Below, piece by piece: positions 1 through 64,000 of a stretch of 64,000 nucleotides of DNA. This stretch comes from Sistotremastrum niveocremeum HHB9708. Taxonomy: Eukaryota; Basidiomycota; Agaricomycetes; Sistotremastrales; Sistotremastraceae. Position 1 is the stretch's first letter. Each line of letters begins with the position of its first letter. The notes under the pieces were generated by a model, which was given only the letters and a program-made list of their open reading frames with translations, was not told the DNA's origin and did no database searches. The stretch spans positions 817,806-881,805 of the forward strand of contig KV419403.1 in the NCBI GenBank assembly GCA_001630475.1, written 5' to 3'. The position numbers and the translations under genes were made by a program.

Positions 1-655
1 NNNNNNNNNNNNNNNNNNNNNNNNNNNNNNNNNNNNNNNNNNNNNNNNNNNNNNNNNNNNNNNNNNNNNNNNNNNNNNNNNNNNNNNNNNNNNNNNNNNN
101 NNNNNNNNNNNNNNNNNNNNNNNNNNNNNNNNNNNNNNNNNNNNNNNNNNNNNNNNNNNNNNNNNNNNNNNNNNNNNNNNNNNNNNNNNNNNNNNNNNNN
201 NNNNNNNNNNNNNNNNNNNNNNNNNNNNNNNNNNNNNNNNNNNNNNNNNNNNNNNNNNNNNNNNNNNNNNNNNNNNNNNNNNNNNNNNNNNNNNNNNNNN
301 NNNNNNNNNNNNNNNNNNNNNNNNNNNNNNNNNNNNNNNNNNNNNNNNNNNNNNNNNNNNNNNNNNNNNNNNNNNNNNNNNNNNNNNNNNNNNNNNNNNN
401 NNNNNNNNNNNNNNNNNNNNNNNNNNNNNNNNNNNNNNNNNNNNNNNNNNNNNNNNNNNNNNNNNNNNNNNNNNNNNNNNNNNNNNNNNNNNNNNNNNNN
501 NNNNNNNNNNNNNNNNNNNNNNNNNNNNNNNNNNNNNNNNNNNNNNNNNNNNNNNNNNNNNNNNNNNNNNNNNNNNNNNNNNNNNNNNNNNNNNNNNNNN
601 NNNNNNNNNNNNNNNNNNNNNNNNNNNNNNNNNNNNNNNNNNNNNNNNNNNNNNN
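1..655. other. assembly gap (run of N)
   Basis: All bases are N. The gap truncates whatever gene ends just after it. Confidence 0.99.
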
Positions 656-832
656 GTTTGGGCGTTGCATCTAAGATTGGGAGGTGGAGATGTCGAGAGC
701 GATGCGGATGAGGACGCAATGATTGCGGTGAGGCTGGTTCATATGATCTTCTGGCGACGTCAATCCTCTCCAGATACTATACCTCCAAGCACATCAAATC
801 CTAAGAAACGAGGGCTGAGTTCGCACCACTGA
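656..832 (+). CDS. 3' end of an unidentified gene, cut by the gap
   Basis: A reading frame is open from the first known base to a TGA at 830-832 (58 codons). The peptide is acidic in the middle (ESDADEDA) and basic near the end (NPKKRG). I recognise no domain. It could be the C-terminal tail of a gene whose body lies in the gap, or chance openness of a short stretch. Confidence 0.3.
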   Translation, partial: VWALHLRLGGGDVESDADEDAMIAVRLVHMIFWRRQSSPDTIPPSTSNPKKRGLSSHH

Positions 833-2033
833 AACAGGCTATACGCGTCCTCTCGTTGACCGACACGCTATCCTGTGTTCTGTAATCATGCTCCTTGATG
901 ACTCGACGTACGTCCACCTGTCAAGAACTTCAGATCTACACCGTATATCTCTGTCAAATCGTGTCAATTAAGGTACCTAGTCTACTGCATCAGAAATAGA
1001 TTCTAATTTCCACTCCGTCCTCCACAAGACCTCTGCAATGCCCACATCCAATGATGAGAAACGGATCGTTACATTTTGAACGGCTCAGACAGTGGAGAAC
1101 CAGTACAATACAACAGCACTCTCCTCAACTACATTGTACTTCAACGATTCAATCATCCAAATTCACCCTTGCTTGTGCCGCTGAGCAGGTTTTTTTCAGA
1201 TGATATTATCATTCTCCTCCGCTCCAATTCGAAAATCAGGCATGTCTCCTGTATCTTATGGAGTTATGTAATACAATGCTCCAACATTCAAAGAACTCAG
1301 TTGTCTAATTGATCCGTAAGTGGTACTTTTACTATACTGCCTGCAATTGGAGTCCAATCGGCTTACGTGTGTCTTGAACATTACGAGATTACGACTCTGC
1401 TGAGCGAAGGTTTCCGGACGCCAAGAGAGTGGTTCTCGTAGTTCATATCAAAATGCATCGCATGTAGGCCAAACCTGAAACAAACCACGATAAAAATGCC
1501 AGCGACGGAGACGAGGGGAGACGAGGGGATTGAATAACTTGGCTAATAAAGTTCAAATGGCGGGTCAAAAAATTCAGAAATCAATGATAGATTTCATTGG
1601 ACACACCGGGTATGCGACTGTCAGATAGTTTAGCGTGGCCGATTCACTTCAACGACAGATGTGTTCCGCACAGCAGATGCTCGTGATCCAACTACGAGTT
1701 TTGCCTCCATCAAACCTGCGCCTGAGGACCCACAAGGAATTTCATGCTTTCAAGGGAGTTTGGATCAAACAAAGGGGCAAGGTTAGGCTCCTTGAAGTAT
1801 GATACAGGAGAGTCGTATACATGTAGTACTGTACACCCTCGACATATCGATCCAACCTACATCCGATAACTTGGCTGAACCGAAAAAGTGGTGTCGGCGA
1901 AACTCATCGGGTAACCTCTCGTGAGAAATGAAAACGTAAAATGTATTTTGATTTTTTTTACTAAGGACTCAGGGGCAACCGTAGCGGTCCCAGTCTGTGG
2001 GAGTGAGGGGCCTCACAAATCGCTATTCGGTCA
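833..2033. other. intergenic, nothing recognised
   Basis: No frame with family resemblance or plausible splice structure was found on either strand. Short T runs occur near 1948-1960. Confidence 0.5.
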
Positions 2034-2303
2034 TCAGCTGTGGTTGACGGCAAAAAGAAAAGAGCCAACTAGTATCAACGAGGCGTTAGAGTAATCAACG
2101 AGGTGCTCCATTGGAGCCAAAATCTTCAAAAACTCCGTCAAGTAAGGCGAGTTGCTATAAAGAAGATCGAGAGCATGCTCGGAGATGAAACGATTGACCC
2201 GGGCGCAAGAGGCCAGATCATTCTCCGATAGATGTTGGAAGGCCATCGCTACAAGTTCCGCGGTGATCCAAAAATACGAGCAACATGAGACTGAGCGATC
2301 CAT
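2034..2303 (-). pseudogene. F-box domain protein fragment
   Basis: The first ATG of the frame is at 2303, giving about 89 residues. An F-box-like segment fills residues 14-60: ITAELVAMAFQHLS, then NDLASCARVNRF and ALDLLYSN. This is a different F-box subfamily from the large genes later in the window; it resembles the agaricomycete type in which the F-box is followed by a long LRR-like body. Here the frame stops soon after the F-box and no downstream body was found, so it is probably a truncated copy. A very short functional adaptor cannot be excluded. Confidence 0.5.
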
Positions 2304-3112
2304 GTTACGAGCTAACAAGAATATGTGTGACGCGTTTGATCTCTGTTTTGGGCGATCAGGAATGGATCAGGGCTCCTGACTGCCGGCACCTACGGGTCCT
2401 CACAACCTCAGCGACCTTGATCTTGAATCTTGATATGGAGCGCAATTGGATGTACGAATGGCTACAGCCGCGGAGACGTTTTCAAGAACAAGAATGTCAA
2501 TTATTCACTTCCTCTAAAAGGGCAATGAGCATGCCAGTGAGCCGAGGTGACTGTAACAACGGATGGCTAAGATACCTCGAGGCGCACGATGTTGCCGGGA
2601 ACAAAAGTTCGGAGTTTGCCGATTACAGGTTGATCGTCACGGTGATCGATGATCTCACAAACCCGGGCCACGAGTTTCGTACGCGTTCGAGCACGTACTC
2701 GTCCGGGCCCGGGTTCACTCACCTGTAGCTTCTTTGATTTTCCTAGGGAATTTTTTACAATATCTGAAAGGCCTCGATGCACTATAAAAAGGGGCGCGAG
2801 ATTGTCTTCAGCTCCATTAAAGGTTCAAGCTTGGTTTTGGCATGAATTGCTTATCATTCGACCTGGGATCCCATTTCCATTTGCGCTGCAATAGAATTCA
2901 AACTGATCGGAAATATGTAGAACAGAGAGATCAAGAAAGCGCTCGCCGGCTAATCTAATTACAGGCTTCTTTGCTCTCGACTTTGAGCTTGCCCCTGAAC
3001 TACACCGCATTCATGATGCAATCGTATGCGTACTTAGCCACACACAGCCCGCAGCTCTCACGCAGAGCGCAGGACCTTGCACGTACCCATACGCACTCAT
3101 CGACGCTCTGGT
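2304..3112. other. intergenic between F-box fragment and Rho-like gene A
   Basis: A 147-codon plus-strand frame at 2285-2728 has no family resemblance and overlaps the F-box fragment; I take it as noise. The region includes the presumed promoter of gene A. Confidence 0.4.
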
Positions 3113-4018
3113 ATGTCTCTATCGACTCAATTCCCATTACTCGTTCCAATTCGTTTGTTGGGAGATAAAGGAAGTCTTAAGGTGTGGAAGCGTCTCGCAC
3201 CATATGCATGTTGATCACAAACTCAGACCATGAAACATCATACAGGAATCCTTACTTGGCGCTTACGTGTCAAAGCACTGTCGATACATCGATGGTTCTG
3301 GAGGGCAAAATCAGGTGCGTTCCGAACTATATGTATACCTCCAACCATGATCACTTAGACACCTTTGCAGCCAGTCCACCCGGATCATCTAGATACTCTC
3401 AAGGATCCCAAGGATTCTCCAGTTCAGATCATATTCCATGGGCGCGGTAGCGATTTCGTTACTTCGATCGTCTTGAGCAGGACTCCAGTATTCTCTTTCA
3501 TATCGCACGAGCTTGAAAGTAAGCATCACTAACCGCCTCGATACTGAAGGATTTCATTAATATGACTATTCTTATCAGCCGGGCCCATGAAGAAATTGTC
3601 ACCTTCTGTCATCATCATCTGCGTCAGCGTGAGATCGCGACCATCATTTCAAGAGATAAAGAGATCCTGGGGTCCGCCGTCGTCCAGGATTAAGCGTATC
3701 CGACGAGCCTGGGACAAGACCCCTATGGTCCTCGTTGGCACGGATATCGAATCACGAGCTGACCCTGAGATCGTGCATGGGCTGTTTATGAACGGCAACC
3801 ATGAGGGTCCGGTTCTTCACGAAGAAGGAGAGAGACTTGCGAGGGAAATCGGAGCCTCGAAGTATCTTGAGTGTTCACTTGGGGATAGAGGTCAAGTGAA
3901 ACAGGTTTTTGAAGAAGTACGTGATGGCATCGCGTCGGACAGTCATCACAAACTGACGCTTAATCGACAGGCATTCCGGCTCATTTCTACGAAGTGGTCC
4001 ACATGCTTCTTGCAATGA
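3113..4018 (+). CDS. Rho-like pseudo-GTPase A
   Basis: Five exons: 3113-3181, 3246-3314, 3371-3518, 3579-3916, 3971-4018; phases 0,0,1,0; about 223 residues. The order matches a Rho fold: strand 1 and P-loop remnant (IRLLGDKGSLK), helix 1 (ESLLGAYV), a G3-like segment (IIFHGRGSDF), strand 4 (SVIIICVSVRSRPSF), G4 region (VLVGTDIESRADPE) and the C-terminal half (EEGERLAREIGASKYLECS). Family knowledge: Rho proteins need GxxxxGK[ST], DxxG and TKxD. Here the P-loop keeps Gly and Lys but lacks the second Gly and the Ser/Thr, Asp57 is His, and TKLD reads TDIE. There is no CaaX box. Inferred to have lost normal GTP binding. It is the most isolated member, next to no other copy. Confidence 0.75.
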
Positions 4019-6503
4019 TTCGTTGAGTTGGGACTTATGGGATCGAGGCTCGCCTTTTGCGTACACGATAAATTATTGTATATCAGTATTCCTTTGAATT
4101 CGAAAGACTCATTCGGCTCATCCTAAAGAATTCGTTGGGGCGCATGTTTCAGGGTCTTATCGGATGTCAACATTGATACGACTGTCCTGTGTCGACTTTT
4201 GTCATACATGTAAGCCTGTATCTGTCGATATCGCTGGATCACACCGGAAGAAAGGACTACGAGAATCAAGCTAGCCACAGAAAAGGTAGTCGACAGGAAG
4301 GCTAGAACCATCAGGAATGAAGTAACGGCGCGATCGATAGGCAAGTTGCGCTATATCTCGGACTCAGGTAAAGGTGAAGGATGTACTTCTGGATCTACGG
4401 CCAGAAGCTATGCCACCACATGAGCCGCCTGGTGTCAAATTTCCTGTAAGGATAACGCACCTCAGGAATTTGCTTCCCCAAGTCTTCTCTTCGCCTTCGG
4501 ACGGCTTCCGAGTGCCGCTTCCGAGAACGCAGTAGAAATTATGACGCTAGGAGATGATACTGGATCGATGTTCGTCGTTCGAAGCTCTCAGTGTATACCT
4601 CTATTGACTCGGAAGGTCCTTCTTCCTTTACAGCTCGCTGCGTCTATAACCCCCACTGAGTCACCGGACCCGGCAATAACAAGCAGAATTGCCGTACGAG
4701 ACGCGTCGGCGGTGAGAGTCACGAGGAGGAGCATGGCTTTATGGATAGGGGAAGCTTCTTCCGTCGTTCGGCTCTTCGCGTCACGCGATAGCACGAGATC
4801 GCTCTCGATCAGACTGAAGGATGTCATCGAGTAATTCGGCATCGGCTCGGTTTCATCGCCAGTGATGGTTTGACAAGGTTCCGAAGAATCGAGGGAGAGT
4901 AAATCAAAGAACAAGGGTCGATTAGCAAGCAGATAGGAATTGAATGGAAGCCTGCAAGACGGCATAGGACGGGCGCCTGTGGAGGCAAGGTGAAATTCGG
5001 AGTGGCTGTGGGAGAAGATAGACTATCGAAAACAGAAGATAAGCGCAGGATAAATGACGGTAATCTCAATGATGGCTCACAGCTTCATCCTCCCCTCGAC
5101 ATGCGTCAACCCCATCCATCAACATTGACTTGGCTGCGAGCGACACAATGCGAGAGTCGTGGGAAGCAGACTCGTGATACTGTGCCAAATACGTTCAGTA
5201 AAGAGGTATATGGTGCGCGACCGAAATGTCGGAACATGGGATAGACCTACGCAGTATGCGACCCCTATCCTCTTCATTCCACCACCGTACAACAAGGATA
5301 CCGCATGGTAAAGCTCGCGGATCGATGATATACTACCAAGTAATGTAGCGGTGATGAAAAAGAGCCGGGTGAAGAGATATGGCAAGGGCGCAAAGATCAC
5401 ATTCTCGGGAGGTCGGCTGAGATGGCAGTCTTGAATCCAATGATTGCAACAGAGCGGCCGGGACAGGTTCTCATGATAGCAGACGAGTTGCGAAAGACGC
5501 GAGATCCTTCTTCTTGAATGAATCAGCCAAGGACTTGCGATGCATAAGAAGATAGCTCACCCTTTACGTGTCAGCCACCCTGCCCCGTTCTCATGAGTAT
5601 CCGATCTCCTAAGTTTGCTACATGGTTGGTTTGAGACGCTGGGTAGTCTTCTGACGCTTCTATATGGCCGTCGAAGCCCTTGTCTTGCAGGGACAATCCT
5701 TCATGCGAAGGTTGTCGCAGGTGTCGACGGTTGAAATATAAGCGGCTTCGACGCGTCGACGGCGGCATGCCTTGCAAGCGGATGTAGGGCTTTGGACAGT
5801 CAATATTGGACTTTGATGGGTTCTGAACCGTAACGTTCTATGTTCCACGGTTGAACGTTGAGTGAGCTAGTGTCAAATAATCGAGGCTTACCTTGCAACG
5901 AGCGAGACCGAATTGGATGGCACAGCTATCTGTACCACCCTTTATCTCTCCTAAACTCGATTGAGGGGATCACTTCATAATAAAAGCCACAAGATCATAG
6001 CGGAAATGAAAATGCTATAGCCTGTTCACTGCGAGGTCACGGTCAGCGCGATGCCTCACTCTGTAGCGAGTAAGGATGAACATACAGTACTCAGAGCTCA
6101 TACGTAAGTGAGTGGACGTTTCGATGCCTCCCATGGCTGATGTCTATCAGACACAGGTCGTTGAGTTCGTGGGTGAGCGCAGAGCTAGAGCGAGTAGTCT
6201 CGAGTAGAGCAGCGGACGTATCGGACATAAGAAAAATTCTTTGCTTCCACTGACTCGCCAACCTCAAGCTCGATGAAATCAAAGCACTATTCATAACAGA
6301 TGTATCGAAAACCAGCTCCTCGTACAGTGAACGGGGTCGTCGAGTGGGGTATAGAATATATGAATAAAGATTATGATCATATATGTAAGATTATTGAGCA
6401 CGTCGCACGGCCGCGCTCAAGCCCTCGTCGACTCAACCGCTATCACGATTACGATCGTCAATATCGGAAGACGCAGGATGTAGAAACGCAAATTCATACC
6501 TGC
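4019..6503. other. intergenic; possible broken membrane-protein gene on the minus strand
   Basis: On the minus strand, 4123-4344 encodes a hydrophobic helix (VTSFLMVLAFLSTTFSVASL) followed by a basic tail; 4588-4965 and 5119-5400 hold further hydrophobic stretches. I could not join them by consistent splice phases, so a decayed or badly modelled membrane-protein gene is possible but unproven. 5400-6500 shows nothing recognisable. Confidence 0.25.
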
Positions 6504-8181
6504 CTATATAATACCACTCCATATATCCGGGTCCGAGTCGTTATCACTTGACCCAGTAACATTACCGTCCTCGGCCTCATACATAGTCACCATGCGCGAT
6601 ACCTTCCGCAGAGTACTCTTCCTCAATTTGCGATCTTGAGGCTCCATTCGTTTTTCTTTCTTCCGATCGAGGGTCATCTTTAATTCTTCGAGATCATTGG
6701 CCCACTGCTTTCGGTCCGTCAACATCTTCTTCAAGCGAATATGATCAAATTGTGAGCCCTGTATATCGAGTGATCGAAGCTTAGGGCAAGGTCGGTTTTC
6801 GATAGAGGAGTCTTTGACCGCTCGAAGTGCCGTAATGGCACTGTCGGCGACGTATGCCCGAACGGTGAGTTTTTCCACATTTCGGAATACTTTGAAAAGA
6901 CTGTGCATGACGGCTGTAGTTGGAATAAATCTCGAATTGATGGTGGCATCAAGGAGTTTATCGAACATTATCGAAGTTAAATCTGCGAGAAGGGCGTTGC
7001 CCTGAGGATATATGACTTCGGCCCGGTCATTCGGTGTGAGCAAGAGGTGATCCCCTTCGTTGAATTGAAGGCGATAAGACGGTGAATCGGCAGTTTGGAA
7101 AAAGAGAAGGAAGGCCGGGAATGGGACGTACTCGTCCGTATGGACATCGATACGAAGAGTATGAGCTGAGCGAAGATTGTCCGCAACGAATCTCGGGAGA
7201 GACTCGAAAATCGAGTCATCCTCTCGTCTCGCAATCGAGAGGACGACGGACGAAGAGGAAGGGAAGCGGATCCTTCGCAAGATTTGGTCCGCAAATTGAT
7301 CCGAGCACCAGTGTATTTTGAAGTGCTTCAGATTCGGAAGACTTGTTGGGGGGTCATTCAATTTGGATGCGGCGACCTCGGCGTCGTCGTCTTCATCGCG
7401 TATGTATCGGCGATCACGATGATACAGAACAATATCCTCCAACATTTGAGCCGCACCTAGAAATCCAAGGATTTCAGATAATGTGAGATCTGAGCTGTTG
7501 ACAATGACATCAGTCAGGCGGTGCCAGCTCGGCCGGAAGGCTTTCAAAGATATGTTTCGGACGTTGATGTTGGAGAGCTCTGGGAAGTCAAGTGAGATGT
7601 CTGACCGCACGAATCCATTGAACCGCAGCTCGAGTTCCCTCAGCTTCGGTTTCGACATTTTCTTGGTCAAAAGCGAAAATACCCAAGATATCAAACCCGC
7701 CGGGGCACATTTATCTGTGTACCAGCCGTGACACCACTCGATACTGATCCGTTCCACGGTTTCCAGTGTGTCGGACAGAGTTAGCCCGAATGCCGGAAAT
7801 TCATCTGCGTTCCAGGCCCGTTCGTCGATGGCTATTGAGAGCGGCATCTGTCGACGACGGGCCATGTACATCAGGATCGTTGTCCGCGGCCAACGGAAGT
7901 GAATTTGAGACCAAAGGGTAGGGTGATCGAGTGCCACTCGTCTCCATTTCTTGCATCTAAATCAGGGTGAGATAAAAAGGGTCATGATTCTGCCCAGCCT
8001 CCTTTAACAGAAGGGAACGAACGTACATGGATGAGATAACGACGGCATCGAAAGGGAGAGGTTTCGGATTCCATATGATACTGATTTGACCAAGCGACTG
8101 AAGTTCCTCAGTGAACACGTAATCCCACATTATCATGCGTAGAACGTCTTCCGATAGCCGTTTGTTCACATCGTATGGCAT
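6504..8181 (-). CDS. F-box-like protein 1
   Basis: Two exons, 8181-8027 and 7956-6504, phase 2, 535 residues; the exon sum is a multiple of three. Exon 1 holds the first half of the F-box (LSEDVLRMIMWDYVF...ELQSL). The intron splits the box, and exon 2 resumes with CKKWRRVALDHPTLWSQIHF. The remaining 450 residues are leucine-rich with irregular repeats, the presumed substrate-binding part. The tail is basic then acidic (MYEAEDGN, SDNDSDPD). F-box proteins usually bridge Skp1 of an SCF ubiquitin ligase to a substrate; no substrate can be inferred. It is a tandem paralogue of the next gene on the same strand and appears intact. Confidence 0.8.
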
Positions 8182-8827
8182 GTCGTTCGATTGCGAGACG
8201 AATTACTGGATGAGAGGAGTTGTGACGTAAGAAAGTCTTGGAAGGGTATCCCAATGTTCTGATGCTTGATGACTCTTATCAAACTGGGTTTCAGAGCCTG
8301 CAGGGCTGAGCGTTGAAGCTAGGTAGGACAAGTACGCGTCGACGCGGTCTGTCGGAGACTCAAATGGATCGCGGTAACGTGATCATGACGTCAACCAAAA
8401 ACTCTGTTGCTTGCTCTATTGCGAATTGATTTGTAACTGGAACCTGGTGACTCTAGCTGTCTTCTCGAGTGAATTGTTCTGAGCTGTTGATAAGGATCGA
8501 GTATATTATATCGGTCAGGGAGAACAAAGGGAAAAGGACGGGCGGCATACTGTAACAGTACAGTGGGTACAAATTAACGAGCCTGGAAATATATCAGGCA
8601 AGCCTGACTCTGCAAGAAAGGGTAAAGATTGATTCGAGGATAAGGCACGTAACTTGACCGGATTTTAGAATTAAGACATTAAGTAAGTCAAGTACGTCCC
8701 AAGCACTTGGATAGGAAGGGCATCCGATTTCTTTTCTGCACTGTTAAACTGACGTGTATCATTACGGATCATGCCAATGAGTGGATGAGTCTTACTTACA
8801 TCATCATAATACTATCCCCACGACCTC
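8182..8827. other. intergenic between F-box genes 1 and 2
   Basis: No gene seen. It should contain the promoter of F-box gene 1 and the 3' end of F-box gene 2. Confidence 0.5.
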
Positions 8828-10496
8828 TCACAAGTCGGAATCACTGTCATTGGTGTCCCGCCATTCTCCCTCCTTGGCCTCGTAAAGAGTGACCAATCCA
8901 GCAACGCTTCGCAATGCTTTTCGCCTCACATTTCCTACGTTCTCTTCACAGCTTTCAAACATCCGAGGATCGATCGTGACCTGCAGGTGGCGTAGATCAG
9001 GGGCCCATTCTCGCCGGTTGATGAGTGTTTTCTTCAGGGTGACCGGATCAAAGCGACATTCGCGGAAATCTAGTTTCCGGAGAGCGGGGCAGGGGTGACG
9101 GTGATCGCTGTCTCCCGGGTCTGAAGCGAGAGCTTCTATGACATTTTCCGCTCTCTTGGCTCGAAAGGTGAGATTTTGAACGGTCTGGAACTCTCGGAAG
9201 AGCTTTCTCATTATTGAGGCATCCGAAGAGTATGCTGAATAGATGGAAACATCCACGAGGCAATGAAACGATTGTTGACCTAAGGAATCGAATATCTCGT
9301 CGGCTTGTTCTTGGCTGTAGCAATCCTGGATTTCGGAATCCATGTCGGAAAGTCCTCGAGGTTCATTGAATTTGATCTCGTAGGACGGAGAATCTATCGA
9401 GTTGAATGAGAAGGCGCAATCTGAACGCTCGGCCTCAATGTCAAGAACAACGACCGAGCGGAGAACGCCAAGAAGGTAGTTTGGAAACGTCTCGATGAAT
9501 CCTGCACCCTGCCTCCTGCAAATGCAAAATTCGACCAAAGAGGTGGAAGGGAAAGTGATGGCGCGGAGAATGCTCTCTGCGAGTGTGACTGGACACCATG
9601 CTATTTGGAACTTGTTCACCTTCGGGAGGAAGGTGGGAGACAGCTGCGTGTCCCCGGCAATGTCATCATATTCCTTGTCTTCGGGAACGTCTTCCTCCTC
9701 GTAGTGAACGAGCTCAATACTTTCTAGATTTTGAGCCGCCATCAAGAAGTCGATGACTTCTGAGTCGTCCAGATCATGGCTCCTCGCCTTGACACGTTCG
9801 AGACGTCCCCAGTTAGACTTGACAGCTCTGAGGGATACAGAGTTGAAGCGAATATCGGAGAGCTTCGGCAGATTAGGAGTCTTCTCCGCGTCTTCCGCAC
9901 GCTCGTAGAGATCACAGTGGAGTTGCCACAGTCTCGGAGCTGCAGTGTCCCCACTGTGAACTCGAGTGACCCAATCCAAAAAATCCGTGGTTTCTTTGCG
10001 AGAATTGTAATCCAGATATAGGGAGTTGCCACATTCGATACTGAGGCGCTCCACGCGGGATAACGAATTGAGTAAGGTTGGCTCGTGGATGGCGAAGTTC
10101 TTGGATGTAACAGAGTACGAGTTGATTCCGATAGACAGTATATGTGTCTTACAACGGCTCGTATACATCCGGATAGTGTCTGTCGGCCAGCTGAGGTGAA
10201 TCTGCGACCATATACGAGGATAGTTAAGAGCAACAGTTCGCCATCTTTGACATCTGTTCATAATGGTCAGCCTCCAATTAGAGAGAGGATTAACATGCGA
10301 ACATAGAGGAAACTAGGACTGCTTTGAACTGGCGACGTCTCCAAGATGGCCTATGCGCATCCCAGTTCGATCTATACGTAGGGATCTGAACGCGCACGAG
10401 CGATTGAAGATCGTCTTCAAATACGAACTCCCACATGACCATAGTGAGAAGATCGTCAGGCAAACGTTTTGTGAAGTCGGTCCGGAGTCTTTTCAT
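8828..10496 (-). CDS. F-box-like protein 2
   Basis: Exons 10496-10303 and 10253-8828, phase 2, 539 residues. Exon 1 carries RLPDDLLTMVMWEFVFEDDL; exon 2 opens with CQRWRTVALNYPRIWSQIHL. The leucine-rich body follows, and the end is acidic (LYEAKEGEW, NDSDSDL). The architecture matches the neighbouring F-box gene, and both share the segment CPxLRxLDxxxxxFDxxxLKK near residue 430. Start at 10496 is the first ATG and directly precedes the box. Probable SCF adaptor by family; substrate unknown. The frame is uninterrupted. Confidence 0.8.
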
Positions 10497-11074
10497 CGCT
10501 GTTGATGTTGGAGCGTTGTTCGTTCAACTTCGTTGATGCAGCTTACTATAGTAGACTGTCAATCAGTCTACGGAGATTTTCAAGGAAGACCGGAGATTGA
10601 TGTACACACACTCAGTGTACGAATAACGCAAGGGCTGACTGACTTGCAGTGCTTGGATACTGGTAGTATTGCGAGCAGAGATGGCTGTGTTTGTGGCTGT
10701 GAGCCTCCTTGCGCAACTCGTCGGAGTTCAAAACCCAAATGTGTCATCTGTACAGAGGAGACTCGCACGCCAGGGGCTGAAATTTATTCATCTCGTTCTA
10801 ACTCTCTCTCTCTCATCTGCAATTTTTTTTGTGATATTGCCGGACAGAAAAGAAGAAACCCCGGAAGTCTATCGAGTCCCTTTCCTTTGTTCTCGTTTTC
10901 CTGCCAGTGCTTCCTGTAGGCTTTCGCACGGCATCTTGATTGACGTAACCTGCCCCGCGTTTCGGCGCTTTCTTCCTTTCTTTCCTGCAAGCCTTAGTCG
11001 TCCAGCAGCGGAAAGCTTGAATTCTAGCTATAGTAAATCGTCAACCCTCTCGATGACGAAGACTCATTCTCGTC
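10497..11074. other. divergent promoter region between F-box gene 2 and Rho-like gene B
   Basis: The two genes diverge from here. Plus-strand frames are open by chance across CT-rich sequence (CTCTCTCTCTC near 10803-10816), typical of fungal promoters. Confidence 0.45.
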
Positions 11075-12170
11075 ATGCCTGAAATATCTTGGGATGACTT
11101 TGTGAATTACGTTGCGAGGGAAGGTCTATCTCAACCGGCCGCCATAGAGCTTGAAATCATCGGAAGTGAAAGTAGCCTGAATGTGCGTCTTCTATTCAAA
11201 AAATTCAGATTGATTCAAACCGCTCAGACTCACTGGCACAACGAAGTTCCGACAATCTTTGTGTACGCGTCTGGTGCAGAACGCGTTCAATTACAACAAA
11301 CCGCAGGAAGTCCTCGAGGATGGGGGCTCGGATCGTGTCAGCACCTTCACCCCATGGAACTCCTCATACATGGCTAAGCCGAACGTCATCTGCAGCCGCG
11401 GTCTATCAAGGCGATGCTTCACCGAGCTATCATCCGGAACCGGCATCCGATTCGGTTCCAGTTGTGGTGCTGTCCTCCTAAAGGTGTCATCAAATCTAGG
11501 AGAGGGAAAGCAGCGAAGTTAGAGTGTATTCCTCCTGAATTCGATTACTATCTTTCTTATGTTGGGGGTACGTATGACATATGGCATTGGCAATCATCAG
11601 TAACTCGACTAACTTACTCTAAAAGGCGGCGGCGAATACTCTCTCAGTCATTCAGCAATACTCTGTTTCAATGTGACATCCCGACTGTCGCTCGAAGCAG
11701 CCCAAGCTCAATGGGCAGAAGAGCGGCCAAGCACCCGTAGGCAAGGCCTCGGAGCTTCGGATCGCAATATATTACCTGTTGTGGTCGTTGGCTTTGGCAT
11801 CGAGTCGAGATCGGATCCCGAAATAATGCACCAAGCACTGACGAGCGATAATAATGACGGTCCGGTACTTCCAGAGGAAGGCGAACTTCTTGCGCGTAAA
11901 ATGGGAGCCAGTAAATATATCGAATGTTCGGGGGATGATCCGCAACAGCTCGATGGAGTATTGCGAGAGGTGTGCATGGATATTGATTCTGTATCAGATT
12001 GAAAGTTTAATTTCTCTTGCTTGATTTATTAGGCGATGCGTCTGGGTTGGAACCACCAGAGACGTCGATTTGAAGGATCTGCCATCGACCGTGCTCGAAG
12101 GCGATGCACTACAATGTGGTCTGTCTTTCGTTTGTTATGGTCTTGTGGTTGTGCTATTGCAAGGGCCTAG
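11075..12170 (+). CDS. Rho-like pseudo-GTPase B
   Basis: Exons 11075-11182, 11247-11336, 11396-11567, 11626-11969, 12033-12170; phases 0,0,1,0; about 283 residues. Visible in order: strand 1 and P-loop position (IELEIIGSESSLN, no Gly-Lys-Ser/Thr), helix 1 (SLCTRLVQNAF), the G3 position (IRFQLWCCPPKG, where Rho has W/F-DTAGQ-E), strand 4 (AILCFNVTSRLSLEAAQ), G4 (VVVVGFGIESRSDPE instead of VGTKLDLRxD), then EEGELLARKMGASKYIEC and AMRLGWN. The tail is basic and Arg-rich, without CaaX. All splice sites are GT-AG. The Rho scaffold is established by alignment; loss of nucleotide binding is inferred. Confidence 0.8.
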
Positions 12171-14028
12171 TCGTTCTCGGAATAGTGGGCCGTTGAAAAT
12201 AATGAGTTTTGGTGTATTTCCAGGACGTCCATATCAAATAGAGGCTCTTTCTTATTCATCCCTCGGAGATCATTCAATTGGAAGCCCGGTATAGAGCACC
12301 GATGCTGGGGCAGGTTCAGCAAGGACGGTCGGGACAGCATCTCGATTTTGGGCTCTCACACAGATGAAAACAATGTCCTTTACAAACGTCTCGCCGATTG
12401 AACTCCCTGGTAAGATCACGAAGGCACAGAGGAGAGGTAAGAGGCAGCAATCCGCTGGAACCGAAGGGTCAAAGCGCTGATCCTCGTCGAGTTCATTCAT
12501 TAATTGCCTGTAACCGAGTCGTATGCTAGCAATGTATAAACGAGAGAGAGAAGTTTTGTAGGCAGGTCTTGTCTGGGTTCATGAGTTTCAGCATCCGAGA
12601 GAATACGACCGACGGTTTGCGGTGACTGAAGAGGATAGGCGGAACAAAGGTACCAGATCAGTGGCATGAATCGATAGAGGGCTTGATTGAAAGAGCGATC
12701 CAGAAATAGGTAGATGCAAATCCAATAGATCTAGTCGCAGGTTCAAGAAATTCTGTTCGAGACTCTAATCGGATCCGTCAGTAACGAAGGCCAAGACAAT
12801 GAGAGAAAGCACAACGACGCACCATGTTCCCATTATCCCGATTACCATGCCATTGATCTGCGCTAATTCTGCACTCATAGCGCACCGTACAACGCCTACG
12901 ATCAGACTCTATCGATCCTGGATCAGTGGGATGTATGAGGAGTAGCTCAAGACATAACTCACAAAAGGAGCCCATGATCGTGCTCTCCGATGGAAGCCGC
13001 TTCGTCTTGAGACACATTCTTACGGTGCAATGGTCGGTCCCTCGAAAATTGTAGGACGACTCAAGCCCGCTCAATATCAGTCAGGGGAGCATATAGCAGC
13101 ACATAAGAGACTCCCTCAACAGAATAATTGAGACCAGATGGTTACGGTGTGCAAAGTGATCCATAGTGACAGAAGAGGTGTCGCCAGAAACCTGAGGGCA
13201 AAAGCTCAACGTTTTGAAGCGCTGTATTGAAGTAGCCGGCGCAGATGGATTCTGCCAGACGAAGTGGACTTCGAAACAACAATACAGCAGGTCAAGATTT
13301 CATTTGAGGATGAGGAGGGTGAACGGTGATGGATGATCGACTTGGATGACAACTTGGAACAGGCGCGCAAGGGCAAAATATTCGCTTACGTACAGGCCTC
13401 GTGTTTCCTGACTTGCACTGCGGGCATGAGGGCGATGATGCAGCACAAAATTTTTGAAAATATCATGTAGAGATAAATAAGCACTGCATTATTTAGTCAG
13501 TGAAATATATTCTGTAAGATCCTTGAATTGTTTGCAAAGACCGCTTTTACACTGAAAAAACCTGTAATGTAAGCAGATTCTTCAGGCTTTATCCATGGAT
13601 CCCAATGGATAGAAGTTATTTATCTTTACAAGTTTATTTCAGAATTTATGCACTGATTCATCCACCCTATGCCTGCTGTGTTGGGACACGACAACTGCCA
13701 GTGAACACGACGTTATGCGGCCATCAGGACAAGCCTGTCAGGCACAGTGCCTCTACTTCACTCCGGAAGTGCTGTCTGATTTCATATGTAGATGCCATGA
13801 AGTCGATCGACGGTCATGCAAATGCGGCAGAAGTTGCCGCAGAATAACCACCAACACCTAGATACTATTTGATGGATATTCTCTCATTTTTCTACTGATC
13901 TATGTGGCACCGCCTCCGTGACAGGAACATAGAATCTCGAACCTGATTCCGCAGACTCTGGACCCCTCGCTCAATCCTCGTATCTCACTAACTCCCACCA
14001 CGTCTTGCACCAGTTGCGCCGCCGACTC
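12171..14028. other. intergenic; possible membrane-helix exon on the minus strand
   Basis: About 12790-12860 on the minus strand encodes a strong hydrophobic helix (IGIMGTWCVVVLSLIVLAF), and 12270-12500 holds a Cys- and Leu-rich frame. I could not assemble a gene from them. 13440-13620 is AT-rich. Nothing else was recognised. Confidence 0.25.
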
Positions 14029-15107
14029 ATGAGCTCGAATTCGGTCGCACATCCTTTTTTTACAGAATCAGTGGACCCTTTTGCCATCCACATAGACAGC
14101 TCGGGACTGATTATATATGTTCCCGTGCATGTTATCCTGCTGGGCGCTGACGACTCAGAGGTTGGTACTTCTGGTCATTCGAAAGCTTTTCGCCTCACTG
14201 ATGTGAATGATAGTTCTTGACAGCGCTTCTCAAGGAATTCGCAAGGGGCGCCCACAATTACGATTCAGAGACCGAGATATTGGGGGGGAGTCACAGCTCG
14301 AATTTCCATGTGAGTGAACCTTCGAAGTCTTCATGGCCTCATCGAAACATGATTATTGTAGCCAATACCTCTCAGCAAACTCCTTTCAGACCAGGGACCA
14401 AATTCAGAGCTCCAAATCGATACCTACTGTGCTCCCCCTAGGGAATGCATAGAGGGACGATCATGGGGTCGCCCACCAAGAGTTCCAAGCGCCGCTCAAG
14501 CGAATTTCTACTATTGTCTCAACAAATCTCGCCAGTCCATTCCTTCTGAGCAAAGGGTCCCTCATTGACTTTTTTCCGTTTGTAGAACTTGAATTCAAGC
14601 ACATTCCGCCATTTTCGGTCCTCCTGCTTCATTTCAATGTCGCTTCTCGATCATCGTTTCGTGAGGCGCAAGAGATGTGGAAATCAAGGCGGCCCGAGCT
14701 CAAAGAGATTCTCAATTCAAAGATATTCATCATGCCCTCCATTGTACTCGTCGGTCATCACACGCAGTCGAGATCCGACTCTGAGATCATGCACAAAGCG
14801 TTCACGAACGGCCGCGGCGAAACAGGTCCTATTCTTCCAGAAGAAGGGGAACGCGCAGCACGAGAAATGGGAGCTGTGAAATATATGGAATGCGATACCG
14901 GGAATGCGGTGCACCTCAACTATATTATTCGAGAGGTATGCATTCTCTCCGAATAATCAACCGATCTCACTGACTGGAGGCTGACAGGTCTTGCGAATCG
15001 GATGGAATGATGTACAGGTTCAATTAGCTGGCTCATCGCTATATCGAACAGTGCATCGATATGCTTCGAGAAGGTCCGCCATTTCCTCCGGCATCCTTGA
15101 CGGATAA
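14029..15107 (+). CDS. Rho-like pseudo-GTPase C (one GC-AG intron)
   Basis: Exons 14029-14160, 14214-14309, 14362-14530, 14586-14935, 14988-15107; phases 0,0,1,0; about 288 residues. Landmarks: VHVILLGADDSE at the P-loop position, FLTALLKEFARGAH for helix 1, LQIDTYCAPPRECIE at G3, SVLLLHFNVASRSSF for strand 4, VLVGHHTQSRSDSE at G4, EEGERAAREMGAVKYMECD, then VLRIGWN. The third intron only keeps frame if its donor is GC (C/GCCAGT), giving a normal 55-nt intron and the same phase as the other copies. A GT donor in that place gives a stop. The gene may therefore splice through a GC donor or be newly impaired. Confidence 0.7.
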
Positions 15108-15580
15108 TTGAAGATCACCGTGTTGCACAACGACGGCGGATTTGGGCGGGACAAATGGAAGTGTATGATCAGTAAGAGACGATAAGATAGAATCTGTATC
15201 CTGGATATATGAAAAGCATTATCAGAAACCAAGCCCAGATGCGGTCATAATGCTTCCAACGATGCTTTCGGGGGATTGTCAATGGGAGGATCTGAGGACA
15301 GAGGGGGCATTCTCCGACGAAAACCACGAAAATTTCCAGTGCTGGAGCAGACTTATCTGCAATCTAGGATGTTTACAACAGATTTGACTCAAACACGACC
15401 GAAAGGAATCTGGACTGTCGAGAGATCGTCGGTACTCCAGAATCGAGCTGAATTGGCAGGGACTGGACCCAAGTAGATGATCATAGCGGCCCGAGTCTAC
15501 GTTCAAATTAGTATTAGAGAAAGACAAATTAGACACCTATGTGGGTTCTCGAGCAAAGCTCGTCGTTCACATCACAACCC
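15108..15580. other. convergent intergenic spacer
   Basis: This is the 3' flank of Rho-like gene C and of GNAT gene 1, which converge here. No gene seen. Confidence 0.5.
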
Positions 15581-16903
15581 TCATTGACAGGCGTCACCAG
15601 TTCCTCCAACACTACACCTCGTTGTCGACCACATCATCCCAATATCCAACTTTCCCTCCTTTCCAATCCCAGACGCAACACCAGCCTCCCTCACCATCTA
15701 CGATAAATACCACAATGTCATTCTCTATATCCACCGGATCCAGAGGCGCGAACTTACCACAGGACATATCACCTCCCCTTTCGTCCGATCCGGATCATCA
15801 GAACCCAACGTCAATTCTCCAACAGTAACGTATCCATGTAGGTTATAAAACGGGACATTATGGCGACTGGTAGAAAGCAGCCACGTGGCTCGTCCTTCAG
15901 CGTCAGCCTGTCATCGACGAACCGACCGTCAATATCAAGAAGGGTAATAGAAGGAGCAGGGAGCGTACGATCCGGAAAATGGCTTTCAATAATCGAGAAG
16001 CATATCCATGCCCTTGATACTCCGGATCCGTAGCGAGTAGATGAACGCAGTACATATCTTTCCCTCTCCCATCAAGCCAACTCTCTATCGCCGCTTTCTG
16101 TCCTTCAAGCTCTCTTCGTCTCTGGATCAATCCAATCAACTCATCAGCTCGATTACGTTAGCGAACAGAAGAGAGAACGTACGCGCTTGACGATCTCCCC
16201 GTCGAATTTGGCTAGGATCATCGCTATTCCGCCGAATATAAGATCGATGAACTTGTCTTTCCACCTTTCATTCTGCAGGAGGGCTGGAGGTGGGAAGGCG
16301 ATGATGAGGGAATGGGCGTTGTCGATTTGGAGGGATATACGACGGGTGATGAAGTACCAGAAATAGAAAATATATTTGAGCTTCGCGAAAGTAGTGGGAG
16401 GAGGAGGCGAATCGACACCCTATGATGCAGAAATATTAGCAATCAGAAGGAAAGTGATGCAAGAAAGAATGAGGGTCGAAAATATGACCGCTACGTTGCC
16501 AAGGAGAGCCAAAGATATTACGAAAAGATATGTGGGGATACGTACCGTTTGACCTGTCACATATCTCGTGAACGCGTCAAGTTTGAATGCTTCTAAGATC
16601 GTATCAACGGCGGTATTAATTTGTCCTATAATGCCAAGGGAAGAAGTCGATGCATGAGTGAGCATTACGTATCTTCACGTGAAGAGGAGGCATATCGCAC
16701 CGTAGCTCAGACTCTTGACAAGAAGATTGGGAGCCGCAAATTCGGCGGGTACTGTTTCTGGGGAGGTCATAGGGCTATTGCTATCGCAGTCCTGAGGTTG
16801 CAAGCTCAGCGGTTGAGTCATAAGGATAGGCATCAAGACATCTACTCACTGTGAAAGATTGCTGATCAGGCTTCAATGGAGAATTTGCTTCAATGCCATC
16901 CAT
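15581..16903 (-). CDS. GNAT N-acetyltransferase 1
   Basis: A seven-exon model starts at 16903 (MDGIEANSPLK) and ends at 15581-15583. A Ser/Thr-rich leader is followed by a basic aromatic segment (FWYFITRRISLQI), then the GNAT core: motif A strand and loop (VHLLATDPEYQGHGYAS, the Q-x-x-G-x-G/A acetyl-CoA loop), then ADAEGRATWLLSTSR and VPFYNLHGY of motif B. GNAT enzymes move an acetyl group from acetyl-CoA to an amine; the substrate is unknown. The frame is intact. It is the inverted near-copy of GNAT gene 2 (28561-29857) but has a longer C-terminus. Confidence 0.75.
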
Positions 16904-17650
16904 ATCGTCCCCTCGAGTGCAGTCGCTTTGGTGTCGATGCTCCAGTGATCAGTGAAACCGCTATTGAGCTATGAGCCTTGCGGTACAAGAAAATCGGATG
17001 GGTACAACGACTCACGAAAGCAATCAAACGAGTTTGCTCTTATCTCTGGTCACTGAGCCACACTTTTGACGATTAGAAGGTAGCCTTACCAGAGAGTCGG
17101 ATGATGCAGAGGCATTTTAGCCACGACCACGATTTTAACTCTGTTGAGTCGCCCTTCTTGATGGTTCCTAAACCTTTTCAAGCTAGTCCAGCGCTCCATC
17201 GACCTCGATTCTCAGTCTTCAATTCAAAATTCCACGTATTTGGGCGCGTTTCCAGGACGTTGACAGGTGTGGGAAGAGCAGGTCTCAATGCAGGAGAGTT
17301 AGAGTTCAAACTCCGGTGCCAACCTGCTTTTGCCCACTTTTTTTTTGCCCAGCTTCGGTAGCGCGACGCCATCAGCTCACGACTCATCGATCCAAGGATT
17401 GCAAACGATCTGAATCGTGGAGGTACATGACAAACTGAGGGAAGAATCTCTCCGGTCCTGGCTGGCGCATCAACATTCTCTGGAAGCCGAGGCATCACTC
17501 GAACTCTTGGGCTCGTCTCTTGAATCTGCGCCACGTCCTCGATCTCAGGCACCAAATTCATTTATCTCAGTATCTGCCGAACCCGCTCCAATAACCAAGA
17601 ACGACGCAAAACGATCTAGATACTAGTTCGAGTCTCAGCCGATCCCTCAG
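15581..17650. repeat. left arm of a 2-kb inverted duplication
   Basis: The reverse complement matches about 27835-29857, covering a whole GNAT gene, its promoter and 5' flank. Shared flank blocks include 17101-17203 with 28290-28390, and 17550-17640 with 27855-27950. Introns are also conserved, so this is a DNA-level copy, not a retrocopy. Confidence 0.8.
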
Positions 17651-17702
17651 ACTCCTCCGAGCTTTCCCTTGCTTTCGAGTGCCTCCATGCAACGGGGTCC
17701 AA
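16904..17702. other. intergenic upstream of GNAT 1
   Basis: Most of this stretch belongs to the inverted duplication. Open frames on both strands here are antisense to each other and lack family resemblance. Confidence 0.5.
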
Positions 17703-18916
17703 TCACAGTCCGACACTCCTCACGTTCGACAGCGTAGCTTCAACCAACTCCGATAGGACAGAGTTCGATGGATCCGCTCTATGAACTGAGCCCCCAAAAA
17801 TCCCATCGTAAGTACCACGTCACATCCTGATTATCGAACGATAGCGAGATCTTACCTGAGCTTAATTTAATTACAGCATGCGGAGGAACAGGCAAAGCCA
17901 TCAACGGAGCTTTGAAGCGACTTCCGAATAAAGATTCGGCTTCCTCTATCGCTCGGGCTTGTCTCGCTTCTTCTGATTCTCTGACTTCACCTTCAAGTTC
18001 GGTTTCGGGATCAAGTCCTTCTCTCATGCTGTACTCGCATTCTTCGACGAGGTAATCGAACTTGGTCACGACCGCTACCACTGGAGCTGTCAATTGATCA
18101 GCGCCAAGACGAGGCTGAGTGAAAAAGCTTTGAATGCAAACAAACTGTCATACCTGAACTTAAGGACTCGGAAAAGAATGCTCTGTCTTCTAGACCTAAA
18201 GGCCTTGATTTGCTGGCTGAGAGGCAATACCTATCGAGACATCGACTTTGTCAGCTCTATACATCAAGAGAATATACAGGGGATCAAATCAATTCGAGAT
18301 CGTCTCACCAAACCATGTGCACTTTCTCAAACTGATCCTCCTTTTTATCCCTCCTCTGCAAGAACTCTTTGACGATATCAAACTCCGCATGAGAACCCGC
18401 CTCAAATCCGTTCGAGTCATGTGCTATGAATCCCTCCTTGGTCACTGCGACTAGCTCCTTGTCTATCTTGTTTCCAACACACTTATCGATCAGGATGAGT
18501 TTACTGTCCGATATATTGGTACCGTCAACGGCAAGAGGACGCACCTTCCCATTCCGTGCCGCTTCGAGCTATGACAGAAGTGCGAGAATTTATAGTTTAT
18601 CGGAACACCCCTTTGGATGATCAACTCACAATCTTATCACCACAGAATTTCTCGAGAATAGTCGTCTTCCCACATCCCGTCGGACCGATGATTAACACAC
18701 GAAGACTAGTTTTCGATGACGAGCTATCGAGAGATTTGATACAGTCAGCATATCCAAATGTTAATCAATGAACCATTTTGCGACACGAGTGAACAATGAG
18801 ACTTACCGGGAGCCGAAGATCTTCGAGCGAATTTTCTCGAGAAAATGGTCTATCGAAAATGAAACGAGATCGGCACTTCTACTAAGCAGTGTGTGTTCGA
18901 GATTCATACCATACAT
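17703..18916 (-). CDS. fungal G-domain protein (AIG1/septin-like P-loop GTPase)
   Basis: Six-exon model from ATG 18916 to TGA 17703-17705, about 285 residues. Exon 1 is a short leader (18916-18807). Exon 2 (18723-18630) has a perfect P-loop, VLIIGPTGCGKTT. Exon 3 has the G3-type segment FIAHDSNGFEAGS, and a later exon has the G4 motif VVAVVTKFD. A charged helical insert (ESEEARQARAIEEAE) follows, and the protein ends near VEATLSNVRSVGL. The DSNGFEAGS block followed by W-Y-C is typical of a family common in agaricomycetes. All GTP-binding motifs are present, in contrast to the Rho-like genes nearby. Its cellular role is unknown. Confidence 0.75.
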
Positions 18917-20951
18917 TCTTTCAAGTCAGCTGATCAGATTTCGAATCCAAGAACACTAGTAGTAATCGAAGGGGAGTGAGAAAGCGACGTGGCGAGAAGG
19001 AGAAGAGATCGTCCAAGTTGCATTACCCAGGTTGCAGTACCATGACGAGTCTTGACCACGTGTTTAAGATGCCATAGCCTCACGAGCGCTTGTGTACAGG
19101 CTGTGGTATAAAAATTCCCGCTACGTTAGTAAGCGGGTCTGTATACCTGGTCATTAAGGGGTTATCTTAACTTAATAAGTACAAAACTGGCGGATTTTGG
19201 GGAAACTTTCAAATAAGCTTTCAAATAATCCTTTTCCCATAATTACTTTGGAAAGGCGAGAAAATGGGACAAGCAACACCTGTTGTATGTGAGTGGTTGT
19301 AAGGAGGGTAACAGTAGACCGCTCAGTCCTTTTGTGAAACACCAGAATATAATGGTTGGGAGAGCAAGAACATGATCTGTACGGAGATCTAAGACTTCCT
19401 GAATGGCGTGGTCCGAGTCTGGCAGCGTTCAAATCACCTCCCCTCTTAGGTGCTCGTCGTCGAGACCGAGTGGAAGGTCGTAGCGGGACTTGCTGCGTGC
19501 GCGCAGCTTTTACGGTAATTATCTATAAATGACGAGCATAGCATCAACGTGGTTTATGGTCAGACTCTATCAGGCTGATGATCGCATGGACTGAATACTG
19601 AACTCGGGAGTGAACCCTTGGCATTGGAACTGAAGCCTAATTATAGGAGCGATGAGACGGTCCTTCGCTACTTCGGATCCGCTTTCCAACCAGCCTATTT
19701 TCGCTCATTTTTCAGTCCTGCTCTTGGAAGAATCCTCGGCCGATCTACGAGAAGTCATAATAAGAATGAGAATGACTTAATAGACGGTCCCTCACAATGA
19801 GACAGAAACGAGCACTCTCTTCTAGTGGGTGCCGTTCATCTTTGCCGTCTCCGTTTCCTGCGACTCCAAAGGATACCTTGCGGAACTACGGCACGCATCC
19901 GCTCGAATCAGGAGATCAATTGAAGCCAGCAGCTATTTATGAAAGAGCCATTCAGTCGTACGAATGACCTCAGTGCTCTACGTGTGCGACATAGTCCGGT
20001 ACTGCGAGTAATAAACTGCATAGGAAAAGGTCGCCAGAACCCAGAGCAAGAGAACAAGCATACGAGGCCCTTCTAGCTTTCGTTTTGGTGGTTCGAGTCA
20101 GCCTTTCCCGCTGAGTGACTGGTTGAGCAAGAGGGATCACTGGATTTCAGATACTAGTCTTGAGAAACAGGGCTCTGCAGGAGCACAACCCAGTCGCACT
20201 GTTGATAGATGACCTGCGATGGCAGTGAATATCTTCTGTGACATTACGAGACGCGACGTCGTATGTCAAGTCCGCTTATAATAGCTTCACTCTGCAGACA
20301 AGCCAGACATTCGTCCGTGCTGATAAACCCAGAAGTCTCCGTGTGCGAGGTAATACATTGCAGTGAGTGATGAACATGATATGCATCCGAAAGTGTCGAC
20401 AGAGACCAGAAGCAGACAAGGCCATTTTCGTGTCGTGTCGTTCAAGCCAGCGTTTCGTGATGATCTATTGAATGACAGACAGAAAAGTCGGGATTTTGAG
20501 TGAGGATATTGCCAATGATGCGTTTACAGGAGGACACTACGGCCGCACCATTGAAAGGTGAACGATTGCTCGTCCGAGGCAAGTGCAAGGCGTACGCGGG
20601 TGAGGACAAAACGTTTTGCTTACATAATGCTCTCGCGTTTCCGACTTTGCGATGCTCATGTCTTTGCTCATGTCTGAAAGATCTTGCTTGTCTTCGATGC
20701 TTCAAGCCTTCGACCTCGATCTTGCCTCGATCAAATTACTCATGCTACCATTATGACACCTCAACGACAGCGAGATATTCTCCTGAATATCTCTCATATT
20801 TTCCTGTGCATGGCGGCGTCGGCGCTATCTGTTGCACCGCCTCTATTGAATGGCACCATGGTGCCCTAACCCTAGCTCTCACCCCTTTCGACCTCTCGTT
20901 TCGCTCTGGTCCATCTTCAGCCCCAAGCCCCCGCTCACGTCTCATGAAGCC
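18917..20951. other. divergent intergenic region
   Basis: No gene recognised. About 20650-20951 is shared with the region upstream of Rho-like gene F (about 31250-31750), including the 16-base block CACCTCAACGACAGCG, so it probably contains the promoter of gene D. Confidence 0.5.
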
Positions 20952-21977
20952 ATGAGGTCAGTCTCGCGCTGGCGCCGTGAAAGACAAATTCCTTCACATC
21001 CGTATCCTCCGATCGAGTTCAGCATTGGTCTTCAGAACCTTGAATTGCCTGCAGCCGTCTCTTTGTCTATCAGGCTGCTTACTTTTGGTGATCTCTCATC
21101 CGTACGCCCAGGTTTGTGAAAGGATCTCATGTCATTCTGATAAATTTGGTAGCCTCGGAATGAGTTGTTCGCGGGACTGGACAGGGAAAGCTTTGGTGGG
21201 CATTATCGCGGGCTCAGGCCTTTGGTACGCATTCCTCACGACTCAATCCCAAAGACCTCATAATCCCCTATGTTTATTCCAGACAGTTGATGGCACAGAT
21301 AGAAACATTAAGTTCGATTTGTCGTGTTGTCCACGAAAGGAATGCGTAGAAACACGTTGGGGCAGACCGATGAGAGTACCAAGGAGTCAGGCGAGTTTCT
21401 ATTACTATACCATACACCGGCTCTGTAAGTTCATCTACCACGTTCGTATGAGTTTCCTAACGGAGAGTTACTCTTCACCAGTCGCTTTGAAAACCATCGT
21501 TGTGGTCTTAAACTTCAGCGTTATTTCTCGAACTTCCATTCAAGAGATGAAAGAGACCTGGGAAGATAGGTACTTTCATCTCACACAATTCTTCTCCTCG
21601 TCGGAACGTGCAAAGCCAATTCTTCTACTGGTTGGTTCTGAGACGCAATTGAGATCCGATCCTGAGATCATGCATAAAGCGTTATCAACCCCAGGAGAAG
21701 GCCCGATCCTCCCAGAAGAAGGAGAACGAGTAGCAAGAGAGATAGGGGCGGCTAGATATATGGAATGTGAAACGGGAAATGTTGATCACCTCAACGCGAT
21801 CCTTCAAGAGGTATTCCTTCTGCCATTTGCAAATGCTGAGTTGGATAACATCTTGACTGACAGACCATGCGACTCGGATGGAATCTCGCTCAAGATCGAA
21901 TGACAGACACTCTTATATACCGAGCTGAGAAGTGGTTGACTGCGAAATGGTCGACTTTCAAAGGCTCTGACCGCTAG
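20952..21977 (+). CDS. Rho-like pseudo-GTPase D
   Basis: Exons 20952-21101, 21153-21224, 21283-21424, 21482-21810, 21864-21977; phases 0,0,1,0; 268 residues. Strand 1 reads VSLSIRLLTFGDLSS, with no P-loop Lys. G3 position: IKFDLSCCPRKECVE. Strand 4: TIVVVLNFSVISRTS. G4: ILLLVGSETQLRSDPE, which aligns residue by residue with VGTQIDLRDDP of Cdc42-type proteins but lacks the Lys/Gln-x-Asp pair. Then PILPEEGERVAREIGAARY and MECETGN where Rho has ECSAL. It ends FKGSDR, no CaaX. Intron 3 is 57 nt and two introns contain no stop, so an unspliced frame also looks open. Nearest relative is gene F, in inverted position. Confidence 0.8.
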
Positions 21978-22580
21978 TAAATCGTTGTCTCCCGTCATGG
22001 TGTAATCCTTGCCAATTTCTCGAGTTTCTTCTATGTATGGTTACCGTGTTTGTTATTTCTGCACGTAGATGTGATAGCCCTTATTATTTGGATCAACCGG
22101 TCTGAACTTAAAATTCCACCGCGTGGACGAAAATTCGATTCACGTACCTCGTAGTGGTCACTCGCAGCAAAGGACAGTGCGACCAATTGTCGTCACTATA
22201 GCTTTGTAGCAACATGATAAGTTTCAGTCAGTCATATGCTCATGAGATGACAACACGTGTTGGAATTTTGAGCGTTGATCTCAAAAGATCGACAACACGC
22301 CTTCTGAAATCAATTCTCGCTGAACAAAAGCCTCCGCATGGAGAGTGTATTAGGTGTATGAGCCAGCGCGTCCGGGTCGGTACGATCGAATGATGAGCTA
22401 GATAATACGAGGCCTTTTGGATTCATAATTTTGACAGGGGTTGGTAATGTTCCCGGGTCATCTCGCTCGAACGGTCATTACGCATTTTATTCGTTAACAC
22501 CCAAGAGTCAAGACATATAACAGGAAACACAACATCATCATCCTCGTCTCGGCATCAAACCAACATAAAAACCGAAAAGC
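21978..22580. other. convergent intergenic region
   Basis: 3' flanks of Rho-like gene D and the peptide transporter. Nothing else seen. Confidence 0.5.
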
Positions 22581-24647
22581 CTAATGCTCGATCTCCTGAT
22601 GCTTTAAAACCTCATCATTCGTCCTATGTCCCTTCCCAATAGCATTCTCACTCTCCTCATACTGATCCCTCTTATAGAAACACAGATAAAAGGCCATTCC
22701 TGCTAGGAACGATGCGATTGCGATGCCGGTGTAGTTGCCTACGAGCTTAGGATCTTCGGCAACAGGTCTACATAATAAAGTTTAGTGAAATTCGACGAAA
22801 GGGAGGGATGGGACGTACGAGAGGGCAGCGTTAATAGCATTACCGATGGCTGTCATGAACAAGAACACGCTCATGACGACACTCTTCATGCGCTTAGGAG
22901 CCTTGTTGTAGGCGTACTCAAGTCCGGTAATAGAAGCGAAGATCTCCGAGATGGCAATCAACACATACGGCGGAACCTGAATCCAAACCGACAACGACGA
23001 CGGAGTATCACAAGATGATACGAACGATCCACAAGGGTTCGTTTTGTAGATAAAGTGTTGGAGGACGGCGGAGTAGACCATTGCGAGTGCACCGAACATG
23101 AAGCCGAGCCAGATTCGGAAGATGGGGCGTGCGACGAAGCCCATACGTCTGAGGCCGGGGTAGACGAGGGTGTCCATGATGGGGATGAGGATGATGAGTG
23201 CGATTGGGTCGAAGTTTTGGATGAGGTCGTTGGGGGTTCCATTGAGCGTCATCGTTCCGGCCATCGAAACCAAATTGGTGGTGATTTGGTTGTATGAGAT
23301 CCAGTAAAGCTATGATTGACTGGTTAGATTTGAGAACGAAGGGAGGGGAGGGGAGACGTACGGGGTAGAAGAGGAAGATCTGACATGCGCGAGCGGTACG
23401 CTTGACTTCTTCGACGAAGGCATCATCCCATGTGATCCAGTGTTCTCGGCGGCTGTCAAGAGCGCGACCAACGATCTTCTCATCGGCAGCTCCGGAGCCT
23501 TGAATGGTTTTGTGGAAGTGAGGCTTCGCACGATTCCAAATGCCGGTCTCCTTAGTCTACGATCACAAAATATATAAGTCAAACGAAATGTGAAAGATTA
23601 GGGAGAACGTACCTCGCGAAGGAAACGGATGGGATGAGTCCAGAATCCACCCATGGCGATTCTCCAACATCTCCATACCTCCATTACGATGCTACCCTTA
23701 GGAGGTACCTTGTAGTACGCCTTTCGGCTTGCGATAAGCACGATAGGTGTACCGAGGAAGACGACGGTAGGGAGGAGGTAAGCCAACCAGAAACCGACAT
23801 GTCGTTCAGATTCGGTGGTGGCAATGGCGGAGAGTGAGCCGACGTTGATGCACCAGTAGAAGATGTTATAGATACGGGTGATAGTGACGTTAGGGTCGAC
23901 GATGACTCGTTCGCCTGAAGGGAGGGTACGGACGAACATCCTCGACTTGCGATACTGATCCGCAACGAGAGGAGAGACGTTTGCTTTGATACCACCCGTA
24001 CCGGTAGCGACGATGATGGCGCCGACGATCCATCCTGGGAATCCGGCACCAGCTCGGAGGGCCGAAGGAATGGAAGTGAGAGTGATGATGAGAAGGCCGA
24101 TGAAGTAAATGAAGCAGAAGACGGTGATGGTCTTATATCGGCCCCATTTCGAGTCAGCGATGATCGCACCGATAATGGGAGTGATGTAGGCCAAGAACGA
24201 GAACATGTTTTGGAGGCCTGTCGCCGTCGTCTGTGTTCGGCCTAGAGCACCGGCAGGGGCGGGTGAGCCTGGGGGAGGTGCGCCGGTGCCTGAACCACCG
24301 TCTGGAAGTGGGTTTTGGAGGTAGTTCTGGAAGGGGCCTGAGAGACCATAGTACGCAAATCGTTCGCAGAGTTCGACGATGACGACGGAGTATGCGGCGA
24401 TGGGAATTTTGTCGGCTATGCGACGGAGAGTACGTTGGTCTTCTTCGGTTGGCTCTTCGAGAGGGTTGCCATCCTCGTCGACGAAAGAGTCGGCGTCGAT
24501 GTCGGTCGATGAGGCCTCGTAAGTATTATGGTCGTGATCGTCTGATGAAAATTTTTTCTCAGAGGGGTAAACAGAAGTAGATTGGTCGTTAGAAGGCCTC
24601 AGAGCAGTGTCAGCATTGACGAGGTCAACTTCGCGAGCGGTGGCCAT
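22581..24647 (-). CDS. PTR2: PTR2-type proton-coupled di/tripeptide transporter
   Basis: Exons 24647-23613, 23556-23362, 23309-22819, 22767-22581; the sum gives 635 residues. POT/PTR2 proteins import di- and tripeptides with protons through 12 membrane helices at the plasma membrane. Seen: the family signature VVIVELCERFAYYGLSG near residue 95 (the ExxERFxYY element), the second signature IYNIFYWCINVGSLSAI, repeated hydrophobic helices and a hydrophilic N-terminal tail. I chose ATG 24647 (MATAREVDL) over upstream in-frame starts because the preceding 80 codons are not conserved-looking. The C-terminal tail ends VLKHQEIEH. This is the only obviously conserved metabolic gene in the window and sits at the centre of the inverted arrays. 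Confidence 0.92.
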
Positions 24648-26162
24648 GTTGACTAGCAGTAGCTCGTTCTCCTCGTCGTCAGACCTAGTCTTGGTACGGT
24701 GGGAGGGGAAGAGAGAAGTGGGGTTCTTGAGAAGACGATTGAGCATGATATATCCATTCCTTGCCTGAGCTTCTGTGCCCCTGTGTCGTCGACTAAGTGG
24801 AGGGCAGAACGCTTGGTCACTGTAAGAGCCAGAGTGCTCCACGCGATTCCTGTGATTCCCTTTCCGGATATGGCCGCCAAGCCGTTCCCGGTCGGCGCTC
24901 GGCAAGTCGTTTGAGCAAAGAGGGCGTGTTCTTCGTGCGACCTTTGCACTTGTCCATGCGGTGAGCTTTCATGCGTAATACGATGTGTTTCATTGGCTGA
25001 TTTGTTTCACTTTGAACGTTTCGAAATTTGAAGAAGACATCGATAATATACAAGCAGAGGCTTGGACGCACTCAGGAGAGCCGGATTGAAAGGAGTTATC
25101 GGTATCTTCTCCTCAATCGATCCAGAATTCGCTCCTTTCTTTCCCTGTTTCATCGCTGTCATCTCCTGAGCCCGACACTCTGCTCAATTATTTACTCCTG
25201 CCATCCCTCGGTTTCTCCATACCCGACGTAGCCGCTCCGATCCAATATCGGAAAGGAATATGCCGAACTCCGGAGCCGGAGCGGAAATTAGATCACCGAT
25301 CGCGATCGACTTACTCGATTAGATCGATCTGGCTTATCGCCGAGCCGCGGAGCGCATGGATAATCTTGATTCTGACCTTCTGCGTCATCCGTGTTGTCTC
25401 CAATTGCTCGTGTGAGATGATAAGCATATGGTCATTTTGACGTCGTGTGGATTTGGTTCCGTTCCATCTGAGGTCATTTCTAATCCACCTGCCCTGATCG
25501 TTCTGACTAAAAATATCTCAAAGACTCGCTTCGTCTCGTCTAATGTCTAATTGAAGTCTCACACGACCAACATTCAGCTCATTAACCAGCATCTCGTCGT
25601 TCGAGTACTGACAATGACATGTGATCATCTGTTGAGACAATGACACCTTATCTCGCTTCTTAGTACTTCTTGCCATTGATTATGCTCTGACCGAAACTGT
25701 CAATTAGGGCCCAGTATCTCGTTTCCGACCCACACCGTCAGGCGAACTCCTTATCAGACCTTGCGTCACACGAATTTACAACGTCTGGAACAGTGTCTTG
25801 GCATCAGTCTAGAGTAAGTCTTGAGACTTTCTTACCTTATTTGCTTCCGGGACCGAGTGGATCGGCTTAAGCGTACGATTACTGGTTTCGTCACAAAGAA
25901 TCTGGATAGTGAAATCTTGGAAATCCAGAAATCAGCAATTGCCGCTATCGTCAAGAAGGTCTTATTACTGGGAGTGCTTTACTAGAATTCATTGATGCGA
26001 GAGACGCACTTGCCAAGTTCCAGACCGAACTCAACCTCGGACGGCGTGAATACCGTTGAATTCTTTTCGAATCAGTATATCGAACACAACACAACCTATA
26101 AACGCAAATATCCCGTTTCTTCAACCCATTCATCCTCCAATGGATTCCATTCGCCCTGCTGG
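24648..26162. other. PTR2 promoter region and spacer
   Basis: Contains a perfect 12-base palindrome CGATCGCGATCG at 25297-25308 and several GATAA/TTATC words (for example near 25097, 25336 and 25416), compatible with GATA-factor nitrogen control but not specific. No gene recognised. Confidence 0.35.
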
Positions 26163-27205
26163 CTATAATACACACATCCTGTCTCGACCATAAGCCAAAC
26201 TCAACGCCTACGAAAACAAAATCAGTTTCTCAAAGTCCGTATTCCGAATGAAGAACTCCAGACCTCACAAATCACTGCATCAAGATGATCAGGATTCCCC
26301 TGCTCACATTCAATATACTTCTCATATCCATATTTCCCTGCGAATCGTTCTCCCTCTTCAGGAAGCACAGGCCCTGGCCCGTTCTTCTCGTTCTTCGGAT
26401 CGCTGGTACCAGTCATGAGTTCATGGACTAGTTCAGGTTGGGATCTTTGTTCAATTCCCCAGCCTGTTAGGATTGCGCTTATGGGATTTATCCACCAGCC
26501 CCTGGAGTGATATGTTTTGTGAATATCCTTTAACGAAGAGCGAGACATAACGTCGAAGCAAAACAGGGCGACAGAGTCACTATGCATCTGGGGACTAACT
26601 ATTAACGATCATGAGTGACTGAGTTGCAAGAGAGTTTTGGAGGATGGGACGCACGGTATACGTCATGGAAATAATAATGAAACGCTCGAAAGAACGTCCG
26701 ACTTTTCGGTTTATGCACCGAGACCCGACGTTCGAGTCTCGTTGTTCGTGATCGGATCTTTGAATTTGGCCAGCATGTGAACAGAAGGTCGACGACGAGA
26801 TTCGATCGAGTTATGAGTGTGCTCATGGTTGAGGGTACCCAGACGGACTGTGTCAACGTCGTTAAAAGGAATAAAAATTCAAACATTGAGGGGATGAGAA
26901 TTATACCTTCTTCTTTTTATCGACACGTTCTGCATGTTGCCAGACATACGGCTCAATATTCTCATTCGCATTATAAGCTCTCGCAATGATATGAGAAATG
27001 AAAAGCTCCTGTTTCAAAATCGTAAAAAAATCAAATTTATTACATAGATTGGATGCCATACCATTCGAGTCGGGGTACATCCGATAATCCGGATTCGTAG
27101 CTCCCGACGATCAGATCGAGGGATACGTGAGCGATCTAGGTGAGGTTTGAACTTTGATGGATAGGGATTGGCTCGTTCGAGGATTGACGTGACGGTTGGG
27201 TGCAT
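26163..27205 (-). CDS. Rho-like pseudo-GTPase E
   Basis: Exons 27205-27062, 27008-26907, 26847-26655, 26598-26264, 26207-26163; phases 0,0,1,0; 272 residues. Strand 1 and P-loop position: ELRIRIIGCTPTRM. Helix 1 and switch I position: ELFISHIIARAYNANENIEP, comparable to LISYTTNxFPxEYVP of Rho. G3 position: LLFTCWPNSK. Strand 4: SVALFCFDVMSRSSL. G4: AILTGWGIEQRSQPE. Then EEGERFAGKYGYEKYIECE. The last exon is very short (ALSLAYGRDRMCVL), so the C-terminus is truncated relative to the others; it has Cys at third from the end but not a CaaX arrangement. All catalytic motif residues are missing. It is the most divergent copy. Confidence 0.75.
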
Positions 27206-28560
27206 GATCGTGAGTCGTGACGGCGGGAAGCAGGGAAGATGTTGATCGGCGTCGTGGATGGGATTGTTTGTGAGATGCTGTGCTGCTTCTATTATTAATA
27301 CTAGTACACGTAAATGGGCGTCAGATTTCGACGATCTGTGCCTGAACGACAGAATATCCCGTAGATCACGAATACAGTAGAGGTATAAGAGTTATAATCG
27401 AGACTTCTTCCATGGGTGGCGGAGGAGATGAAGTCGTGTTACAGGACATAGCAAGAATAACCGGTAGGACCGAGGTCTCCTCAACCGTCTTGCTATATTG
27501 CGCACAATATCACACTTCGAAGAGAACCGAAATGAGAACAAGAATCGAGAGATTGCTACGACGCCTTGTACCAATCGAAGACGCTGATGGTCTCGCAGAG
27601 AGGCTATGTGAGACAGGGGTCCGAAGGAAGGTGAATTTCGCGTAGCAAAGAGTTTTAGAACCTTGAGCATGGGAGGGAAAGTACTGGAGTCGGACTTTTG
27701 AGTAAATTGTGACGGAGGAAAACCATTTAAACATCTGCCCACTCGGATGTCAAGGGAAATTTTAGAGATAGGGGGGTTATTAGGAGAGATACATGAAGGT
27801 CAATTTTGACGTATTGAACCGCTACCGCGTGCAAAGTTTCTGAAAGGCTGAGAGTCGAGCTAGCATCTAGATCGTTTCATTTCGTTCCTGCTTCATGGCA
27901 GAGTTTCAGCAGATACTGAGGTAGGGAAGCTTAGTGCCTGAGATTTTAGACCGAGGAACTGGTGCAGAGTCGAGTAAACTGAAGAGATACGTATACGATA
28001 GTACCAGGTTATTCATGCCAGATCCCTCGGCGTCCAGAGAACATTGACGAGCCGTCCAGATCCGTCTCTATTCTCCCTTCACTCTGTCGTGTGAGCCCAC
28101 AGTTTGGCTGGTTTTAGATTCTCAAATCGATGATCTGTGAGCGTTGCGTGGCCCTACCGAAGCAGTTTGGCGTCGGAGTTTGAACCATAACTCTCCTGCA
28201 TTTCGACCTGCTCTTCCCACACCTGTCAACATCCTGAGCAACCCGCCCAAATACGTGGAATTTTGAATTAAAGAATGAAATCGAAGTCGACGTAGCGCTG
28301 GACTAGCTTGAATAGGTTAAGGAACCATCACGACGGGCGACTCAACAGAGTTAAAATCGTGGCTAAAATGCCTCGCTGGCAGCATCATCTCTGCAGTGAG
28401 GCTACCGAATCGATTGTGTGCTTGAAAGATAAGGATAGCTGATTTGACAGCTCTGGTGAGTCGCTGTGCTCGTTGTTCATCTCGCGTTTCTGATTCTTTT
28501 TCGTTAGGCCTCATCTCCTCGAGACTGCAATATTCGATTTGACCGCATTCTAAAAACCGC
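27206..28560. other. divergent intergenic region between E and GNAT 2
   Basis: The part from about 27835 is the right arm of the inverted duplication. 27392-27742 has open frames on both strands with no family resemblance. Confidence 0.45.
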
Positions 28561-29857
28561 ATGGCATCCGCCACGACAGGCGAAACCGACGTCTCTTATC
28601 TCAATGATGCCTCCGAGTCTTCACCTTCTCCGCCTCGTCCTCAACCCCTGATGGTGCGCCTGCCATGGGTCTCTGCATACCGTCCTGAGTCCTGACCGCA
28701 CAACCTCAGAATCCCGATGTCAATACCTCACTAGACGCATCTACGACCTCCACAGAAACATCGGCCACCGAACTCGCGTCCCCTAATATTCTTGTCAAAA
28801 AGCTGAGCTATCGTACGATATACCTCCTCTTTATGCGAAGACACGTAATTCTCACTCATGCCTCGACTTCTTCCCTTGGCGTTATAGGACAAATTAATAT
28901 CGCCGTTAATACAATTTTGGAAGCGTTCAAGTTCGATGCGTTCACGAGATATGTAACGGGACAGACTGTACGTGTCGCCAAGTTTCTTCTCGATCATTGG
29001 CAGTGCTTGGCAGTGCTTGTCGTTATATGTCTCACCCTTATTCTTTTGCGCATCGCTTTTTCGTCTGATCACTCATGTATCTGCATGATAGGGTATTGAT
29101 CCGCCTCCTCCCCCTTCCACATTCGCAAAACTCAAGTACGCATTTTACTTCTGGTACTTCCTCACTCGTCGCATATCCCTCCAAATCGACGACGCCCATT
29201 CCCTCATCATCGCCTTTCCACCTCCATCCCTCGTCCAAAACGGAAGCTGGAAAGACAAATTCATCGATATCGTATTCGGCGGGATGGCGATGATCCTAGC
29301 CAAATTCGACGGAGAAGTGGTAAATCGAGTATGTCATGCCGTTGCCTGTCGGTGATTGAACCGTGCTGAGACGATGTTGGAACTCTTAGAGACGAAGAGA
29401 GCTGGAAGGACAGAAAGCGGCGATAGAGAGTTGGCTTGACGGGAGAGGAAAAGATATGTATTGCGTTCATCTGCTTGCTACGGATCCAGCGTATCAAGGG
29501 CTCGGATACGCTTCGAGATTACTAGACGCTATCGCACGGATCGTACGCTCGTTCCTCCATACATCCCTCTTCGTAATTATTGACAATCGGTGTGGAAATG
29601 ATAGGCTGATACGGAAGGACGATCGACGTGGCTTCTTTCTACTGGTCGACATAATGCTCCGTTTTATGAGTTACATGGATATGTCACTGTTGGAGAGTTG
29701 AGGTTGGGCGGTGAGGATCCGGATTGGATGGGAGAGGAGGTGATATGTCCTGTGGTACGTTTGTCTGCCCCTAATTTTGGGTGCATGGACTGACTGTTCT
29801 GCGATAAAGATGGTGAGAGACGCTCGTTGTGCGTCTGAGATTGAGAAGGCGGAATGA
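27835..29857. repeat. right arm of the 2-kb inverted duplication
   Basis: Inverted relative to 15581-17650. It ends on the left where the other arm reaches the 3' end of the G-domain gene, which was not copied. Confidence 0.8.
28561..29857 (+). CDS. GNAT N-acetyltransferase 2
   Basis: Start ATG 28561 (MASATTGETDV); stop TGA 29855-29857; seven exons, about 290 residues. Exon 1 ends at a donor after 28653. The Ser/Thr-rich leader is followed by TILEAFKFDAFTRY, then FYFWYFLTRRISLQI, the acetyl-CoA loop VHLLATDPAYQGLGYAS, STWLLSTGRHN and APFYELHGY. The third intron is long (about 125 nt) and contains a direct 10-base duplication GGCAGTGCTT. Motif A has Leu where the other copies have His or Gln (QGLGYA), which still fits the QxxGxG/A pattern. 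Intact; substrate unknown. Confidence 0.75.
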
Positions 29858-30199
29858 TAGGGCGCTGAGGTTGAGGTGATGTTTGTTCATAGTGAGGTGT
29901 AGTGTCGGGGGAACTGGGTGATGCATGTCAATGAGAGTTATGATGTGACCGATGATCATGTGCTTCATACGAGAACTCTCGCTCACCCAGCTCTTGAATT
30001 CGTCTTTCTTTGAAGTCGAATAGGTATCTATCCGTATTGCCCCGATTTCAAACGCAATGTTGTCCCACCGTCAGAATTTTTTCACTCGTCTTCGTTCGAT
30101 GTAGGCTTCTTCCTTGTAGAAAGCTCACAATCAAATATATCAGAAACTTGACGGACTTTTGCAGGATTACGTATACAGCATAGCGGGAGACAACGTTTC
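29858..30199. other. convergent spacer
   Basis: 3' flanks of GNAT 2 and Rho-like gene F. No gene seen. Confidence 0.5.
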
Positions 30200-31242
30200 C
30201 TAGCGATCAGAACCTTTGAAGGACGACCATTTCGAACTCAACCACTTCTCAGCACGAAATATAAAAGTGTCTGTCATTCGTTCCTGAGTGCGATTCCATC
30301 CGAGTCGCATGGCCTAGGAAACAAGAATCACTGAATCATAGTCCTAGCAGCTAATGATGATGATAGACCACATACCTCTCGAAGCACTGCGTACAGGTGA
30401 TCAGGATTGCCCGTCTCACATTCCATATATTTCGCAGCCCCCATTTCTCTTGCTACTCGCTCTCCTTCTTCTGGGAGAATTGGGCCTCCTCCTGGGGTCG
30501 AAAACATTTGATGCATTGTCTCTGGATCTGATCTTGATTGCGTCTGATAGCCAACAAGTAGAAGGACTGATTTTGGATATTCACTCTCAAAAGCCATGGC
30601 GCGTTGTTTGGGTTTAGAGAACACTGTTTGCGAGGCCTCCCGCACCTCTTGAAAGGAAGCTCGAGAGACGACGCTGAAATAAAGGATCACAACTGAGACG
30701 GCTATGTTCATAGCCTCTGGTGAAGAGTTAATTTCCATGAGAAACTCTGACAACCGCGATAGATGAACTTACCGTTGTCTCTCCTGTCACAGTAATAGAA
30801 ACTCGCCTGACTGCTTGGAACTCTCATTGGTCTGCCCCATCTTGATTCTATGAATTCCTTCTGTGGACAACACCACAAATCGAACTTAACTAGCCTATGT
30901 ATGCCATCAAATAACTGGAATAACCATACGGGATTGTGAGATCCTTGGGATTGAGTCGTGAGGCATGCGTACCTCGGCACTTTCAGGATCGTCCGAATGG
31001 CCATGATAGGCGTTCCTTTCCAATTCCTCGAGCAAATCCATCCAGAACTACCAATTTTATAAGATTGACATGAGCTCCTCTCACGAACCTGGGCGTACGT
31101 ATGGGAAATCACCCAATTCAGGCAGCCTGATAGATAAAGGGACGGTTGCAGGCAATTCAAGAGTTTGAAGACCAATGTTGAACTCGATCGGAGGAGGCGG
31201 ATGTGAAGAGTTTTGTCCTTCAGGTTGCGAGCCCGAGCTCAT
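30200..31242 (-). CDS. Rho-like pseudo-GTPase F
   Basis: Exons 31242-31099, 31047-30973, 30914-30773, 30716-30376, 30313-30200; phases 0,0,1,0; 271 residues. Leader MSSGSQPEGQNSSHPPPP. Strand 1: VPLSIRLPELGDFPY, no P-loop. Helix 1: FWMDLLEELERNAYHG. G3 position: VKFDLWCCPQKEFIE. Strand 4: SVVILYFSVVSRASFQEV, very close to Rho. G4: LLVGYQTQSRSDPE. Then GPILPEEGERVAREMGAAKY and MECETGN. It ends FKGSDR exactly like gene D. It is the inverted sister of D, with conserved promoter sequence and intron positions, but the coding differences are spread over the gene, so the duplication is not brand new. Confidence 0.8.
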
Positions 31243-33338
31243 CACTTCATGAGACGTGGGAGGGGGCTTTGGGCTTGAGAGGGAGCAGCGCGATACGAGA
31301 GGTCAAAAGGGATGAGAACTAGGGTTAAGGCACCATAGCAACCATTCCATGCAAGAGATGGCGCCGACACCGCCATACCCATAAAAGTATGAGAGACGTT
31401 CTCACAGCGGGCCGGACGCAAAAATCTCCAGATATACTGCTGAGGTTATGATGAGATTCTGCCCAATCAATTCGGTCGTCCTTCACTTCGAGATCGGCCC
31501 AATTTCAACATATTCCCTGAAAGTCCACTGTTCTCAGCATTTTTTCCAACATGTGTATTCTCCTAAAGGAACACAAGCTCACAATGTTCCCACCATCCAC
31601 TCTTGGTGAAAAGGGGTCCAGGGTCCGCTGTGTCTTCTTCATATCTCGCTGTCGTTGAGGTGGCACAATGGAAGCATGAGCAATTTGATTGAGGTAGAAG
31701 GCCTGAACCTTCAAAAACCTTGTCGAAGACAAGGTGTGTCTTTGTGACCTGAGCCCGGCAGAGCCAACTCATTTTTGAGAAATTCCGAGGGAAGTTTCAC
31801 TGAATGCAGTCAATCCAAGGGACTACAAATTTCACGTTCGTACGTTCAACGCTAGGCGTTGAGCCGTATGCCGCATGGGCGAACTTGTGGGCGAACCGAG
31901 AACACCAGGCCATTACGTCAGCAGAAAGTTTTCTCCTCACGCCTTGCCTCAGGCGAATCATCCATCACCTGTCGACGATGCGGCCGTGTGCTCCTGTACC
32001 GTAAACGCATGATTCGCAACATCCTTCCCCTTCCTCCTGTTTTCTCTGTCTGAAAATCGATATTATTAAGGGAACGCTGGCTTGACCGACGGACGGAGTC
32101 GAAAATGGCCTTGCCTGCTTCTGGTTTCTGTCGACACTTTCGGATGCAACTCATCACACACTGGGCTATATAACTTCCTTGATTAATTCACATGCACAGA
32201 ATTCTTGGTCTATTCGCCCTGACGAATGTCTCGATCGGCTTCAGAGTGATACTCAGAGAACACGTCGCGTCTCATAATCTCACGGAAGTTAGTTACTGAC
32301 ATCGCACGAATCTAGCCCAAGAGCATGAGTGGCTTGGTTGAAGAGAGATCGTGTGTCTGCCATGGTATGTCACTCCTCACGCTGTACCTTATTTCTTCGC
32401 ATCTTGATTCTTATTCAGATGTCTAGCAGATGGTCCGAAGTTACATATCAATGGTTCCCCCGCTGAACCGCGCATTGTCAACGGGGAGACAACCGACCCA
32501 TGGACCCTCTCATCACTCTGAGGCTTTGTTTTCAATGAAATCTAACATAGTGAGGAGTCCGAATATTCGAGCTGCCAGCTCACAACTACTTCAACGTTTA
32601 GGTTACGAACCTATTATCTTAGTTTAAACGACGCTCTTAAACACACTTCATCGTCCCCAGGTCCTTATCCAAGACTCATTCATCTGACATACGTATTTTC
32701 GGTCCCACGGCCTAATAAACCGAAAGCGATGCCTACTCCTCGGTCATTAAATAGGACAACCCGCTTGAGGCATTGGCCAATGGAGCCTCAGCGAAGTCAT
32801 TCACATCATCTTCTCAGCTGCATAATAAGTGGCCATCGTAGATCTCCGCGAGCGATTTACCTCGGATTCAAGTTCCAAGTGCTTTATTTTGTCTCGCAAA
32901 GCAAATTCTAGTGTACTGTTTTTCTCGAGGGCTGGGTTTCACTGTTACTGTGACTACTATTAAGAGTAATCCTGTTAGCAAAGTTCACCTTTGTTCTAAA
33001 TACACCGATCAACGTACACACAGCAGCGAATTTAGTCGGATAAGAAGACCGGCTTTTCCGGCCGCCATCGATCGCTGGGAACGCCGGGCCGATCACGGTT
33101 CCAGCTTCTGCCGAAATCAACGACGCGTCCGAGTCTGTTGCGCAGCTGCGGTCACTTTCGTTCAGTCGTCCCAACCAGATTGAAGCTGGAGACGCTTCCT
33201 ATATCCTCTGATTCTGGTCTGTAGTTCACGGCGGGACCTTAAAGCTCTCAAACCAATCCAAGAACCCTTGAAAACTGAAGCAGGTTTGTCCCCACTTTTT
33301 CAGCATCTGCGAAAGCTTCAGCTCACAGGTTGCTTAGC
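31243..33338. other. intergenic; first 500 bases are the shared promoter of gene F
   Basis: 31250-31750 matches the region upstream of gene D with an extra insertion in this copy. 31800-33300 shows no recognisable gene; open frames there are short and mutually antisense. Confidence 0.45.
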
Positions 33339-34483
33339 ATGATATCAAGCGCGCCTGGACTCGTGCTGGGAGGGAGTGAAGAAGGAATCCAACTAGGTCG
33401 AGGGTTGGAGGAAGGCCATGCTCGGTGGAACGGACTAGACAATGGCAGCCACACGACAACGGAAGCCGACGAAAAGCGGGACAGTCATTCATATTCTGAA
33501 CTCCTCACCGCGAAGCCGCTCGTACCCAGCCCCTTAACATATAGTGCGTATCTCTCTGCTCCACGTCTTGAATGCTGAATCAACGCGATTTAGAGCAAAT
33601 CCCGACTGCTTCCACGACTATATTCGAGGCGTTCAAATACGATACGCTTTCGTGGTACACAAGTGGTCGTAATGTACGTTGTCTCCAGATTCCCATTACT
33701 ATATCCCTCACTTAAATCATAGGGTACCGAAACCTCCCCTCCAAAGCCTACCAGAACAGACCGTTTCGTCTTTTATCTTATGTTTTGGTACTTCATCACG
33801 CGTCGCATCACACTTCAACTCGCATCCGGTCATTCTTTGATCGTCGTATATCCTCCTAAAAATGGCTCAAAGAAACGGAACCTCTTAGAATGGCTCATCG
33901 ACACGATCTTTTCGGCGCTTGAAAAGCTCCTCGGGGCTCTGCGATCTGATATCGTAAAGAAGGTAAGGGTTCTGTTGTCTGAACGAGAATCACGCTTATA
34001 TTTTCTGATAGCGGATTGAGGAGATCAGAGTGAAAGAAGGTGTTATTGTTGAAGCTCATCTAAAGGATAAAATCGACGACATGTATTATGTGCATATTCT
34101 TGCGACAGACCCGGAATATCAAGGACAAGGGCACGGTGGGACTTTGCTTGATATAATTGGAGATAAGGTTCGTATTTCTCTCTTGTAGAGTCTGTGCTAT
34201 GCTTACTCTATGTCTTTGTAGGCGGATGCGGAGGGACGCGATGCATGGTTGACATCGAGCGGACCGCACAACGTTCCGTTCTATAATTTACATGGGTACG
34301 AAACGGTGGCCGAGATAAAGCTTGGGGAGGACGATCCAACTTGGCAGAAGGGCGAGCTTGTGTGTCCCGTCGTGAGTGCCGGCTTCCAGTATTGATCTCT
34401 CAATCCTGATTTCTTGACCCTACTAGATGGTCCGGAAATGTAAAGGCTCAAAATTCAACGGTACAATTGCAGAGAAAGTGTAA
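33339..34483 (+). CDS. GNAT N-acetyltransferase 3
   Basis: ATG 33339 (MISSAPGLVLGG) to TAA 34481-34483. Introns occupy the positions seen in the other two GNAT genes. Landmarks: TIFEAFKYDTLSWYTSG, FWYFITRRITLQL, an insert KNGSKKRN, the acetyl-CoA loop VHILATDPEYQGQGHGG, DAWLTSSGPHN and VPFYNLHGYETVAEI, then LGEDDPTWQ and VCPV. Divergent from copies 1 and 2, so an older duplicate. Catalytic family is secure from motif A plus motif B; substrate unknown. It lies between Rho-like gene F and the F-box-less gene. Confidence 0.75.
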
Positions 34484-34883
34484 TCACTTGGAAATACAAG
34501 AATAAACCATGCACGCTCGGTATCTGGCCATCTGGCAAACTTCGGTCTCCAATCGTCCATGAGAACTTATTTGAAACCGAGTATTGATTCCCCCTCACTC
34601 TTATGCCACGTTGAATATAAAATGGCCTTGGCTCCTGGGCATAGGAGAGGGTGATATGATGATATGACGTCAGGGTCACAGGCCAAAATATTCAGTCTCC
34701 GACCCGCAAGACATCCGGAATTGGCGCTTTCCCCGTCGCCGAGCAGTCTCCTCTGTCGCACCGTGACCTCATCGTTGTTTCAGCTGACCCGCTCTTCATC
34801 TTGACGACCCCTACTTGTCTTCCCAAAGTCATCTTCTGAGCTTAAAAGAGCCGTCGAGCTTCAAACTCTGAAGGAACCGAGTC
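34484..34883. other. spacer upstream of the F-box-less gene
   Basis: I searched for the missing F-box exon (a CKRWR-type motif and LWSQIH) and did not find it on the plus strand. Confidence 0.5.
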
Positions 34884-36026
34884 ATGGAACCACCGGCGTT
34901 TGCCTTGAATTTTGATGAGGCCCCCTTTCCAGGACTCGCCGTTATCGAACCTCGTCGTATCTCTCTTCGAAGTATCATCCCTACTTCGGGTTCCTTAACA
35001 CAAATCCATGCATGGAGCTGGGATCTCAAGCTTCTCGAGATCATTGATCTCTTGGCGGCTTCTCCCCTGCTGGAAGTCGTCACTCTAGAGCATCAAAGCA
35101 GTGAACACATACCACGGTGGGACGAAGCAGATGAAATCGCCGCGGCCCAATTCCATCCTGTCAGAGCGTTGCATAACATCCGAAGGTTCGAGTTGAGGTG
35201 GTGCGGAGCTGCGTTTGCGGACACCATACTGCAGAAGCTCACATTCCCCGCTTCATCGAGCGTCAAATTTTCAATTGCGAGGACCGAAGAAGACATAGAA
35301 GTCCTGGAGTCTCTCCCAAACTCCCTCTCGGAGGTCCTCGATTCAGCCGTCAATCTGATCGTCAATATAGAATCATTCAGAATGGCCACCGACGGTCCCT
35401 TCATCCTTTCTTTCAAATCCCTACAATCGCCGAGCTATACAGTTCGGTTCAACGAACCAGGAGACAGGTCCATGCTCGATCCCGAGCATGTAGAACAGAT
35501 CTACTATAACCAGATCACCGGCATCCTTTCTGACTTGGCCGAAATGTCTTTCGGTCATCTGAAAGATGTCCGCATCTCTCTACGACATTTTACGGATTCA
35601 CTGGTCATGTTTTACCTACTTCGAGCCTTCCAAAAGGTCGAACACCTCACCATCCGCTGCTTCTCGGCCAGCCGTGTCATCCAGGCTCTTCGCAGTAATG
35701 AAAGATCTGACACTCACGGTTATCCGTGCCCCGCTCTCCGGACCCTCGATATCCGAAATTCCGAATTCGATCCTGTTCAGCTGGAGAAGACCTTGATCAA
35801 CAGAAATGAATGGACCGATTCGCTGCAATGTCTACAGGTGACTGTTGCCCAGCGATTGTTCACCGGGAAAGTGGGACCGGAAGCAGAAGGCAAACCGATG
35901 GATCACTTCCTTCGGAATATATCGCAACTAGTCGATAATTACGAGGGAGAAGACGGTGATTGGACTGACACTAGCGAAGACACGGATGAAGAAGGGTCGG
36001 AAGCGGAGGAGCTAGATGAGGAGTGA
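34884..36026 (+). CDS. F-box-family protein lacking the F-box (protein 3)
   Basis: A single exon of 380 residues. It aligns with the middle and C-terminal parts of the other large F-box proteins: AASPLLEVVTLEH, FADTILQKLTFPASS, SPSYTVRFNEPGD, FDPVQLEKTLINRNEW and a very acidic tail (EDTDEEGSEAEELDEE). The two-part F-box and the first leucine-rich segment are absent. Either a 5' deletion left an F-box-less gene with a new start, or the annotation misses a distant exon. If expressed it would have the binding part without the Skp1-docking part, and so could compete with its paralogues; that is inference. Confidence 0.65.
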   Translation: MEPPAFALNFDEAPFPGLAVIEPRRISLRSIIPTSGSLTQIHAWSWDLKLLEIIDLLAASPLLEVVTLEHQSSEHIPRWDEADEIAAAQFHPVRALHNIRRFELRWCGAAFADTILQKLTFPASSSVKFSIARTEEDIEVLESLPNSLSEVLDSAVNLIVNIESFRMATDGPFILSFKSLQSPSYTVRFNEPGDRSMLDPEHVEQIYYNQITGILSDLAEMSFGHLKDVRISLRHFTDSLVMFYLLRAFQKVEHLTIRCFSASRVIQALRSNERSDTHGYPCPALRTLDIRNSEFDPVQLEKTLINRNEWTDSLQCLQVTVAQRLFTGKVGPEAEGKPMDHFLRNISQLVDNYEGEDGDWTDTSEDTDEEGSEAEELDEE

Positions 36027-36478
36027 GGGAGCGATGAGCAGGCGACGAAGATAATTATCGATAATTTATAGCTTGTTTCTTCTAAGTACTATTCACAACT
36101 ATAGAAGCTCCGCATGATCGAGATGATAGACGGCATCCGTCGAACTCAGCTCCCCCATCGATGTCTCCAAGCCCCCGTGATTGTTATTCACATTCATATA
36201 TGAACACTCCAACGGTCAAGACATCTTACTTTGCGGGCTTATAGTATCAACCAACGCAGTCAGAAAAGGCATTGTGATGGTTGATGATATATTGACCGAA
36301 GACAGCTGAAATTTTATTACATGTAGAGGGTATTGACACAGGTTCGAGTCCGACTATTTCGCTCGGTACGTCCGTAAGCGAAGGATAATCCGTTGCGCCC
36401 AAAAATGATTCTACAGGAGTCGTGAGACCATGCAGATGGTTCGTTCATCCGAGGCAGTCATGACTATAGAACATCGCA
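36027..36478. other. convergent spacer
   Basis: 3' flanks of the F-box-less gene and Rho-like gene G. No tRNA fold accompanies the B-box-like word near 36342. Confidence 0.5.
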
Positions 36479-37612
36479 TCAGCCGTCCACGGAACTGTTG
36501 TGCAAAAACTTCACGGTCCCAGTCGGATGCGTTGGACCAGACGAAAACTCGGTTAGGGGCCAACAGTTCTGATCGAACCATTCTTCGAAATTTGCTTGCC
36601 AGATTTCTTGGCTTATGTGGAGATTGTAGTTCATCTTCAAGGCCTGAGGGACCGGACATTAACTCGCGAGGAGATATCTGCTGTCAAATGCGCACGTACC
36701 TCTTGAAATACTACGTCAATAGCATCTTCATCCGTACTCGAGCATTCCATATATTTCTCCGCATGTATCTTGCGTGCGAGTCTTTCGCCTTCTTCGGGGA
36801 GAACCGGACCCTTGCAATCGCCGGTCGAGAATAGCTGATGGACGACTTCCGGATCAGATCGTAGCTGGGTACCCAAACCGACGAGCAAGATCGGAGCCGC
36901 CGAATATTTTCGGCTGCGTGACAGAGACGAGATTTTCGGAATCAGTCGATGCCACCAGTTGTGACTGTATCTCTTGACTTCGTTGAATGACGAGCGGGAT
37001 GTCACACTGAAACAGAGGATGATGACGGCGGGATACGGAGTGGATACAAGAGATTTGAATGGACGGACTGAAGTAGGTTGAGGAATTCGTCACGTGATCG
37101 AAGCTGACAAGGGCGCACCACCGAAGCTGACGTTGTACAGAAAATAGTGGAGCAGTGGAACGCCAGTGATTATTGGACTGCGAACCCGATCACCGGGATC
37201 AATCGAGCCCTTGGATGGACAGCAGAAGACTCGTATGTTGAACAGATTATGTCGCCAGACGTCTACTGGATCGATTCTTCGGCCGTCAAGATCATGCTTG
37301 AGATATGAGATTATATGAACAAAGGTTGCGCTAACTCAGGTTGAAGATGGGCGCACCTCATCCGAATCGGTGTGTCTGAGCCATGCTTCCTCGTGATTGA
37401 TAGCTTTGGATAGGCAATGCGTAAGAAGAGCTTCCTGATCATGAGGCATTGCGTTTAATCATTGATGTTTGTCCTTCAACCTGATAGCAGAAACGTACCT
37501 TCCGACTTTCTCCGCTCCCGATCAGCTGCATTTGCAACGTTCGACAATCGGCCCTATCCAACCCGAGACTGTCAAAATGCTGTAGCATCTGCTTCAGTTG
37601 CATGGGTTTCAT
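36479..37612 (-). CDS. Rho-like pseudo-GTPase G
   Basis: Exons 37612-37499, 37434-37357, 37296-37122, 37067-36700, 36643-36479; phases 0,0,1,0; 299 residues. Strand 1 and P-loop: LQMQLIGSGESRK, which keeps Gly and the Lys but not the second Gly or the Ser/Thr (next residue Glu). Helix 1: EALLTHCLSKAI. G3 position: NIRVFCCPSKGS. Strand 4: AVIILCFSVTSRSSFNEV. G4: ILLVGLGTQLRSDPE. Then GPVLPEEGERLARKIHAEKY, MECSS and ALKMNYN. The C-terminus is the longest of the family. The frame is also open for 11 codons upstream of the chosen ATG (VAPEILAPPSI), so the true start could be further out. Confidence 0.8.
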
Positions 37613-38735
37613 GATTGACGGAGGCGCTAGGATTTCAGGTGCGACCTAGATATTAAGCAGTCGCATAGCTGGTAACTATTTGGTGTTCGTTTGGTAGATG
37701 CAGTGCGCGCAGCAAGTTCTCAGAGAATCTAGAGATGACTGAGAATGTACTTAGCCTGGAGAACGAGGCACGCTCGGAGTATTGGACAACGACTTGGCGG
37801 CTTCGCTGACTCGTCTACATCAGCGTCGCATGTCGGACAACTTTTGATTTGATCGCGGAACGACACTGCAGCTAGACAGCCAGGAAAGATCGGCAACCGG
37901 ATGTGCTGTTTCAACGGGCCGTTGAAGCCAAGCGGAGTTTCAATCTATTCTGGTCCGCGTCATCGTCACCGTTGGACATATTAATGCATTAATATTAATG
38001 ATCGGCACTAGTATACTTGCTTGAGGATCTTGCCCGGTGCCTGCTGTTGAAGTTTAATTACTCGAGCCAAATTCCCCCTAAAGTTGTGCTATCCCGTCGC
38101 GTATCAAAGGAAACTGTTCCCCGGCCATATCTTGGTCGCGCTTTGCACTCAGTAAAGCTCGACGACCTTCGACGATAGTCACGGAGACTCGGAGGTGCGA
38201 TGACGTACGTGTTTGTTCTCTTGGTTAATTCTCCGACCTGATTTATCTCTTCACGCCGTCGCCTTTCCGTGCGTTGTAGAGGAACTCTACGTGCACTGCC
38301 CTATCGCTCGCCTATTGATGACTCAGTTTATATCTAGCAGCACTCATCTCGCCCTTCTCAGCTCTCTCTAACATCGTCGTCCTTCGAGAGCGTCTTATAC
38401 TTCGTCACTAATTCAAATTTTCACCGATAATCAAGGGAAGGACCCGGACTGCCAGGGCGAGTGGACGTCGTAGAATATGTAGGGTTTGTTTGTCCTTCCC
38501 CTCGGCATTCTGTCTTAAGCCCGGAGTAAAGATCACGCAGACAAAATGCGAGGCATATACATTCTTAGCTACCGGTTGTCTTTTCTCGCATACTAGTACC
38601 CATTCGACAAGGTTCAAGGGACGGTTCTCCTGGTGTTTTCATCGACGTTGAAGTCCCGATCGTTTTCCTTTGAAACAGAGTAAGCTTTCTGTATTGATAA
38701 AGTGAGTAGCAAGTCCTGAGGATACGCACGTCTCG
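37613..38735. other. intergenic; small Cys-containing frame
   Basis: A 61-codon minus-strand frame at 37729-37914 holds SCPTCDADVDES and later Cys residues. It could be an upstream exon of gene G or chance; splice phases to gene G did not agree. Confidence 0.2.
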
Positions 38736-39287
38736 TTAATAGGTGGATGACTTGAGTTGCCCCACCGCGACAAGGCATGTAGGCATGAACTTTTCAGGGT
38801 CCAGCGAATGCTCTAAAAGACCGCCCTGTAGACTACCTTCCGCGAAATGTCCCGTGATATGGGCAAAGTCGAGGAGGCTCAAAACCAACTGGTGCCACTG
38901 GTAAACTCCTAAAACCGCTCTGGACCACTTGTAGTCCTTAGGTCCCTTTACGAATACGACTTCATCGATGACAAGCGTCAATGGATCATCCGACGAATGT
39001 CTGATATCGAACTTGGGTTTCTTGAAGAACTCCCCCTTGAATGTCCAGGCTGATCCAACAGATATATCTTTTTGCTTGAGGTAGACCTCTATTTCGCCTC
39101 CCCGGATGGTGACCGTGCCTTCCCAAGTTTCGTTATTATTCGGTAAGGTGCCAGTGTGACCTAATTTCATTACGTCGTCGAGGTCAGACCGCGAATAATA
39201 AGAGTGGTTGACGCCTCCACCTTCGGAGCCATTAGTCTTGCTACTATCCCCCGCCAAAGAGTCGTCGCTGCCATCTGGGACACCCAT
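38736..39287 (-). CDS. protein of unknown function, paralogue pair member 1
   Basis: A single exon of 183 residues from ATG 39287. The acidic, Ser/Gly-rich N-terminus is followed by a beta-rich body: TWEGTVTIRGGEIEVYLKQ, KFDIRHSSDDPLTLVIDEV, then GVYQWHQLVLSLLDFAHITG. This last block is shared with the gene at 43197-44051 (GVIRCYQLGLTIHNFAHISG). No signal peptide or membrane helix. I do not recognise the family; the alternating pattern suggests a small beta-sandwich. Confidence 0.6.
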   Translation of the reverse strand: MGVPDGSDDSLAGDSSKTNGSEGGGVNHSYYSRSDLDDVMKLGHTGTLPNNNETWEGTVTIRGGEIEVYLKQKDISVGSAWTFKGEFFKKPKFDIRHSSDDPLTLVIDEVVFVKGPKDYKWSRAVLGVYQWHQLVLSLLDFAHITGHFAEGSLQGGLLEHSLDPEKFMPTCLVAVGQLKSSTY

Positions 39288-42200
39288 GATACAAGTTAGA
39301 TGCCTATATTAATATTTATCAACTTGGAAGTCAGATTTGACTTCATTCGCCCAACGTAACGTACTAGTAGTGTGACGGTAAGAAAACTCGACGGAATTTA
39401 TCGAAAGCTGCCAGTCAATCCTTTCTCCCAATGACGGAGGCTGACTGTGACTCTCGGAGTGGCTGTAGGCTTCTGGGGGAAACGGGGGTCTCTGGATAGC
39501 AGACACCGCTCGTGCAACGGACTATATAAGCACACAGAGAGGACTGTTACCTAATTCAGCTATAGAGTTAGATTGGTATTCCGTTCCCTTCATTTCTAAG
39601 GTCCAATTCGACTGATTCCTTTCTCTGAAAAGGGCCCTTGCAGTGCAATACATGTAGCTCGGAAATCTTTGGAGCCGCCGCAGCTACTCTGAACTCGGAA
39701 GTGCGACACCCTCACTGACGCTCCATCAATGTTTCTCGGTGAAGACATTTGAAACGCTTCTAACGCCGCTTGATTTAACGCGCTCATCTTTGTTTCCGTT
39801 GCTAGACACAATACTTCCGTCTAACTGGTTTCGAGGGACCAGTCGCCTACTTGAGTTACAACAAGACTAAACCTAGATGCTTGTAAGTGCGCGCGGCGCG
39901 CGCGCCTTCTGCGCCTTCCTACGAAGCGGAGACATCTATAACCTCCTTTCAAGTGAATGATCAACTGTCAGCATGCTCATTAGTGCGATGGTATGATTTC
40001 TTCTCCCTGCGCGGGCAGATCATCAGTGAAACTGGGTTCCATGGCCGTTACGCAGTATTTCGGAGCGCTGTGGAAGTTGTAATGGAACGGCGCCTTCCGT
40101 AAAATTGGGAGCTGCCAGCTGCTGAGCCTGCTACGGAACGAGACCCGACTTATCTAGGCTGAGAAAATGAGGCTCGAGGACGTCAGTCGCTCTCATCCTT
40201 GTGCTTGCCATTGGGATGCAATTTCAGTAGCGTATTTTTGTTGAGTGCGTCCGTGGAGTATTCCTCACATCAAGCGCAGAGTAATCATACTACGGTATTC
40301 ATACCGGCGTGAGAAATCGGTTTCAATAATCCCGATGTAGAAACAGACGATCCGTACCGTACGGCATTGACCAATAAGGTTATTGTGAGCTCGCCTCCGT
40401 CATGAGCTCAGCCTGAGAGCGCTTCACTATGGCCACACATGGTACCATATTAGGCTCTCTCCCTTGCTCCTTGGGTCAATGCTATACGTGCTCAGGTGTT
40501 TGCCATATGAAGCTGCCCTTTTCTTCCTTACACGATCCGCAGAGTCCTATATTCCTATACATTGGGGTTGAGGCATTCGAAATTCCAGAAGTTGGGGATC
40601 ACAGAACTCCGAGGTTTGAAACCCGAACGAAAACAGGGGTAGAGACGGGACCGCACGCAGTCGATTGTGCAATGCGGCCCTGACCTCGGGTATGGATTCG
40701 GAGTAGAATGATAGAAGTTACTGGGATTCGAAATTAGGAATCATGACGGCCCTGCATCATTGACGGGCGCGATCCTCGGCCAAACCAATTATTATAATAT
40801 TCGTCATGGAACGATCTACAAGAAAGCAGATATCTATAGAAATGAATCAGAATGCATTTGGATGACGAGGGGCCAGGTACAAATCTTCAGACGCTCTGTC
40901 GTCTGTCGTGCGAATCCCTTTTGTCTTGCGTTTGAATGTTGGTTTGGATGCAATCCTGACAGCGGAGATAAAACCGTACCACCGAATCACTTTGTTCTTG
41001 CGGTGGGAAAATATCGTCTTTTACGTTTTGAATTGGTCGGATTTGGACCTTTCCCATTTTATATCATTCATAGAGTCAATACTTTCGACCGCTAGTAGGA
41101 ATGCGTATTATTCCTAGCGATGCAATGTCAAAGAAATAGGCACGAACCCTCATGTTCCACCTCAATTCTCCAAGTCGAACGCGACTGAGACCTGAAACAG
41201 CGACCTAGGTAGTATAGGTATGTGATGCTCAGCATTTCTTGAATACGGAGTGTAAGGATATAAAGTCGACGAAAGGAGAATCGAGGTAATCGAGGTCAAA
41301 GGTGAGGGAAATGAAGTGAACATAGCAGCAAATGGATGACGTGGCGCGATAGACGATGAATTGAAAGTACAGGCAGGGCAAAATGAGGAAGTAATGATAT
41401 GATGATGAACAGCGTAGCGTCTGGCCTCCTATAGGAAGTCAGTTCAGTTCAGCCCTTGAAATTCGACAAAGCTTACAATAGATTCCTGCTCGCTACTCCG
41501 TTCCTGGCCTATGTCGCAATCCTTTCCCATTCTTGCATACTGTTACTAGCAGCTTATCCTCCGTCATATTTTCCTTGCCAATCCTCATGAGGAGCATCGT
41601 CTTACAGGGAGCGTTCCAGTGCGTCGACGCTGAGTCGGCTGTTTCGGTTTGCTCGTGTAGGGTTCGTGTCGCCTGTGATCCAGATGCATCGGGCTGTCTA
41701 GAGCCAATCATATAAACGTGCATTAGCAGAGTGAAGCTGAGGTTGAGCCCGCTCGATCGAGGCATCCACAGCAGCTGGCAGAAATCTTCGCAGAAATGGC
41801 CGTGATCACCACGGAAATAGGCGCCGCGACGTGACGTAACGCGATGCTTCCAGGTCAACATCGGCCACATGATCCTTCCTCTCGAGCATCAGACTCTGCT
41901 CGATGTCAATCACTGTGCAACACAGCCATCCGTCCTCCACATCCATCGATTCAATGGTCTGGCGACTTGCTCAGCCTTCCTCGGATGGAGCAGCTTTCAT
42001 CTGATCACGTTTTTCGACGTACTCCAACGCAATGTCCCTTCGAGCTGACAGGAGCTGTATCTCGCCTGAAGCTGAGTATCAGCTGACAAGTCGATTGCTG
42101 TTACGGATGCTAGAATTATGGCTACACCAAAGACGAGTCGCCAAAGGACTGAAACGAATCACGACGATGGATCATAGATGTGGCGACCGTCAAATCTAGC

Positions 42201-43196
42201 CTATGCGGAACCCGCGTACGATATCTCTCTCTTATCGATATCGAAGAACAAGATGGAATGAAGGGCCTGTGCGCTTCTCTTCTCTATGCCTTCCTGATCT
42301 GTCCAGTTCCTCCTGCCGGTTTGTAGATCAATTTGCCGTCAAATTCCAGTGTCGCGCGGATTTTCAGCTCCTCCCTCTCGTGTTCCGCCGTCGGATGTAG
42401 CTTCCTCTTGCTTCTATGATCTATACCTGTGCACTCTGGATCTTTTGGCGCGCTAACAGTCTTTCGAAATTTCCTCCCCTCCGGATCGTCTATCGCTTTT
42501 TTCTCTTGCATCAGTCCCGTCTTCTCTTCTTCTCTCTTATCTGTTGCGCATCCAGTATGATGATATTCCTTCACAGACCTTCGATAACCTGGAAACTGAA
42601 ATCTAGCATCCAAACTCGGAGTTCTTAGCAATGCCATAGGGTAAATCGTGTTCGCTGACCTCGATGTGGGTCTCAAAAGACGACAATACTCCGAATTTGA
42701 CCTGCCTCAACGAACTCGTCGTACCCCTGCTCTGGTCGCCCCCCACCCTATTACGCGCTCCGGCTTTGCATTACTTGAAAGGGGATCCCGTTCCGACGTG
42801 CTCAAGACTGAATACGGATGGGAAATAAATACTGCAAGATCACCCGACTCGAGTGCTATCTCTCGCGTTCAAATCCGATTCACGGTTGCTCTTAACTCTG
42901 AACACTGCTGTTCTGAATCGGGGATAAGGTAGGGTGGGCAATTGGATCGCCATTCAAAAGAAAATACAACACATATATTCGGAGGCCAGGATCTGTTTCA
43001 GCTACAATGCAAGTTCTCTTGTAATACTATTTCTCTTTTTTTCTTGTTCCACCCACTTTTGACACAGTGAATGTACATGGGGAGGCGACAGTTTTCCTGT
43101 GATGCACATCAGTTGTTTTTTTTTTTTGTAAAAGAAGAAAAGGCGCTGAACTGTTAACAAGTCACTGAATGGCAGTAATGAGTAATGTTGCTCCCA
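39288..43196. other. 3.9-kb region without a convincing gene
   Basis: Frames at 41493-41870 and 42284-42676 (minus) and 40760-41095 (plus) are open for 110-130 codons but show no domain, splice pattern or paralogue. A CpG-only tract (GCGCGCGGCGCGCGCG) lies at about 39889-39904, and a T12-13 run near 43110. Confidence 0.35.
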
Positions 43197-44051
43197 CTAA
43201 GCTTGAGCAGGATTCCTCAGCGGAGGATTGCCGGCAGCAGGAGCTGTCGGATCAGGATTGCCGGCAGGAACGATCGGCGCAGGAGTGCCGGCAGCAGGAG
43301 CTGTCGGATCAGGATTGCTGGCAGCAGGAGCGATCGGCGCAGGATTGCCTTGAGCAGGAGCGATCGGCGGAGGATTGCCGGCAGCAGGAGCGATCGACGC
43401 AGGATTGCCTTGAGCAGGAGCGATCGGCGGAGGATTGCCGGCAGCAGGAGCGATCGACGCAGGAGTGCCTTGAGCAGGAACGATCGGCGCAGGATTGCCG
43501 GCAACAGGGATGTCCGCACCCAGAGCTCTAGCTTTGGCTGCTTCATTTTCTTTCGGGGCAGTTTTCAGGGTGATCCACTCAGCGGGTTTCCAGCGTGGGA
43601 GGGCGGGTTCCCCGGCACCCTTGAGCTGAGGATTATCCAATATTCCCCACCCGGTGATCCAAAAGGGTTTGTGCTGGGGGTGAAAGTTCTTACCACCCGG
43701 AATGAGGACACACCCAGAGATATGGGCAAAGTTGTGGATAGTCAAACCCAGTTGGTAACAACGGATGACTCCGTATACGGGTCGTTCTATGCCTGGCATT
43801 TCCACAGGGTTGTGTGCGGCAAGAACATTAGCATCGGCTAGGGTCATTTCCTTCCCAATTGTATCCTTCAACGCCTCCCAATCTGACCCTTTGTCCAGAT
43901 CCACGTTCACGTAGAACGTCTTCCAGGTAGATGCGCCATCCTGGTCATATACATTGGTTATATGAATCTGGAAGAAGTGGTCGGACGGCCTGATGGTGAT
44001 CTCCGCTTGCCATTTTCCATCTCGTATTGTTGGACCGTTATCCTTTGACAT
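43197..44051 (-). CDS. protein of unknown function with proline/alanine repeat tail, paralogue pair member 2
   Basis: A single exon of 284 residues from ATG 44051. The body (1-160) parallels the gene at 38736-39287: EITIRPSDHFFQIHITNVY, then GVIRCYQLGLTIHNFAHISG. The tail (about 185-284) is built of about ten 10-residue units of the form GNPxPIAPAx, encoded by a 30-bp tandem repeat. Pro/Ala tails of this sort usually act as flexible linkers. No signal peptide. Function unknown. Confidence 0.6.
   Translation of the reverse strand: MSKDNGPTIRDGKWQAEITIRPSDHFFQIHITNVYDQDGASTWKTFYVNVDLDKGSDWEALKDTIGKEMTLADANVLAAHNPVEMPGIERPVYGVIRCYQLGLTIHNFAHISGCVLIPGGKNFHPQHKPFWITGWGILDNPQLKGAGEPALPRWKPAEWITLKTAPKENEAAKARALGADIPVAGNPAPIVPAQGTPASIAPAAGNPPPIAPAQGNPASIAPAAGNPPPIAPAQGNPAPIAPAASNPDPTAPAAGTPAPIVPAGNPDPTAPAAGNPPLRNPAQA
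43205..43505. repeat. 30-bp coding tandem repeat, about ten units
   Basis: Units such as GCAGGAGCGATCGGCGCAGG alternate between two flavours (ending AQ or AA in the protein), suggesting expansion of a 60-bp double unit. The repeat has no stop in several frames, which makes false frames on the plus strand. Confidence 0.85.
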
Positions 44052-46895
44052 AGTTCAAGCTCCTATATCAGGTCATAATTAAGATCTGATTATACGAAAA
44101 AAGTGAGCATTGGTCTTACAAGAAGTGTGAAAACCGTATTAAGGTTGATGCTGACGATTGTGGGGAAGCAAGTCTGACTCTCACAATGTCGATGAGTCCC
44201 AGATGGATGCTGTATCGCTTTGAGTAGCAAACATTGCTCCATCACCGGATTATATAGACATTCGGCAATATTCTCTTCAAATTTAGCCCTAGGGCAAAGA
44301 GCATATTCGGTATGTTCTCTTTCTCATGTCAAACTGGACCCATTCTCTGACGATGGGCCCATAACTCGCAGTTTCTTTCGAGCCGACCGAACTGGTCTAA
44401 AATCCATCCAATAATCGAAGAGCGGCACCTTTAGGGGCACCGCTCATCGCTTCTTGCTATGGTACCATTGTGAAGAGCCACTGGACATCGGCAAAGTAGT
44501 ATGTCCTTTCTCCCTTGATTTGACTCGGTACATCTTTGGTTCCGTAAAAAATCCTTCCATTAAACGGAGTTGACAGGAGTTATGACGTTTTCACTTCGAA
44601 ATGCTCAGTCCAGGCTGAAGTTCCCTGTCACGAGCTCGGAATGCACCAATCGTGCTCACTAGGGACACCCATTCAGGTATCCTAATTGTTCCTTAGATCA
44701 ATACTTGTAAAGACCCGAATTGCCCGTCGATGAAGCTGTTGAACTGATCGACGGAGTTTTATATTCCATGTATGAGGTAGGCGCAATCGCCATTCAAGAA
44801 GACGGGAATCACGAGATTCCGTGCTTGGGAGTACAAGAGCGTCATGTATATTGATAGGAACGGCACGACATGGAGTAGACTCAGTGACCGCGCGCTGATC
44901 CCGATTACGTATTTAGAATAGAAGGACGGAAGAGATTGAAGTTCAAAACCACACAAAACGACAGTCCTTCGGTATTGGTGAACGTGATACTCGATAGAAG
45001 CCCCTTGTTCGACATGGAATGCTTGCCAAGAAGAGTCATTGCTACAACAAGAGGTTGTCTTGATTCTGGCAGCCGGTAGCTCAGTTACGTGAGGAAGGGA
45101 AATCTGCATGGTTGGTCTGTCATTTGTCGCTCGGATCCCTATCACTCTACCGTTTGAATGGAATCCTGACAATATAATTCGAATGATATCGCCGAGACCT
45201 ATTGATCGTGACGTGGGAGAACGTAGCCTCGCGCTTGTGCATTGATCGGACTTGTATCTTTGCCGTCTTGCGGTCTCAAAAATCTCATGATTTCCGGACT
45301 GCTGACTGTTTCTTATCATTCACAATTGTGTAATGTCTAAGAAACAGCCATGAGCCCTTCGTTCACGCGTCCTGTGTTCAGATCTGGGACAAGCGAGGAC
45401 AAGCGAATAGTAACAATTGAGAACCCGATTTGCGGTCTGGGCGATATATCACACTTGGAGGATTTTGAATGCCATTCGTTAAGAGCGTCGGCCTCACTCG
45501 CGTTTGACAGAAATTTGGTTGTAGGGATGATCTGCTGTCCGGTTCGTCTGGGTAGAATATTGGTTTGTCAGTCTCGAGCATCCTTTGGCGCGGATCAGCT
45601 TCGGAAATGTCTTTCGCTTTTGCCGGTTTTGATTCTTGAAAGCGACTTACTCATTTCGTCTGGGTGCTTCCGAAGATTGAACCGGCGCATCTCATGGGTG
45701 AAACCGTGAGCCGATGCGACTTGCCTAGCAACTCTGCGTTAGAAGTGTTTTTCCAAGGAATGCGTCTCAGACATACTAGTGGGCTATATTAGGTCCAAAA
45801 TCAGTATAACAGGTGCTTTGACGAGATAATCGTACTTTGACGAAACGATGACACCCTTAGAGGGATTGTAAGAACGATCGTGCGTAGAACTGTAGCAGCT
45901 GCAAAAGGTTTTAAACTTGGGAAAGTAGTGGGGCTTATAACTCACCGTGAGTTGTAGCGCCCGTTCTTATTCCACATCGTTACGTCCCTTCACATGTCAA
46001 CGCGTATACTCCCATACATTTAACCCCTTTACGACGTACGCAGAGTGGATGCACCGAGACTTCTTCCGCTTGGAAGATCCTAACACGGAATTAGAGAAGT
46101 CTTCGTTAGATGTGAGGTTCGATTCTCACGAAATGGTAACATTCAGGATCAATCGGAGAGATGACAACTCGGACCAGGGCAGTGAGTTACGCGCTCCTGT
46201 GAGGTTTATATAAAGGGACCGGAGAATTCGGACAGACGCCCTGAAAGTGAGAGTGAGCGAAAAGCAGATCAAGGCCGTCGACACGACTCCTGAATGAAGC
46301 TGTCGTACCGAAATCCATAGTCCACACTTTTTTATCGGCCTGACCATTATTAGCATGTTGGCGTGAGCCTATCACGAGTTCGAGAGCAGTGCAGAGTCGA
46401 AGCCAATGATTCTCGCTTTGTCTGGGTCTTCGATCGTCTTTGAAAAATTTCCAGTGTCATCCGAGTCGGGAGTCTCAGATAGTTCGTAGTGCGACTCCGC
46501 AGAAGATGTGAAGTCAAAGAGATGGAGTAAGATCACTGGTTTTCAGCGTAGATTTCGAGACAGCATCCAGGTATCGCACAAGAGGCTCGTCGACGTCGAC
46601 CTGCACGTCCATGCTTTGGAACTCCGAAATCCCAATGCGGATGACTGCCGAAAGTCTCGCCGACGCCGACGAAAATTGCAGCTCCCAAGGCTGTCTCGCT
46701 CCTCTGGTCCATTGCCTTGTCTCGGAATGAGACGTGCGGCCCCTATTTAAATCTTTCTCGCTACATTAATTCTCCTCTGCGACAAATCCGCGTGTCCACC
46801 TCGCCCAGCTCGTCCACCATCGCTTCAACCGATTTTTCGACATCAAGTTCTTGGTGTCAGTTGCACCCGCGCTTTCAGGATCTCCCTCATTCATC
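44052..46895. other. 2.8-kb region without a convincing gene
   Basis: A 186-codon minus-strand frame at 44759-45319 and a 119-codon plus-strand frame at 45350-45709 were examined; both are compositionally unremarkable and lack domains or paralogues. The last 150 bases are the promoter of F-box gene 4. Confidence 0.35.
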
Positions 46896-48664
46896 ATGGA
46901 AGGTCCCAGAGTCGATTTGATAGGACGTCTGCCGGTCGAGATATCAGCGGAGATTCTGAAGAACATCGTCTACACGGAGAACTTGCAAGATCTGTTACAA
47001 TATCGTCATGCGCAGAAAACGACACGCATCTCATCCGTGTACGTATCCATATCTTTGCACCTGTGAAACAGAATATCTGACTTACTAGTCTACCGAATAG
47101 ATCTCGACGATGGAGAGAGCTCGCGCTCAGCGACCACAATCGAATTCTTTGGTCTCAGATTCATCTGGGATGGCCTAAGCAGGCTGTTGCGATGTTTCTA
47201 GAACGAAGTCAGGGAAATACTCCCCTCTCTATAGCGATCAACCCACGCGCGTTCGAATCCAAAAACTTCGTCGATCATCAAGATACTCTCTCGTCCTCGC
47301 TCGAGCGCATCGAGCGTTTGAGCGTGCATTGGGATACCCGATATCTCTTTTCGGATCCCGATCCAGTCCCTCAGGAGCTTCTATCGTGGATATCCGACTC
47401 TTTTGGAGGGGATAGGAAGCTCGATAAGCTACGTCAATTGCATCTGTGGTTCATAGATCGCCAGACTCTGAAGACGAATGCGTTGAACTTGATCAATTTC
47501 CCCAATATATCCGATCTTCAATGCCAAAATATCGCCTTCGAACCCCACATCATAGATTCGTCTCGCCTTAGAGATGTAAATATCTCTTGGCACGAGATAA
47601 CTTCCCAACACGTTCTCCAAATTCTGTCGCATTCTCCGTCCTTGGTGAACGCCAGTTTCAACCAGGGAAGCTACATACGCACAGATCCCGAGTGTAGCAG
47701 GCCTAATAACCAAGGCGTGGAGCCTCCAATTGATCTTCAATTTCTGAGGAAGTTCACACTCGGACCTTGCGATAAGGCCTTCGCGGAATACATACTCTAC
47801 CGAATCAATTTCCCTCAAACATCGGACGTATCGCTCTCTATCTGCAGGGATACTGACATCTCCGTGATGTCCTCCTTCCCCGATCCTCTTCGCCCAATCT
47901 TCGTATCCTCCACCTTCTTCAAAGCGTTCTCACAGCGTTTCGAGGTGAACGGCGATAATGCAGGAAGCATCCCCTTCCTACTCGAATTCTATTCCGCGGA
48001 TTCCGCTCATTATCGAGTGGAATTTGACGAGCATTATTATGGGACTGCGCGTCGTGAGGAGTGTGTTGATTTGATCACGGAGTTGGCATCGTCTTCGGGG
48101 ACGATGGTTGAGTTTTCGGAGTTGAAGGAGGTCGAGATATCCGTTCGATATTTTCCTCCTGCGGAGGATGTCATTGAGCTTCTCCGAGCCTTCGTTGTCG
48201 TGGAGGAAATGACCATACGGACTCGGGATCTCGACTCTTTGCTCACAGCGCTCGTCTCGCGAGCATCTCCTGATGAGGACGTCCTGTGTCCCGCTCTTCG
48301 TCATCTTGACATTCAACATTGCAGGTTCAATCCTTATCAACTCCAAGACGTATTGATCGAGCGAAAGGAGTCGGGACACCAGATCGAAGAATTGAAGCTC
48401 TCACTCGACGACCGTCTCGACCTCATACCCGATCGATCTCTCAAAGTGGATGAAGTTCTCGCCGCGCTCAGCGATGTAGTGAAAGAATACGAAGAGGAGG
48501 AGAATGGATATTGGACGTCGACTACGACGGAAGCGGAAATCGACCCAGCAGATGTGGATGAAGCTGAGTACCGGGGCGATTCGTTGGAAGATCATGATGA
48601 TCTCTGCGTTTGTCCGGAATGTATCAATTATGATGTCTTTCGGACACATCTTTGGGCGCCGTAA
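46896..48664 (+). CDS. F-box-like protein 4
   Basis: Exons 46896-47038 and 47101-48664, phase 2, 568 residues. Exon 1: RLPVEISAEILKNIVYTENL. Exon 2: SRRWRELALSDHNRILWSQI, so the usual Cys of CKRWR is Ser. The leucine-rich body contains RLSVHWDTRY and CPALRHLDIQHCRFNPYQL. The C-terminus has a distinctive CVCPECINYD motif followed by FRTHLWAP, which recurs in F-box gene 7 as CMCRNCVDY and GSHLWAPQ. That four-Cys tail might bind metal. First gene of the main F-box array; intact. Confidence 0.8.
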
Positions 48665-49074
48665 TCGAGTATGGACTGATCAAGAGAATATTAATATATG
48701 TTATTATTCTTATTTATTCTTATGTAGTCATCATGATTCGCTCTGATTGACCTTCCATGCACAACTCGCTCGTATCATTCTGTAGAGTGGAAATCTGTTT
48801 TCGATCGCTCGTTGCGAACCCGTGTCGAGTAAATCGGTTTGATCGGCGTAGCCGCCGTAGCACCGGCGAAGCACCCAAGGATCCAAAATCCGATTCCGAG
48901 GCGCCTGACCGAAGCGCCCAGACGAAAACTGTGTCTCAGCGCAGAGAAATCCAGAGAGCCGTGAATTCGTTGATTGAACCTGCCCTTCTCGTCAAAATTA
49001 TAGCACCCGCTTCCAACCAGAACTATTACAGGCACCCAGTCGCCGTTCGCTCAACTACTACAGAGCCCGTCATA
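48665..49074. other. spacer between F-box genes 4 and 5
   Basis: The frame of gene 5 is open upstream to 48757, but that part has no F-box family similarity; I read it as 5' flank. Confidence 0.5.
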
Positions 49075-50796
49075 ATGGATATGATGCCTTCCTGGCAAGA
49101 CGATGAAACGGAAAGCCACTCTGATATCATTCATCGGGTGCCAGATGAAGTGCTTGCATTGATCATGTGGCACTACGTCTCTGAATCAGACATCCAACTA
49201 AGGGCTAAAGCACCCTTTTACTGGAGAGACCCGCATCCGAGTTACAGGACCACCTACATCTCATCTATGTCAGTCCCCTTTTCACTCGCACTCAGTAGAC
49301 TTGATCGCAGGACTGAATCGAAATTTTATTCTAGATGCAAGCGATGGAGAGGGATTGCGCTCAGTAATCCCTGCCTGTGGTCCCAGATCCATCTCGGATG
49401 GCCCAAGGACACCATTCGAACCCATCTCGAGCGAAGTCGTGCTGCCCCCCTCTCTATTGGAATCAACAGGGAGTCCATCGCTTTCGGATCCTTCCACGAC
49501 ACGAAGGACACATTGTCAGATATGATTCAGCGGATTGAGAGTATCAACGTTCAGTACTACTGAGTTGCTGATTACCTCTGGGGCGATGGCCCAACGAAAG
49601 AAGTCGTAACCTGGATCCGGGATATACTGGGGAATCACTTATCTATCGCAGCCTCCAATCTGACATTCGTTCACGTCACTTATCCCGACTATGTTCTGCC
49701 GATTCAGCATCATGATCTGAGTCACCTCCCGCGACTCGCAGATATCAACTTTCTGGGTTTATCTTTGAAATCTACCCTTCCCGACCCTTGTCGTCTAACG
49801 ACAGTAAAGGCTCATTCAGCCGACCTCACATTAGACGATATTCTACTATTTCTACGGTCCTCCACTCTCCTAGAATCCGTCGAATTCAAACACCACGCAG
49901 CAGAAGCCTACAAACAGTGCGCTGAGGAAGTCCAATCGACGACAAATGATATAATTTATCTTCCTCATTTGAGGAGCTTTCGGCTCTCATGGGCCAATAC
50001 GCCGTTCATGGAAGTCATCATCCGTCAATGCTCGTTTCCATCGACCTCAGACGTCCGTCTCTCGATCCTGAGAGATAAGGACACGAGCGTCATCGACTCT
50101 CTCCCCGAAACACTCCGAGATATCCTTCCTTCCAGCACGGTGCTCAACCTCTCGATCCGGCGGCCCTTTTGCCGTGAAGCATTTGTCCTTGAATTTCAAG
50201 CGGTGAATACAGCTCGTTATCAAGTTGACTTTAACGAATACACTCTGGCTTCTGCACAAGATGAAGATGAGGAGCTTTCTACTGCCTTCTGTCGCCAGCT
50301 ACGAGTCCACGAGGCTACGGTGTTATTCGGCGAGCTAACGAAATTGAAGTTCCCTTCTATCGTCGATCTTACGATTTGGGCACGATGTCTCCGTCACGTC
50401 ACCCTCATCTGTATTCGCAAGCTTCTCCGAGCATTTGATCGAGTACAAAAAATCGCCCTCTACACACTCAACGCCGATCGCTTCGTCACCGCCCTTCGCC
50501 CCACAGCATCATATCCAAATCCGTGCCCTTCGCTCCAATCGTTGGATATTCGGCGATGCAGATTCAAAGCATCGCATGTGGGGAATATTCTAACGGAGAG
50601 GATGGCATGGGCTGAAAAGCTTCGATTGTTTCAGTTCACTATGGACGGGAAGATATGGAAGTGCAAAAAAGGACAGTCTGATACTGGTATCGTACACAGA
50701 TTGTACAAAGTGGCCGATCGATGTCAGCCACAGGGTGGAGACTGGACTGAAAGCTCTCCAGGATCGGATTCTTCAGATGGATGGGGTTGGGATTGA
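49075..50796 (+). pseudogene. F-box-like protein 5 with an in-frame TGA
   Basis: Exons 49075-49268 and 49335-50796, phase 2; 552 codons including the final stop. F-box: RVPDEVLALIMWHYVSESDI, then CKRWRGIALSNPCLWSQIHL. A TGA at 49561-49563 interrupts the frame after SINVQYY. The same frame continues without another stop for over 400 codons, with full family similarity (LTTVKAHSADLTLDDIL, CPSLQSLDIRRCRFKASHV). Splicing cannot easily remove the stop. It is a recent nonsense allele, a sequencing error, or a readthrough case; a truncated product would keep the F-box only. Confidence 0.75.
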
Positions 50797-51315
50797 TGAT
50801 CAGGGAAAAAGAAGTCCGGGGGGATGGAATTCAGCGGAGAATTGCTCATGCCAGGCGCGACACTTCTAGATGGCGATGCACGGAATGAACGATTGTTGAT
50901 AATTATAAATACTGACTCATTGTATATTTATGTCTTTTCCTCGAAATTCGAGAAGCTCTCCGCTCAAAATTTTGGTTACGGGATCGTTGGATCCGCGAAC
51001 TCTCACGATAGCGATATCGCTGCTGCTCGTTGTATCCTGTCGGTACCTATAGCTAAATCGTCGAGACCGACGTGGCCGAAGGTTCCGGAATCCGATTCCG
51101 GCGAGCCATCCGCTGCGAGTGAACAAGCCAAGCAGGTGAGTATCTTGCTGCTCATCGTTTTTGATGCTCACATCATAAACCCCCAGAGTGCGCTTCAGTG
51201 AAGGACTAGGACTCATCCTACCCCTCGGTCTTCTGCACTCGTCATCCATATCGTCTCATCAACTTCGCCTGCCTATACGCATCCGGCATCCCTGGGCGAC
51301 TCCCTCGTGTTCGAA
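50797..51315. other. spacer between F-box genes 5 and 6
   Basis: A 125-codon frame at 50824-51201 shows no family similarity. Confidence 0.45.
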
Positions 51316-52997
51316 ATGGAATCCCGTGATCCATTTCAGCGAGTTCCCGATGAGCTGTTAAGGATCATCATGTGGGAATGTATCTTTGTCGAGGACCTGC
51401 AGGATCTTTTAAAGTCGGAACACGCGAGCAAGCCGATACAGATTTCATCCATGTGCGTGTTATATTATGTTCCGCAATTTCCATTGGAATAATCGAACAC
51501 TCATTCATTAGATGTAAGCGGTGGCGAGCGCTAGCCCTTGGACCACATAGCCACTTCCTATGGTCACAGATTCATCTCGGATGGCCCAAAGATGCTGTCA
51601 AAATGTTCCTGCAGCGAAGCCAGGGCGAGGATCTTTTATCCATCGGCATAAACCAAAATGGATGTGCATCCGGAAACGTTTCATATTTCATCGACCTCTT
51701 CCCCTCACTTGATCGGTTTGAACGGCTGAGCGTCGACTGGGCAACAAATCAGCCGAGGATCAAGCTCAACCCTGCCGAGCCTCAGGCCCTCCTTTCCTGG
51801 ATATCCGAGTCGTTAGGAGGAGATCAAAGAGCGGAAAAGCTGTGGCAGCTGCATCTCGATCTCGAACTTTTATCCCGCTTCGTCCCCAAGTCCTCCAAGT
51901 CTATGATGAAGCCGTTGAAAGTCGTCAATCTCCCACGGATATCAGATCTTCACGCTCGATATATCGCCTTCGACTCCTTATTCCTCGAAACCTGTCCCTT
52001 GACAACGGTCAATTTATCCTGGGATGGAATGAACTCCCAGGATATCATTTCATTCTTGATTCATTCTCCCGCGCTCGAGCGCGTCTCCTTCAATTCGGCA
52101 CATCATATCACCGAGAAATCAGATGTTGGAAGCGTTAGTGGTGGTTCTCCGACACCTTTGAGCCGATTAAAAGCCATCGCTATTGGAACTTGCGAGAAGG
52201 CAACTGCCGATCTCATTCTCGCAAGGTTTGTCTTCCCGGAGACGTGCACCATCTCATTGGGCATCGGTCGCGGTATTGATGTCTCTATCATGGACTCCTT
52301 TCCCGACTCCCTTCGTCCCGTACTAGCGTCTTCTGTTTCCCTCTCCATTCACTCACAACGACTGGGCGAATGGCGTGGCGACTACTTCGAGAATCCGTTT
52401 GGACTCAGTTTCCACGCTCCGGAATCTCCTCATTATATCGTCGGATTCAGCGATTGGTTCACTCGAGGAATGCGTCAAGAAGAAGCCATTGGTCTTTTGA
52501 CGGATCTCAGCTTGATGCCAGAATTCTTTCGGCTGAAGCAAGCTCAGATATCCGTTCGATATCTTCCTGATTCGGATATCCTCACATCCCTGTTTGAGAA
52601 GTTCGCTTTGGTTGAAGAACTGACTCTTCGAACTCGGAATTTGAAACCTATTCTTGCGGCACTAATCTCCAACTCCGTCGATACCGGCAAAGTCTTGCCA
52701 GCCTTACAGAAACTCGATATCAGGCGCTGCGTGTTCAACGCCGACGAAATTAAAACTGCTTTGGTCACGCGGAAAGAATGCGGCAATGGGATCCAACACC
52801 TACAACTTACGATGGATCATCGATTAGATGGGCCTCAATATTTCGCCGAGAAGGAGATTTGGCAGGAGCTTGAGAGAGCTGTCGAGTGCTATGATGGAGA
52901 GAGCGGATACTGGACCTCGAGTACGATTGAGTCAGAGCGTTCCGCCGAAGATGAAGAGGGCCATTGGGAAGAGGATGATTCAGATGCTGAAGACTGA
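51316..52997 (+). CDS. F-box-like protein 6
   Basis: Exons 51316-51452 and 51512-52997, phase 2, 540 residues. F-box: RVPDELLRIIMWECIFVEDL, then CKRWRALALGPHSHFLWSQI and HLGWPKDAVKMFLQRS. The body has RLSVDWATNQ, ALLSWISESLGGDQ, SVRYLPDSDI and ALQKLDIRRCVFNADEI. The tail is acidic (SAEDEEGHWEEDDSDAED). The best-preserved representative of the array and a good reference for repairing models of its neighbours. Probable SCF substrate receptor by family. Confidence 0.82.
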
Positions 52998-53562
52998 ATC
53001 ATCCGGTCACTCTGTTCTAATTTCCGGCATGCTTCCCTTTGCTTCTTCCGTAATATGTTCGGACCGTGTCGTGTCCCTGCGGAGTACTCTGACATATCCG
53101 GATTTTTGGAATTTTAAGCTATCTTCCTAACCAAGAACAAATTATTTGAGTCTGATGTATTACGGGGTTCGAATTCCTTGCTTGCACAATTACTTGAGGA
53201 TTTTCGTAGGAAGACACGTGAATTAAGGATCCTTCCGAATATCCGACAGTTCCGCTCAACCCCTGATGACAACGATGAAATTTTCTTATCGCGTCTGCTT
53301 TTCTTGCTGCCTCTTTGACTCATGACCAGAAGCCGGCTTCTACATAGTCAGAGGTCCGTCTTAGAGAGTACTCTACCCCGGACATTACACTCAAAACTGC
53401 GACGGTCCCGCTCGCTGAATTTGGCTCAACTGGCTTGCGACTGATTACCCTTATCCTTTTCTATCATATCTCCGGCTATTAGGGTAGCCTTAATACTTCC
53501 CATCACAATCTCGAAGAAGAAGCTTTTGTGGCTTCTCGGCCAGCCCGATGTGTTCGAATTGG
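52998..53562. other. spacer between F-box genes 6 and 7
   Basis: No gene seen. A B-box-like word (GGGTTCGAATTCC, near 53164) has no tRNA fold around it. Confidence 0.45.
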
Positions 53563-55361
53563 ATGGACACCACAACCGACCCAAAGAATGCTGCGAATTG
53601 GCCTCCTCGAGTCGTAGCATCCATTATGTGGCATTATATCTACGTAGAGGACCTCCAAAGCCTTATCAGGACCAACCATTCTTATAGCGCGAACCCCATC
53701 TCTCGAATGTAAGCACAAGCTTCGATACCATCCTCTTTCTTTGGCGCTTAGATTTTAATCCGTGTCCCCAGTTGTAAACGATGGAGAGAGATATCTCTGA
53801 GCAAGGACGGCCGCTCACTGTGGTCCTCCATTCACCTCGGCTGGTCCGATCGAGTCATTAATATGTTCTTGGAGAGAAGTCGAGGCGAATCCGAAGAGCC
53901 CGAGACAGCTCTTTCTGTTGCCATCAACCAATACGCTCACGAAAGTGGAGCTTTCACTCGCTTCAAAGACATTCTCAAATCATCTCGCGGACGTATAGGA
54001 CGATTGAGCATCAAAGGGATGATATCTATACCGGGCTTAGGTACGAGCCGAACCCCATTCCATCGGATCTCCTGGCGTGGTTATCCGAGCTCTACGAGGA
54101 TCCACAGAAACTGGAGAACATGTGGCAAGTCCATCTCGACTTCTTCCAGCTACGAAGTCGCACTCCGAGTATCCCGAATCTGATGGCGTTGCCAAGGATA
54201 TCCAACGTTCGGACGCAGCACTTCTCATTCGACCTGTTGATCCTCAAATTCTCTCGCCTAACGAAGGTCGATATCGCTTGGCCTGGGATCACCGCTGATC
54301 AAATCATGGCAATCATGATCTCAACACCTATGCTGGAAACTGCGATGTTCCAGAATAATGGGGATTTTACTGGAGAAAGGCCCACTTTGGTCGATACACA
54401 AGAACCTCTGATCAAACTTCAATCCTTGAAGAACTTGATCATCGGAAAATGCTACCCCTCCGACGCCGAATATATTCTTCGCAGCATTACATGTCCTGCG
54501 TCGTCGAAAATCGAGCTCACGATGTACCGAGAAGATAATACCGCCGTATTGGCGTCTCTGCCTCCCTCTCTCAAAGCTCCTTTGGCATCGTCTATGTACA
54601 TAGACATCACATCGGATCGTCTTCATGCAAGTCGAGAGATCCCAGACCAAACTCCTTTCCTTATCAAATTCGACTCAAGTAACCATCCCCATTACCACGT
54701 GGCATTCGACGACTCCACCAGTTTTGGAAGGAAACGACCTCAAGAAGCAACCCAACTCTTGGCTAACCTCGCTTCCATGAGCGATTTCAGTCAATTGACG
54801 AGAGTTGGGATTTCAATTCGACATTTACCTCACGCCAATGACGTCATTCGGCTTCTCGATAAATTCTCCGAAGTCGAAGATCTGACGCTCAAAACTCAAG
54901 ATCTCACGTCTTTCCTTACGGCGCTTGGGTCAAGTACTGATGGAATCCCGTCGTGTCCAGTTTTACAAGTTTTGGATATACGCGGGTCCGGCTTCAATCC
55001 GTATCAGCTCAAGGACACATTAGCCGAGAGAGAGGATATGCTCTCTGGCTTAGAGAAGCTGATCATCACCTACGATCCTCATTTGGATGACGGACGGATG
55101 GACGATCCCGCTCGCTCTTCGACAGTCGATGAAGTCATGGGAGAGCTCGAAGATTTCGTGCATGAGTTCGAATTCGTTGAAGGCGAATGGACATCCAGTT
55201 CGACGGAGATGGAAGATGATATGAGTTTTGAGGCGGCGATGTATGATTTTGAGGAGTATTGTAACAATCCGGATCTCACCTCTCATGACGAGTCGTGCAT
55301 GTGCCGGAATTGTGTCGACTATGTCGGGAATTTTGGTTCACATCTTTGGGCTCCGCAGTAG
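53563..55361 (+). pseudogene. F-box-like protein 7 with a one-base frameshift
   Basis: Exons 53563-53708 and 53772-55361, phase 2; exon sum is one base short of a multiple of three. F-box half: VVASIMWHYIYVEDLQSL, then CKRWREISLSKDGRSLWSSI. The frame breaks at about 54016: RLSIK is followed by GGGAT where paralogues have a Trp codon (RLS-I/V-x-W), so loss of one T fits. Similarity resumes one frame over (LLAWLSELYEDPQ, LTKVDIAWPGITADQI) and runs intact to the Cys tail CMCRNCVDY and HLWAPQ. A recent disabling mutation or an assembly error. Confidence 0.75.
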
Positions 55362-55689
55362 ATGTAATTTTTATTCGGTATTTATAGAGCACTTCTTCAC
55401 GTATGATATTGACTATTCGAACGGCTCCGTTATGCATTCTACGACGCGTATAAGACCCCGAGAATATTGTCCTGGGTACTAGTAAGATCGTAAATTCGAC
55501 GATGAACAGCAAGGGGCCGAAATCCGACACCGAAACCTTAATTTCTAGCTGACTTTGTACCACCTTTCTGCTTCCTGCCTTTTCCCAAACCCCAAACCAG
55601 ACAAGCAGACGGCATCCGCGGACAGTTGTCTCTAAGTCGGCTTCTGTCGTCATCTGCCAAGGAATTGCGTCCCAGTTACAACGCTCTCG
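55362..55689. other. spacer between F-box genes 7 and 8
   Basis: Promoter of F-box gene 8; nothing else seen. Confidence 0.5.
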
Positions 55690-57425
55690 ATGGCTGGGCT
55701 CGCTGGAACGGTTACGAGCGCCTTTATCGATCGACTGCCAGACGAAATCGTGGGCCTTATAATGTGGCACCTCGTTTATAAGCAAGATTTGCAAGATTTG
55801 ATATCGCAAGGCTCGCCGGGAGACTCGCCCCACATCACCCAGCTCATTTCGAGAGTGTGAGTATCGTCTTTTCTTCCCTCAAAGCGTGGTCCAGATAAAT
55901 GTATTTTGGCTCTGACAGTTCCCGAAGATGGCGATGGATTGCCCTCAATAATCCTTCTCTATGGGCTCAAATCCACTTCGGATGGTCGTTCGCGGCTATT
56001 TCTATATATTTAGAACGATCGCAAGAAGCCCCTCTTTCTCTTGCGGTCCACCATTCGTATTTCGAATCACACCACTTCCAGCTTGTACAGGATTCCCTCC
56101 GTGAAAGTATGAGGAGACTCGAGCGCCTCAGTATCTCATGGACTCCCAGCCTCTCCGAGCCGCCAGAATTGATGTCGTGGATCGACGATATCATCAAGAA
56201 TCGGATCTCGACACCTATCCTTTCACAGCTGCATTTAGATTTCCCCGGTATACCAAGATCTTCATCGCGCCTCGAATCTTTGGAACATCTTCCTCGCCTC
56301 TCCAACATCTGTTTTTCAATGATTTCCCTCCTATCTCTTATGCCAGATCCATGTCGTCTGACCGTCGTCGATGCATCCTCATTCGGTCTCACTTCCGCTC
56401 AGATCCTAACATTCCTATCCTCTGCTCCCATGCTGGAGCTTGTCACCCTTGCTCACCAGTGGATCGAGGACATCGCTCCTCCTTCAGGCGATGCCGAGTT
56501 CCAGGCCGCGGCACAAACTACTCAGATGATACACCTTCGCCATCTGGAGAAGTTTACGTTGGGATGGGGTTCCAAGATGTTTTATGACGAAATTCTAAGC
56601 AACGTCCTATTTCCTCAGACGGCAAACATCTTCCTCTCGGTCGCGAGAGGTTATAGGAAAGGCATTTTCGACTACGTACCTCGTACCCTTCTGGGCATCT
56701 TCCAGCACTCCGTTCACTTGGAAGTTCAGATGCAAGACTTCGAGGATTTCACTTCGGCTGTACTCGTTTTTAAAGCCGCTCGGCACGCTCAGTTTCACAT
56801 CACCTTCGATAATATTGCCCCGTTGACAGAATCGGGTCGTCCAAGAAATTTCCAACAACAGGTTGACTATCGTGTGCAGGAAACCGCGCAGCTATTCGAA
56901 GATCTCGCAACAAATGATTTCCTCTCCCTTCGAAACGTCGTCGTTGGTGGAAAATACATTCATTCCCTGGCATTGAACACGATATCTAGGTTTTTGGCGT
57001 CTCTCAAACACATCGAACGACTTGCGATTGAAACGATTGACGTGGATGGGTTCCTTGACGCTCTCGGATTGAGCGAGCTGGAGCCCTGCCCCTCACTGCG
57101 AAGCCTGGATATTCGAGGCTGTGAATTTGATGCGGAGCACCTGGAGGGCGTCATTGTGGACAGATTTGAATGGGCGGTCAAGCTGGATGATTTGAAGCTT
57201 ACGTTTGATCCTCGGATGAAGATTTGGCGGTATGGATGTCGCTCGGCAGCAGACATAGTCCGGGACTTGCCTGGCTACGGTGGAGAGGGCGATGTGTTGA
57301 CCTCGGAATCGGAATTTGATGAAGATACTGAAAGCGATGAAGATACTGAAAGCGATGAAGATACTGAAAGCAATGAAGATACTGAAAGCAATGAACATAC
57401 TGAAAGCAATGACAAACAAGAATAG
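55690..57425 (+). CDS. F-box-like protein 8 with DEDTES repeat tail
   Basis: Exons 55690-55856 and 55919-57425, phase 2, 557 residues. F-box: RLPDEIVGLIMWHLVYKQDL, then SRRWRWIALNNPSLWAQIHF. Body: ELMSWIDDIIKNR, LTVVDASSFGLTSAQIL, CPSLRSLDIRGCEFDAEHL. The last 35 residues are an acidic repeat of a six-residue unit. The linker between box halves is longer than in the neighbours. Intact. The acidic tails of this family could serve as docking or nuclear-targeting elements; that is a guess. Confidence 0.8.
57318..57407. repeat. 18-bp coding tandem repeat, five units
   Basis: Unit GATGAAGATACTGAAAGC repeated five times with the first codon changing from GAT to AAT in the later units and one GAA-GAT to GAA-CAT change. 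It encodes DEDTES, NEDTES and NEHTES. Likely length-polymorphic. Confidence 0.9.
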
Positions 57426-57811
57426 GCAGGGACCAATTACTAGTAAGTCGAAGTGTACTGAATAGATTTCCTGTCGTTGACCCATAGGTGAAGCCGCTCA
57501 AACGTGTTAGTCTTGTTGATGCAGAAAAGCGTGTGGACGATATCTGTCATCGTTCACGGACAGAGATACTAGACGCCCGGTAGACTTGGAAGTCTCTCGA
57601 TCGAATATATATATAGTACTATCATTCACCAAACATTAAATTTGTGGCCCTTATATCAAATGCGACCCAGTCACTATGACAATGACATCTTCCCGCCTGA
57701 GCTAGCTACACTTGACTCTATAATATCCTGAGGGAAATACCTCGTATCGGTGGAACCCTAATCATCCAATTAACGGATCCCCGCTTAAAAAGCACCCGAG
57801 CAGAACGCACC
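57426..57811. other. convergent spacer
   Basis: 3' flanks of F-box genes 8 and 9. No gene seen. Confidence 0.5.
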
Positions 57812-59441
57812 TCAGCGATATCCCAATCCTCGATCTCTCGTAAGCCGGAAATACAAAGCAAAAGGATTCTCAACCGCCGCCTCTCTAGCAGGTCGAATCG
57901 CCGCCCTTCCATCGATCCTCCTACTAAATCGAAAACCCATCGTGACTTTCAACCTCGCCATCTCAGGTGCGACGTCCGCCCAGGTCTCACGTCTCGCCCG
58001 ACTCATTCGTTCTAGATGATAGGGATTGAATTTGGACCAGCAGAGATGAAGGTGTCGAAGAGCGGGACATTGAAGCGAAGTCGAGTTTGAGTTCACAATC
58101 GGCGCTGGTAATTCAAGGGCAGTGATGAGTGCCGTCGCGTTGTCCGTTTGTACCCATATTTCTTCTAAATCGACACAGCGTTTAACGAGTGATGTCAAAG
58201 TTTTCGAAGAAGGGAGGGATGGTAGGACCAATGTTAATCTGCGTAGACCCACAAGGGAATATCCGTCCTGCATTAGGTCGGTGAAGATTCTCTCTGACCT
58301 CGCTGTAGCTCCCTTATTTGGAAGGATACCAGGTCTCCGCGAATCTACTGTGTAGCTGAGCTCGATATGATAGAAGGCTGAATTCGTCGAGTTAAGTTCA
58401 AGGATGATTATATCTCGGGTATGCTGCTCCAGGAGGGAGAGATAAAGAACGGAACAAGATCCCAGCAGTGTAGGCCAACACTCTGGAATAATTTCGGAGA
58501 ATAAATCATCTGATGAAGTCTTCATTACAAGACTGATTTGTGCCGAATTGGGATATGTGATCGAGCGGAGAATGGCATCGTAATTGACATCGCGACACCA
58601 CTGAAAGGTCAATTTCTGCAGATGGTGTAGGGGTATCGTCGGTCGGGACCGTCGGGTAGAGATGGGGTCAGGTTTGAGAGCGACGAGTTCGATGAAAGAG
58701 GCACATTCTAGCATCGGAACCCCGGATAGAAAAGCGAGGAAGTCGAAGGGGATCTTTGAACAACTGATTTCAACGTTGGTCAAAGAACATGATGAAGGTA
58801 TATCGGAAGTGATGGGTACGTTGTGTAAACGGAGTTCGGAGAGACGAGGAAGGTTCGCGAGTGTCACCGTGTCCAACAACCCAGGGGCCTGGAGTTTGAG
58901 ATTGAGTCGACGGAGATGGGGAGTTTCGTGCGCTGGGTCGAATATTCGATCACATACCCATTTCAAATTTTCTGCAATGGAAGAAGGGACCGAAAAGAAG
59001 CTATCATGAACGACAATGCTGAGCCTGTCAACGCGGGTCGCTAAGATATGCGTCAACGATATTTTGTCCCTTGGCCATCGGGGGGATGTGAAGACAGCAT
59101 TGTCTATTCCAATAGAGCGGGGAGCTTTAGCACCCCGCGTCGAGAATCTCAGGACGGTCTGAGAAGGCCAATGTAGGTGGATTTGAGACCATAGTTTCGG
59201 AGTGCGCCGTGCTATGTTTCTCCAGAGTCTACATCTACGGCGGTACAAAATCAGTTATTCTTCCCCAAATCGAGAAAGGTATGATGGGGACGACGTACAC
59301 TAACATGAGACATGTCCACCTGTCTTGGCACCCAGGCTGAACGAGTTCTTGTAAATCATCAGTCTCGACATGGTGCCACATAATCTTGGCTAGTAGTTCC
59401 CATGGAAGACTCTCGATGGCGCTGAGGTTGATAGTCTCCAT
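57812..59441 (-). CDS. F-box-like protein 9
   Basis: Exons 59441-59299 and 59234-57812, phase 2, 521 residues. F-box: LPWELLAKIMWHHVETDDL, then CRLWRNIARRTPKLWSQIHL. Body: LANLPRLSELRLHNVPITSD, CPALRHLHLCWSKFNPYHL. It differs from the rest in having a basic, not acidic, C-terminus (RAAIRPAREAAVENP, LTRDRGLGYR), so a final intron near 57850 that switches frame cannot be excluded. The only minus-strand member of the main array and its most divergent copy. Confidence 0.77.
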
Positions 59442-60722
59442 CCACGTATCGAGTGACTGATACAGAGCCGTACTGTATTTATTTGTATTAAAAGTATGGT
59501 AAGGTGGTACACTTGTATGTGTTGTTTACCAGTGCAGGTGACAGGGTACGTGCGTGGTAAGCAGAGGTGTTACATTGCCGCTAAGTACAAAGGAGAAGCC
59601 ACTGATATGGTAGTGAAGCAATCGTGGGAGATGATGTGGTACAAGCATGGTAGACTACTGTGTGGACCCTGACGAGCACCTATATGGTTACGGCGGGCCT
59701 TCGTTGGATACGGCATTAGTACATCCCCGATAATCGCAAATGCAAGGACACTTGATAGCTCACGATACTCTAGGTGGTACACTTACGACTAAAGGAGGAT
59801 CGGGTAGGACTTAGCGAAAAATCATCGATCGTTGGACTTGGCGATTGCGAGTTCAGTAAATCGACGGTCAATTCGACAGCATCATTTTCCTATTCCACCG
59901 ATGCTACGGGGTACTACAACATTCGATATAAAGTGTATGCGAATCAATACGACGTCGAGAGATATCGACACGTTGACATAGGCTTCGGAAATACTATAAG
60001 TTACGTCGATCGGCTTTTTTGGCCAAGTCTTATCGTTCAGTTTCTATACAGGCCGTTGGCGCTCACTCGAATCCCGATCGTTTGCAAGGCAAATCACGTA
60101 GTATATTACTAATGAGCCTTACACAGACTAAGTGGTCGCCATATTCGACTCTGCTATGGCCTACTCCCAAGTCTACAACACAACGCTACAACAACAAACA
60201 AACATCTACCTATTCACGGCCAAGCTAGTTTAAACTAGGAAGACAGATCACAACACGGACGCAACACAACGGAGACGGGAGAAGGAAGAGGGGAGTACGG
60301 GATATAGGGTAAAGGGTAAAGGGATTGGGGTTAAGGGCGATAAGAGACGAGAACGGCGAAGGACACGGCGGAGTGCCACGCGGTATGTTAACAGATGGGA
60401 AGAAAGATGAGTGGGCTTGGAGAGCGGATACACGCGTAAGGGAGCGAGGAATTCGGGGCCAAGAAATGTTAAGGGAAGGGGAGGGTAGACGAGAGGGTAG
60501 TGTTCGAGATGAGAACCAAGACAAGGAGCAAACAATATATGTACGATAGATGTGAATCGATGTTAGAAAGGAGTCGAGGATGACGCGGATGGAAAGTCCA
60601 AGATACGAATCATGGGTATGCCGATAGTGGATCGGTCTCGTCGATGATTGACGTGGCAAGACATGTGAGATGGGTATCATCATCGAAGATGATGTGCGAT
60701 GGTATGCGATGGGCTGCCACGC
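59442..60722. other. intergenic with short direct repeats and purine-rich tract
   Basis: Two copies of AGGTGGTACACTT lie 270 bases apart (59502-59514 and 59772-59784). A 112-codon plus frame at 59774-60112 contains a P-loop-like GDCEFSKST but nothing else convincing. 60240-60540 is purine-rich, with GGGTAAAGGGTAAAGGG, likely flank of the next gene. Confidence 0.35.
59502..59784. repeat. 13-bp direct repeats bounding 257 bp
   Basis: Identical AGGTGGTACACTT at 59502-59514 and 59772-59784. No terminal inverted repeats were seen inside, so this could be a recombination footprint, the ends of a very small element, or chance. Confidence 0.4.
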
Positions 60723-63459
60723 CTAAGCGTTTGCCTGCACAAGAGTTAACGCTCTGACATCATGACGACAAAAATGAGTGTACGTACCTTGCGGCGGCGA
60801 CCAGTCAGCGCCTGGATAGCAGCCTCCCCCCTCGCAGTACGCTGTCGCACTCGCATCTTCCTCTGCCCGACTGAATCGCCTTCGCCTTCGCCTTCACCGT
60901 CATCGTCTCGAGGGGGTTCCACATTCTCCTTGCCATTCCAACGTGGTTTCGGCTTCGGGAGGCTTTTCGTCTTCTTTGACGCCGGCTCCCCAGCTGTCTG
61001 ACCTTTCTTCTGTGGCGCCTTTCGCTTCTTTCCGCCTGTACGATGGGGTTCGTCGGCTTCGAGTCCGGATGCCTGAGAAAGGGGGGAAGGATTTGAGGGA
61101 CGGCTGGGGGTGATAACGAGGTTGTTGGACGGAGGAGTGGAGACGTCTTCTGAACCGTCACGGTTGGCAGCCGGGGTATTGGCGAAAATGGAAGGAACAG
61201 GGCCTGTGGGTCCACTGTTGTCGGTCGGCGGAGACGTGGGAGCGTTATCCAAGCCAGCGCCGTGAGAAGCGGGGAGATTCGTGAGAGTAGGAGGAACAGG
61301 GTTTGTGGGTCCACTGTTCTCCGTCGGTGCAGGACCGCCCGATGGGACAGGAGCTGAAGGCGGAGCATCCTGGTTCGGCGGGGTCGAAACCTGAGTACCC
61401 TGTTGGGGAATGGCGTTGGCTGGATCAGCGACGTGTGGAGAGGTGAACTGCGGAGGCTGAGTATCATGAGGCGGGACGGTGGAATTCGTAGGCGGGGTAA
61501 TCGACGGCGAATGCGGTTGATTAGCATCGGACGAAGCGGGTGAGGCACCAGTGTTCGTCGGCGCGGATTTCGAAGTTTCGATGGAAGGCCTACGAAGGGT
61601 TCAGTTAAATATATCTCAGTTCATTTCCTCTACTCACTGTGGTGCCGGCGCTGATGATTGGGAGACAAATTGGAAGGGAGTTGGAACGGAGGCATTGAGA
61701 TCGTCACTATGAGTACGATCGAAGAATGATCTAGATATCATGCAACGACGACTCACCTCCAAGCTTGATCTGCTGGCAGATCAGCTATTTTAGTCACGCC
61801 TGCTGCTCTGAGAGCGGCGAGCTGCTTCATATACAGGGACCGTAGTAGAGCCTTCGTGCACGATCGATGGACCACCAACTACGAACAGGAGCAACGTCAG
61901 ATCGGGAAAAAAATTGTAAAGATTGCGACTGACGTTGATAAGCCACTTTGCTGCATGGATGCCCTCCCAATTTTTGTATCCTTCAGGCAACTTGGGGTCG
62001 TCGTGCCATCTCCACCATCGGATTTCTTCCCCAAATTCGGCACCAGGATCGGGTTCAGATGAGAGATGATCCGTTTTCTCAGCGGATGCAGGACCGAAGT
62101 GACCCTTCGCTGTAGTGGGTGCGGTCGTGGGTGTCGTCGAGGTCGTTAAGCTCGTGGCGGACTTCGATTTCGCGGGTCGGAATTTGCTGACAGAGCCAGA
62201 CTTTTTACCCTGACTTGACTTCGGGCCGGATTTGCGAGCCGATTTAGCCGGACGCTCGTCGTCGGAGCCATCGTCTTCATTATCGTCCTCGCTGTTCTCG
62301 TCCCCGTCCCCGTCGATGTCCATGGCCGCGAGCAATCGACGAATTTCAGCTCGCATAATAGGAGCTATGGTGGGTTTGTGAGTGAAATATTGCACGAGTT
62401 CAAGAACAATACTCACTGGTGACTTTTTGACTGTGACGAGAGACCTTGGTGACTAGGTCATCCATCATTTCGGGGTACATTTCGGGGATCGATTGAGATC
62501 GATGACCCCTTTCGGCGTGAGTGACTCCAGCATCGTACCTATCAGACCGGCCAGGTGAGTTCTACGATACAAGGATATACAAATAGATGACTGCGCACCA
62601 AGAAGTGGCAATCTTCCCGCCGGTGCGGAGATCGACGCCTGACATGCAGAAGAGCGCGCTGTAACCTGTCATGCGATGGAGATTCTCGACGATCAGCTTA
62701 CAAGCGCCTGGGAGAGCTCTCTGATTGCTAAGTCGATATAAGGCAGTATCAGCATCGGGAATCATGTCTTATCGAGCAATGGACTAACCGCGCATAATAG
62801 GCCAGCTTCGCAGTTTCTCGTTCATCCTCCGAAGCATCGTCGGGAAGGTCGTGCAGCCAGGGGGAAGTAGGAGGACGATTCCGGTAAGCCTCGACGGCGT
62901 CCTTGACTTCTTGAGTTTCCTGGGCATAGAGCTTCCGAAGAGTCGCCTCGCGGTGAGTCAATGCCCGTTGAGGTAGAGAGGCGCCTTCACCGGCACAGTA
63001 CTCCGCGTACGCTTTGGAAATCAGGGCATCGAGACCACGTTCTTCGCCGAAGAGGGTCGCATACGCATTCGTAGCCCTAGGCCTTCTTGGTCGAGGTTGG
63101 AGCAAATTGAGCTTCCCGCCGCCCGAACGAGAACCCGTGTCCCGCGTGTGGTTGATGAACCAGTTCTTGAGCCTCTAAATGGGAAGTGAGTGCTACCGTT
63201 CGCCGAGATCAATATCACTACTTACGGCTCTCATTGTCACTTCCCGTTTGGCGACGATCGCTGCGGGACTGTCGGTCGGAGCGCCCACCGGCGGAGAGAA
63301 GACCATGGTTGCCAGAGGCCACTCGGCGATGAAGTCGATATAGGTTCAGTTGAGGAAGGCTTCCCGTTCGTCGGCACCATTGGCTTTGGCGTCGATGAAG
63401 GCAGTGACTCGGGAATCGAGGAAGGAAAATTGAGCTTCGTTGGTCCATCCGTGAACCAT
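60723..63459 (-). pseudogene. proline-rich, probably nuclear protein of a basidiomycete-expanded family, with in-frame TGA
   Basis: Multi-exon minus-strand gene from ATG 63459 (MVHGWTNEAQFSFL) to TAG 60723-60725. Exon 2 opens RLKNWFINHTRDTGSRSGGG and includes LYAQETQEVKDAVEAY. Later exons hold an acidic stretch, IRWWRWHDDPKLPEGY, a long Pro/Ser/Thr-rich region with repeated TENSGPTNPVP-like units, and basic clusters (GGKKRKAPQKK, SKKTKSLPKPKPRW) that look like nuclear signals. Similar proteins are common in agaricomycetes and have no assigned role. Exon 1 contains TGA at 63346-63348 within FLN-stop-TYIDFIAEWPL, where an Arg codon would be usual. Splicing around it is possible but replaces the conserved frame. 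All other exons join in phase. Confidence 0.6.
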
Positions 63460-64000
63460 AGTAAATGGGGGGAGGGGGTAGTACGATGGCGATAACTCAA
63501 GTTCGTTAGTGAGCTCTTATCCACTGCGTACTACCTCGGGCTAACGGCACGATTTCAAAGTCATTAACGCTCTCAACGTCTCAACAATAAAGAGATCCGC
63601 CTCACGATGATCAGGTTCGTTCCATATCCAGAGTGACTTTGACTGAATGAATATTCCGTGTGTTTACTTTGTGTCTTGATTTATAGTGGACCGTGTCAAC
63701 AAAAAATAAAACCCACACACACGGACCTTAAATTTCCTTATTTGGGACTTAAATTCTGGGGTGCGTGTAAAAACATGCCATGTGTGCGTAAAAACTGTCT
63801 GTGCGTGCTGAAATTCTCATATTCAAGTATCCTGATAGCAATTCCGCACACATGGCATTTTCCGCACACACATGACATTTTCCGCACACACATTGGCAAA
63901 AAGTTTGCACACAAGTTGATTTTTTGTGCAAGTGCACTAGCACACACCAAAATATATTTGATTTAATATTCATTTCAAATATATATCAGAAATCAAATAT
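63460..64000. repeat. promoter of the last gene, then AT-rich inverted-repeat element running off the window
   Basis: From about 63700 the sequence turns AT-rich with many CACACA/TGTGTG words. ATGCCATGTGTGCG (near 63775) faces its complement CGCACACATGGCAT (near 63844). A 22-24 bp unit with CATTTTCCGCACACACAT is tandem at about 63856-63898. ATATTTGATTT (63954-63964) pairs perfectly with AAATCAAATAT (63990-64000). No coding capacity. Consistent with part of a small non-autonomous transposon. Confidence 0.5.

Follow-up and report, generated by a model that had tools for sequence, protein, structure and literature searches.

A clustered family of CDC42-like genes in Sistotremastrum niveocremeum whose members have lost the GTP-binding motifs and are predicted to be pseudoGTPases

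A total of seven five-exon genes whose C-terminal halves match Rho/Cdc42 were found in the window, the whole 64,000-nucleotide stretch of Sistotremastrum niveocremeum HHB9708 DNA analysed here, which lies on the contig termed C10:

Copy 1 (c1), 3113..4018, plus strand; exons 3113-3181, 3246-3314, 3359-3518, 3579-3916, 3971-4018; 227 aa
Copy 2 (c2), 11075..12170, plus strand; exons 11075-11182, 11247-11336, 11396-11567, 11626-11969, 12033-12170; 283 aa, without a CaaX box
Copy 3 (c3), 14029..15107, plus strand; exons 14029-14160, 14214-14309, 14362-14556, 14600-14935, 14988-15107; 292 aa
Copy 4 (c4), 20952..21977, plus strand; exons 20952-21101, 21153-21224, 21283-21424, 21482-21810, 21864-21977; 268 aa
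Copy 5 (c5), 26163..27205, minus strand; exons 27205-27062, 27008-26907, 26847-26655, 26598-26264, 26207-26163; 272 aa
Copy 6 (c6), 30200..31242, minus strand; exons 31242-31099, 31047-30973, 30914-30773, 30716-30376, 30313-30200; 271 aa
Copy 7 (c7), 36479..37612, minus strand; exons 37612-37499, 37434-37357, 37296-37119, 37067-36700, 36643-36479; 300 aa

The original prediction had placed seven Rho-like genes here, with open frames and good splice sites. All seven final models are in frame with a terminal stop only, and the splice sites stand for most introns; the exception is intron 3 of c3 (43 nt), which has a poor splice pair (gtccct..aag). A fourth intron is present in c1, and c4 is the nearest copy to c6.

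Eight additional members were found on the same contig, at 619 kb and in a second cluster at 674-702 kb, which brings the family to at least fifteen loci on one contig and extends the multicopy pseudo-Rho cluster that had been proposed for the window. One of them, at 679 kb, has an interrupted exon 4 and was therefore left out of the counts over fourteen members. The automatic models of the second cluster are unreliable upstream, and both the trees and these counts use exon 4 only.

The profile of the seven window sequences, in which c1 and c3 are represented by earlier models, matched a Cdc42 profile in hhalign (99.8%, E 5e-28) over 106 columns lying in the C-terminal half only, and Cdc42 chains were the top matches in a profile search of the PDB (E about 1e-21). 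Two of the seven copies pass the Pfam Ras cut-off as single sequences (c1, E 6.2e-9; c7, E 6.1e-9), four fall below it (c2, E 0.00036; c3 and c4, E 0.0011 each; c6, E 0.0064), and c5 alone gave no Ras match in the Pfam search; the scores of c1 (a 245-aa model without intron 4) and c3 come from earlier models. Exon 4 of c5 was recovered by the family profile, to which c5 itself contributes, and by a c6 query. The Rho insert helix, located between G4 and G5, was aligned in all fourteen members. The Rho/Cdc42 scaffold that had been claimed for these proteins was thus confirmed by profile for the C-terminal half, encoded by exons 4 and 5, and the N-terminal half has no profile match; exons 1-3 are supported by the positions of their introns and by their reading frames, so that the predicted tie of this half to Rho is one of intron positions, not of profile score.

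Six of the seven copies share the intron phases 0,0,1,0 with the CDC42 gene of the same genome (C1:368 kb), with c3 breaking the pattern at intron 3. These shared phases point to CDC42 duplicates, and the gene structures suggest that the family arose by duplication of CDC42 or of a close CDC42-like gene. Besides the intron layout, Cdc42 and the family have in common the beta4-alpha5 half, the Rho insert helix and the KYxEC and PExGER blocks, whereas the family differs in its lost nucleotide motifs, a longer exon 3, three substitutions (P87R, D127H and R135G) and the loss of the CaaX box in six of the seven window copies. The D127H change, in the insert helix, is shared by all fourteen members and absent from the remaining thirteen aligned sequences, two of which are gapped there. 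P87R is likewise found in fourteen of fourteen members and R135G in thirteen, although R87 is not unique to the family as it also occurs in C19:237k, in the S. suecicum orthologue of that gene and in C1:382k. Switch II was considered as the site of a shared CCPxK motif and ruled out once intron 3 was used as the anchor (phase 1, DTA|G in CDC42). This anchor puts the motif well upstream of the end of exon 3, which makes an enlarged beta2-beta3 loop its more likely location.

Six other Cdc42-like genes lie off this contig (C19:237k, C19:239k, C1:381k, C1:382k, C7:329k and C30:406k), most of them with some motif lost. The models of the first three have the same phases as the window family, C1:382k differs in its fourth intron, and the models of C7:329k and C30:406k, which are unreliable upstream, fall off the shared layout. 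C19:237k has R87, S121 and L138 in common with the family but, unlike it, retains both the TQID sequence at G4 and a C-terminus resembling a CaaX box; C1:381k also has a CaaX-like end, unlike most window copies. The best tree of exon 4 does not make CDC42 the family's nearest neighbour, and a tree joining the two is not rejected (AU p 0.20). Five joinings were compared for the closest Cdc42-like gene and the AU test rejects none of them. One form of a separate origin of the two clusters, with the window copies joined to CDC42 and the second cluster apart, is rejected (AU p 4e-7).

All of the GTP-binding motifs had been described as changed in every copy. A pattern search found no GK[ST], DTAG, [NTC][KQ]xD or [CS]SA anywhere in any of the seven proteins, and the P-loop GxxxxGK[ST] in none of them. 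The aligned G4 Asp is replaced by Glu in c1, c2 and c5 and by Gln in c3, c4, c6 and c7. The claim therefore stands for complete motifs and not for every residue, as the last P-loop Lys, just before intron 1, is retained in two of the seven copies (c1, GDKGSLK|E; c7, GSGESRK|E) and the G5 Ser in c1, c2 and c7. These retained residues would be expected if at least c1 and c7 were atypical GTPases that still bind nucleotide, as the Rnd or RGK types do. We consider this unlikely, since both copies lack the P-loop Ser/Thr, DTAG, the G4 Asp and the G5 Ala, and Rnd and RGK proteins retain more of the G motifs. Only c1 among the window copies ends in a CaaX-like sequence (CFLQ), and a similar end (CVLQ) was found outside the window in the 674 kb member.

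Loss of motifs may also mark decay, that is, CDC42 copies turning into pseudogenes whose frames are open owing to their recent origin. Codon models with free omega and kappa were compared with models fixed at omega 1 and kappa 2, and neutrality is rejected on exon 4 for the seven window copies (lnL gain 46), for eight sequences (106) and for fourteen (136). The closest unsaturated pairs have exon 4 dN/dS values of 0.08-0.56: 0.08 for the 697k and 685k members, 0.27 for c3/c6, 0.28 for c3/c4, 0.27 for c7/c1 and 0.46 or 0.56, by two estimates, for c4/c6. Saturation is common, with dS beyond correction in eight of the fifteen closest pairs, and the median pN/pS over all 91 pairs is 0.52. Exons 1-3 of the 697k and 685k members were compared over hand-read pieces totalling 60 codons, picked where both align. 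The degenerate P-loop exon (exon 1) is conserved in these pieces (dN 0.09, dS 1.36, dN/dS 0.07 over 19 codons), and exon 3 gives a dN/dS of 0.12 over 20 codons.

The exception is the c4/c6 pair, with dN/dS of 1.18 in exon 1 and 0.97 in exon 2, values that do not differ from neutrality (Fisher p 0.73). Exon 2 of this pair is only 54% identical compared with 88% and 90% in the flanking introns 1 and 2, a contrast that is less clear in view of the other two introns (79% for intron 3, 51% for intron 4). Purifying selection thus acts on the family, except on exons 1 and 2 of c4/c6, and the view that the genes are maintained rather than decaying is supported with this same exception. Along with these two exons, the weak intron 3 of c3 and the interrupted 679 kb copy are what decay would predict. 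Set against them are the rejection of omega 1 and the low close-pair values on exon 4, the fixation of His127 in all fourteen members and the near identity of the second half of c1 to a protein of another species, which together make decay very improbable.

This protein, P0127 of the probable sister species S. suecicum, is identical to the second half of c1 at 119 of 125 positions, across the predicted exon 4-5 junction; the second half of one member is therefore almost unchanged between the two species. An AlphaFold model of the P0127 half-domain (pLDDT 84.5), made from a 21-row alignment in which thirteen rows are Cdc42 or Cdc42-like, matched Rac/Rho structures (E 5e-8) and contains the Rho insert helix as helices 54-57 and 60-68. 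With this match the Ras-superfamily relationship was recovered by profile and structure search alike. The fold was modelled, and found, for the C-terminal half only, whereas the G motifs are lost in all seven copies. The public model of P0127 begins with MKKLSPS inside exon 4 and the profile similarity is restricted to the same half, as they would be if the true product were a half-protein starting at the exon 4 ATG with the upstream exons unused. Such a product is distinctly unlikely, given the low dN/dS of exons 1 and 3 in the 697k and 685k members and the CDC42 intron phases kept upstream in six of the seven copies.

The genes are thus very likely a maintained pseudoGTPase family, as judged from their sequences, and the account that we consider probable overall is one of CDC42-derived class (i) pseudoGTPases acting as nucleotide-independent binding modules. 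As the parts that hold GTP are lost and the genes are kept by selection, the products are probably fixed binding proteins rather than switches. The family of at least fifteen loci would descend, through duplication, from CDC42 itself or from a close CDC42-like gene, with proteins presumably unable to bind GTP or to cycle, as their lost motifs imply. They may bind constitutively, through a conserved face on the alpha3/insert-helix/alpha4 side, and could hold, or compete for, partners that touch this side of Cdc42. The CaaX-like end of c1 and of the 674 kb member would have these two act at membranes, whereas members that lack such an end would act in the cytosol. This mechanism with putative Cdc42 partners is tentative, and we would sooner doubt it than rely on it.

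PseudoGTPases are a described class, of which relatively few were known when it was named (PMC5593906). Class (i) includes pG1 and pG2 of p190RhoGAP, CENP-M and the fungal dynein LIC, and Rnd and RGK are also placed in the class table (PMC5593906). However, pG1 and pG2 each form one domain within a larger protein and dynein LIC is a motor subunit, whereas the family found here consists of separate genes, presumed duplicates of CDC42 that lie in clusters. For the fungus Laccaria bicolor, expanded Ras GTPases were reportedly treated by Rajashekar et al. in 2009, as cited in a review. In this review, L. bicolor has the most Rho GTPases among the fungi analysed and lost motifs during the expansion of its Ras GTPases (PMC8146680). 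That expansion resembles the present family in its mushroom-forming host, young duplicates and lost motifs, but the description given in the review makes no mention of a clustered family without all GTP motifs. No clustered Rho pseudoGTPase family was found among the matches listed, in titles and abstract openings, in the open-access literature. The original statement that this is not a described system is accordingly too broad for pseudoGTPases and for motif loss in L. bicolor, and what appears to be new is the clustered multigene family derived from CDC42.

A fast-diversifying clustered recognition family built from a pseudo-Cdc42, with a fixed docking face (insert helix, R87/H127) and a variable surface made of the old nucleotide pocket and switches, seems highly unlikely. 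Were it true, the proteins could act as decoys for, or sensors of, agents that attack or modify Rho proteins, or could take part in mycelial self/non-self recognition. On the preferred account of nucleotide-independent binding modules, repeated copying of a switch protein seems to have produced rebuilt versions that have no switch. Graded intermediates, from CDC42 through the C19 and C1 types to the present family, occur within one genome, and such a series opens to testing both the function of a Rho scaffold that has no nucleotide and the surface of Cdc42 responsible for it.

All seven genes of the original prediction could be modelled at the places claimed for them, each with five exons and, in the final models, a frame that is open up to its own stop. 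The models were made with a script for spliced alignment and then corrected by hand, and the genome searched comprises 34.7 Mb in 111 contigs, the window being positions 817806-881805 of contig C10. Three of the seven copies lie on the minus strand.

3113-4018, plus strand: Rho-like gene c1
6504-7961, minus strand: long open frame, weak LRR and F-box matches below cut-off
8828-10312, minus strand: long open frame, without LRR or F-box match
11075-12170, plus strand: Rho-like gene c2
14029-15107, plus strand: Rho-like gene c3
20952-21977, plus strand: Rho-like gene c4
22782-24968, minus strand: exons of a POT/PTR2 peptide transporter, within the cluster
26163-27205, minus strand: Rho-like gene c5
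30200-31242, minus strand: Rho-like gene c6
36479-37612, minus strand: Rho-like gene c7
43202-43508: overlapping direct self-matches, about 80% identity
47081-57425, plus strand: serial long open frames of 527, 270, 410, 133, 547, 499 and 508 aa, no Pfam match at E 0.01
57812-59254, minus strand: long open frame, weak LRR match below cut-off

Searched singly, two of the seven proteins matched Pfam Ras over the cut-off, four matched below it and c5 had no Ras match. The c1-c7 alignment matched the Cdc42 profile with a probability of 99.8% (E 5e-28, 106 columns) and found Cdc42 chains on top in a PDB profile search (E about 1e-21), with c1 and c3 entered in both as earlier models. The region matched by the Cdc42 profile runs from beta4 to alpha5, the Rho insert helix included, and the front half of c1-c7 is without a profile match to Cdc42. 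For this half, the link to CDC42 comes from gene structure. The introns of the genome's own CDC42 gene lie after GDGAVGK, after YVPT, within DTA/G and after FDE (phases 0,0,1,0), and six of the seven copies share these phases, c3 departing at intron 3 alone, a weak intron; Rac and Rho1 of the same genome have layouts unlike that of CDC42 in automatic models. The profile, PDB and intron evidence together bear out the claimed Rho relationship. The predicted structure of the half-domain of P0127, the S. suecicum orthologue of the second half of c1, matches Rac/Rho structures (pLDDT 84.5; E 5e-8); since the alignment behind this prediction included 13 Cdc42 or Cdc42-like sequences, the structural match does not count as evidence separate from the sequence match.

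None of the GTP motifs GK[ST], DTAG, [NTC][KQ]xD and [CS]SA was found along the whole protein in any of the seven copies, the P-loop Lys being retained in c1 and c7. From c1 to c7, the G4 tetrapeptide reads TDIE, FGIE, HHTQ, SETQ, WGIE, YQTQ and LGTQ, and the G5 pair SL, SG, DT, ET, EQ, ET and SS. A CaaX-like end is retained in c1 only (CFLQ). We regard both the relation to the Cdc42 group and the loss of the nucleotide motifs as established.

Whole-genome protein searches, whose counts are lower bounds (21 matches each), placed at least eight further members on the same contig, at 619, 674, 679, 684, 685, 697, 699 and 701 kb, and at least six Cdc42-like genes on other contigs (C19:237k, C19:239k, C1:381k, C1:382k, C7:329k and C30:406k). 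CDC42 itself lies close to C1:381k and C1:382k, at distances of about 12 and 13 kb, and the C19 and C1 genes form two adjacent pairs with motifs partly lost. The 679 kb copy, with exon 4 interrupted by about 770 nt, is an apparent pseudogene. In the exon-4 tree, the 14 members with this exon intact split from 13 other Rho-like sequences at 99% support. A tree uniting the window copies with CDC42 and leaving the second group on the contig (cluster 2) outside was rejected on exon 4 (AU p 4e-7); trees joining the family to CDC42 and the C19 genes, at p about 0.2, and to C7:329k, at p 0.43, were not. R87, S121 and L138 of the family are also present in C19:237k, a protein with 174 of 184 residues identical in S. 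suecicum (P0007), excluding a five-residue model artefact; P0007 reads LSTTAGQE where DTAGQE is expected. A GNAT acetyltransferase-like gene (Pfam Acetyltransf_1 over the cut-off in one 58-aa piece) is present as an inverted duplicate (15560-16772 and 28741-29955, 76.5% identity) beside c3 and c6, which suggests that the cluster may have grown partly by segmental duplication.

In exon 4, a codon model with omega and kappa free gained 46 lnL units over omega 1 and kappa 2 for the seven window copies, 106 for a set of eight (c1 plus seven members of cluster-2 type) and 136 for all 14. Exon-4 dN/dS was 0.08 for 697k/685k, 0.27-0.28 for c3/c6, c3/c4 and c7/c1, and 0.46 (trimmed columns) or 0.56 (whole exon) for c4/c6; dS was beyond correction for eight of the 15 closest pairs, and the median pN/pS across 91 pairs was 0.52. 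The broken P-loop exon is kept alike in 697k and 685k (dN 0.09, dS 1.36, 19 codons). The same pair has a dN/dS of 0.12 in exon 3 (20 codons) and is saturated in exon 2 (pS 0.90, pN 0.25). Among residues replacing those of Cdc42, H127 (for D127) is shared by all 14 members and absent from the 13 other sequences, two of which have a gap at this position; R87 (for P87) occurs in all 14 and in C19:237k, P0007 and C1:382k, and G135 (for R135) in 13 of the 14. P0127 is identical to c1 exons 4-5 at 119 of 125 positions, in an alignment spanning the predicted exon 4-5 junction. These sequence comparisons show that the changed, motif-less form is kept by selection.

The predicted maintenance is supported by these tests, except in exons 1 and 2 of c4/c6, which are near neutral (dN/dS 1.18 and 0.97; 0.68 overall for the pair). 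In this pair, similarity in exon 2 (39/72) falls below that in introns 1 and 2 (97/109; Fisher p 1.7e-7), a contrast weakened by introns 3 and 4, which are 79% and just 51% alike. Relaxed constraint, gene conversion in patches and diversification of the former nucleotide pocket would each fit the exon 2 pattern, one pair being too few to distinguish them.

The family-alignment protein search gave six matches. One is a c6-derived fragment and three are Cdc42-like proteins with an altered P-loop, two of them assigned to Rhizophagus irregularis; the others are a Rac of an aphid and, as a weak match, a Ras-domain protein of a fish. The c1 query matched one protein, P0127, which together with the C19:237k/P0007 identity marks the window species as closely related to S. 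suecicum. A motif-pattern screen of 127 proteins singled out ten in which one or more of the GTP motifs are unusual, namely P0001, P0007 and P0127 from Sistotremastrum and seven others, some possibly partial or mispredicted. P0002, P0003, P0004, P0010 and P0022, Cdc42/Rac-like proteins of other genera, have no regular P-loop by pattern, with GDGNAEKT at this site in Rhizophagus P0002. It may be that databases contain more degenerate Rho copies than supposed, or that some of these gene models are wrong. Within the scope of a word-based search, the family is likely restricted to one lineage.

PseudoGTPases without nucleotide binding are a recognised class (PMC5593906) and Laccaria is reported to have an expanded Ras set with lost motifs (PMC8146680), motif loss in an expanded set being common to both fungi. 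The suggestion of a system not yet described would hold for the clustered, CDC42-derived family, which appears new, and not for pseudoGTPases themselves. The family proteins would have no GTP cycle and would thus act as constitutive binding proteins, and prenylation may persist in c1 and 674k. The conserved positions, old and new, lie for the most part in the insert helix and around it, and because they concentrate there, our best guess is that a partner would dock on the insert-helix face.
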